A stretch of DNA of 39,468 nucleotides from Betaproteobacteria bacterium (lineage in GTDB: Bacteria > Pseudomonadota > Gammaproteobacteria > Burkholderiales > SG8-41), in contig CANKUB010000033.1 in NCBI GenBank assembly GCA_947486575.1, forward strand, positions 1-39,468, given 5' to 3'. The stretch's first letter is position 1. Each line of letters begins with the position of its first letter. Of the stretch, positions 1-39,468 are shown one piece after another. The translations under genes were made by a program, and so were the position numbers. A model generated the notes under the pieces. That model was given only the letters and a program-made list of their open reading frames with translations. It searched no databases and was not told the origin of the DNA.

Positions 1-48
1 ACTGCCCAGTCTTGCGTGTCGGATGTCTTGCTCAAGCAATACCGTCAT
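1..48 (-). CDS. Possible 5' end of a gene cut by the window edge
   Basis: A minus-strand ATG at 48 opens a frame of 16 codons that is still open at base 1 (begins MTVLLEQDIR). It would be the next gene downstream of the TauD-like gene on the same strand. The upstream GGTGA is only a weak ribosome site. Too little is visible to name a family, and it may be a chance frame. Confidence 0.25.
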   Translation of the reverse strand, partial: MTVLLEQDIRHARLGS

Positions 49-197
49 GAAATCAATTCACCATTACAGTAACATCGCTTATGCAAAAGTACAATCCCCC
101 CAATTCACAAGCCCCAGATTTCAAAGGCAAAGTTGTGGGTAATGATCAGGGTATGTCACCGGTGACACTGCGTGCCGACGCGCAGCGCCGCACGTCG

Positions 198-1049
198 TCA
201 CACCGGACGCTCGCCCTGAATCAGCACGCGGTGCATGATGCGCGGCTCGCCCACCGGATAGTCGTTCACCACGCGGTGCATGGTGGCACGGTTGTCCCAA
301 ACGACGACATCGCCCACGCTCCAAACTTGGCCGTAATGATGCCGGGGCTTACGTGCCTCGTCCGTCAGTTCGTCGAGCAGGGCGTCGCTCTCCGCCCGTG
401 GCAGCCCGACGATGCGGTCGAGCCAGTTAGGATTGAGATAAAGCCCTTTGCGGCCGGTCACCGGGTGCGTGCGCACCAGCGGATGCTCGACATCGGGTGT
501 TTCCGCGATTTCCTGCGGTGTGCGCGGCGCAGGCCGATTACGCGCGCGCGGCGTGTCATAGCCGTGTATCGCGCGCTTGCCTTCGATGCGCCCTCTGGTT
601 GCCTCGGGCAATGCATCGTAAACCGAATGCATATTGCAAAACCACGTTGCCCCGCCGCGACTCGGAATCTCAATGCCATGCAGCAACGTTGCCTTGGCGG
701 GAATTTCGAAATACGAATCATCGGTATGCCAATCCTCGGCGCGGTAAGCCGTCTTGTCGGTGGTGCCGTCCCTCATTAGGGTGCTCACCATGGTTGAGAC
801 TTCGGGCACGGTGCCAACGCGCTTGCGCCGCAGCAACTGAACCCGCGGTTCGCCAAACGCGCGCGCAAGATCGCGCGTCTCATCCGGCGTCATGGGCACA
901 CCTGGAATTACCACCAGTAGATGCTCGGCGAGCGCTTGGTCCAGCAGTGCCGCCGTGTCAGGCGTGTTCGCTTGGGACCGGTCGAGCCCTTCGATGCGGG
1001 CGCCCAACGCGCCACTCGATCGGATGATGCGAGGTACGAGGTGGGGCAT
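198..1049 (-). CDS. TauD/TfdA family Fe(II)/2-oxoglutarate dioxygenase
   Basis: This 283-residue protein has the length and layout of the TauD/TfdA family, cytosolic non-heme iron enzymes that couple 2-oxoglutarate decarboxylation to oxidation of a sulfonate, phenoxyacid or similar substrate. The iron ligands are visible: HTD at residues 108-110 (in EDWHTDDSYF) and the distal His near 258 (NRATMHRV). The 2-oxoglutarate-binding Arg is near 270 (EPRIMHRV). The stop lies at 198-200. It is followed closely on the same strand by the upstream glxR gene (12 bp gap), so the two are probably co-transcribed from the glxR side. The substrate cannot be read from sequence. Confidence 0.88.
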   Translation of the reverse strand: MPHLVPRIIRSSGALGARIEGLDRSQANTPDTAALLDQALAEHLLVVIPGVPMTPDETRDLARAFGEPRVQLLRRKRVGTVPEVSTMVSTLMRDGTTDKTAYRAEDWHTDDSYFEIPAKATLLHGIEIPSRGGATWFCNMHSVYDALPEATRGRIEGKRAIHGYDTPRARNRPAPRTPQEIAETPDVEHPLVRTHPVTGRKGLYLNPNWLDRIVGLPRAESDALLDELTDEARKPRHHYGQVWSVGDVVVWDNRATMHRVVNDYPVGEPRIMHRVLIQGERPV

Positions 1050-1060
1050 GGCGCGCCGGG

Positions 1061-1945
1061 TTACTTCGCCACGTCGTGATTCGCCATGCGCTCAAGCGCT
1101 TTCACCATGCCAGAGTGATCCCATTTGGCGCCGCCGTTCGCAACGCAGGTATTGAACAACTCTTGTGCCGTTGCAGTATTAGGCAGCGCTACACCCATGG
1201 CGCGCGCGCCTTGCAATGCAAGATTCAAATCTTTCTGATGCAGTTCAATACGGAAGCCCGGATCAAACGTGCGTTTAATCATGCGCTCGCCATGCACTTC
1301 CAGAATGCGCGATGCAGCGAACCCGCCCATCAGCGCCTGCCGCACTTTGGCGGGGTCAGCACCGGCTTTGGAGGCAAACACCAGCGCTTCGCTGACGGCT
1401 TCAATGTTGAGTGCAACGATGATCTGGTTGCACACTTTGCAGGTTTGCCCATCGCCGTTGCCGCCGACCAGCGTGATGTTTTTGCCCATCAATTCAAAGA
1501 TGGGTTTTACTTTGTCGAACGTGGCCGGGTTTGCGCCGATCATGATGGTGAGTGATGCGGCTTTTGCGCCGACTTCGCCGCCGGATACCGGCGCGTCTAC
1601 ATACTCACAGCCGAGATCATTGATTTTTTTGGCAAAGGCTTTGGTCTCGATGGGTGAAATCGAACTCATGTCGATTACGATTTTCCCTGTGCTCAAACCC
1701 TCGGTCACGCCGTTTGCGCCGAACAACACTTTATCCACATCCGGCGTATCCGGCACCATGACGATAATAACGTCGGCTTTTTGTGCGACTTCTTTGGCAT
1801 TAGCGCAGGCTTTGCCACCTGCGTCGGTGAGTTCTTTGGCAACGCCGCTGCGCGATGTGAGAAACAGCGTGTGGCCACCTTTGATCAGGTTAAGGGCCAT
1901 GGGTTTGCCCATGATGCCAAGTCCGATGAAGCCGATGTTGCTCAT
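1061..1945 (-). CDS. glxR: 2-hydroxy-3-oxopropionate (tartronate semialdehyde) reductase
   Basis: This 294-residue beta-hydroxyacid dehydrogenase reduces tartronate semialdehyde to D-glycerate with NAD(P)H in the glyoxylate/glycerate pathway. The N-terminal Rossmann motif GLGIMG is at residues 8-13, the family signature DAPVSGG at 117-123, and the catalytic Lys at about 170 (GQTCKVCNQ). The ATG at 1945 is chosen because AGGAGA sits about six bases upstream, the length then matches GarR/GlxR, and the protein begins directly with the dinucleotide fold; a longer frame to 2011 adds no homologous sequence. Hydroxypyruvate isomerase lies 1 kb away, supporting the pathway. Other beta-hydroxyacid dehydrogenases such as 3-hydroxyisobutyrate dehydrogenase remain possible. 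Confidence 0.88.
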   Translation of the reverse strand: MSNIGFIGLGIMGKPMALNLIKGGHTLFLTSRSGVAKELTDAGGKACANAKEVAQKADVIIVMVPDTPDVDKVLFGANGVTEGLSTGKIVIDMSSISPIETKAFAKKINDLGCEYVDAPVSGGEVGAKAASLTIMIGANPATFDKVKPIFELMGKNITLVGGNGDGQTCKVCNQIIVALNIEAVSEALVFASKAGADPAKVRQALMGGFAASRILEVHGERMIKRTFDPGFRIELHQKDLNLALQGARAMGVALPNTATAQELFNTCVANGGAKWDHSGMVKALERMANHDVAK

Positions 1946-2038
1946 GAAGTTCTCCTGGTAAATTGAAACGCGATTCTGCCACAGCGTGCGCACGGCAGCA
2001 CGTAGAATCACGGCTTTCCATCACACGGAAGAGCATCC

Positions 2039-2986
2039 ATGAAAAAGACGTTCACGCGGGGTTTGGCTACGTTGATACTGGCTAGTGCAGCGCCGCACGG
2101 GTATGGCCAGGAATTTCCCGTGAAAACGCTGCGCATCATTACCTCGCCCATCGGCGGCGGCAACGATTTTCCCGCGCGCTTGATCGCGCTGGCGCTGGCA
2201 GGTCCGCTGGGCCAGCAAATTGTGGTGGACAACCGGCCCACGGTGCTGATTGCGGATATCGTGGCCAAATCGCCACCGGACGGTTACACGCTGCTGCTTA
2301 CCGGCAGCTCGCACTGGATAGGGCCGCTGGTCGAAAAAGTGAATTACGATCCGGTGCGCGACTTTGCCGCGATCACGCTGGTTGACCGTGCGCCCGTGGT
2401 GCTGGTGGTGCATCCTTCGCTGCCGGTGAAAAACGTCAAGGACACGATTGCGCTTGCCAGGGCGCGTCCGGGAGAGCTGAATGTGGCGGTTGGTGGAATC
2501 GGCAGCTCGAATTTCATGGGCGCGGTACTGTTCAATCATCTGGCGGGTGTCAACGTTACACGCATACCCTACAAGGGCAGTTCGCTGGCGATGACAGCGC
2601 TGCTGAGTGGCGAGATTCAGATGATGTTTACCTCTGCTGGCGCAGTGGCGCCGCACATGAAGTCCGGGCGATTGCGCGCGCTGGCTGTGGGCAGTTTGAA
2701 GCCTTCCGCCCTGACGCCGGGCCTGCCGACCATTGCCGCAGCGGGCGTGCCGGACTATGAATCGGAAACGCTGCACGCGATGTTCGCGCCAGCGAAAACG
2801 CCGTCGGCCATTGTTGCCAGGCTCAATACGGAAATCGGCCGTTATCTGCGCAGCGCGCAAGCGAAAGACGTGTTTCTCAAGGCCGGTATCGAGCCTGCGC
2901 CTTCGCAACCCGATGAACTGTTGGATATCATGAACCGGGAATCGGCGCGTATGGGAAAGGTGCTGAAAGCGGCGGGCACTAAGTAG
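2039..2986 (+). CDS. Bug-family tripartite tricarboxylate transporter receptor 1
   Basis: This 315-residue secreted receptor belongs to the Bug/TctC family, periplasmic proteins that bind carboxylated small molecules and hand them to TctAB-type membrane partners. It has a signal peptide (residues 1 to about 24, ending HGYGQ), then family motifs VDNRP, PPDGYTLLL, IPYKGSS and LPTIAAAGVPDYE. The usual GGxxD loop appears as GGGNDFPAR. No TctA or TctB gene is present in the window. Its 3' end overlaps the convergent hydroxypyruvate isomerase by 8 bp. The ligand is unknown; the glxR/hyi setting suggests a hydroxy or keto acid, by inference only. Confidence 0.92.
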   Translation: MKKTFTRGLATLILASAAPHGYGQEFPVKTLRIITSPIGGGNDFPARLIALALAGPLGQQIVVDNRPTVLIADIVAKSPPDGYTLLLTGSSHWIGPLVEKVNYDPVRDFAAITLVDRAPVVLVVHPSLPVKNVKDTIALARARPGELNVAVGGIGSSNFMGAVLFNHLAGVNVTRIPYKGSSLAMTALLSGEIQMMFTSAGAVAPHMKSGRLRALAVGSLKPSALTPGLPTIAAAGVPDYESETLHAMFAPAKTPSAIVARLNTEIGRYLRSAQAKDVFLKAGIEPAPSQPDELLDIMNRESARMGKVLKAAGTK

Positions 2987-3758
2987 CGGTCGGCAGCCAG
3001 ACGAGTCCCGCATCCGTCGTTGTTAGCGGCTTATATTCGCAGCCAATCCATCCACTGTAACCAATCTTGTCGATGAACTCGAATAGAAATTTATAGTTGA
3101 TTTCGCCGGTGCCCGGTTCGTGGCGACCGGGGTTATCCGCCAACTGCATGTGCGGAATCATGGCGAGATTTTTCTCGATGGTGCCGGCGAGATCGCCTTC
3201 CATGATTTGCATGTGGTAGATGTCGTATTGCACGAACAGGTTGTCGCTGCCCGTATCACGAATGATATCGAGCGCTTGCTGCGTGTGATTGAGATAAAAG
3301 CCCGGCATGTCGCGCTTGCTGTTGATCGGCTCGATCAGCAGCTTGATGCCTGCGGCTTTGAACTTGGGCGCAGCAAGTTTTAAATTGGCGACGAAGGTTT
3401 CGCGCAGCTTTTCCGCTGCAACGTTTGCGGGCGCGAGTCCCGCGAGGCAGTTCACCTGTTTGCAGTCGAGCGCAGTTGCGTATTCGATGGCTTTTTCGAC
3501 GCTGGCCTGAAATTCGTTGATACGATCAGGGTGGCACGCAATGCCGCGTTCGCCTTTGGCCCAATCACCTGCCGGCAGGTTGTGCAGCACTTGAATGAGT
3601 TTGTGACGGTTTAATAGTTCAGCGAGTTGATGTTTGTCGTAGTCGTACGGAAACAGATATTCAACGCCCTTAAAGCCCGCGCGCGCGGCTGCGCCGAAGC
3701 GTTCGAGGAATTCGTGCTCGTTGTAGAGCAGCGTGAGATTGGCGCAGAATTTCGGCAT
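2979..3758 (-). CDS. hyi: Hydroxypyruvate isomerase
   Basis: This 259-residue xylose-isomerase-like TIM barrel matches Hyi, which interconverts hydroxypyruvate and tartronate semialdehyde. Expected metal and catalytic residues are visible: E143 (LIEPIN), D179 and H182 (QYDIYHMQ) and E241 (CEYKP). The start MPKFCANLTLL is typical of the family. Length matches E. coli Hyi almost exactly. Together with glxR it would turn hydroxypyruvate or tartronate semialdehyde into D-glycerate; no glyoxylate carboligase (gcl) is seen nearby. Its start lies 11 bp past the stop of the DUF1499 gene, so it is probably the last gene of a leftward operon with the two Bug receptors. Confidence 0.9.
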   Translation of the reverse strand: MPKFCANLTLLYNEHEFLERFGAAARAGFKGVEYLFPYDYDKHQLAELLNRHKLIQVLHNLPAGDWAKGERGIACHPDRINEFQASVEKAIEYATALDCKQVNCLAGLAPANVAAEKLRETFVANLKLAAPKFKAAGIKLLIEPINSKRDMPGFYLNHTQQALDIIRDTGSDNLFVQYDIYHMQIMEGDLAGTIEKNLAMIPHMQLADNPGRHEPGTGEINYKFLFEFIDKIGYSGWIGCEYKPLTTTDAGLVWLPTAT

Positions 3759-3769
3759 GATAATATAAT

Positions 3770-4216
3770 CTAACTATTTGTTTTTAAATGATTATTTAAT
3801 TCCTGACAAAATGCGCTGATGCGCCGGGCGTTGACGCCTAAATCGGTTACGCCAATACGTGAGGCGGATCGCATGTCGAGTTGTGCGCCTGCGCCATGCG
3901 CACAAATGCGTATCACCACGTCGTCCTTGAATCGCAGAAAACGTGTGGCAGCAGTGGCCTCGATGCGGCCCTCCGCTTCAACGGCGGCGGCGATTGTCCA
4001 GTTGAGTGTGCGTGCAAGATCGAGAGCAACGTTAAATACTGCGGCAGGCGCTTGCATGAACACCGCCGTAGTTAACTCGGGATAACGCGCGCGATGCTTA
4101 TCAGCGCGCAGGCCGCTGTACTCAACGCCGTTCTCGCACTTGAGCCGGATCTCACGCAGCGCTACGAACGGTGGTGGATCGTCCGCAGCGGTGCAAACAT
4201 CGTGTATTAACCCCAT
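3770..4216 (-). CDS. DUF1499 family protein
   Basis: The C-terminal half carries the DUF1499 signature: TRFLRFKDDVVIRI followed by MRSASRIGVTDLGVNARRI. No catalytic role is established for the family. The ATG at 4216 overlaps the TGA of the upstream Bug gene (TGATG), which indicates translational coupling; a frame open to 4258 is less likely. At 148 residues it is of normal length. Its last codons read LKTNS-stop and lie inside a copy of the dispersed A/T repeat at 3771-3799, so the repeat supplies the stop codon. The same LKTN ending occurs in IspD in this window, where another copy of the repeat does the same. Confidence 0.8.
   Translation of the reverse strand: MGLIHDVCTAADDPPPFVALREIRLKCENGVEYSGLRADKHRARYPELTTAVFMQAPAAVFNVALDLARTLNWTIAAAVEAEGRIEATAATRFLRFKDDVVIRICAHGAGAQLDMRSASRIGVTDLGVNARRISAFCQELNNHLKTNS
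3771..3799 (+). repeat. Dispersed A/T repeat, copy 1 (forward)
   Basis: TAACTATTTGTTTTTAAA followed by TGATTATTTAA. It shares the 13-nt core ATTTGTTTTTAAA with copies near 8.9, 18.9, 24.0, 27.75 and 28.4 kb. It overlaps the last codons and stop of the DUF1499 gene. Confidence 0.75.
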
Positions 4217-5202
4217 CAATCGACTTTCACTTTGGCGGATTTGACCACCTTGGCCCACTTGGCGATTTCGTCCTTCAGATAGACGCCGAATTCCTCGGGT
4301 GTTTGCAGGGCAGGTTCTGCGCCCTGCGCGATGATGGAATTTCTCATCGTGGGTTCGTTGGTCACCTTCACGATCGCGTCATACAATCGCTGCACGATGG
4401 GTCGCGGTGTATTTGCGGGCGCCATGATGGAAATCCAAGATGCCACGTCAAAGCCCGCCAGCCCCGACTCGTGCGCGGTGGGCACATCAGGTGCGACGGC
4501 AGAGCGTTTCAGCGTGGTGGCGGCGATCAGCCGCAGCCGGCCACCTTTGGCGTGCGGTAGCGTAGCGGTGATGCCTGAGCAATACAGTTGCACTTGTCCA
4601 CCCAGCAGGTCAACCATCGCTGGCGCGCCGCCTTTGTATGGCACGTGTACCATGTCGATGCCCGCCATGGTTTTCAGCAACTCGCCACACAAATGCGGAG
4701 TACCGCCGCTGCCCGACGACGAAAAATGCAGCTTGCCCGGCTGCGTTTTGGCATAGGCAATAAATTCCTTGATGTTGTTGGCAGGTACCGACGGGTGTAT
4801 CGCGATGGCGTAAGGTATGGTGACAAAGCGTGCCACCGGCGCAAGATCACGCACGGGATCGTAGGGCAATTTGGAAAAAACACTGGGGCCGATGGCGAGC
4901 GTGCCGTTGACGCCGAGCAGCAGCGTGTAGCCGTCTGGCGGTGCGCGCACGACGATTTCCGCGCCGATGTGTCCGCTGGCGCCAGAGCGGTTATCTACCA
5001 CGACTTGCTGGCCCAACACGTCGGTGAGTTTTTGCGCCAGCGCACGGCCAAGAATATCGTTGCTGCTGGAGCCTGCCGGAAACGGAATAATGAAGCGGAT
5101 CGGGCGCGTGGGATAGGTCTGTGCCGTCGCGCTAAACGATAAAGCGAAGAGCGATAAGGCAAAGAGTAATATTAAGTAATTGACCTTATTTATTATTTTC
5201 AC
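4216..5202 (-). CDS. Bug-family tripartite tricarboxylate transporter receptor 2
   Basis: This 328-residue periplasmic receptor has a signal peptide (KIINKVNYLILLFALSLF with an A-T-A-Q cleavage region), then YPTRPIRFIIPFPAGSS, VVDNRSGASG, PPDGYTLLLG and VPYKGGAPA, all hallmarks of Bug/TctC proteins. I place the start at GTG 5202, because it gives a clean signal peptide and a 4-bp gap after the previous gene; the frame is open further upstream but that part has no signal-peptide logic and overlaps the neighbour. It is the middle of a three-gene leftward unit (Bug3, Bug2, DUF1499). Ligand unknown. Confidence 0.92.
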   Translation of the reverse strand: MKIINKVNYLILLFALSLFALSFSATAQTYPTRPIRFIIPFPAGSSSNDILGRALAQKLTDVLGQQVVVDNRSGASGHIGAEIVVRAPPDGYTLLLGVNGTLAIGPSVFSKLPYDPVRDLAPVARFVTIPYAIAIHPSVPANNIKEFIAYAKTQPGKLHFSSSGSGGTPHLCGELLKTMAGIDMVHVPYKGGAPAMVDLLGGQVQLYCSGITATLPHAKGGRLRLIAATTLKRSAVAPDVPTAHESGLAGFDVASWISIMAPANTPRPIVQRLYDAIVKVTNEPTMRNSIIAQGAEPALQTPEEFGVYLKDEIAKWAKVVKSAKVKVD

Positions 5203-5206
5203 AATA

Positions 5207-6184
5207 TTACTCGGTCTGAATTTTTGCGGCTTTGACCAGTTTTGCCCACTTGGCGATATCGCTCTTGATATCCGCTGCGAACGCCTCCGGGTCGAGCAGC
5301 GCCATCTCCGCACCTTGCTGTTGCACGAAAGTTTTCATGTCATCCGTTTGAGTGATTTTCGCCAGCGTGCCATACAGTTTTTGCACAATGGCACGCGGCG
5401 TTTTGGCGGGCGCGACGATGCCTGTCCATGACGTCACTTCAAAATTCTTCAGGCCCTGTTCGTTGATTGTGGGAATGTCCGGCATCAGCGCGGAGCGTTT
5501 CAGCGTGGCCATGCCGATGGGCCGCATGCGTCCGGCCTTGATCAACGCATTAAGCGCGGTCAGGCCGGAACAGAACATCTGAATCTGCCCGGACAGCACA
5601 TCGGTGGTGGCGACCCCGGCGCCCTTGTACGGTACGTGCACCATGTCGGTCGCGGCCACCGTGTTGAACAACTCACCACACAAATGCGGCGAGCTGCCCA
5701 CGCCTGACGACGCAAAATTAATGCTGCGCGGTTTGGCCTTCGCCAGTGCGATCAATTCTTTCACGTTTTGCGCGGGCAGGCTGTTGGTCACCACCATCAC
5801 ATACGGAATAATTGCAATGCGTGCCACTGCGGCGAAATCGCGCGTGGCGTCGTAACCGATTTGTTTGTAGACCGCCGGTGCAACCGTCAGCGGCCCGGCA
5901 ATGGCCACCAGCAGGGTGTAGCCATCGGGTGGGGCTTTGGCGACAATTTCGCTGCCGGACGTGCCGCCTGCACCGGCGCGGTTATCGACCACGACTTGCT
6001 GGCCCAGTGCCAGTGTCATGCGCTGCGCCAGGCCACGACCCAGAATATCGTTGGTGCTGGAGCCGGGCGAAAATGGCACGATCAGGCGGATAGGGCGCGA
6101 GGGGTAGACCTCGGTTTGTGCATGAACCGTTGCGCCGATTGTTAGGGATACAATCCCGAATACTAGGCTAACTAATTGTTTCAA
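5207..6184 (-). CDS. Bug-family tripartite tricarboxylate transporter receptor 3
   Basis: This 325-residue Bug/TctC receptor has a signal peptide ending near TVHAQ, then YPSRPIRLIVPFSPGSS, VVDNRAGAGG, PPDGYTLLVA, VPYKGAGVA and the C-terminal IAKWAKLVKAAKI. It is close in sequence to the next gene downstream (same PGSSTNDILGR-type loop and FCSGLTALNA), suggesting tandem duplication. The start is a TTG at 6184 with AGGA about nine bases upstream. First gene of the leftward Bug3-Bug2-DUF1499 unit. Ligand unknown. Confidence 0.92.
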   Translation of the reverse strand: MKQLVSLVFGIVSLTIGATVHAQTEVYPSRPIRLIVPFSPGSSTNDILGRGLAQRMTLALGQQVVVDNRAGAGGTSGSEIVAKAPPDGYTLLVAIAGPLTVAPAVYKQIGYDATRDFAAVARIAIIPYVMVVTNSLPAQNVKELIALAKAKPRSINFASSGVGSSPHLCGELFNTVAATDMVHVPYKGAGVATTDVLSGQIQMFCSGLTALNALIKAGRMRPIGMATLKRSALMPDIPTINEQGLKNFEVTSWTGIVAPAKTPRAIVQKLYGTLAKITQTDDMKTFVQQQGAEMALLDPEAFAADIKSDIAKWAKLVKAAKIQTE

Positions 6185-6292
6185 TGAATAAATTCCTGAA
6201 GAGATGAGAGGGCGTCAGCGCGGTAAGGATGGGCATTAGTTTAACCCATGCGCTGCGTATAATCGCTCGTGACAAAGCATTCAAAAGTTCGC

Positions 6293-6320
6293 CTTGTCAT
6301 TCCCGCGCAGGCGAGGATGA
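6293..6320. repeat. REP-like imperfect inverted repeat (copy A)
   Basis: The sequence around GTCATTCCCGCGCAGGCG folds back on GATGAC at its right end (GTCATtC / GgATGAC). It resembles the TCATTCCCGC-type palindromes that are dispersed in many proteobacterial genomes. A second, cleaner copy lies at 6976-7009 on the far side of the mocA-like gene. Confidence 0.55.
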
Positions 6321-6362
6321 CGCGGGTGGTTTTACACCGAGATTACTTTTACGCCAATATTC

Positions 6363-6950
6363 ATGGCTGACAGACAACAGCATCATATCGCAGGTATCCT
6401 CCTCGCCGCAGGCGCAGGCTCCCGCTTCGGCGGCGGCAAATTGCTGCATCCGCTGGATGGCGTTGCCATCGGTGTGCGCTCTGCGCGCAACATGCTGGCC
6501 GCCGGTTTGCAGGTGACGGCTGTGGTGCGGCCCGGTAGTGACGAACTGACGCGTCTGCTGCACATCGAGGGCGTGGATGTCACGGTGTGCGCGAATGCCG
6601 CCGATGGCATGGGCGTGAGTCTAGCGCATGTGATTGCGCATACAAGCGGTGCCGCAGGATGGGTAGTGGCGCTTGCGGATATGCCGCGCATACGGCCCGC
6701 AACCATCCAATGCATTGCGGATGTCGTGAGCTCAGGTGCGTTGATCGCAGCGCCCGCATTTCATGGTGAGCGCGGTCACCCGGTAGGTTTCAGCGCGGCG
6801 TTGCGTGATGAATTGCTGGCGTGCCTCGGCGATGAAGGCGCGCGCGCAGTCGTTAAACGCCACTATGCGGAAATTCGGCTTGTAGCTAGCGACGACCCCG
6901 GCGTGATTTTTGATATCGACCGCAAAGAAGATGTGCCGCCACCGGTATAA
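6363..6950 (+). CDS. MobA/MocA-like nucleotidyltransferase
   Basis: This 195-residue NTP transferase has the N-terminal nucleotide-binding signature GILLAAGAGSRFGGGKLL (residues about 11-28) and the metal-binding LADMP region near 100, followed by GHPVGFS. These are typical of molybdenum cofactor cytidylyltransferase (MocA) and relatives that cytidylylate or guanylylate molybdopterin. Molybdenum hydroxylase maturation often uses MocA together with MoxR and CoxE-like VWA proteins, both of which follow here, so a role in maturing a CO-dehydrogenase-type enzyme is a fair inference. No molybdenum hydroxylase subunits are in the window. The gene is flanked by two REP-like palindromes. Confidence 0.82.
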   Translation: MADRQQHHIAGILLAAGAGSRFGGGKLLHPLDGVAIGVRSARNMLAAGLQVTAVVRPGSDELTRLLHIEGVDVTVCANAADGMGVSLAHVIAHTSGAAGWVVALADMPRIRPATIQCIADVVSSGALIAAPAFHGERGHPVGFSAALRDELLACLGDEGARAVVKRHYAEIRLVASDDPGVIFDIDRKEDVPPPV

Positions 6951-6975
6951 TTACCCATTGTTCAGCGTAGTTGCC

Positions 6976-7009
6976 TGCCGTCATTGCCGCTTGTGCAGGA
7001 ATGACGGCA
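6976..7009. repeat. REP-like perfect inverted repeat (copy B)
   Basis: TGCCGTCATT at 6976-6985 pairs perfectly with AATGACGGCA at 7000-7009 across a 14-nt loop containing CCGCTTGTGCAGG. It may act as a transcription barrier after the mocA-like gene, but there is no T-run long enough to call a terminator. Confidence 0.65.
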
Positions 7010-7033
7010 AGTTTTAATCTCAAGGAATCCAAC

Positions 7034-7873
7034 ATGCGTTTTGAAGGCACCGACAATTACGTAGCAACTCACGACCTGATGCTGGCGGTCAATGCGGCCA
7101 TCACCCTGGAGCGTCCGCTGTTGATCAAGGGCGAGCCCGGCACCGGCAAAACCATGCTGGCACTTGAAGTGGCCAAGGCGCTGAAGCGTCCGCTCTATGA
7201 GTGGCACATCAAATCCACCACTAAGGCGCAGCACGGGCTGTATGAATATGACGCGGTGTCGCGGCTGCGTGATTCGCAATTGGGCGACGAAAAAGTCAAA
7301 GACATTTCTAATTACATCATTCAGGGCATGTTGTGGAAAGCGTTTGAGTCGCCGGAGCACTCCGTGCTGCTGATCGACGAAGTGGACAAGGCCGATATCG
7401 AATTTCCGAACGACCTGCTGCGCGAGCTCGACCGCATGGAGTTTTATGTCTACGAGACGCAAAAACTGGTGAAAGCCACCACGCGGCCACTGGTGATTAT
7501 CACCAGCAACAACGAAAAAGAGTTGCCTGATGCGTTTTTGCGGCGCTGTTTCTTCCACTACATTCGATTCCCCGATCGCGAGACCATGACGCAGATCGTC
7601 GACGTGCATTTCCCCGACATCAAGAAGATTCTGCTCAATCAGGCGCTGAATGCGTTCTTTGAAATTCGCGACGTGCCGGGCTTGAAGAAAAAGCCGTCTA
7701 CCTCCGAATTGCTCGATTGGCTCAAGCTGCTGGTGGCGGAAGATATCTCGCCGGAAGCGCTGCATAGCCAGGATCAGCACAAGATTATTCCACCGCTGCA
7801 CGGCGCGCTGCTCAAAAACGAGCAGGACGTGCATTTGTTTGAGCGCCTCGTGTTCATGTCGCGCAAGAAATAG
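7034..7873 (+). CDS. MoxR-family AAA+ ATPase
   Basis: This 279-residue AAA+ protein has Walker A GEPGTGKT near residues 33-40, Walker B VLLIDEVDKAD near 112-122, sensor 1 TSNNEKELPDAF and the arginine-finger region LRRCFFHYIRFPDRE. This is the MoxR/CoxD-like group, which works with VWA proteins as chaperones for cofactor insertion or complex assembly. The ATG at 7034 has AAGGA eight bases upstream, and the homologous sequence begins right there. Its usual partner, a CoxE-like VWA protein, is found at 8901, separated by two unrelated small genes rather than being directly adjacent. Confidence 0.9.
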   Translation: MRFEGTDNYVATHDLMLAVNAAITLERPLLIKGEPGTGKTMLALEVAKALKRPLYEWHIKSTTKAQHGLYEYDAVSRLRDSQLGDEKVKDISNYIIQGMLWKAFESPEHSVLLIDEVDKADIEFPNDLLRELDRMEFYVYETQKLVKATTRPLVIITSNNEKELPDAFLRRCFFHYIRFPDRETMTQIVDVHFPDIKKILLNQALNAFFEIRDVPGLKKKPSTSELLDWLKLLVAEDISPEALHSQDQHKIIPPLHGALLKNEQDVHLFERLVFMSRKK

Positions 7874-7885
7874 CAGCGACTGGCA

Positions 7886-8386
7886 GTGCGGAGGAGGGGC
7901 TTTCCACCGGTTGTGGATGAGAACTGCAAGGTATTGATTTTAGGGAGTTTTCCCAGTCCGTTGTCGCTGGCGAAAAAGCAGTATTACGGTCACCCTCAGA
8001 ATCATTTCTGGAAACTGATGGGGGCGCTACTGAAGGAACCGCTTTACGAAATGGCGTATCGGGAGCGACTGCTGGTATTGTCGAAAAACGGCATCGGTCT
8101 GTGGGATGTTTTGCACCAATGCGAACGTGCCGGGGCGCTCGACAGCAGTATACGTAATGCTGTGAACAACGATTTCAAAAAGGTCACGCGGGTGGCGGGT
8201 GGGTTGCAGCGGGTGTGTTTTAACGGCCAAACCGCCGGGCGCTTTCAATCTGTATTCGCGGAGGCTGGTTATGAGACGCTGGTGTTGCCGTCATCAAGCC
8301 CCGCGTATGCCGTGAAGTTCGAGCTAAAGTTGAAAGCGTGGCGGGGCGTGACGGCTAAGACAAAACAAAACGCACGTCCCATATAA
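7886..8386 (+). CDS. DNA-deoxyinosine glycosylase (UDG superfamily)
   Basis: This 166-residue protein has the motifs of the hypoxanthine-DNA glycosylase branch of the uracil-DNA glycosylase fold: VLILGSFPSPLSL near residues 16-28, then QYYGHPQNHFWKLM, and the C-terminal loop LPSSSPAYA. Such enzymes excise deaminated adenine (hypoxanthine) from DNA. The GTG at 7886 is preferred because the family normally starts with a few residues before FPPVVD; a GTG a few codons later has a better GGAGGAGGGG ribosome site and could be used instead. It follows moxR by 12 bp and is likely co-transcribed. Confidence 0.85.
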   Translation: MRRRGFPPVVDENCKVLILGSFPSPLSLAKKQYYGHPQNHFWKLMGALLKEPLYEMAYRERLLVLSKNGIGLWDVLHQCERAGALDSSIRNAVNNDFKKVTRVAGGLQRVCFNGQTAGRFQSVFAEAGYETLVLPSSSPAYAVKFELKLKAWRGVTAKTKQNARPI

Positions 8387-8448
8387 GGGTGAAGGGGGTG
8401 AAGGGGGCGAGGGACGCGCGGTGACCGGGATGGACGGGATCGAACGGT

Positions 8449-8760
8449 TTAGCGCCAGTGTCCGTTGTGACCGCTGTGACCATTATGGCCGTAGTGGCCA
8501 TAATGATGGCGATAAACAGGCCGCGCATAAACCACCGGCGGTGCGTAGTAAACCGGTTGGCGGTACACCACGCGTGGCGCAGGCGCATAGACCACAGGAG
8601 GCGGATAGTAGACGGGGGCGGGGTAGTAGACAGGCGTGGGAACCGCAAACACGGGCAATGGTAGGCCAATGGTGACTTGCACTTGCGCGTGCGATGGGGT
8701 TACGCCGATTAAACCAAATAACGCCAGACCAGATAATATTGAGGCAGTGAATTTACGCAT
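8449..8760 (-). CDS. Small secreted PVYY/His-Gly-rich protein
   Basis: This 103-residue protein begins with a clear signal peptide (MRKFTASILSGLALFGLIGV, cleavage near SHAQ). The mature part is low complexity: repeated PVYYPAP/PPPVVYAP/PVYYAPP blocks, then a His-Gly-rich tail (HHYGHYGHNGHSGHNGH). Similar small exported proteins are common in Burkholderiales, but I know of no established function. The His-rich tail could bind metal (inference). An AGGAGAACC ribosome site precedes the ATG. It is convergent with the glycosylase gene and divergent from the VWA gene. Confidence 0.75.
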   Translation of the reverse strand: MRKFTASILSGLALFGLIGVTPSHAQVQVTIGLPLPVFAVPTPVYYPAPVYYPPPVVYAPAPRVVYRQPVYYAPPVVYARPVYRHHYGHYGHNGHSGHNGHWR

Positions 8761-8882
8761 GTCGGTTCTCCTTTACACTAAAACGGTTTTGGATCATTGC
8801 GGCAAAGATCGCCGCGCACATCCATACTAACGCCGCAGGTACGATTAAAGTCGTTACAAATTGTAAGTTGATGTTTATGAAA

Positions 8883-8909
8883 AATATTGTTTAAAAACAA
8901 ATGCTTATA
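8883..8909 (-). repeat. Dispersed A/T repeat, copy 2 (reverse)
   Basis: AATATTGTTTAAAAACAAATG then CTTATA. It contains the perfect inverted repeat TTGTTTAAAAACAA. The start codon of the VWA gene (8901) is inside the repeat. Confidence 0.75.
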
Positions 8910-10082
8910 GAATTCTTCCTGAAATTGAAAGAAGGCGGGGTGCCGGTCTCCATCAAGGAGTTTCTGGTTTTGATCGAAGCCTTTCAAAAACAAGTGATTT
9001 TTGGCAGTGTCGAGGATTTTTACCATCTCGCACGCATTTGCTTGGTGAAAGACGAAAAATACTTTGATCGCTACGACCGCGTATTTTCGGCGTATTTCAA
9101 GGGCATCATTGATGTGGAAGACATCGAGACCAAAATCCCCGAGGAATGGCTGAAACTGCTCGCTGAGCGGCATCTCACTGAAGAAGAAAAAAAGCTGATC
9201 GAATCGCTCGGCGGCTGGGAAAAACTGATGGAGACGCTGAAAAAGCGCCTCGAAGAACAAAAAGGCCGTCATCAAGGCGGCAACAAATGGATAGGAACGG
9301 CGGGCACGTCACCGTTCGGTGCCTACGGCTACAACCCCGAAGGGGTGCGTATAGGCCAGCAGGAATCGCGTAACCGCAAAGCGGTAAAGGTGTGGGACAA
9401 GCGAGAGTATAAGAATCTTGACGACACCGTGGAGCTCGGCGTGCGCAACGTCAAAGTGGCGCTGCGCAAGCTGCGTAAATTCGCACGCACCGGTTCGCCC
9501 GACGAACTGGATATGGAAGACACCATTCGCTCCACCGCCAAAAACGCCGGCTGGCTGGATCTGAAAATGGTGCCCGAGCGCCACAACGCGGTGAAGGTGC
9601 TGCTGTTTTTTGATATCGGCGGCTCGATGGACGATCACATTCGCGTATGCGAGCAGTTGTTCTCGGCGACGCGCACCGAGTTCAAGCACATGGAGTATTT
9701 TTACTTCCACAATTTTTTGTATGAACGCGTGTGGAAGGACAACCGCCGTCGTCATACCGAGCGCATGTTCACCCAGGAAGTGTTGCGCACCTTTGCACAC
9801 GACTACAAAGTGATTTTTGTCGGCGATGCGACCATGAGTCCGTATGAAATTACCTTCCCCGGCGGCAGTGTCGAGCACACCAACGAAGAACCGGGCGCAG
9901 TGTGGTTGCAGCGCGTGCTTGATGTGTACCCGAATACCATCTGGATCAATCCGCAAAACGAAACGCTGTGGGATTACCACGAGTCAATCCGCATCACACG
10001 CCAGATCATGCAAAACCGCATGTTTCCGCTGACGCTGGATGGGCTGGATCGCGGCATGCGCTTGCTCAGCAAAAAGCAATAG
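8901..10082 (+). CDS. CoxE-like VWA domain protein
   Basis: This 393-residue protein starts with the helical N-terminus typical of CoxE-like proteins (FFLKLKEGGVPVSIKEFLVL) and has a charged middle segment. Its VWA domain carries a metal-ion site reading DIGGSMDDH near residues 238-246, in place of the classic DxSxS, plus GDATMSPYEI further on. CoxE-like proteins partner with MoxR ATPases in metalloenzyme maturation or complex remodelling; the MoxR gene is 1 kb upstream. The ATG is embedded in a dispersed A/T repeat, and no good Shine-Dalgarno sequence precedes it. Confidence 0.88.
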   Translation: MLIEFFLKLKEGGVPVSIKEFLVLIEAFQKQVIFGSVEDFYHLARICLVKDEKYFDRYDRVFSAYFKGIIDVEDIETKIPEEWLKLLAERHLTEEEKKLIESLGGWEKLMETLKKRLEEQKGRHQGGNKWIGTAGTSPFGAYGYNPEGVRIGQQESRNRKAVKVWDKREYKNLDDTVELGVRNVKVALRKLRKFARTGSPDELDMEDTIRSTAKNAGWLDLKMVPERHNAVKVLLFFDIGGSMDDHIRVCEQLFSATRTEFKHMEYFYFHNFLYERVWKDNRRRHTERMFTQEVLRTFAHDYKVIFVGDATMSPYEITFPGGSVEHTNEEPGAVWLQRVLDVYPNTIWINPQNETLWDYHESIRITRQIMQNRMFPLTLDGLDRGMRLLSKKQ

Positions 10083-10143
10083 GCGCAGCCTGCAAAATAC
10101 CATCGTTTGTGCTCGATATTGCATTCATCGTAGCCAGGAATTA

Positions 10144-10171
10144 ATGCAAGTATCTGTTTTTATTGAATAAA
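10144..10171 (+). repeat. Dispersed A/T repeat, variant copy
   Basis: Reads ATGCAAGTATCTGTTTTTAT then TGAATAAA. It differs from the main core but shares GTTTTTATTGAATA with the reverse complement of the copy at 14654, so the two form a subtype. It lies in the recA upstream region. Confidence 0.5.
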
Positions 10172-10201
10172 TTTTGAGTGGAGTTTGTGAAAATCGGATA
10201 G

Positions 10202-10217
10202 CTATATTTTTATACAG
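10202..10217. promoter_or_regulatory. LexA (SOS) box of recA
   Basis: Minus-strand reading is CTGTATAAAAATATAG flanked by TA, one base off the CTGT-N8-ACAG SOS consensus. It lies 118 bp upstream of the chosen recA start, close to the probable promoter (CATAAT near 10235). LexA repression of recA is the expected arrangement. Confidence 0.75.
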
Positions 10218-10334
10218 TATTCCTGAAATTTGTGCCATAATTCGCACTGGTTGAATAAAGACACCCGTAAAACACCTGCACCGCGAGAGATAAAAATGGC
10301 CAGAGACACCAAAGAAATGATTAAGGATTCCAGC

Positions 10335-11381
10335 ATGGACGACAACAAAACCAAGGCGCTGTCAGCGGCGCTGTCGCAGATTGAAAAGCAGTTTGGCAAA
10401 GGCTCCATCATGCGTCTGGGCGAATCGGATATCGCCAAGGACATTCAGGTGGTGTCGACCGGTTCGCTGGGGCTGGATATCGCGCTCGGCATCGGCGGCT
10501 TGCCGCGCGGGCGTGTGGTTGAAATCTACGGGCCGGAGTCTTCTGGCAAGACCACGCTGACCCTTTCAGTCATTGCGCAAATGCAAAAGCTCGGTGGCAC
10601 GGCAGCATTTATCGATGCTGAACACGCGCTCGATCCGCAATACGCGGCCAAGCTTGGTGTCAAAGTTGAAGATTTACTGATTTCGCAGCCCGACAACGGC
10701 GAACAGGCACTGGAAATTGCTGACATGCTGGTGCGTTCCGGCTCGGTGGATGTGGTGGTGGTCGATTCCGTCGCTGCACTGGTGCCGCGCGCTGAAATCG
10801 AAGGAGAAATGGGCGAGCCGCAAATGGGCCTGCAGGCGCGGCTGATGTCGCAGGCGCTACGCAAGTTGACCGCCAACATCAAGCGTTCCAACACGTTGGT
10901 GATCTTTATTAACCAGATTCGCATGAAAATCGGCGTTATGTTTGGCAACCCGGAAACCACTACCGGCGGCAATGCGCTCAAGTTCTACGCCTCAGTGCGC
11001 ATCGATATCCGTCGTATTGGCGCCATCAAAAAGGGCGAGGAAGTCATTGGCTCCGAAACCCGCGCCAAAGTGGTTAAAAACAAGGTCGCGCCGCCGTTTC
11101 GTCAGGCAGAGTTTGATATTCTTTACGGCGAAGGCATTTCGCGCGAGGGTGAAATTATCGAACTCGGCGTGTTGCATAAATTTATCGAAAAATCAGGGGC
11201 TTGGTACAGCTACGGTAAAGATCGCATCGGCCAGGGCAAGGACAATACCCGCGAATACCTGAGAGAACATCCCGCAATGGCTGAGGAAATTGAAGCCAAA
11301 GTGCGTGCGGAACTCGGTGTGAATGGTGCGGGAGCTGACAGTGGACCAGCAGCACCCGTCGCAGAAGTCGAAGAAGAGTAG
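10335..11381 (+). CDS. recA: Recombinase RecA
   Basis: RecA coats single-stranded DNA, drives strand exchange and triggers LexA self-cleavage. Walker A GPESSGKT is at about residues 65-72, with loop and Walker B regions [10 protein letters not shown] and the DNA-binding [21 protein letters not shown] area plus [20 protein letters not shown]. The ATG at 10335 gives the usual betaproteobacterial N-terminus [20 protein letters not shown] and has AAGGA seven bases before it; upstream in-frame ATGs at 10296 and 10317 would add 13 or 6 residues. At 348 residues it is full length. The end overlaps recX. Confidence 0.97.
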
Positions 11382-11865
11382 TCCGCAGCAACAACTATCG
11401 CTCCGGGGCAGGGCGCTACGCCTGCTCGGCAGGCGAGAGTTGTCGCGGCAGGAGCTTGAAGCACGCTTACGCCGCCATGGTGATGCTGACAAGCCAGGTG
11501 AGCTGGAAACGTTGCTGGACGACTTGGCCGAGCGCGGCTGGTTGTCCGATGCGCGCTACGCCGAAGCCTTGGTGCGCAAGCGCACGGGCCAATACGCGCG
11601 GCGTTCCATCGCGCAGGAACTCAAGCGCGCCGGTGTCGACGAAGAAATCACCGCTGCTGCGTTAACCCAAAATCCTGAAGACGATCCCGACGCCGAGTTT
11701 GCCGCAGCGCTTGCTCTGTGCCAGCGAAAATTCCGCAACGCCCCGGTCGAGCAAAAAGAAAAGGCGCGGCAGATACGCTTTTTGCAGACGCGTGGGTATG
11801 GCTTTGGGCTGGCGCTGCGGGTTATCAAGCAGTTGGCGGGTTCCATCCGCGACGTTGACGAGTAG
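11341..11865 (+). CDS. recX: Regulatory protein RecX
   Basis: RecX inhibits RecA filament growth and usually follows recA directly. This 174-residue protein has the RecX pattern: [42 protein letters not shown] and a C-terminal [20 protein letters not shown]. The GTG at 11341 is chosen for the GGAG six bases before it; an ATG at 11323 is also in frame. The gene begins inside the last 41 bases of recA in another frame, so the two are translationally linked and share the SOS promoter. Confidence 0.93.
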
Positions 11866-12037
11866 GTCTGGCGGCTCGCGCTCGACCGAACCGTGGTCAT
11901 GGGCGTCAAAGCGCATTAAATACGTTAAAATTCAACCCCCTATGCCGGGCGCGCGAGGGCTCACGCTACCAGACCGGTGTTGGAGCTTGGCGACTTTCTT
12001 GCCGTGTCCCCGTATATAGAAAACCCAAAGGCTGTAC

Positions 12038-14644
12038 ATGAAAAGCAACGAGATACGCACAAAATTCCTCGACTATTTCGCCGGAAAAGGCCACGCCATA
12101 GTCGCCTCCGCCCCACTGGTGCCGGGCAACGATCCGACGCTGCTGTTCACCAACTCCGGCATGGTGCAGTTCAAGGATGTTTTTCTGGGGCAAGACAATC
12201 GCAATTACTTGCGTGCCACCACCTCTCAGCGCTGCGTGCGCGCAGGCGGCAAACATAACGATCTGGAAAACGTCGGCTATACCGCGCGCCATCACACGTT
12301 TTTCGAGATGCTGGGTAACTTCAGTTTCGGCGATTATTTCAAAAAAGATGCGATTCATTTCGCGTGGGAGCTGCTCACAGGCGTTTACCAACTACCGAAA
12401 GACAAACTGTGGGTCACGGTATATCAAACCGACGACGAAGCGTTTGATATCTGGAGCAAGCAAATCGGTGTGCCGGTTGAGCGCATCGTGCGCATCGGCG
12501 ACAAACCCGGCGGCGGTTCGGATAACTTCTGGCAGATGGCCGACACCGGCCCTTGCGGCCCGTGCAGCGAGATTTTTTTCGATCACGGGGCAGAAGTTGC
12601 CGGTGGTCCGCCCGGCTCGCCGGATGCCGATGGCGACCGCTATATCGAAATCTGGAATCTGGTGTTCATGCAGTTCAATCGCGACGACAAAGGCACGCTG
12701 CATCCGCTGCCCAAGCCCTCGGTTGATACCGGCATGGGGTTGGAGCGCATCGCCGCCGTGTTGCAGCACGTGCATTCCAACTATGAGATTGATTTATTTC
12801 AAGCATTGATTAAAGCCGCTGCGCGCGAAACCCAAACCAAAGACGTTACCAATAATTCACTCAAGGTCATTGCCGATCACATCCGCGCCACAGCGTTCCT
12901 GATTGTCGACGGCGTGATTCCCGGCAACGAAGGCCGTGGTTATGTTTTGCGGCGCATTATTCGCCGCGCGATTCGCCACGGATATCAGTTGGGGCAGAAA
13001 AAGCCGTTTTTTTACAACATCGTTGCGGATCTGGTGAAAGCCATGGGCGAGGCGTATCCCGAGCTTGTCGCCGTAAAAGATCGTGTCGCCGCCGTACTTA
13101 AGCAAGAAGAAGAGCGCTTCGCTGAAACACTCGAAAACGGCATGAAAGTTCTGGAGGCGGCGTTGACCCGCGAAGATCACATGCTCGATGGTGATACGGT
13201 GTTTCAGCTGTACGACACGTTTGGTTTCCCGGTTGATCTCACCGCCGACATCGCCCGCGAGCGCAATGTGCGCGTGGATTACGCAGGCTACGAAGCGGCC
13301 ATGCAGCGCCAGCGCGAAACCGCGCGTGCGGCGTCAAAATTCCAGATGGGCAGCGCGGTCGAATACTCCGGCGCCAAAACCGTGTTCAAGGGCTACGACA
13401 CGCTCGCGGTGGCGGATGCCCAGGTTGTGGCGATCTACCGCGACGGCACTTCAGTTCAATCCATCACGGGTGGCGAAGCGGGCATTGTGGTGCTGGATCA
13501 CACGCCGTTTTACGCGGAGTCTGGCGGCCAGGCGGGTGATGTGGGCGAACTCGACGCGGCTAATGGCACTTTCGTGGTCAGCGACACTTTAAAAATTCAG
13601 CCGGATGTATTTAGCCATCACGGAAAACTGTCCGCAGGCACGCTCGCCGTCGGCGACAAGCTTGCCGCAAAAGTGGATACCGCGCGCCGCGCGCGTACCA
13701 TGCGCAATCACTCGGCCACGCATCTGATGCACAAGGCGCTGCGCGAGGTGCTGGGTGCACATGTACAGCAAAAAGGCTCGCTGGTGGACGCGGCTAAAAC
13801 GCGTTTTGACTTTTCGCATAACGAGCCGATGAGCGACGAACAAATCCGCAAAGTCGAAGCCCTGGTGAATCAAGAGGTGCTGACCAATGCAGCCACATCA
13901 GCGCGCGTGATGAAATTTGACGATGCCGTCAAAGCAGGGGCGATGGCGCTGTTCGGCGAGAAATACGGCGACGAAGTGCGCATGCTCGATATCGGCACCT
14001 CGCGTGAATTGTGCGGCGGCACGCATGTGGCGCGCACTGGCGATATCGGGTTTTTTAAAGTGGTCGGCGAAACCGGCATTGCCGCAGGCGTGCGTCGTAT
14101 CGAAGCGACCACTGGCGAAGGTGCGCTGACGTGGGTGCAGCAGCAGGAAGATATGCTCGATAGCGCTGCGGCTGCGCTGAAGTCCGGCCCGCATGAAGTC
14201 GCGCAAAAAATCACGCAAATGCTGGATAACGTGCGCAATCTCGAAAAAGAACTCGCACGCTTGAAATCCAAACTCGCGTCATCACAAGGCGACGATCTCG
14301 CGGGCCAGGCGGTGGATGTTAAAGGCGTCAAAGTCCTAGCCGCCACGATGGACGGCGCAGACAGCAAGGGCCTGCGCGAGTCACTCGATAAACTCAAAGA
14401 CAAATTAAAGTCGGCGGCGATTGTGCTGGCCGCAGTTGAAGGCCATAAGGTAACGCTGATCGCAGGCGTAACCGCTGATCTCACCAGCAAACTCAAAGCG
14501 GGTGAATTGGTGAATCATGTCGCACAGCAAGTCGGCGGCAAAGGTGGTGGACGGGCAGACATGGCGCAGGCGGGCGGCACGGATGCGACGAAACTGCCCG
14601 AAGCACTGGCTTCGGTGCGCGCCTGGGTTGAAGCCAAGGTATAG
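12038..14644 (+). CDS. alaS: Alanyl-tRNA synthetase
   Basis: This 868-residue class II synthetase charges tRNA-Ala and edits mischarged Ser/Gly. The N-terminal catalytic domain begins [15 protein letters not shown], with class II motifs [17 protein letters not shown] and [12 protein letters not shown]. The editing domain carries HSATHLMH (HxxxH near residue 558) and CGGTH near 658, which form the zinc site. The C-Ala domain ends with [14 protein letters not shown]. Length matches the family (876 in E. coli). The 172 bp between recX and alaS likely holds a promoter but I cannot define it firmly. Confidence 0.97.
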
Positions 14645-14653
14645 AAAGTATTC

Positions 14654-14671
14654 AATAAAAACAAATAGTTA
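14654..14671 (-). repeat. Dispersed A/T repeat, variant copy
   Basis: AATAAAAACAAATAGTTA, preceded by TTC, between alaS and the YceH gene. It provides the TAG that closes the YceH reading frame on its upstream side, so the TTG at 14681 is the first possible start. Confidence 0.6.
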
Positions 14672-14680
14672 GTTACGCCG

Positions 14681-15358
14681 TTGCCGCCACATCCACTCCC
14701 TGCACTATCGCTGCTTGAATGCCGCGTGCTTGGTGTGCTGATTGAAAAGCAGCACACCGTTCCGGGTACCTATCCGCTGTCGCTCAATGCGCTGGTCGCC
14801 GGCTGCAATCAAAAAAGCAGCCGCGATCCAGTTTTGAATGCGACCGAATCCGAAGTGCAATCCGCTGTCGATCAACTGAAATATTTGTCGCTGGCGATGG
14901 AAGGCAGCGGTAATCGGGTGACGCGATACGAGCACAATTCCGGGCGCGTATTGCAGCTACCTTCGCAGTCTGTCGCTTTGCTCGCAACACTGATGCTGCG
15001 CGGCGCGCAAACGCCGGGCGAGCTGCGTATCAATTGCGAGCGCTTATACAAATTCAGCGATATTTCGTCGGTGGAAGTTTTTCTCAATGAATTGCGCGAG
15101 CGTGTCGCGGGCGCACTGGTCGCCGAGTTGCCGCGTACGCCCGGTTCACGTGAAAATCGCTGGGTGCACCTATTGTGCGGGGTGCCAGCGACAGAAATGG
15201 TGTCCGTAGCCGTAGAGACGACACCGGGTGCGGATGTAACCGTCAGCGAACTGGCGGCCCTGAAGGCCAATGTGGCGCGGCTGGAGGATGAGGTGGCGCA
15301 ACTCAAGGCCACGATGTCAAACCTGTGTAAAGCGCTGGGCGTTGCACAGTTGCAGTAA
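14681..15358 (+). CDS. YceH/DUF480 family protein
   Basis: This 225-residue protein matches the DUF480 family: LECRVLGVLIEKQHTVPGTYPLSLNALVAGCNQKSSRDPV at the N-terminus, then a second winged-helix-like unit with LRGAQTPGELRINCERLYKF, and a C-terminal coiled coil (ALKANVARLEDEVAQLKATM). The family folds as paired winged helices; its role is not established. The start is a TTG, forced by an in-frame TAG in the repeat 13 bases upstream. It probably shares the alaS transcript. Confidence 0.85.
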   Translation: MPPHPLPALSLLECRVLGVLIEKQHTVPGTYPLSLNALVAGCNQKSSRDPVLNATESEVQSAVDQLKYLSLAMEGSGNRVTRYEHNSGRVLQLPSQSVALLATLMLRGAQTPGELRINCERLYKFSDISSVEVFLNELRERVAGALVAELPRTPGSRENRWVHLLCGVPATEMVSVAVETTPGADVTVSELAALKANVARLEDEVAQLKATMSNLCKALGVAQLQ

Positions 15359-15416
15359 GCTGCTATTGCGGCCAAGCCAGGCTGCTTTCCGCAAATTAAC
15401 ATAGGGACTATTTTTC

Positions 15417-16112
15417 ATGGCGTTGACCGGGAAGGGCGCAATCACTATCTGGCAGGATGCACGTCCGGAGGCGCGCGCGGATTTTTATGAATGGCACAAT
15501 CGCGAGCATATTGCAGAGCGCGTGGGCATCGCAGGTTTTTTGCGTGCCCGGCGTTTTGCGGCCTTGATAGGGGCACCCGAATTTTTCACGCTGTACGAGA
15601 CGGCCGATCCGCAGGTGCATACCAGCGCCGGGTATCTGGAACGGCTGAATAATCCTACGCCGCAGACACGGCGCGTAGCGCCCAGCATGATCAACAACAT
15701 ACGCTCGCTGTGCCGTGTGGCTCATTCATCGGGTGATGCCGATGGTGGTTTGCTGATGACGTTTCGATACGATGTCGCGTCTGAAAATGAGGCCAGTCAC
15801 CTTCAACTGCTGACACAACAGATTCTCCCCACCATTCTAAAAAAGCCCGGTATCGCAGCCACCCACTTGTGTGTGGCCGACAAGGCCGCGAGCACTGTGC
15901 AGACCGAGGAAAAGAAGTCACGCCCGGTGCAGGCGCTGGTGCCCACGTGGGTGATCCTTGTTGAAGGTGCGGCGGACACATCATCGTTGTCGGTAGCGTG
16001 CGATGATGCCTTGGGTGATGCGATGCTTGCAGCCGCAGGCGCGCGTGACATTTTTCGCGGGCTCTATCAGCTGCAATGCTGCTATGCTGGCCAGTCTGCT
16101 GCAACGGGATGA
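15417..16112 (+). CDS. Putative dimeric alpha/beta-barrel (EthD-like) protein
   Basis: This 231-residue protein has two similar-sized halves. The first contains AITIWQDARPEARADFYEWHNREHIAERVGIAGFLRARRF followed by EFFTLYETADPQV, a pattern seen in EthD/DUF4286-like stress-responsive dimeric barrels; the second has LLMTFRYDVASE and PGIAATHLCVAD, consistent with a fused second barrel. No catalytic residue can be assigned. It sits 34 bp upstream of a Bug receptor on the same strand and may be co-expressed with it. Function unknown; perhaps linked to catabolism of a hydrophobic acid (weak inference). Confidence 0.6.
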   Translation: MALTGKGAITIWQDARPEARADFYEWHNREHIAERVGIAGFLRARRFAALIGAPEFFTLYETADPQVHTSAGYLERLNNPTPQTRRVAPSMINNIRSLCRVAHSSGDADGGLLMTFRYDVASENEASHLQLLTQQILPTILKKPGIAATHLCVADKAASTVQTEEKKSRPVQALVPTWVILVEGAADTSSLSVACDDALGDAMLAAAGARDIFRGLYQLQCCYAGQSAATG

Positions 16113-16146
16113 GGCGCTAAGAAAAAAAGTGCCGATGGAGAAACCG

Positions 16147-17133
16147 ATGATCATGAATCGCTGCATTGTCTGCGGTTTGGCCGCTGCTACGTTGTTGCCT
16201 GTCACTACGCGTGCGGCTGATATGGCTGGCGACTATCCCAACAAATCCATTCGACTCATCGTTCCTGCGCCTGCGGGCAGCGGCCCGGATGCCAATGCGC
16301 GCGTGCTCACAGCAGGGCTTGGTCGCGTGCTGGGCCAGCAAATACTTGTCGATAATCGGCCTGGCGCCAGCGGCATTATCGGCACGCAGTTGGCAGCCAA
16401 GGCCACGCCGGATGGCTACACGCTTTTGCTGGGCATGGCGTCGGTATTTGGCAGTCTGCCGAATCTGTACGACAAGCTGCCATTCGATCTGGATCGTGAT
16501 TTCATGCCCATCAGCATGATTGAAATGATCCCATGCGCGCTTGTGGTGAACGCCTCGGTGTCGGCAAAGACTGTTGCGGAACTGATTGCCCTGGCAAGGG
16601 CCAAACCGGGGCAGCTTACCTTCGGTTCCATGGGCAATGGCAGCTTTCATCATTTGTCCGCAGAACTGTTTAAGTCGTTGACAGGGACTGATATGCGCCA
16701 CATACCGTATGGTGCGGGCGGGCCTTATGCCGATCTGATGGCGGGACAGTTGCCACTGATGTTCGATACGCTGTCGCCATTCCTGCCGAACGTCAAGGCT
16801 GGAAAGTTGCGTGCGTTGGCGTTGAGTGGTAAACAGCGGCGTCCGCAAGTCGCAGAGATACCCACATTCATCGAGGCAGGTTTGCCGGGGTTTGATTCAT
16901 CGGCATGGTACGGTCCGGTGGCGCCGGCGGGCACGCCCAGGCCAGTAATCGCGCGCATGCGTGCGGCGATCGTCGACACGCTGAAATCGGCTGAGGTGAC
17001 CGATCAACTAACCAATGTCAGCGCAGGCTACGTCGTCGGCAACACGCCCGAAGCGTTCGCCGAAGTCATTCGCACCGAACGGGCGAAATGGGGGCGTGTG
17101 ATCAAACAGGCCGGTGTGAAGCTGGTACTTTAG
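16147..17133 (+). CDS. Bug-family tripartite tricarboxylate transporter receptor 4
   Basis: This 328-residue receptor starts with signal peptide MIMNRCIVCGLAAATLLPVT (cleavage near RAAD), then YPNKSIRLIVPAPAGSG, VDNRPGASGIIGT, TPDGYTLLLG, IPYGAGGPYADLM and WGRVIKQAGVKL. The ATG at 16147 has GGAG six bases before it; the open frame continues upstream into the preceding gene without signal-peptide character. The VPYKG motif reads IPYGAGG, a divergence from the other four receptors. Ligand unknown. Confidence 0.9.
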   Translation: MIMNRCIVCGLAAATLLPVTTRAADMAGDYPNKSIRLIVPAPAGSGPDANARVLTAGLGRVLGQQILVDNRPGASGIIGTQLAAKATPDGYTLLLGMASVFGSLPNLYDKLPFDLDRDFMPISMIEMIPCALVVNASVSAKTVAELIALARAKPGQLTFGSMGNGSFHHLSAELFKSLTGTDMRHIPYGAGGPYADLMAGQLPLMFDTLSPFLPNVKAGKLRALALSGKQRRPQVAEIPTFIEAGLPGFDSSAWYGPVAPAGTPRPVIARMRAAIVDTLKSAEVTDQLTNVSAGYVVGNTPEAFAEVIRTERAKWGRVIKQAGVKLVL

Positions 17134-17142
17134 AGATTGCCT

Positions 17143-18303
17143 TTAACGGATGCTGCCATGGGCATCCGCGCTTAACGATCCCGCTTTTTGGCCCATGACC
17201 GTCCCGTGCCGCAGCCATTCCAGCGTAGCGGCATGCAAAGCCTTGCGATTTTTTTCGTATTGCAGATAGTGCGATCCGCAGGCAACTTTGAGAAACACCC
17301 TGTTCTGCATGCTCAATGCTTTCCATGCATCCTGGCGCCGCTCGAAATTATCAAATTCACCCAGCACAACTAACGTGGGCGCTTGTATTTTTTGAATATT
17401 TTCACGCCAGCCATAGTTCATACGATTCGGCGCGCGCATCAGGCCGCCGGGCACCCAAGTGGCGCCGATGCCTTCCTCCTTCATCAATGCCTGCCACATC
17501 ACGTCGCGCACGCTGTCGTCGTCGATCTGCCCTTCGCACTTCACATCAGCGAGCCAGCGCTCTTTTTCGAGGCGCTCGCGCGTTTGCAAAATCACCGGCG
17601 CGCCAGGTTCCGGGAATGTTGCGGGTGGCTTGTCATTGGCGAAAAACGGCGCAGGCGCGAGAAAAACAATGCGCTCCACCTTGTCCGGATGTTTAGCGGC
17701 GTAGCCACCGATGCGAGGCGTGCCGGTCGACCAGCCGACCATGCTGATTTTTTTCACGCCGCGTAGCTTCATTAAATAATTGGCGACGGTTTCAACCTCA
17801 TCCCATTCCGATTGGCTGGAAACCATTTTGTACGGATAGCGCGGCGCGCACGGTTCTTTCAGTACGTGTGGAATCAGCAATGACTGCTGTTTGGGATCAA
17901 CATTGCATGGATCATCCATCACTGGTTTGGGTGACGCGCCATAGGCCGTGTGCGTCATCGCGAACACATCAAAACCCGCTTGTGCCAGATGCGCCATCCA
18001 GCTGAAATCCTTGTAATTCAGATCGTAGGCGACGGCAGAGGGCGAAAAGCCACCGTGAACGAATAGCACTACGGGCGGCGAGTTTTTCCCGCCGTCTGCG
18101 TTACGTGCCACTGACGCCAGCACGCGTTCGCGCACATACAATCCGACCGGCGTGCCCAGATTTACCGGCACCGTCGATGTGTGTGGTACAAAACGGTGTA
18201 CCGTCAATACAGGGTCGTCTGCCGCGTATGCAAGAGCCACTGTCAATGACAAGCCTGCCGTGAAAATGCGTAATATACGCTGCAGCCCGTGAGCCCCTTG
18301 CAT
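17143..18303 (-). CDS. Exported alpha/beta hydrolase
   Basis: This 386-residue protein has a signal peptide (ILRIFTAGLSLTVALAYA) and a full alpha/beta-hydrolase fold: oxyanion region VVLFVHGGFSPSA, nucleophile elbow MVGWSTGTPRIGGY, acid in LGEFDNFERR and catalytic His in ACGSHYLQYEKN. Four or more cysteines in the mature part could form disulfides, consistent with periplasmic location. The substrate is unknown; the family includes lipases, esterases and polyester-degrading enzymes. It is convergent with the Bug4 receptor (9 bp apart). Confidence 0.82.
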   Translation of the reverse strand: MQGAHGLQRILRIFTAGLSLTVALAYAADDPVLTVHRFVPHTSTVPVNLGTPVGLYVRERVLASVARNADGGKNSPPVVLFVHGGFSPSAVAYDLNYKDFSWMAHLAQAGFDVFAMTHTAYGASPKPVMDDPCNVDPKQQSLLIPHVLKEPCAPRYPYKMVSSQSEWDEVETVANYLMKLRGVKKISMVGWSTGTPRIGGYAAKHPDKVERIVFLAPAPFFANDKPPATFPEPGAPVILQTRERLEKERWLADVKCEGQIDDDSVRDVMWQALMKEEGIGATWVPGGLMRAPNRMNYGWRENIQKIQAPTLVVLGEFDNFERRQDAWKALSMQNRVFLKVACGSHYLQYEKNRKALHAATLEWLRHGTVMGQKAGSLSADAHGSIR

Positions 18304-18412
18304 GGATCTTCTCCAGAAAATTAAACGATGCGGTTCCAGTTCGTCGCGACGAGTTTAGCGCAAGTGCGATAATGGCGTTCGTGACCGATGTATCCTAGAA
18401 AAGTGCCGCGCC

Positions 18413-18826
18413 ATGACCACACCACTGGATGAATTGAAACCTGGCCTGAACGCCACTGTCGAAATCGTCGTTGGCACACGCGATACGGCTGCCCACGTGG
18501 GCAGCGGCAAAATCGGTGTGCTGGCCACACCGATTCTGGTGACACTGCTGGAGTCTGCCGCGTTGCAGGCTGTCGAGCGCTTTATGCCGCCGGGCCAGCA
18601 GACCGTGGGTACGCGGCTGGATATTGCGCACACGGCCGCAACACCGGTGGGCATGCGCGTGCGTGCGCATGCAGAACTGGTTGCAGTGGATGGTCGCAAG
18701 CTCACTTTCAAGTTGAACGCTGAAGATGAGGTAGAAGCGATTGGTGGTGGTACTCACGAGCGCCTGATCATCAGTGTGGATCGCTTTGATCAGCGCATGC
18801 AGAAGAAGCTGCAACCGCGAACCTAG
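18413..18826 (+). CDS. Hotdog-fold thioesterase (FlK-like)
   Basis: This 137-residue protein resembles single-domain hotdog thioesterases of the fluoroacetyl-CoA thioesterase-like type: HVGSGKIGVLATPILVTLLESAALQAVERFMPPGQQTVGTRLDIAHTAATPVGMRVRAHAEL in order of positions 28-90, where the LATP...E..A pattern and TVGTRLDIAH.A.T..G are characteristic. It would hydrolyse a small acyl-CoA in the cytosol; the acyl group cannot be read. The start at 18413 is followed by a family-typical N-terminus. It is divergent from the hydrolase and 48 bp before a cupin gene on the same strand. Confidence 0.8.
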   Translation: MTTPLDELKPGLNATVEIVVGTRDTAAHVGSGKIGVLATPILVTLLESAALQAVERFMPPGQQTVGTRLDIAHTAATPVGMRVRAHAELVAVDGRKLTFKLNAEDEVEAIGGGTHERLIISVDRFDQRMQKKLQPRT

Positions 18827-18855
18827 GCTGCGCCATGCACCTTCCGTGAACCATA

Positions 18856-18881
18856 AATAATCATTTAAAAACAAATGGTTA
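18856..18881 (-). repeat. Dispersed A/T repeat, copy 3 (reverse)
   Basis: AATAATCATTTAAAAACAAA then TGGTTA. It contains the CATTT / AAATG inverted repeat around a GTTTTT loop (minus-strand reading). The cupin start codon at 18875 is inside the repeat. Confidence 0.75.
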
Positions 18882-19396
18882 CGAAATATGAGGCCAAGAT
18901 GAACAGCAGCAGGAATAAAGCAAAGCCGGCGTTGCAGACAGCGCTGAAAATTCGCCGCATGAAGGAAGATAAATTCGTGCACTTTCTGAATCCCGGCGCA
19001 ATTCGCTACACGCGCTCGCTGGGGGACGCAGCGGGGCTGGAAACGCTGGGCGTGCATCTGGTGCGATTAAAGGGCGGCGACGTCAGTACTGAATTCCACT
19101 ATCACCATCAGGACGAAGAGTGGGTTTACATTTTAAGTGGCCGGGGTGTCGCCGAAATCGGTGCAAAAAAATACAAAATTGCGGCGGGAGATTTCATGGG
19201 ATTCGTAGCCGGCTCTGAGCCGCACGCCATGACCAATCCACACAAAAAAGATTTGCTGTATCTGGTTGGCGGCAACCGCTGCCCGCTGGATGTTTGCGAT
19301 TACCCGCGCATTAACAAACGGCGTTATCGTGAGAATGGCAATAATGTGTATGTGGATCTGGCGGCGCTGATACCTGTAAAGCGGAATTTGAAGTAG
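18875..19396 (+). CDS. Cupin domain protein
   Basis: This 173-residue protein has a single cupin barrel: motif 1 EFHYHHQDEEWVYILSGRG with the metal-binding His/Glu set (residues about 70-88), motif 2 AGDFMGFVAGSEPHAMTN. Such proteins bind a divalent metal and may act as isomerases, dioxygenases or sensors; the substrate is unknown. The basic N-terminus (residues 1-45) precedes the barrel. The ATG at 18875 lies in a dispersed A/T repeat with no clear Shine-Dalgarno; an internal ATG at 18899 is an alternative start. Confidence 0.8.
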   Translation: MVTKYEAKMNSSRNKAKPALQTALKIRRMKEDKFVHFLNPGAIRYTRSLGDAAGLETLGVHLVRLKGGDVSTEFHYHHQDEEWVYILSGRGVAEIGAKKYKIAAGDFMGFVAGSEPHAMTNPHKKDLLYLVGGNRCPLDVCDYPRINKRRYRENGNNVYVDLAALIPVKRNLK

Positions 19397-19403
19397 CGTT
19401 TGT

Positions 19404-20783
19404 TTAAAACGGCAATTCCATTCCCGGCTTGACTGCTAGCAAGGCGCGCCGAAAATCATTTTGAATGCGCTTGATGGCGGCCTCGGTATCCGCTTCAAAC
19501 CGCAACACGATTACCGGTGTGGTGTTCGATGGCCGTGCGAGGCCAAAGCCATCGGCGTATTCGACGCGCACGCCGTCGATTGAAATAATCTCCCGCGCGC
19601 CTTCAAACCTGGCATTCTTTTTAAGGGCGTCCATCAGTGTGTAATTTTCGCCTTCAGCGGTGTGCACATGCAGTTCAGGTGTGCTGACGGCATCGGGCAG
19701 ATTTTCGAGCGCAGCGCTGAGGTCAGGCACGCGCGAAAGAATCTCCAGCAAGCGCGCGCCAGCATAGAGTGCATCATCAAAGCCGTACCAGCGTTCCTTG
19801 AAGAACATGTGGCCGCTCATTTCTCCGGCGAGCGGTGCGCCGGTTTTTTTGAGTTTCGCCTTGATGAACGAGTGGCCGGTTTTCCACATCAGCGGTTTGC
19901 CGCCACGATCACGCACCCACTTGAATAGATTGCGCGTGGATTTCACGTCGAAAATGATTTCTGCACCTGGGTTGCGTTTCAGTACGTCGTCCGCGAACAG
20001 CATCAACTGGCGGTCGGGATAGATGATTTTTCCGCTTTTGGTAACCACGCCCAGCCGGTCACCGTCACCATCAAAGGCCAAGCCGATTTCTGCGTCGCCC
20101 GTTTTCAACGCCGTAATCAAATCTTGCAGATTTTTCGGTTGCGACGGATCGGGATGATGGTTCGGAAAGCGGCTGTCCACATCACAAAATAGCTCTTGTA
20201 CATCGCAACCCAGACGGCGATAGAGTTCCGGTGCAAATGCGCCAGCAACGCCGTTGCCGCAATCGACGGCGATTTTTATTTTGCGTGCAACTTTGATGTC
20301 GCCAACGATGCGGCTTAAATACGCTTCGCGGATATCGTGTGTGCGGTAGCCGCCTGCGCCGTGAGTCAAGTCTCCACCCTCGATGCGTTTGCGCAGCGCC
20401 TGTATGTCGTCGCCCGCGAGCGTATCGCCCGCCAGCATCATTTTCAAACCGTTGTATTCCGGCGGATTGTGCGAGCCAGTGACCATCACGCCGGAATGTG
20501 TGTTGAGTGCATACGTGGTGAAATACACCATCGGTGTTGCGACCATGCCCACATCCACTACGTCAACGCCGCTGGCGCGAAGCCCGCGCGCGAGTGCGGC
20601 TGAAAGATCAGGCCCCGATTCGCGGCCATCGCGACCGATAGCAACTTCGGTTTGTTTACGCGCAATCGCTTCCGAGCCGATGGCGTGGCCGATGTTTTCA
20701 ACAGCTTCTATAGTGAGCGCTGTTTTGACGATGCCGCGTATATCGTACGCTTTGAATATTTCTGGCGGGGCTAATTTTGACAC
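19404..20783 (-). CDS. Phosphomannomutase/phosphoglucomutase
   Basis: This 459-residue alpha-D-phosphohexomutase interconverts hexose 1- and 6-phosphates, feeding GDP-mannose, LPS or exopolysaccharide synthesis. The phosphoserine loop TGSHNPPEYNG puts the catalytic Ser at 104; the magnesium loop DGDGDR is at 238-243; the sugar-binding loop GEMSGHMFF follows near 320; the phosphate-binding region VRYxDGFGLARPSNTTP type sequence (here VEYADGFGLARPSNTTP) is near the C-terminus. Length matches AlgC-type enzymes. Start is a GTG at 20783. It follows the YheT gene by 29 bp, with an A/T repeat between them. Confidence 0.93.
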   Translation of the reverse strand: MSKLAPPEIFKAYDIRGIVKTALTIEAVENIGHAIGSEAIARKQTEVAIGRDGRESGPDLSAALARGLRASGVDVVDVGMVATPMVYFTTYALNTHSGVMVTGSHNPPEYNGLKMMLAGDTLAGDDIQALRKRIEGGDLTHGAGGYRTHDIREAYLSRIVGDIKVARKIKIAVDCGNGVAGAFAPELYRRLGCDVQELFCDVDSRFPNHHPDPSQPKNLQDLITALKTGDAEIGLAFDGDGDRLGVVTKSGKIIYPDRQLMLFADDVLKRNPGAEIIFDVKSTRNLFKWVRDRGGKPLMWKTGHSFIKAKLKKTGAPLAGEMSGHMFFKERWYGFDDALYAGARLLEILSRVPDLSAALENLPDAVSTPELHVHTAEGENYTLMDALKKNARFEGAREIISIDGVRVEYADGFGLARPSNTTPVIVLRFEADTEAAIKRIQNDFRRALLAVKPGMELPF

Positions 20784-20792
20784 AAAAAATCC

Positions 20793-20810
20793 TTTAAAAA
20801 CATATAGTTA
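20793..20810 (-). repeat. Dispersed A/T repeat, copy 4 (reverse, one mismatch)
   Basis: TTTAAAAACATATAGTTA, one base different from the common TTTAAAAACAAATNGTTA. It fills most of the 29-bp gap between the YheT and phosphohexomutase genes. Confidence 0.65.
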
Positions 20811-20812
20811 TA

Positions 20813-21826
20813 TCACTCTATGGAGAAGAATCGCAACAGCCGTTGCGGTAGCCAGTTGATGTTACCCGGAAAGCTTCCGCTGACAAAGCCCACATGCCCG
20901 CCTGCTGCGGGTGTTTCCAGCACCACGTGCGCTGAGACTTCCTGTGGCGCGGGCAGGAAACGCGCAGGCAGAAAAGGATCATTGCGCGCATTTAGTACCA
21001 ACGTCGGTGCAGCGATGGATTTGAGATATGGTTTGCTGCTGGCGCGCCGGTAGTAGTCGTCAACACTGTTAAATCCGTGCAGCGGCGCTGTCACCAGATC
21101 ATCGAACTCACGCACGGTACGGGCGGCAAGCATGCGGCGCTGGTCGCACAGCGCGGGGTAGCGTTTCATCTTGGCCAGCGTTTTGGCTTTCAATGTTGTC
21201 AGAAACCGCCGCGTGTAAACCAGGTTAAAACCGTGCGCGAGCGCTTCGCCAACCGCGATCAGGTCGAGCGGGGCGCACACGGCTGCTGCGCGGGTGATGA
21301 CAGCGCGCGCGTTTTCGCCTTGCTCACCCAGCCATTTGAGCAACGCGTTGCCACCCAGCGATACGCCCGTTACATATATGGGCCCGGTGCGTGTGGAGCG
21401 TAAACGACGCAGTATCCAGTCGATCTCGGCGCTGTCGCCGGAATGGTAGGCGCGTGGCAGCCGGTTAATTTCGCCACCGCAACCGCGAAAATGCACCACC
21501 ACGCCGCGCCAGCCGCGCTCAGCTACCGTGTGCATCAGTGCAACGGCATATTGGCTGGTTGAATCGCCTTCAAGTCCGTGAAACAGCACCACCAGCGGCG
21601 TTTCATCCTGTTGATTGAGTTTTAAATCCGCTGCGGCGTGCTCAGGCGACTCCACCCAATCGAGATCAATGAAATCGAAATCGGGTGTCTCCCAACGATC
21701 ACGCCAGTAAGTCACCTGTGGGCGCGGCGCCCAGGTTGCGGCGTGTATGGTTTGCACGTGGCCGCCGGGCAGCCAGCGTGGGGCGAGGTAGGCGGTGGAG
21801 ACGTTTTTGGAGTCAGACGTAGACAT
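20813..21826 (-). CDS. YheT-family alpha/beta hydrolase
   Basis: This 337-residue hydrolase has the YheT layout: WLPGGHVQTI near residues 18-27, LVVLFHGLEGDSTSQY, VVVHFRGCGGEINRLPRAYHSGD, nucleophile GVSLGGN (Ser near 156), acid in LNARNDPFLP, and catalytic His in AAGGHVGFVSG. The family is cytosolic, widely conserved in proteobacteria and of unsettled substrate. It is the first gene of a two-gene leftward unit with the phosphohexomutase. Confidence 0.9.
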   Translation of the reverse strand: MSTSDSKNVSTAYLAPRWLPGGHVQTIHAATWAPRPQVTYWRDRWETPDFDFIDLDWVESPEHAAADLKLNQQDETPLVVLFHGLEGDSTSQYAVALMHTVAERGWRGVVVHFRGCGGEINRLPRAYHSGDSAEIDWILRRLRSTRTGPIYVTGVSLGGNALLKWLGEQGENARAVITRAAAVCAPLDLIAVGEALAHGFNLVYTRRFLTTLKAKTLAKMKRYPALCDQRRMLAARTVREFDDLVTAPLHGFNSVDDYYRRASSKPYLKSIAAPTLVLNARNDPFLPARFLPAPQEVSAHVVLETPAAGGHVGFVSGSFPGNINWLPQRLLRFFSIE

Positions 21827-21893
21827 GCCGTTGATGGTATTGATTCTAGCGTGGCATTTTACCTTAAGGCGTGTGTAGCCGATTCAAAACCAC

Positions 21894-21925
21894 GATGTGG
21901 TACGTGCATGATGTGGTACGTTCAT
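21894..21925. repeat. Two tandem 16-nt direct repeats
   Basis: GATGTGGTACGTGCAT is followed at once by GATGTGGTACGTTCAT, one mismatch in 16. The pair sits in the divergent intergenic region, 68 bp from the YheT start and 86 bp from the ComA start. It could be a regulator binding site or a simple duplication. Confidence 0.7.
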
Positions 21926-22011
21926 CTTGCCTAAGGGCCAACCACCGACTATCCTTTATCCTGTCATTTCGCTTATCACCCACTTGCTAAACTCACATCG
22001 TGGAGAACCAG

Positions 22012-22932
22012 ATGGATCAAACGTTGCAGGATTTCCTGGGCATTCAATGGCCCTCGCGCTCAAAAAAGCCGCGCACCGATGGCATCACCATGGTGATGGA
22101 TACCGGCTGGCCGACGACGTTTTGCGAAAGCATGCTGGCGCAGTACGGCGAGTATCTCGATGTGGTGAAGCTGTGGGATCCGCATCTGCGCGCGCCGGAA
22201 AAAGAAATCCGCAAAAAAATCGAAGTCTACAATCACTACAACGTGAAGGTGCAGCCTGGCGGTATTTTCATGGAAATTGCGCGTATTCAGGGCAACGAAA
22301 AAAAGGTCATGGAAAAGATGGCCGACTTGGGCTTTTCAGTGATTGAAGTGTCGAGTACGGCAACGACCGCCGCGCGCGATATGCAGCGCGAGATGGATTT
22401 TGTGAAATATGCCAAGGATCTGGATTTCACGGTATTCGGTGAGGTTGGCAAGAAATTCATCGAAGGCGATACCACTCGCCGCAGCGAGAAAGTGGTGGAT
22501 GAAGAAGTCACGGTCAAGGAAATGCTGGCGCTGCTCAACGCGGGTGCATCCTACGTTTATTGGGAAGGCCATCTATTGCGCCGCGTGATGGGCGAAACGG
22601 CTGAAGACCTGCTGGAGAGCCGCGAAACCGGCACGCAACAGGTGCTGCGCGTGGCGAAAGAGGTGGGTCAGCAGCGCATTATTTTTGAGGTGTCGCCGCT
22701 GCGTGAGATGGTGCCGCGCCGTACGCTGCAATTCTGGCTGGTGTCGCTGTTTGGCACTGAGGTCAATTTGGGTAACGTGCGCCTTGAGGAGATGGGCTTT
22801 CTCGAAGCGTTGCGTTCCGGCAGTCACCCGGTACATGGATTCGGACAAGCGGGTGATTACCCGTGGATCAGGGCCGTAGAATCCAGGAAGGATGCGGATT
22901 ATCCGTGGTGGTCAGAGGCCCTTAAAGCGTAA
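22012..22932 (+). CDS. ComA-family phosphosulfolactate synthase-like protein
   Basis: This 306-residue TIM-barrel protein matches the ComA family, whose studied members condense phosphoenolpyruvate with sulfite to phosphosulfolactate (coenzyme M synthesis in methanogens, sulfolactate in Bacillus spores). Visible family sequence includes DTGWP near residues 24-28, VDVVKLWDPHL-type strand (LDVVKLWDPHL), VKVQPGGIFMEIA, VIEVSSTATTA, VFGEVGKKF and NLGNVRLEEMGFLEALR. The ATG at 22012 has GGAG six bases upstream; GTG 22000 is a poorer choice. A Bug receptor follows 15 bp downstream, so they are probably one transcript. The reaction in this organism is inferred, not shown. Confidence 0.82.
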   Translation: MDQTLQDFLGIQWPSRSKKPRTDGITMVMDTGWPTTFCESMLAQYGEYLDVVKLWDPHLRAPEKEIRKKIEVYNHYNVKVQPGGIFMEIARIQGNEKKVMEKMADLGFSVIEVSSTATTAARDMQREMDFVKYAKDLDFTVFGEVGKKFIEGDTTRRSEKVVDEEVTVKEMLALLNAGASYVYWEGHLLRRVMGETAEDLLESRETGTQQVLRVAKEVGQQRIIFEVSPLREMVPRRTLQFWLVSLFGTEVNLGNVRLEEMGFLEALRSGSHPVHGFGQAGDYPWIRAVESRKDADYPWWSEALKA

Positions 22933-22947
22933 GTGCAGGGCTGACGT

Positions 22948-23916
22948 ATGCGCTTGCGAGTATTTCCTGCCTGCATTTTGTTGACAAGCGCAGCGGCTTG
23001 CGTGTCTGCGGCCGACGCGTTTCCGTCTCGCCCGTTGCGGCTGATCGTACCGTTTCCACCGGGCGGCGGTACCGACATCATGGCGCGCATGGTGGGGCAA
23101 CGCCTCAATGATGCCTTCGGCGTACAGGTGGTGGTAGATAACCGGGGCGGCGCTGCCGGAATTATTGGCACGGACTTGGCTGCCAAGGCCACTCCCGACG
23201 GGCACACGCTGATGATAGGCTCGGTGAGCACCATCTGCATCAACGCCAGCCTGCATAAAAAATTGCCCTTCGATACGGAAAAAGACCTGGCGCCGATAAG
23301 TTTGGTGGCGTTGACGCCAAGCATGCTGGTGGTTGGCAATACGCTTGCAGCAAAATCCGTGAAAGAGCTGATCGCACTGGCCAGAGCCAAACCTGGGCAA
23401 CTGCATTATGCGTCACCCGGCAGCGGTTCATCGGCACATCTCGGTGGCGAATTGTTCAGGCAGGCAGCGGGTATCGACATTCAGCACGTGCCATACAAAG
23501 GCACCGGGCCGGCAGTAACTGATCTGGTGAGCGGACAGGTGGCGATGTTTATCACCAACATGCCATCGGTGTTGCCGATGGTAAAGGCGAACCGTGTGCG
23601 TGCGCTGGCAGTGACCTCGCTACAGCGTTCTTCGCTGATGCCGGAACTTCCAACCGTGGCGGAATCCGGCATTCCCGGTTTTGAGGTCATTGTGTGGTAC
23701 GGCGTATTTGTGCCGTCGGGAACTTCGCGTACGATTATCGTTCGGTTGAATCAGGAGATACGCAAGATGTCTGGTATGCAGGATGTCAAGGATCGCCTGG
23801 CTCTTCAGGGCGCGGAGGTTATGAGCAGCACGCCGGAAGAACTCGCGAAACGCATTCGTGACGATCTGCTGAAGTGGGGAAAAATCGTCAGGGCATCGGG
23901 GGCGCGCGTGGATTAG
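22948..23916 (+). CDS. Bug-family tripartite tricarboxylate transporter receptor 5
   Basis: This 322-residue periplasmic receptor has a signal peptide (VFPACILLTSAAACVSA), then FPSRPLRLIVPFPPGGGTD, VVDNRGGAAGIIGTD, TPDGHTLMIG, VPYKGTGPAV, LPTVAESGIPGFE and LLKWGKIVRASG. It keeps the canonical GGGTD loop. Placement directly behind the ComA-like gene suggests that its ligand is a substrate or product of that pathway, possibly a sulfonated or hydroxylated carboxylate (inference). Confidence 0.93.
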   Translation: MRLRVFPACILLTSAAACVSAADAFPSRPLRLIVPFPPGGGTDIMARMVGQRLNDAFGVQVVVDNRGGAAGIIGTDLAAKATPDGHTLMIGSVSTICINASLHKKLPFDTEKDLAPISLVALTPSMLVVGNTLAAKSVKELIALARAKPGQLHYASPGSGSSAHLGGELFRQAAGIDIQHVPYKGTGPAVTDLVSGQVAMFITNMPSVLPMVKANRVRALAVTSLQRSSLMPELPTVAESGIPGFEVIVWYGVFVPSGTSRTIIVRLNQEIRKMSGMQDVKDRLALQGAEVMSSTPEELAKRIRDDLLKWGKIVRASGARVD

Positions 23917-23972
23917 AGCGGATGATCAAAATCGAGCCCCTCGTTTACATGCTTGTGTTGTGGATATTGTTG

Positions 23973-23995
23973 TAACTATTTGTTTTTAAACAATA

Positions 23996-24000
<5 letters not shown>
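23973..24000 (+). repeat. Dispersed A/T repeat, copy 5 (forward)
   Basis: TAACTATTTGTTTTTAAACA then ATATTATT. It contains the perfect inverted repeat TTGTTTTTAAACAA. The TAA stop of amrS (23996-23998) is inside it. A convergent Bug gene ends about 55 bp to the left. Confidence 0.75.
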
Positions 24001-25102
<1,102 letters not shown>

Positions 25103-25111
25103 GATCAAGGG

Positions 25112-25696
25112 TCAGACCTGCGGTGGAGATTCACGCAGTTTAGCGACAGTGTAGACGTGGATTTCTATGCCGGGCTCCCAGAAATTCGGCGGTAGCCCGG
25201 CTTTTTGCTTGAGTGTCGCCATAAACATGGCAGGGTCGGAGAAGTTGTCCCAAACCTGGGGCAGGTAAGTGCTGCGATGATGGCCATACTGAAAAATTAC
25301 CCCATGCACGTTTGGCTTTAATTGCGCCAGTGCGGAGGTTTCATCCGTGAATTTCAGCGCAGTCAGCGGCGATAGCAGAGATATTTCGATTTCGATGCTG
25401 TCGTACTCAGTAGCCGTCAATGGTTTGAAGCGCGGGTCTTTAAATGCCGCTGCGCAGGCGTTGGCTTTGACGTCATCGAGCAGTGGACGATGCGCCTGCA
25501 GCGAGCCGATACAGCCGCGCAATTTTTTAGCGAGATTCAGCGTGATGAACGTGGCGCATTGCTTGCGCAGCCACGGTGCGCTTTCGTCGGCAGTGAGCGG
25601 TTTGCCCAGTGGACTGGCAATTGCCGCGCGCGCTATGGGTAGCAGCGTGCTGGAGGCCTCGGCGTGGCTTTCAGTGAGGGGTATGTCTGGATTCAT
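25112..25696 (-). CDS. amrA: AmmeMemoRadiSam system protein A (AMMECR1)
   Basis: This 194-residue AMMECR1-domain protein has the family core TFITLNLAKKLRGCIGSLQAHRPLLDDVKANACAAAFKDPRF (residues about 50-92), where LRGCIGS is the invariant motif, then IEIEISLLSPL and FLPQVW-type sequence (TYLPQVWDNF). Function is unknown, though the invariant Cys suggests catalysis or binding. The ATG at 25696 starts inside the last 26 bases of amrB; the frame is open to 25768, but the family homology begins after 25696. Stop is 9 bp before the amrS start. Confidence 0.9.
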   Translation of the reverse strand: MNPDIPLTESHAEASSTLLPIARAAIASPLGKPLTADESAPWLRKQCATFITLNLAKKLRGCIGSLQAHRPLLDDVKANACAAAFKDPRFKPLTATEYDSIEIEISLLSPLTALKFTDETSALAQLKPNVHGVIFQYGHHRSTYLPQVWDNFSDPAMFMATLKQKAGLPPNFWEPGIEIHVYTVAKLRESPPQV

Positions 25697-26480
25697 AAAA
25701 AGTAAATGCGCCATAACCAACCACGCGCGCTTTATCACCGGCGGTGTCGCCAGAACTGCGCAGGTCAATCAGCTGCGGTTTCAGGCCGCGTTGTTGCGCG
25801 AGCAGTGTCAGGCCGTTTATCGGTGTTGCGCCACAGGCTTGTTGGTGACTAATATCAGTGCGTAGATCGAGTATCGCTTGCGCAGTACCATTATCCACTT
25901 TCTGTGCATCGGCATAGGGCAGGTAGTGCGACAAATCCGAGCTGATCACAATCAATGTTTCATCACCGCCCCACAGCAGTTCTAGTACCGTGGCGACCTG
26001 TTGCACCGATGCATGCCCGACAGCCAGCGGCAGCAGTGTAAATTCGTCGAGGACTTTTTGCAGAAATGGCAATTGCACTTCGAGTGAATGCTCCATCCGG
26101 TGTGCTTCAGCACTGGCTCCTGCGTAGGGTAAGGCCATGAGCTTTTTCACGGAAGCGAAATCAATAGGTACTGTGCCCAGCGGTGTGGAAAATGCGTCGA
26201 CGCCGGGTAAAGCCACGCCGTGCACGGCTACGCGATGCGTAGGCCCTAGTAGCACTACGCGTTTGATGTGCGCGCGCGCAGGGGCGATCAAGGCGTAGAT
26301 GCTGGCGGCCACCGGCCCGGAATAAATAAAACCGGCGTGCGGTACGATGATAGCTTTGGGAACAGGTGCCGCAGTTACAGGGGTTGCAGCAAGCAACATG
26401 GCATCGACGCTGCGCGCTAGTTCATCTGCCCGACCCGGGTAAAACGTTCCTGCAATAGCGGCGGGGCGTACCGATGCCAT
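25671..26480 (-). CDS. amrB: AmmeMemoRadiSam system protein B (Memo-like)
   Basis: This 269-residue Memo-family protein is related to extradiol dioxygenases. Visible features are AGTFYPGRADEL near residues 10-21, the His-bearing VPHAGFIYSGPVAASIYA near 46-63, LLGPTHRVAVHGVALPG, EHSLEVQLPFLQ and VISSDLSHYLPY. These supply the conserved putative metal-site histidines. It is first of the three amr genes, 11 bp after the yidB-like gene, and overlaps amrA by 26 bp. Confidence 0.92.
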   Translation of the reverse strand: MASVRPAAIAGTFYPGRADELARSVDAMLLAATPVTAAPVPKAIIVPHAGFIYSGPVAASIYALIAPARAHIKRVVLLGPTHRVAVHGVALPGVDAFSTPLGTVPIDFASVKKLMALPYAGASAEAHRMEHSLEVQLPFLQKVLDEFTLLPLAVGHASVQQVATVLELLWGGDETLIVISSDLSHYLPYADAQKVDNGTAQAILDLRTDISHQQACGATPINGLTLLAQQRGLKPQLIDLRSSGDTAGDKARVVGYGAFTFYESRHTPH

Positions 26481-26491
26481 GCCGACCTAGC

Positions 26492-26944
26492 TTACTTGCC
26501 AATGCCCAGCGAGCCGAGCATTTTTTCCAGGGAATCTTGCTGCGGCACCTGGCCATCGGGTGTGAGCTTATCCACCAGACTAGGCAGAATTTGCGACAGG
26601 CCTGAGGCTGCTTCGCCGTGCGACATGCCGGCCTGTTGCGCAAGCTGCGCCAGAATACCGCCTACGCCGCCGTCACCACCGAGGGCGCTGGTAATTTGAT
26701 CGGGCGACACGGGCATATTCTGACCAGTACCCACCCACGAACTTGCCACATTGCCCAAGCCGCCTTGCGTCAACGCGCCCACTAGCGCACCCAGTCCACC
26801 ACCTGCACCGCCTGCGCCCCCGGCACCTTTGTTGGCAATCATCTTTATCACCGCGTTGATCAGCGCTGCCTGCCCGGAGCCTTGGCCTTGGGCTGCGCCA
26901 CCACCGCCGAGTACCGAACCCAGTATCGAATCGAGTAAGCCCAT
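26492..26944 (-). CDS. YidB/DUF937 family protein
   Basis: This 150-residue protein begins MGLLDSILGSVLGGG and has a Gly/Ala-rich linker (AGGAGGAGGGLGALVGAL), followed by MPVSPDQITSALGGDGGVGGILAQLAQQAGMSHGEAASGLSQILPSLVDKLTPDGQVP, the DUF937/YidB C-terminal domain (positions about 76-137). Function is unknown. It is the first gene of the leftward unit yidB-amrB-amrA-amrS. A GGAATCAAC-type ribosome site precedes the ATG. Confidence 0.85.
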   Translation of the reverse strand: MGLLDSILGSVLGGGGAAQGQGSGQAALINAVIKMIANKGAGGAGGAGGGLGALVGALTQGGLGNVASSWVGTGQNMPVSPDQITSALGGDGGVGGILAQLAQQAGMSHGEAASGLSQILPSLVDKLTPDGQVPQQDSLEKMLGSLGIGK

Positions 26945-27075
26945 GTTGATTCCTTTCGTTGTAGTGAATAGATTGATTTTCGAACGGCAATTATAGGGGA
27001 TGAAGTGAAAGAATTTTGTGTCAGGACTGCTAGAATTGCACCGATGAAACCTATTTCACCCAAATGTAAACGGCC

Positions 27076-27768
27076 ATGTCTGATATTCATGCGCTGATTC
27101 CCGCGGCCGGATCGGGTAGTCGCATGGGTGCGGAAATACCCAAGCAATATCAACCACTTGCAGGCCGGCCGTTGATTCAATATGCGGTGGGTGTGCTGTG
27201 CGCTCATGCACGAATAGTGCAGGTTTTTGTGGTACTGTCACCCGAAGATACGCATTTCAGGCGGCAGGATTGGTCAGCGTACAAAGACCGCTTGTCGCCA
27301 CTGTATTGCGGTGGTGACACGCGCGCAGCGAGCGTGCTGAATGGGTTAATGGCAATGGCAGATGCCGTAGAACCCGATGATTGGGTGATGGTGCATGACG
27401 CGGCGCGCCCGTGCTTGACAGCGCCGTTGATTGATCGCTTGATCAACGAAGTGGCCGACGACACGGTAGGCGGTTTGCTCGCCGTGCCAGTGGCGGATAC
27501 ACTCAAGCATGCGGACGCAACCAACCGTGTCGTCAGCACGGCACCGCGTGACCATTTGTGGCAGGCGCAAACGCCGCAAATGTTTCGCTATCGATTGCTG
27601 CTTGAGGCATTGCGTAAGGCCACCGGCGGCAGCGTGACCGATGAAGCCAGTGCCGTGGAGCAAATGGGTTTACACCCGCGTTTAGTGATGGGCAGCCCCG
27701 GCAATCTGAAAGTGACCTGGCCCGAAGATAGCCGCTTTGCGGAAATTGCTTTAAAAACAAATTGTTAG
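27076..27768 (+). CDS. ispD: 2-C-methyl-D-erythritol 4-phosphate cytidylyltransferase
   Basis: IspD makes CDP-methylerythritol in the non-mevalonate isoprenoid pathway. This 230-residue protein has the nucleotide signature PAAGSGSRMGAEIPKQYQPL (residues 8-27), VHDAARPCL, the APRDHLWQAQTPQMFRY region and VTDEASAVEQMG, with GNLKVTWPEDS near the end; length is normal. ispF, which usually follows ispD, is not present. The last five codons (LKTNC-stop) are written by the dispersed A/T repeat copy at 27750. Confidence 0.95.
   Translation: MSDIHALIPAAGSGSRMGAEIPKQYQPLAGRPLIQYAVGVLCAHARIVQVFVVLSPEDTHFRRQDWSAYKDRLSPLYCGGDTRAASVLNGLMAMADAVEPDDWVMVHDAARPCLTAPLIDRLINEVADDTVGGLLAVPVADTLKHADATNRVVSTAPRDHLWQAQTPQMFRYRLLLEALRKATGGSVTDEASAVEQMGLHPRLVMGSPGNLKVTWPEDSRFAEIALKTNC
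27750..27767 (-). repeat. Dispersed A/T repeat, copy 6 (reverse)
   Basis: TTTAAAAACAAATTGTTA. It encodes the LKTNC end of IspD and contributes the first two bases of its TAG stop codon. Confidence 0.75.
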
Positions 27769-27836
27769 CGATCCATTACAATACGCGCTTAATCGGCGAG
27801 GTTAACGCAATTGAAAGTGACGGAGAATCCATCTTG

Positions 27837-28430
27837 ATGCAGCACTGGCGCAGCGTGGCAGTAACATTTTGCGTGGCGGCGGCAATAGCGTGTGCGCCCG
27901 CAACGTTATACGCACAACAGAAACCAGCAGCTAAAGCCACGCCAGCGACAAAACCCGTGGCGAAGGCCGTGGTAAAAGGCCCGCCGCGCGGCCCGGTTGA
28001 AAAATATGATTGCAAAACTGGCACTGAGGATGAGCATGCGCGCCTCGCGATATTGGCACAGGGCGGCGAAGTGCAAAGTTTGGCGTATTACAGCAAATGG
28101 AAGCCCCGCACCTGCTCAGTGCATTTGCAGCGCAACGAAGCGTTTAGCAAATGGAAAGATACTGGCGAAGCAACCACAATTACTACTGATTATGGCGATT
28201 TTTTAATTCAAGTCAGTCGTGGTGAATATCAATTATTTTTCCGTGAAGTGGATCGGATGCACTTCTGCGGCATGATGGGCAAACTCAATGGATCAATGAC
28301 CGTGACGCGCGGCCCCAAGCGTCAGTGCTCAGTGGAAGGCATCATGGATCGCAACGAGAGCGAGGCGCATCACGAAAAAGTGGACACGGCCAAGCCCGCA
28401 GATGCAACCGGTGAAGCGGTTGTGCGATAG
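27837..28430 (+). CDS. Secreted protein, paralog A of a tandem pair
   Basis: This 197-residue protein has a signal peptide (VAVTFCVAAAIACAPATLYA, cut near QQ), an Ala/Lys/Pro-rich linker to about residue 55, then a folded domain with KYDCKTGTEDEHARLAILAQGG, YYSKWKPRTCS and FCGMMGKLNGSMTVTRGPK. Four cysteines are shared with the next gene, suggesting two disulfides. I recognise no family. The ATG at 27837 is chosen because it precedes the signal peptide; an in-frame TTG lies directly before it. Confidence 0.65.
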   Translation: MQHWRSVAVTFCVAAAIACAPATLYAQQKPAAKATPATKPVAKAVVKGPPRGPVEKYDCKTGTEDEHARLAILAQGGEVQSLAYYSKWKPRTCSVHLQRNEAFSKWKDTGEATTITTDYGDFLIQVSRGEYQLFFREVDRMHFCGMMGKLNGSMTVTRGPKRQCSVEGIMDRNESEAHHEKVDTAKPADATGEAVVR

Positions 28431-29039
28431 ATGCAAGTATTTGTTTTTAAACAATTATTTTTGATGGTCCTAGCGTTGTCTGTGTTAGGTGGTTGTGCAG
28501 CGCGCAAGCCCGTCATGCAGCCGGACCAGTCGCAGCCATCTGCGCAACCTGCGGTAGTTGAGCCGCCATCTGTGCCGCGTATTGATCCGATGGCCGACGT
28601 GCCGGGCGACAAACCGTTGCCTGCGTTAACAGGGGCGCTTGAGAGAATAGATTGCATGAACGGCGACGAAGACCTGCACGCACGCATCGCGTTTGAGGCG
28701 CGCGGCGGGCGCGTTATCAATTTTGCGTATTACAGTAAATGGAAGCCACGTACCTGCGCATTTGACTTCTCCCGTACGTCGCCAGGTACCAAATGGCGGC
28801 TTACATCTGACGGTTCCATACGCGTGCATACGTTGCAGGGGCGGTTTTTGATTCGCACTACTGCCGATAGTTACGTATTTGAATTTGAGCAAGTGCAACG
28901 CGGTAAATTCTGCGGCATGCCCGGCGATATCAATGGCACTATGACCGTTACGCGCGGCGCCAGTAAAGCAGATTGTTCAGTCGCAGGTATTATGGACACC
29001 AACGATCCGTATCTCGACGCCCTGCGCAAAGCAAAATAG
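28431..29039 (+). CDS. Putative lipoprotein, paralog B of a tandem pair
   Basis: This 202-residue protein has a lipoprotein signal peptide with lipobox LGGC (Cys near residue 22), a Pro-rich linker, then RIDCMNGDEDLHARIAFEARGG, YYSKWKPRTCA and FCGMPGDINGTMTVTRGAS, the same domain as paralog A just upstream. It starts directly after the TAG of paralog A. The first codons (MQVFVFKQLFL) are written by a dispersed A/T repeat, so the repeat forms part of the signal peptide. Function unknown; probably outer-membrane or periplasmic anchored. Confidence 0.7.
   Translation: MQVFVFKQLFLMVLALSVLGGCAARKPVMQPDQSQPSAQPAVVEPPSVPRIDPMADVPGDKPLPALTGALERIDCMNGDEDLHARIAFEARGGRVINFAYYSKWKPRTCAFDFSRTSPGTKWRLTSDGSIRVHTLQGRFLIRTTADSYVFEFEQVQRGKFCGMPGDINGTMTVTRGASKADCSVAGIMDTNDPYLDALRKAK
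28435..28462 (+). repeat. Dispersed A/T repeat, copy 7 (forward)
   Basis: AAGTATTTGTTTTTAAACAA then TTATTTTT, with the perfect inverted repeat TTGTTTTTAAACAA. It lies within the first codons of the lipoprotein gene. Confidence 0.75.
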
Positions 29040-29043
29040 CCGA

Positions 29044-29190
29044 CTATCTATTTTGCGCAACACATCTCGCCGTCATTGTCATCGCATCAGCGGGGCCAAG
29101 GCGGTTGCGCGACGCCGCGTCATAACATTCCAGCGCCTTGGCGCACGCCTCCCAGCAAATTGATAGCGGCAGATTAGTCGCAAGCTTCAC
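29044..29190 (-). CDS. Possible small ORF, unrecognised
   Basis: A minus-strand frame from GTG 29190 to TAG 29044 would encode 48 residues (SICWEACAKALECYDAASRN in its middle). The frame stays open further upstream towards tRNA-Arg without a better start. Composition looks protein-like, but no family is recognised and no clear ribosome site is seen. It may be a remnant. Confidence 0.2.
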   Translation of the reverse strand: MKLATNLPLSICWEACAKALECYDAASRNRLGPADAMTMTARCVAQNR

Positions 29191-29262
29191 GCTGGCACCC
29201 TTGCTGAGGGCACCATAGCGATCTGCGCGGAAGGCAGATTTCGTAAAAACTTTAGTTTTTGT

Positions 29263-29268
29263 TATAAT
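29263..29268 (+). promoter_or_regulatory. Probable -10 element for tRNA-Arg(ACG)
   Basis: TATAAT ends 10 bases before the tRNA. The TTTCGT about 18 bases upstream is a weak -35 candidate. The region is otherwise A/T-rich (AAAAACTTTAGTTTTT). Confidence 0.5.
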
Positions 29269-29278
29269 TACCGCTTGA

Positions 29279-29355
29279 GCGCCCGTAGCTCAGTTGGATA
29301 GAGTACCTGGCTACGAACCAGGGGGTCGTGGGTTCGAATCCTGCCGGGCGCGCCA
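29279..29355 (+). tRNA. tRNA-Arg(ACG)
   Basis: The acceptor stem GCGCCCG pairs with CGGGCGC at 29345-29351; discriminator G and CCA are encoded. The anticodon stem CCTGG/CCAGG encloses CTACGAA, giving anticodon ACG. The T-arm is GTGGGTTCGAATCCTGC. It marks the left side of the accessory region. Confidence 0.95.
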
Positions 29356-29362
29356 TAAAATC

Positions 29363-29400
29363 AATGGGTTACGATTAACGTCGTAGCCCATTTTAATTTT
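29363..29400 (+). terminator. Rho-independent terminator after tRNA-Arg
   Basis: AATGGGTTACGA pairs with TCGTAGCCCATT (one mismatch) across a 6-nt loop and is followed by TTAATTTT. It lies 8 bases after the tRNA CCA. Confidence 0.75.
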
Positions 29401-29588
29401 AAATTCGCTTCTGCCCCAACACTTGCCCCAACAAATTCTCCCTCTATCTTCATTTGCATACTTAAGGTAAGAGCGTTTGGTTTGTGTTGTATGTGAGTTG
29501 GCGGAGCATTCTGTCTTGACATCGTAGACGGTGCGTCTGCACTGGTGGCTTGAGAGTGATCAATTGCCTTCAAGTGCTCGAATAGAAT

Positions 29589-29819
29589 ATGCCCGTCGAA
29601 TCCATTCCTAGTTTTACTTCGCCAGCGGCAGCAAAATTGTGGGCAGCTATTTCCAGCAGTAACAGGAAGCTACTGATTTCCAACGTTTGGTGTGGGATAT
29701 GTCGCCGTGGGGTTGCGATCACCAATTTCACTGGTGCAGTAAGGTCTGGCCATTTGTTGCTGGTCGGAAAATGTTCCGATTGTAATGGCGATGTGGCTAG
29801 GGTTGTAGAAGCGAATTAG
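29589..29819 (+). CDS. Small CxxC...CxxC (zinc-ribbon-like) protein
   Basis: This 76-residue protein has two cysteine pairs, WCGICRRG near residue 34 and GKCSDCNG near 61, spaced like a small zinc ribbon, with VWCGIC...FTG...LLLVGKCSDC forming the likely beta-hairpins. Small proteins of this pattern are often seen in genomic islands; no function is established. The ATG at 29589 has no strong Shine-Dalgarno site. It lies between the tRNA-Arg terminator and the convergent XRE regulator. Confidence 0.6.
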   Translation: MPVESIPSFTSPAAAKLWAAISSSNRKLLISNVWCGICRRGVAITNFTGAVRSGHLLLVGKCSDCNGDVARVVEAN

Positions 29820-29849
29820 CATGGCCGTTTCATTGCATCCATGCAGCAA

Positions 29850-30164
29850 TTACGGTGCCGGAAACTCGCGTAGCACTTTCAGAATACGCTTGCGGTCTTG
29901 TGCGCCGTGTTTACCAAAGTCCAGGATTAACTCTGCTAAATCGTCGTCTCTGGCATAGAAGAAGGGCGTCGGGGTCTTAAGCACTTTGGCCAGGCGCTCA
30001 ACGACGGAAAAATCAGGCATGTGTTTTCCGCGTTCGTATTGATTAATCCGCGCACTCGCAGAAAACTCGTCGATTCCAGCCTTTATCCCGAGCTGCTTCT
30101 GCGAAATTTTCGCCGCAAGGCGCGCCTCTCTCAGACGCTTCGCAATAACTGGGACCCCGTCCAT
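29850..30164 (-). CDS. XRE-family HTH transcriptional regulator
   Basis: This 104-residue protein carries an N-terminal lambda-repressor-like helix-turn-helix: AKRLREARLAAKISQKQLGI then GIDEFSASARINQYERGKHMPDFSVVERLAKVL (residues about 8-62), followed by a short acidic/basic tail. It is divergent from the pseudopilin operon with 110 bp between starts, so it may control that operon and itself. No peptidase or toxin domain is attached. Confidence 0.85.
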   Translation of the reverse strand: MDGVPVIAKRLREARLAAKISQKQLGIKAGIDEFSASARINQYERGKHMPDFSVVERLAKVLKTPTPFFYARDDDLAELILDFGKHGAQDRKRILKVLREFPAP

Positions 30165-30274
30165 CTCCTTGCCTCATCAACTCGGTAGAGGCTAAGAGAT
30201 TCTTAGCTTTGACGTTGACGCGATACTCAGACTTACTTAGTATCTGGCAAGAGAAAAGGACTGCAAGCGAATTT

Positions 30275-31345
30275 ATGAAGCGAAACTACGGTTTCTCGCT
30301 GATCGAAATGGCGATTGTTGTTGCGATAGGTGCAACATTGCTGACCTTGGGGCTTGCCGCTCTTAATTCGCAATCGAATTCAGCGGGTTACTCGATCACC
30401 AAGAAACGACAAGACCTGATCAAGGATGCGCTGATTGCTCATCTGGGCGCGAACAAGAGGTTTCCGTGTCCGTATGTGCCGACCATAGGTTCTGCGGCTA
30501 CTGGTATGGCACCTCCTGCGTGTCCGCAGGTGGGTGGCGTGCTTCCCTTCGGAACGATTCCCTTCGCCACGCTCGGCCTCGCACGCGAGATTGGCGAGGA
30601 CGGGTGGGGCAATCTGTTTTCGTATCAGATTTATTCCGACGCACCAGCGCCCGCCTGCCCAGGTCCCGGACGGGATTGGGGGAACAAGCTTTGCTTTGGT
30701 GCAGGAAAAATAGGTGGGTTGACGATCAAAGATGGAGCGGCCGATCTGTCCTCTGACTTAGTGGCGGTTGTTATTTCGCACGGTGCCAATGGACTTGGCG
30801 CATGGGTGGCAGCACAAGGCAGCAGAAACGCGAATCCGGTGAATTGCGATGAAGCTCATAACGCTAAGATCGCAACCGTGCCGGGCTGCGCGTTGGTGGC
30901 GAACCGTTACTACAAGGGAGAATCGCAGGCGAACGACGACGTTGTGGCGTATATGATCGCGAGCGACGCAATCCTGCCGCTGGTGAAGCAAGGTGCCATC
31001 AACTCGGCTATCGCGCAGGTCAATACTGATTTGCAAATTTTGTATGATCAAAAGCTCGGCACTAAACGTGCTGGCATATCGATTAGTGGATCGCCACCCG
31101 CGCCTACCGGGTGCGACACATCTGTTGCTGGCACTTCACCACCACCGTTTGACCCGTGGGGTAACCCATATGTTGTCGCCGAAGATGGGTTAGGTGGTTT
31201 CCCTATCTGCATCTGCTCCGGTTACTCTGCCGCCATTACCTCGCCAACGACGTGTTCAATTGTGCCCCCGACGGCGATCTGCAAGAGCATAGATAAAAGT
31301 TCATTTAATTCCTATCTCGCCAAAGCCGGGTCCTCCGGTTGCTAA
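30275..31345 (+). CDS. Pseudopilin-like protein with prepilin leader (large)
   Basis: This 356-residue protein begins MKRNYGFSLIEMAIVVAIGA, a type III prepilin leader cut by a PilD-type peptidase before Phe, then a transmembrane helix. The body holds KRFPCPYVP, IPFATLGLA and two copies of the D-x-WGN motif (DGWGNLFSY and DPWGNPYVV), with many cysteines. This suggests two pseudopilin-like beta regions in one chain. The start is ATG 30275, where the leader begins; a frame open from 30209 has no leader logic. It likely forms a minor pilin or fibre; no assembly ATPase or secretin is nearby. Confidence 0.78.
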   Translation: MKRNYGFSLIEMAIVVAIGATLLTLGLAALNSQSNSAGYSITKKRQDLIKDALIAHLGANKRFPCPYVPTIGSAATGMAPPACPQVGGVLPFGTIPFATLGLAREIGEDGWGNLFSYQIYSDAPAPACPGPGRDWGNKLCFGAGKIGGLTIKDGAADLSSDLVAVVISHGANGLGAWVAAQGSRNANPVNCDEAHNAKIATVPGCALVANRYYKGESQANDDVVAYMIASDAILPLVKQGAINSAIAQVNTDLQILYDQKLGTKRAGISISGSPPAPTGCDTSVAGTSPPPFDPWGNPYVVAEDGLGGFPICICSGYSAAITSPTTCSIVPPTAICKSIDKSSFNSYLAKAGSSGC

Positions 31346-31356
31346 CAAGGATTGTT

Positions 31357-31563
31357 ATGCTTACCCGACTAAAAGCCAGCCTCATTCTCGCTCCCGTTTT
31401 TCTGCTGTTGCTATGCGGGATTGGTTGCTTCGGCGGCGGCGAGGCGTTATCGCGGATTGGCATCGTTCCGTTCCTGCTTTGGGCAGCGGCGGGGGCTATC
31501 GCAATGGCTTATCTCATTACGCTTTATGTCTCGTTTGTTTCGCAAGCGATGTTCAAGCGCTAA
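31357..31563 (+). CDS. Small two-helix membrane protein
   Basis: This 68-residue protein has two hydrophobic stretches (ASLILAPVFLLLLCGIGCF and FLLWAAAGAIAMAYLITLYV) with a short loop and a basic C-terminus (MFKR). ATG 31357 is chosen for AAGGA five bases upstream. It lies 11 bp after the large pseudopilin gene and 4 bp before the second pseudopilin gene, so it is part of that operon. It could be an accessory factor for pilin maturation (inference). Confidence 0.6.
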   Translation: MLTRLKASLILAPVFLLLLCGIGCFGGGEALSRIGIVPFLLWAAAGAIAMAYLITLYVSFVSQAMFKR

Positions 31564-31567
31564 CCCC

Positions 31568-32218
31568 ATGCGACTACGTGCCCAAGGTTTTACGCTGATC
31601 GAGATAGCGGTTGTGTTGGCTATCTTCGGCCTCATCGCGGCTGGCGTGCTGATAACGGGCGGTTCGGTATTTGGCCGCGCGGGAGTTACGTCGCTCTTGT
31701 CAAGCATCAAGGATTTGGCTGCCGCGTCGCGCGACTTCAAGACCCGCTATGGTTATTTTCCGGGCGACTTGCCCATCGCGGGAAATTACTTTACGACAAA
31801 CGGTGGAATTTCACCAGGATGCTCTTATCCGATCGGCGGTGCCGTGGGAAATGGTATTGTGAATACGCCTACGGAGAGCGATTGCGCACTTGAACACCTC
31901 GTGAAAGCCGGGATGGTGAGCAAGGTTGACTACAACAGCGCGCTTGGCAAATACGTTATCACCTCCAACGTTAGCGCGGGCGTCACGGTATCTTTATGGT
32001 TCGACTCTGAAAGCAACGTAAACGCCGTGCGCGTATCGAACTTGCCGTGCGAAATAGCACTTGAGATTGATCGCAAACTTGACAGTGCGACGACGGGCAA
32101 TACGCCCTTCAGTCAACCAGGTTCGGTAATCGCGCAGGATGCGTCGGGAACGCCCATTGCGCACTGCTCCCCCGGTGCGATCAACGATCCAGTGCCAGCG
32201 TTACTTATCAAATACTGA
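31568..32218 (+). CDS. Pseudopilin-like protein with prepilin leader (small)
   Basis: This 216-residue protein begins MRLRAQGFTLIEIAVVLAIF, a textbook prepilin leader and N-terminal helix. The next part SRDFKTRYGYFPGDLPIAGNY, then GNGIVN and CALEHLVKAGMV, follows the common pseudopilin pattern Y.y.PGD....A...GNG.i....E....HL..AG. The frame is open upstream to 31421, but that part is the other-frame overlap with the small membrane gene. Third gene of the pseudopilin operon. Partner machinery is outside the window. Confidence 0.8.
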   Translation: MRLRAQGFTLIEIAVVLAIFGLIAAGVLITGGSVFGRAGVTSLLSSIKDLAAASRDFKTRYGYFPGDLPIAGNYFTTNGGISPGCSYPIGGAVGNGIVNTPTESDCALEHLVKAGMVSKVDYNSALGKYVITSNVSAGVTVSLWFDSESNVNAVRVSNLPCEIALEIDRKLDSATTGNTPFSQPGSVIAQDASGTPIAHCSPGAINDPVPALLIKY

Positions 32219-32484
32219 TTGCACGTTTTGCACGCCGCAGTCCAAAACCTACCGCATCCACCTAGCACTGCGTGTTGCCAGTGTCTTCAGACAACCAATG
32301 TCGGATATGACGCATTTGACCTGTTTTCTGTAAAGTATATATAGATTCTTCTTCGTATAGAACTTATACAAAAAAGCCTTTAATCCGTCATATCCGTCAT
32401 TATCAAGGGCCTTAGGCCCATCGCACTAAGAATCGATGTTACTAGGTTGCCCGCAGACTCAGGTGCCTGGCCAAATGCGATAAA
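32219..32484. other. Intergenic region without a gene
   Basis: About 270 bp, A/T-rich in the middle (GTATATATAGATTC near 32334). I see no gene, tRNA or clear terminator. Its right end carries the LexA box of the next gene. Confidence 0.5.
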
Positions 32485-32500
32485 CTGGTCTTTTATACAG
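32485..32500. promoter_or_regulatory. Probable LexA (SOS) box
   Basis: CTGGTCTTTTATACAG is CTG-N10-CAG with the right half ACAG intact, flanked by AA and TT. It differs at the fourth base from the CTGT-N8-ACAG consensus. It lies 14 bp before the ATG of the following gene, a position that would block transcription. Confidence 0.55.
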
Positions 32501-32514
32501 TTATCGTGGCCACC

Positions 32515-32970
32515 ATGTTTCTGGGTGTTGAATATCAAATCGACGGTAAGCCTGTTCGTGTAGCCACCGGGATGCTTGGCATGTCGTTGCCAGTCGCCAC
32601 GCGTGGTGGTGGCTTTCGTTTGATACCAATGGGGCAGGGTGAACCGTTTGTCGATCAATCGCCAGGGTTATTTCAGGGCTGGCCACCCGGTGACACAGTC
32701 ACTCTGGAAATGTTGGGAAAGCCAACAGGTCTATGGCAAAAGTGGCGCAGCCGCCCGGTGAAAATCGCTGTCGCTTGTTTCTTCGACACGGATGATCTTG
32801 GCTACAGTCGACGGCATAACCTCAAGCCGGGTGAATGGTTGCAGGGTGCGCTGCTCGAAAAGAAGACTTTTGAACGCGTTTACTTCGTCATAGTCCCGCA
32901 GCGTGGCACGGCACCGAGTGATGATTCTTGGTGGCCGAGGGTAGTGAGTGCGGCAAATAGAACACAGTAA
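32515..32970 (+). CDS. Hypothetical protein, possibly SOS-regulated
   Basis: This 151-residue protein begins MFLGVEYQIDGKPVRVATGM and contains GWPPGDTVTLEMLGKPTGLW, VKIAVACFFDTDD and FVIVPQRG. I do not recognise the family. ATG 32515 is preferred; GTG 32506 would add three residues. A LexA-like box directly upstream suggests induction by DNA damage, a pattern common for island and prophage genes. The same reading frame continues open past its stop to 33126. Confidence 0.55.
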   Translation: MFLGVEYQIDGKPVRVATGMLGMSLPVATRGGGFRLIPMGQGEPFVDQSPGLFQGWPPGDTVTLEMLGKPTGLWQKWRSRPVKIAVACFFDTDDLGYSRRHNLKPGEWLQGALLEKKTFERVYFVIVPQRGTAPSDDSWWPRVVSAANRTQ

Positions 32971-33126
32971 GCCCTATTTCGATTAGGCACGCTACATGCG
33001 CCCGATGCAATCCTGTTTCAAGGCGAGCTAGGTGAACTAACTGCCGCGTTGATGGATGCACGGATGGGTGGGCGATATTTGATTGAGGATTGGCAGAATG
33101 CGGCCAATGCATCTGGCGCAAGATAA
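32971..33126 (+). pseudogene. In-frame open extension after a stop codon, possible broken gene
   Basis: After the TAA at 32968-32970 the same frame stays open for 51 codons (containing ELGELTAALMDARMGGRYL) and ends at TAA 33124-33126. No start with a ribosome site is evident. It may be the former C-terminus of the upstream gene, or a short separate gene starting at an internal ATG. Family unknown. Confidence 0.25.
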
Positions 33127-33600
33127 GCGGTTGTCGACCAATTCCTGCCGCCCAGCGCCGCGACAGACTCGTCATCTGTGTGACTGTTCTACGCCGAAAC
33201 CTGCCGGACGTCCTATGACTGCAACTCGGCCGTTGCTGCCGTTGGGCGTTGGTGTCTTGAGGGGCTGCTGTGCTTCGCATTGCCGACGTTCGATCATGTG
33301 CCGCCGAAAAGTCTGGGGCGACGAGTCTGAGCGACTGCTTACCGAAAACGGCAACTTCCGTTACCGACCCAAACCCGCCGCTGGCCGATATTGGAAGCGG
33401 ACCTTCGCCGCGAACACCGAAATAGCGGAAGCAGCCATTCGTGATGCGAAATCCGCATTTCGCGTGGAACGTCCGGTTACTGATCTACTGCGGCCGCTGG
33501 CTACGCTTTGGTGAGCTTCGGCACCCGGCCAACACCGGTCACCCGCCGTTACATTTGTTTTCTGCAAAACGCGGATGATTAATAGAGGCCCAGAAACGAC
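33127..33600. other. Degenerate region without a recognisable gene
   Basis: Several short frames exist on both strands but none has a start with a ribosome site plus recognisable protein sequence. Motifs such as GCCGCTGGCC and GCGGAAGC recur. It may be decayed coding DNA. Confidence 0.4.
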
Positions 33601-33619
33601 AAACCCCGGCGAACCGGGG
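33595..33619 (-). terminator. Rho-independent terminator of the PEP-CTERM gene
   Basis: CCCCGG at 33604-33609 pairs with CCGGGG at 33614-33619 across CGAA. On the minus strand it is followed by TTTGTCGTTT. It lies 31 bp past the PEP-CTERM stop codon. Confidence 0.75.
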
Positions 33620-33649
33620 CTTGTGTAAGTGATGTTGATATGACGTAGA

Positions 33650-34309
33650 TTACGCAGCTTGCTGCCTCCTGCGCCGTGCCACGAAACCAATCAGGCCAAG
33701 ACCTGCAAGCATCATCGCATAGGTTTCGGGTTCGGGGACGGCACTAATTTCAAAGGCAACTTCACCCAACGCCGTGGAATACGATGTAGTAGACCATGTA
33801 TTCAGGACCTCAAGTCGCACATAAGATGCGTTTTGTGCGGAAAAAGAAAACACCTGAACGCTGCTCGGATTGAAACCGGGGCTGTTCAAGGCAGTATAAG
33901 AACCAAGCAGCGTGGCGCTGCTGAACGATAAATTGTCATCCGCATATAATTTGAATTGACGAATGGACGATGGATCGGCATCCAAAGTCCAGAAGGCCAT
34001 TGACTCAATAACATAATCGCCGCCCAGAGTGAAATCCAAATACCCACTTCGGATATCATGGGGTGAGCCCCAGATGTTCCCACCAAAGCCATGGTCGTGT
34101 GTTGGGTTGGTGGCAATGTAGGTGTCGAAGTCGTCGACCAAGCTTGTATATCCAGTGGATAATCCGCTTTGATTTATGGTCCCGATAACTGGAAAAATAC
34201 TTCCCATGTTGGTCGAGACACCCGTAGCTTGGAGTATGGAACCGGCATGGGCGTTTATTCCAATACCAGTCACGACTAGAAGTATTGCGAGAGTGATTGA
34301 ATGCTTCAC
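33650..34309 (-). CDS. PEP-CTERM sorting domain protein
   Basis: This 219-residue secreted protein has a signal peptide (MKHSITLAILLVVTGIGINA, cut near HAG), a middle of beta-rich sequence (DFTLGGDYVIESMAFWTLD, FKLYADDNLSF, YVRLEVLN) and a C-terminal sorting tag VPEPETYAMMLAGLGLIGFV with trailing RRRRQQ. Exosortase-type enzymes process this tag in exopolysaccharide-producing bacteria. The GTG at 34309 is chosen for GGAGG five bases upstream; ATG 34363 (AGGA upstream) would add 18 residues before it. A 14-C tract lies 107 bp upstream. Confidence 0.88.
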   Translation of the reverse strand: MKHSITLAILLVVTGIGINAHAGSILQATGVSTNMGSIFPVIGTINQSGLSTGYTSLVDDFDTYIATNPTHDHGFGGNIWGSPHDIRSGYLDFTLGGDYVIESMAFWTLDADPSSIRQFKLYADDNLSFSSATLLGSYTALNSPGFNPSSVQVFSFSAQNASYVRLEVLNTWSTTSYSTALGEVAFEISAVPEPETYAMMLAGLGLIGFVARRRRQQAA

Positions 34310-34415
34310 CCCGCCTCCGATGATCGACGCAGAAAGTAATAACACTTGGGAAAACGATTTCATTTTGATTCCTAATAGCGTGATCATTACTAGACTGCTA
34401 ATGAGTTGTGAGTGT

Positions 34416-34429
34416 CCCCCCCCCCCCCC
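34416..34429. repeat. Homopolymer tract of 14 C
   Basis: Fourteen C in a row (GTGT before, GCAC after) in the upstream region of the PEP-CTERM gene. On the gene strand it is a G-tract. It could vary in length by slippage. Confidence 0.9.
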
Positions 34430-35443
34430 GCACTTGTCAATAGCCCGTTCGCACTAGTGCCGGGCAACCATTCATGGTGCTCCTACTGAGAGTGGAATTC
34501 GCCTCGAAAAACATATGGCTATTGGCTTTCAGGCAGATTGGCCGCAATTTAACCGGACCCTGCTGAGCGGACTATCAATTGCCAAGTGACTGTTGCCAGG
34601 AATGCCTGGCCATAAAAAAACCCCGCATCAGCGGAGGATAGGCATTTCAAACCACCTTTTTCCCCATGCGCGACTATATGGCCGGTCCGACAGTCCGACA
34701 AGCGGTCAATCGTGCGGTGTTTGGTGAATATTCACCTCGCGCGTGGATTCTTCGGACCCTGAATCGACCCGAATCGCCTCACTCCGACGCAGTTTGACCG
34801 CTACACTTGAGCGCGGGCCGAGCGGGATCGTCAGCCCCGTTGCAGAACCGTTCTTGTCTTGAGGATCGGGCCGCCTGGAAGAGATCCAGCGGCCGAGCCG
34901 GGGAGCGCGGCGGCGCGCGTGCAGGCAGGTGCCGGGTGTCAATCAATCGGTGAATTGAAAAGTAACAGCGGTCGTCCGCTCATGGCCGGTTGCAGCCACT
35001 GGCAGCAACAGCGTCGGATCAGCCCCCATTGAGGTAACACGGGGACCTACGGATACAGGTTGCCACAATTTGCGCATTCACAAAAGCGATGTTCGGACAA
35101 GCCGCGGAGGATACAAGTAATGCTGTGCAATTTCTGCAACGCAGGCCGGTTCGCGTCAGCTTGCTGTTCGTCCCGTACCACCGGTGTAGCTTGATGGTTC
35201 CCAAGGTCGCCGGCTACAGGTATCACCCTCCCTGCTGACAGGGCTTGGCAGAACCAGTGCCGGTCGCGTCCCGCGCCGCCGACCGGCGTGGGGCGGCGCG
35301 GTCGTCACAGAATAGAGCTGTGCGGGGTATTGGAGGATCACACAGGCACGTTACTCACGCAGGGTGCGAGTCGCACGGCAAATGAGCAACGATAGAATAA
35401 CTTCTGGTATCTTGCCCGCTCAATCAAAAAGCGGAAAATCCCC
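34430..35443. other. 1-kb region without a recognisable gene
   Basis: It holds a perfect 6-bp hairpin GCCAGG-AATG-CCTGGC near 34596, a terminator-like hairpin near 34620, and G/C-rich stretches. A minus-strand 78-codon frame (34706-34942) and a plus-strand 24-codon frame from 35119 with GGAGG upstream are too weak to call. Being next to a HUH initiator gene, it may hold a replication origin or the left end of the module (inference). Confidence 0.4.
34614..34637 (-). terminator. Terminator-like hairpin with T7 tail
   Basis: On the minus strand CCTCCGC-TGAT-GCGGGG is followed by seven T. The stem is short with one bulge. No clear minus-strand gene ends here. Confidence 0.45.
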
Positions 35444-36226
35444 ATGGCATTACTGAACGAACAACTATCCGTCTGGGACATTGGATTTCGCTGGGCGGGT
35501 CGCGACCCCGAAGCCTGGTGGCTACGTTTACCCCTCTCCGTTCGCGATAACTTCCGCATCCTCATTGACGCTATATTTGGGTCGCAGTTGTATTGCCTGA
35601 CGATTTCCCTCGAAAAGCGGGGTGACGATCAGGAGGCACCTCACCTTTTCTATATTCGCGATGACCTTGAAGCGGTCAATGACTGCATACAAGGAATTCG
35701 CTACCCACGCCGGCTACTCAAGTGGGCGATGGTAGAGCGTTGGGCAATGAAAAATTGGTGTGAGCGCCGGGGTATCCCGCTACCAGAGTTCTGGTTTCCC
35801 CCGGGCTGGAATATCGGGTATGTCGCACTATATTCAGAAAATGGCGAGAACGTCCCAGAGATTGAGCCATTAGACGCAATGGTGGGTAGTCCGTTGGAGC
35901 CGCCAGCTCAGTCAGTGCCGGCCGCGGCTACTCCTCCTCCCCCTTCAGATGCACATGGGCCTGTAACGTCCCCAGCCAATGAAGGCGAAAGGGAGGGCAT
36001 GCGGAAACTGGATGAGAACCAGCGCAGAAGGATTGCATGTCAGGAGGTCGGCAAGCATGTTTGGCACAAAAATCCCGATTGGGATGTGAAGCAAGTCGCC
36101 AATAGCCCGGAGGTGCAGGAGTTCGCCGGCGGGAAAGTCCCAGCTTTCGAGGTGTTGCTGCGTTGGCTGGGCGAAGTTGATCCCCGTAACCCCGACAAAC
36201 GACGCGGGCCAAAGCGCAAGAAATAG
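35444..36226 (+). CDS. Hypothetical protein of the integrative module
   Basis: This 260-residue protein begins MALLNEQLSVWDIGFRWAGR and has an N-terminal domain rich in Trp and Arg (PEAWWLRLPLSVRDNFRILI, RRLLKWAMVERWAMKNWCER), a Pro/Ala-rich linker (residues about 155-180, AAATPPPPSDAHG) and a C-terminal region with QRRRIACQEVGKHVWHKNPDW and a basic end GPKRKK. I do not recognise a family; the C-terminal part could bind DNA. It is first of four same-strand genes leading to the integrase, so a role in the module is likely. Confidence 0.6.
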   Translation: MALLNEQLSVWDIGFRWAGRDPEAWWLRLPLSVRDNFRILIDAIFGSQLYCLTISLEKRGDDQEAPHLFYIRDDLEAVNDCIQGIRYPRRLLKWAMVERWAMKNWCERRGIPLPEFWFPPGWNIGYVALYSENGENVPEIEPLDAMVGSPLEPPAQSVPAAATPPPPSDAHGPVTSPANEGEREGMRKLDENQRRRIACQEVGKHVWHKNPDWDVKQVANSPEVQEFAGGKVPAFEVLLRWLGEVDPRNPDKRRGPKRKK

Positions 36227-36382
36227 GACGGAACGCCCTACCGGTAGCAACTAACCTACTGATTTCATGGACGTTTAATAAGACGCGGTGCTGCGTCGCA
36301 TTGTTGTTGCTCGTGCGTTCTTTTTTCTGGGCAGTTCGGTATAGATGATCCGGTCTCCACAACTTTTGTATGGAGATCGGAA

Positions 36383-37216
36383 ATGCGTAACACCATCGTT
36401 CTACCGGAGGGCGGCGCAGCCGCACCGACAGGCGGCGCAGCCGCAGGCGGGCGCGGCAGCGGCGGCCGTGCCCTTAGACTTGACAATAGGACACATCTCG
36501 ACGAGGCCCGATACCGGATTGTGCAGCGGGATTATGGTAATGGACTGGTTGAAATTGGCTGGTCGTTTATTCCGGCTCTCAAGCCCAACAAAGCCGGTAA
36601 AGGATTGTCAGATCAGCGCGCAGCCAATGAGGAGCGCGCTGTCAGGCGGGCACGGTCGAAGCTGCGACAGCTCATACTGTCCATTCGCGCCGATCATTTG
36701 CTAACCCTGACCTACCGCGAAAACGTATCGGATTTCAGTCGATCATGCGCGGACTTCAGTAAATTTGTGCGCCTTATCAAAGGCAAAATGCCAGACTGGG
36801 CCTATGTCGCAATTGCAGAACAGCAAAAACGCGGCGCCTGGCATTGGCATCTGGGCGTCTGTGGCCGCCAGAACGTTGATCTGCTGCGGGAGTGCTGGCG
36901 GCACGTGGTCGAGGAAGGAAACATTGACGTAAAACCGCCAAAGCGCACGACCAAGCACCGGCAATTGGCTTTGGTGAAATACCTCGGCAAGTATCTCGCC
37001 AAGGGCTTTAAGGAGGGCAATAGAGAACTCAATGCGCGCCGGTTCCGTGCCTCCCGCGGCATCCAGGTGCCCGCTCAGCTCCTGCAGTTGCCGCAAGATT
37101 ATTACGGGAGAGTGAGAACGTTTGTCGAAGGGCAACTTTACTCCGTTGGCGGGCAAGTTGGTTACGTCTGGGAGGCGAACGACGCACCTGCGGGCTGGGC
37201 CTGCTCTTGGCGGTGA
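36383..37216 (+). CDS. HUH-type rolling-circle replication initiator
   Basis: This 277-residue protein has the HUH endonuclease pattern. Motif 1 is LLTLTYRE near residue 112, the HUH motif is RGAWHWHLG (His-Trp-His) near 150-158, and a Tyr-bearing motif LVKYLGKYLAKGF lies near 198-210. It resembles G2P/ORF2-like replication proteins of filamentous phages and small plasmids. GGAG eight bases before the ATG supports the start. The N-terminus has a 21-nt direct repeat (GGCGGCGCAGCCGCA at 36410 and 36431) coding for GGAAAPT/GGAAAGG. Likely nicks a module origin so that the excised circle can replicate or transfer (inference). Confidence 0.78.
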   Translation: MRNTIVLPEGGAAAPTGGAAAGGRGSGGRALRLDNRTHLDEARYRIVQRDYGNGLVEIGWSFIPALKPNKAGKGLSDQRAANEERAVRRARSKLRQLILSIRADHLLTLTYRENVSDFSRSCADFSKFVRLIKGKMPDWAYVAIAEQQKRGAWHWHLGVCGRQNVDLLRECWRHVVEEGNIDVKPPKRTTKHRQLALVKYLGKYLAKGFKEGNRELNARRFRASRGIQVPAQLLQLPQDYYGRVRTFVEGQLYSVGGQVGYVWEANDAPAGWACSWR

Positions 37217-37220
37217 CAAA

Positions 37221-37610
37221 GTGAGCGCCCTCACCCTGGAGCAGGCCGCCGAGGCTGCGCATTGCAGCGCTGAATCCCTGCGAATTGCAATCGCCGATGG
37301 CAGGCTTGTAGCTTACAAGCCGCCCAGCCATCGGTGTTTTGTGGTGTACCTTGACGATTTAAACAGTTATATTCGTTCTTTTCCGGTGAAAAAATGCGCC
37401 TCTACAAACGTGGTGAAATCTGGTGGTGCGACTATGGCAAGGACGGCGGTCGAAGAAGCCTTGAGACCGCAGAAAAAGCCGAAGCCACGCGCCGTGCCCG
37501 TGACCAGGCCTCCCGAATTTGGGATGCCGCTAACGCTGGCTTACAGCACGTCCAGTGGTCAGCGGCAATGCTCGCCTACCTCGACGAGTCCAAAAGTCAC
37601 AAATCGCTAG
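37221..37610 (+). CDS. HTH (excisionase/MerR-like) protein overlapping the integrase
   Basis: The start is GTG 37221, 4 bp after the Rep stop. The first ~55 residues form a compact helix-turn-helix with wing: LTLEQAAEAAHCSAESLRI, then DGRLVAYKPPSHRCFVVYLDDLNSYIRSF, like HTH_17/AlpA excisionase-type proteins. Past 37394 it shares DNA with the integrase in another frame, so the real product may be partly this shared tail of about 72 residues. The overlap is long for bacteria and the functional end is uncertain. Confidence 0.6.
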   Translation: MSALTLEQAAEAAHCSAESLRIAIADGRLVAYKPPSHRCFVVYLDDLNSYIRSFPVKKCASTNVVKSGGATMARTAVEEALRPQKKPKPRAVPVTRPPEFGMPLTLAYSTSSGQRQCSPTSTSPKVTNR

Positions 37611-38476
37611 AAACGATCAAGCTTCGATTGCGCTGGCTACACGCACGGCTGGACGGCACGTGGCTGCGCGATATCAAACCCGGGCGCATAGAGGCGTTGA
37701 TCGCGGAGTGTTCCGAGGGGCGCGCACCTGGCACCGTGAATCGTGTAACGGCTGCGCTCTCGGCGGTGCTGCATCTGGCACGGCGTCGGGAATGGATTGA
37801 TTTTGTGCCCTATATCCGAAAGCTGGACGAGGGCAAAGGCTCGATACGCTGGATTACGCCACAAGAAGCCGGCAGATTGCTGGACGAATTACCCGGGCAT
37901 TTGAACACCATGGCAGCCTTTACGCTTGCGACAGGGCTTCGCGCGTCAAATGTGCAATATTTGCAATGGTCAAACGTCAGTCTGGAGCGGCGTGTTGCAT
38001 GGGTAGACGCTGCGGACTTCAAAAGCGGCAAGGCGCATACTATTCCGCTGAACGATCCGGCTGTGACTATCCTACGTGGTCAGGTCGGCATCCACCCTAC
38101 TTGGGTGTTCCCTTACGATGATCACCCGGTAGAAAAGGTTTCCACTAAGGCATGGCACGCGGCACTGAAACGCGCTGGTATCGAGAATTTCCGGTGGCAT
38201 GACCTGCGGCACACATGGGCCAGCTGGCACGTTATGAACGGCACGCCTTTGGAAGTATTGATGAAGCTCGGAGGCTGGAATTCACTTGACATGGTGATGC
38301 GCTACGCACACCTGGCACCAGGCTTTATTGCTCGATACGCACAAAACTCGCACACTGCATCTACGGCGAATTTAGGCTATTCGGAAAAGCCCAACGAAAA
38401 CAACGAATTAATGGGGTGGCTGACGGGACTCGAACCCGCGACAACTGGAATCACAATCCAGGACTCTACCAACTGA
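37394..38476 (+). CDS. Tyrosine recombinase (integrase)
   Basis: This 360-residue integrase starts MRLYKRGEIWWCDYGKDGGR, an N-terminal Arm/SAM-like domain, and has the catalytic set: Arg in TGLRASN near 183, HDLRH near 269-273, a Trp in LGGWNS and the nucleophile Tyr in MRYAHLAPG near 303. It inserts the module at a tRNA. The last 20 or so codons (WLTGLEPATT and following) are the antisense of tRNA-His (38412-38476), so the gene ends inside the attachment site. The ATG at 37394 lies inside the HTH gene. Confidence 0.92.
   Translation: MRLYKRGEIWWCDYGKDGGRRSLETAEKAEATRRARDQASRIWDAANAGLQHVQWSAAMLAYLDESKSHKSLETIKLRLRWLHARLDGTWLRDIKPGRIEALIAECSEGRAPGTVNRVTAALSAVLHLARRREWIDFVPYIRKLDEGKGSIRWITPQEAGRLLDELPGHLNTMAAFTLATGLRASNVQYLQWSNVSLERRVAWVDAADFKSGKAHTIPLNDPAVTILRGQVGIHPTWVFPYDDHPVEKVSTKAWHAALKRAGIENFRWHDLRHTWASWHVMNGTPLEVLMKLGGWNSLDMVMRYAHLAPGFIARYAQNSHTASTANLGYSEKPNENNELMGWLTGLEPATTGITIQDSTN
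38412..38476. other. Probable attachment site (attR) in tRNA-His
   Basis: The 3' part of tRNA-His lies at the integrase end and doubles as the end of the integrase gene. A matching copy for attL was searched by eye between 29.3 and 38.4 kb and not found. Confidence 0.6.
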
Positions 38477-38488
38477 GCTACAGCCACC
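38412..38488 (-). tRNA. tRNA-His(GTG)
   Basis: The acceptor stem GTGGCTG pairs with CAGCCAC; the extra 5' G (G-1), discriminator C and CCA are encoded. The anticodon stem CTGGA/TCCAG encloses TTGTGAT, giving GTG. The G-1 supports His identity. Confidence 0.95.
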
Positions 38489-38550
38489 ACCGAACTACAG
38501 AAATCCGCTACGTAATGACGCCACTACGGAATTTACACCACACACTTGGG

Positions 38551-38627
38551 TGGTGCGCCCGGCGGGACTCGAACCCACAACCCCCGGCTTAGAAGGCCGG
38601 TGCTCTATCCGATTGAGCTACGGGCAC
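38551..38627 (-). tRNA. tRNA-Arg(TCT)
   Basis: The acceptor GTGCCCG pairs with CGGGCGC (one G-T). CCA is encoded. The anticodon stem CCGGC/GCCGG encloses CTTCTAA, giving TCT. It is upstream of tRNA-His on the same strand and shares a promoter with it. Confidence 0.95.
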
Positions 38628-38658
38628 GTTAATCGAAGCCGGGCACGGAAAGGGGCGT

Positions 38659-38687
38659 AATATACCCTCCGCGATACCCCCGGTCAA
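38659..38687 (-). promoter_or_regulatory. Promoter of the tRNA-Arg(TCT)-tRNA-His unit
   Basis: Minus strand reads TTGACC, a 17-nt spacer, then TATATT. The -10 ends 32 bases before the tRNA. This is close to the sigma-70 consensus. Confidence 0.75.
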
Positions 38688-38805
38688 TGTAAAATGCGGG
38701 CCGACGCGACATGGGCGGATGCTTGAAATCAGCCCCGCTGTCCCCATATACTTCGATTGTTGAACCGTTGTTTTTGAGAGTGTAAATAAGGTGTATAAAG
38801 CTGCC

Positions 38806-39228
38806 ATGGCAACCGATCCACACAAGACAATACCCGCATACAAGCCCAAGGGAAAAGAAGAATACATGAATCCCCGGCAGCTTGAGCATTTTCGCTCAAT
38901 GCTCGAGGATCAGAAACGTGGCCTGGGGCAGGATATCGACCGTACAGTTCATACCATGCAGGACGAGGCAACGATTTTTGCCGACCCCAATGACCGTGCA
39001 ACGCAGGAATCGGATATGTCGCTGGAACTGCGCAACCGCGATCGTGAACGCAAGCTGATCAAAAAAATCGATGAAACGATTGCACTGATTGGCAGCGGCG
39101 ATTACGGCTTCTGCGAAAAGTGCGGCGTCGAAATCGGTCTGAAACGTCTGGAAGCGCGCCCTACGGCTACGCTTTGCATCGACTGCAAAACGCTGGATGA
39201 ATTGCGCGAAAAACAAGTCGCGAAGTAG
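38806..39228 (+). CDS. dksA: RNA polymerase-binding transcription factor DksA
   Basis: DksA enters the secondary channel of RNA polymerase and works with ppGpp to control rRNA, amino acid and stress genes. This 140-residue protein has EYMNPRQLEHFRSMLEDQK at the N-terminus, a coiled coil tipped by the acidic DPNDRATQESD region (near residues 65-75), and a zinc finger YGFCEKCGVEIGLKRLEARP...CIDC. ATG 38806 is used here; GTG 38791 would add five residues and is an alternative. No clear ribosome site decides it. Confidence 0.93.
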   Translation: MATDPHKTIPAYKPKGKEEYMNPRQLEHFRSMLEDQKRGLGQDIDRTVHTMQDEATIFADPNDRATQESDMSLELRNRDRERKLIKKIDETIALIGSGDYGFCEKCGVEIGLKRLEARPTATLCIDCKTLDELREKQVAK

Positions 39229-39257
39229 CTTCTCGCGGCTTGTTTTCAGTGGAGGCT

Positions 39258-39280
39258 AACTTTTGCCATCAGCAAAAGTT
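39258..39280. repeat. Perfect 9-bp inverted repeat
   Basis: AACTTTTGC pairs with GCAAAAGTT across CATCA. It lies between dksA and the IS-like gene. No T-run follows, so it may be either a dksA 3' structure or part of the insertion-sequence end. Confidence 0.6.
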
Positions 39281-39342
39281 ATACCGGAGCTAACCTGAAT
39301 TTTGTATAAAAAGGGCAAAGAACACCGTAAGTGATTGGTACA

Positions 39343-39468
39343 ATGAGAGTTATCAAGAAACGCATTCGCCAACACCAACAGGTCTTTGCCACTATGGATT
39401 CTACGCCAGAACAACTCCGATTTGCTTCGATTCCGGGCTGCACCATCCGCGCGGATTTTGCCGGCGGC
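39343..39468 (+). CDS. IS1380-type transposase, 5' part (cut by window end)
   Basis: An open frame from ATG 39343 to the window edge encodes 42 residues and includes SIPGCTIRADFAGG, which resembles the start of IS1380-family DDE transposases (pattern ..DFxGG...SSDxGxxLL...). An in-frame ATG at 39394 is an alternative start. The left terminal repeat should lie between 39229 and 39342, but I cannot define it by eye. The assignment rests on a short stretch. Confidence 0.5.
   Translation, partial: MRVIKKRIRQHQQVFATMDSTPEQLRFASIPGCTIRADFAGG

What the first reader, a model, noticed from the sequence alone, without database searches (positions are those of the whole stretch)
3771..28462. Dispersed A/T-rich repeat placed at gene boundaries
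Seven copies share the core ATTTGTTTTTAAA or a one-base change of it (3771, 8883, 18856, 20793, 23973, 27750, 28435). Two variants share GTTTTTATTGAATA (10144 and 14654). In every copy with a full core, T/G/A-rich sequence flanks it in a consistent way: TAACTATTTGTTTTTAAA then A/T, and three copies (8883, 23973, 28435) have the perfect inverted repeat TTGTTTTTAAACAA. All lie at intergenic or gene-end positions, roughly one per 3 kb, in DNA where such an A/T word would be rare by chance. None is seen between 28.5 and 39.5 kb. It could be a miniature mobile element, a regulatory or terminator-like structure, or a nucleoid-protein site; I know of no named repeat with this core.
Basis: seen in the sequence. 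Interest (0 to 1): 0.8.

Follow-up and report, generated by a model that had tools for sequence, protein, structure and literature searches.

The report
Candidate genome-wide self-DNA uptake tag
A 33-letter A/T-rich tag is repeated, evenly spaced, across the genomes of a group of apparently uncultured bacteria, and it looks like the label by which a naturally transformable bacterium recognises DNA of its own kind, something so far described in only two bacterial families.

Summary
The core occurs 92 times exactly in the genome (reversed control 0); a wider form 838 times (control 23). It has no orientation to genes or replication, is about 20-fold denser between genes, and is more evenly spaced than chance (not so for strong copies alone). 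In three in-gene copies checked (FolD, GlmS, GlpD) it replaces sequence without changing length. Among 60 relatives it is confined to one family. In the genus, 13 of 14 species are rich in it; the exception, G009 (13 copies), is also the only one without a match for comEC, dprA and comM, and seems to have lost the motif. Best reading: a DNA-uptake sequence, functionally like the USS of Pasteurellaceae and DUS of Neisseriaceae but unrelated in sequence, spread by uptake bias. Uptake itself is untested. Mobile element, promoter and terminator are disfavoured; a nucleoid-protein site is the main rival.

The parts
3764..3799 (+). motif copy, AAA class (PWM 44.7)
5166..5201 (+). weak copy (PWM 21.0)
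6162..6197 (+). weak copy (PWM 19.5)
8857..8892 (+). weaker half of an overlapping inverted pair (PWM 24.7)
8879..8914 (-). strong half of the inverted pair, AAA class (PWM 47.0)
10140..10175 (+). copy upstream of recA, ATT class (PWM 42.8); same place in 6 sister species, weakened in G009
14643..14678 (-). copy at the 3' end of alaS, ATT class (PWM 38.0); also there in 9 other species
18853..18888 (-). motif copy, AAA class (PWM 45.5)
20782..20817 (-). copy between two genes, before a phosphoglucomutase/phosphomannomutase-like gene (PWM 42.9)
23966..24001 (+). copy between convergent genes, AAA class (PWM 48.8)
27739..27774 (-). copy overlapping the last codons of ispD (PWM 24.4)
28427..28462 (+). 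copy inside the first codons of an ORF, signal-peptide-like by eye (PWM 46.7)
36383..38476 (+). Rep ORF2/G2P gene and phage-type integrase within the copy-free stretch (probably acquired DNA)

Best explanation
The repeat is a self-DNA uptake sequence of a naturally transformable lineage, probably of the order Burkholderiales. Proposed working: a surface receptor, probably a type IV minor pilin, binds the 33-bp motif in either orientation. The pilus retracts, one strand enters through ComEC, and DprA, RecA and ComM recombine it. Because fragments with a good motif are taken up more often, alleles that resemble the motif more replace those that resemble it less, so copies build up by base changes wherever they are tolerated (short intergenic gaps, linkers, helices, protein starts) until an uptake-sized fragment has about one. 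SHOWN here: copy number, motif, strand symmetry, even spacing, replacement without length change in three genes, family-restricted distribution among 60 relatives, and absence of comEC, dprA and comM matches in the one genus member that lacks the motif. INFERRED: receptor, uptake preference and drive; the pathway steps are established knowledge from other bacteria.
For: (1) 838 copies against 23 in control; 73 in 439,468 bp against 0. (2) Strand-neutral: 57+/72-; tandem gaps 28 same sense, 33 opposite; no GC-skew bias, 60 of 129. (3) Even spacing at PWM >=20: mean about 3.5 kb, CV 0.60, null mean 0.90, 0 of 1000 simulations as low; variance/mean in 7-kb bins 0.45, Poisson 0.1% point 0.55; 16 sister loci CV 0.62 over 33 intervals. 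(4) The three in-gene copies of clear outcome keep protein length: 29 of 30 FolD orthologues (own included) have no indel over the first 45 residues; GlmS and GlpD copies align without a gap to solved homologues. (5) In-gene copies are 32 antisense to 8 sense, like the reported excess of the reverse complement of uptake sequences in genes (PMC2346458, part 1 of 3 read). (6) All 17 genomes with 100 or more copies have a comEC match. In the genus 13 of 14 carry 165-954 copies and match comEC, dprA and comM (some in pieces); G009 has 13 copies and no match to any of the three, which lie on three different contigs in the window's genome. (7) G009 looks like a loss: the FolD copy is at the same base in 11 of 12 motif-bearing genus orthologues (33.6-49.1) and in the outgroup genus g6 (G018, 34.3), but not in G009 (-7.2); the tree puts G018 outside G009 plus genus; upstream of recA G009 keeps a weakened copy (24.5) where seven species have 38-50. 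(8) Layout like the Pasteurellaceae USS: a core plus AT tracts about 12 nt apart, up to 32 nt (PMC1626085 passages; PMC12616744 introduction).
Against: No uptake experiment exists. G009 is a single case, with a smaller (4.0 Mb) and more A/T-rich genome (47% GC in 60 kb sampled against 57%), so it may have lost many genes; it keeps PilT and a ComEA-type protein. G006, motif-rich, also lacks the FolD copy (-14.0), and G003, G006 (alaS) and G004 (recA) lack copies at shared sites. G018 is motif-rich but shows only fragments of comM. Even spacing is not significant for strong copies alone (PWM >=30: 167 of 1000 simulations as low; >=35: 125). In-gene copies are not placed in wider gaps than others (p 0.56). 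Only 4 of 40 in-gene copies were checked for length, and MurB has a 4-residue gap just before the motif codons. Inverted pairs, common in DUS and USS genomes, are few here (5, four of them self-palindromic). ComP_DUS-type pilins occur also in genomes without the motif, so no receptor is singled out. Many motif-free relatives have comEC and dprA. The gene caller is home-made.
Confidence: 0.75

Rival explanations
1. Binding site of an abundant sequence-specific nucleoid or chromosome-organising protein, one site per about 3.5 kb, read on double-stranded DNA in either orientation.
For: Strand-neutral, even spacing, A/T-rich, partly palindromic subset, tolerated in some genes.
Against: Does not predict that the only motif-poor genus member also lacks comEC, dprA and comM matches; no GC-skew polarity. 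No search for such a protein was made.
Confidence: 0.14
2. A miniature mobile element (MITE or REP-like) of about 35 bp that inserts between genes.
For: Hundreds of similar copies, mostly intergenic, family-restricted.
Against: Conservation stops at the motif edges without terminal repeats; FolD, GlmS and GlpD copies add no residues; graded forms at orthologous sites; even spacing.
Confidence: 0.03
3. A cis-acting transcription or RNA element: promoter, terminator, processing site or ribosome-binding region.
For: Many copies lie within 30 nt of gene ends or starts; some 3' ends (AAAGGA) look like Shine-Dalgarno sites; present at the alaS end and upstream of recA in several species; one promoter-like pair overlaps the copy at 3764.
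Against: 28 same-sense against 33 opposite in tandem gaps; lowest density in divergent (promoter) gaps, 1.06 per kb against 1.81 convergent and 2.75 tandem; weak folding of six window copies (-0.3 to -3.9 kcal/mol, z -2.2 to +0.95); promoter-like sites 15 against 11.4 and terminator-like 21 against 27.4 in shuffles of 20 kb.
Confidence: 0.05

Closest known systems
Uptake signal sequence (USS) of Pasteurellaceae, Hin- and Apl-type
   Same: Hundreds to thousands of copies, both strands, relatively even distribution, core plus two downstream AT tracts (up to 32 nt), not insertions, reverse complement favoured in genes (PMC1626085, PMC7811141 passages; PMC12616744 introduction; PMC2346458 part 1)
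   Different: No GCGG core; almost wholly A/T in a 57% GC genome; about 69% of copies intergenic (USS mostly coding: recalled); uptake not demonstrated
DNA uptake sequence (DUS) of Neisseriaceae
   Same: Genome-wide tag, mostly in permissive and intergenic places of the core genome, family-restricted (PMC3630211, PMC2397512 passages)
   Different: DUS is up to about 13 nt, continuous, with CTG core and often in inverted pairs acting as terminators; this motif is about 33 nt, discontinuous, and rarely paired
REP, MITE and other short interspersed repeats (recalled)
   Same: High copy number, mainly intergenic
   Different: No stable hairpin, no terminal repeats, no length change in the three coding copies of clear outcome

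Membership tests
DNA-uptake sequence (functional class) | Hundreds to thousands of copies, far above chance | tested here: met
   838 vs 23 control; 92 vs 0; genus members 165-954 except G009 with 13
DNA-uptake sequence (functional class) | No fixed orientation to genes or replication | tested here: met
   57+/72-; tandem 28/33; 60 of 129 by GC skew
DNA-uptake sequence (functional class) | More even spacing than random | tested here: met
   CV 0.60 vs 0.90, 0 of 1000, at PWM >=20, also at 16 and 25; lost at >=30 and >=35
DNA-uptake sequence (functional class) | Arises by substitution, not insertion | tested here: met
   FolD 29 of 30 without indel; GlmS, GlpD no gap; MurB 4-residue gap just before the motif codons; 4 of 40 in-gene copies checked
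DNA-uptake sequence (functional class) | Under-represented in coding sequence | tested here: met
   0.10 per kb in genes vs 1.06-2.75 between genes
DNA-uptake sequence (functional class) | Under-represented in recently acquired DNA | tested here: inconclusive
   one 11-kb stretch with integrase has none
DNA-uptake sequence (functional class) | Bearers have competence genes | tested here: met
   17 of 17 genomes with >=100 copies match comEC
DNA-uptake sequence (functional class) | Motif decays when competence is lost | tested here: inconclusive
   one natural case, G009
DNA-uptake sequence (functional class) | Subclade-specific dialects | tested here: inconclusive
   GATT in 6 of 8 listed G019 (g7) copies; TAACYTRTTG forms among g8 matches
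DNA-uptake sequence (functional class) | Motif raises DNA uptake or transformation | not testable with these tools
   needs live cells
DNA-uptake sequence (functional class) | Dedicated surface receptor (ComP; ComN proposed) | tested here: inconclusive
   ComP_DUS-type pilins in motif-bearing and motif-free genomes; the pilin of the one G009 region examined does not group with the others
Pasteurellaceae USS | GCGG inner core | tested here: not met
   consensus has ATTTGTTTTT
Neisseriaceae DUS | Up to about 13 nt with CTG inner core | tested here: not met
   33-nt A/T-rich motif; CTG only in a minority of copies
Miniature mobile element | Insertion with length change | tested here: not met
Intrinsic terminator | GC-rich hairpin and oriented T tract | tested here: not met

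The most novel reading that the evidence does not exclude
A third, independently evolved self-DNA uptake specificity, the first reported outside Neisseriaceae and Pasteurellaceae as far as my searches show, with a long almost purely A/T motif that may be read largely by DNA shape (A/T tracts about one helical turn apart) in a GC-rich family; one species is a natural knock-out in which competence genes and motif vanished together.
Probability: 0.72. Interest if true: 0.92.

Novelty: new variant of a known kind. Interest (0 to 1): 0.85.

Why it matters
Uptake specificity is stated in 2025 to be known in only two families (PMC12616744, introduction). A third, unrelated motif would give an independent replicate of how such specificity evolves, whether selection or molecular drive spreads it, and how a receptor reads it. 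The genus offers graded copy numbers (165-954), one apparent natural loss, and related genera with and without the motif. It would also suggest that these bacteria exchange DNA mainly with their own kind, and the motif could serve as a self/foreign label for finding acquired DNA.

Tried and rejected
Mobile element: rejected because the FolD, GlmS and GlpD copies do not lengthen the proteins and conservation stops without terminal repeats. Promoter or terminator: disfavoured on orientation, density and folding. Replication-polar site (Chi- or KOPS-like, recalled): no skew bias. A PWM re-estimated at a low threshold drifted and its reversed-sequence control rose, so the first-round matrix and threshold 16 were used. 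In-gene copies as gap fillers: not supported (p 0.56). A separate uptake motif in g8: its enriched GTTCAAGGTT words are largely period-7 arrays, set aside. ComP_DUS pilin as a discriminating marker: not discriminating. Rfam at gathering thresholds found only tRNAs in the window. First literature search was too vague (listing mostly plant organelle papers). Structure prediction was not used. Two fetched stretches, L279 and L280, were not analysed.

Rows dropped: overlapping hits within 20 bp were merged before counts. A first FolD scoring missed orthologues by pattern failure and was replaced (30 scored; G011 has no FolD match). G003, G006 and G007 were uninformative for recA because the gene or its upstream DNA is cut by contig ends. 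G008 has no alaS match.
Full report
WHAT IS THERE. The window is contig 33 of a 5.35-Mb, 282-contig genome. Genome-wide, ATTTGTTTTTAAA occurs exactly 92 times (45 and 47 per strand) against 0 for the reversed pattern, and TAASYATTTGTTTTT followed by W 15 bases on occurs 838 times within two mismatches against 23.

THE MOTIF. All 92 exact-core copies were fetched and aligned. Conservation runs from a few bases before the TAA to about 27 after it and then stops. In an unbiased sample of 439,468 bp (contigs C1-C4 in part, plus the window) 73 copies lie within 2 mismatches of TAASYATTTGTTTTTA, reversed control 0. Among these (a set chosen by resemblance) TG.TT in the middle never varies; the next three bases after the T run are mostly AAA or ATT, then C or G and A, and then an A/T tract ending in T. 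A weight matrix finds 129 sites at a threshold of 16; three shuffles of the 120-kb C1 part gave 0.0 on average against 40 real sites.

CONTEXT. Of 129 sites, 89 lie in or at gene gaps and 40 in called genes (home-made caller, 90% coding). Density is 2.75 per kb in tandem gaps, 1.81 in convergent, 1.06 in divergent and 0.10 in genes. In tandem gaps 28 point with the genes and 33 against. Within genes 32 are antisense and 8 sense; by eye the antisense reading has two frames that can stay open, the sense reading one hydrophobic frame. Ten of the 92 exact-core copies sit at the very start of an ORF whose first residues read [MLV]FKNK; seven of those ten are TctC-type binding proteins. So the motif is accommodated in protein starts, helices and linkers.

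SUBSTITUTION, NOT INSERTION. FolD carries a near-perfect antisense copy (score 49.1). The copy lies at the same base in 11 of 12 motif-bearing genus orthologues, own included (33.6-49.1; not in G006, -14.0), and in G018 of the motif-rich genus g6 (34.3). G009 lacks it (-7.2), G014 scores 16.6 at the same place, and the other 15 outgroup orthologues score below zero. Yet 29 of 30 orthologues have no length difference over the first 45 residues. The GlmS and GlpD copies (weak, about 33 each) align to solved homologues without a gap. In MurB there is a 4-residue gap just before the motif codons. These are 4 of 40 in-gene copies. Redfield and co-workers applied the same kind of test under the heading that USS are not insertions (PMC1626085, passages).

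EVEN SPACING. At matrix score 20 or more, 110 intervals average 3.5 kb with CV 0.60. Uniform and gap-based nulls give 0.96 and 0.85, a mixed null 0.90 with 0 of 1000 simulations as low; thresholds 16 and 25 likewise 0 of 1000. Variance over mean in 7-kb bins is 0.45, below the 0.1% point of Poisson (0.55); 16 sister loci give CV 0.62 over 33 intervals. The effect is lost with strong sites only (>=30: 167 of 1000; >=35: 125 of 1000). Relative evenness is called an expected consequence of uptake-driven accumulation in H. influenzae (PMC7811141, passages).

DISTRIBUTION AND THE NATURAL KNOCK-OUT. Counts of TAASYATTTGTTTTTATT within 2 mismatches over 60 genomes, own included: genus g1 165-954 in 13, G009 13; g6 485; g7 108-274; g8 21-46; g2 0-18; g3, g4, g5 and g9 0-1; 24 genomes of other families 0-3, as in the control. 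All 17 genomes with 100 or more copies match comEC. Searches for comEC (PF03772), dprA (PF02481) and comM (TIGR00368) find all three in 13 of 14 genus members (comEC of G011 and comM of G001 in pieces) and none of them in G009, which is 97% complete. In the window's own genome the three lie on contigs C60, C27 and C46. G009 keeps PilT, a ComEA-type protein, FolD, AlaS and RecA; its single ComP_DUS-type hit does not group with the sisters' minor pilins. In a single-gene, midpoint-rooted FolD tree G009 joins the genus (0.996) and G018 lies next outside (0.953). Since G018 shares the FolD copy, that copy is most simply older than G009's branch and lost in it. Upstream of recA seven species have good copies 117-149 nt away and G009 a weaker one (24.5) at 114; G004 has none. 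The simplest history is loss of transformation followed by decay of the motif. It is one event in a smaller genome, so it is strong but not proof.

CONSERVATION AT SITES. At the alaS 3' end a copy is seen in 10 of 12 motif-bearing genus genomes examined (not G003, G006), though the sequence beyond it differs in several; G009 and the four named relatives shown (L086, L087, L089, L090) have none. Before the phosphomannomutase-like gene copies range from good to absent, with intermediates. Graded states fit base-by-base evolution.

THE EMPTY STRETCH. From 28.5 to 39.5 kb no copy scores 16 or more. It holds three tRNA genes, an integrase (PF00589), a Rep ORF2/G2P protein (PF23343) and an HTH protein. 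Its 11 kb exceeds the longest gap between copies in the sampled DNA, 10.6 kb. This fits recently acquired DNA, as reported for known uptake sequences (PMC7811141, passages), but is one example.

COMPARISON WITH THE KNOWN. [quoted passage not shown] USS are discontinuous with AT tracts, up to 32 nt; in the Hin type the second tract is centred 12 positions from the first (PMC1626085, passages). The present motif has a similar layout but no GCGG or CTG core, so it is not a USS or DUS by sequence; it is placed in the same functional class. My searches for a reported equivalent (listings, seven of the listed papers opened in part) and for the motif's letters (one unrelated Brucella promoter paper in the listing) found none in the held library, which lacks most subscription journals.

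VERDICT. A real, lineage-specific, genome-wide motif, most likely a new DNA-uptake sequence (0.75). The nucleoid-protein rival (0.14) is the one to exclude by experiment.

Noticed in passing
window 29279-38627: Stretch with three tRNA genes, an HTH regulator, an integrase (37394-38476) and a Rep ORF2/G2P gene (36383-37216): probably an integrated element, perhaps filamentous-phage-like.
   Followed up: partly
L204 and L207 (genome G020, genus g8): Many copies of GTTCAAGGTT, TTCCAAGTT and TTCCGGGTT words, often 7 bp or multiples of 7 apart, in several short arrays.
   Followed up: partly
G001 contig C98:59900-67053: comM appears split, its parts about 5.7 kb apart, as if interrupted by inserted DNA; G001 is motif-rich.
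   Followed up: no
L184:9837-12197: A 787-aa protein that looks by eye like a CofG-CofH fusion; a motif copy encodes part of the linker between its two halves.
   Followed up: no
L001, L029, L030, L032, L056, L070, L079: Seven TctC-type binding proteins start with [ML]FKNK, encoded by the reverse complement of the motif.
   Followed up: yes
L086 (CAMDLH010000007.1): A metagenome assembly titled Bordetella parapertussis matches the query gene at 81% and carries 3 motif copies in 21 kb; the title is probably wrong.
   Followed up: no
G001:C69, G005:C138, G018:C6 versus G000:C37, G002:C29, G012:C6: Apparently two kinds of minor-pilin gene cluster, one with a PilV-like gene found and one without; G007 has two separate pieces.
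   Followed up: partly
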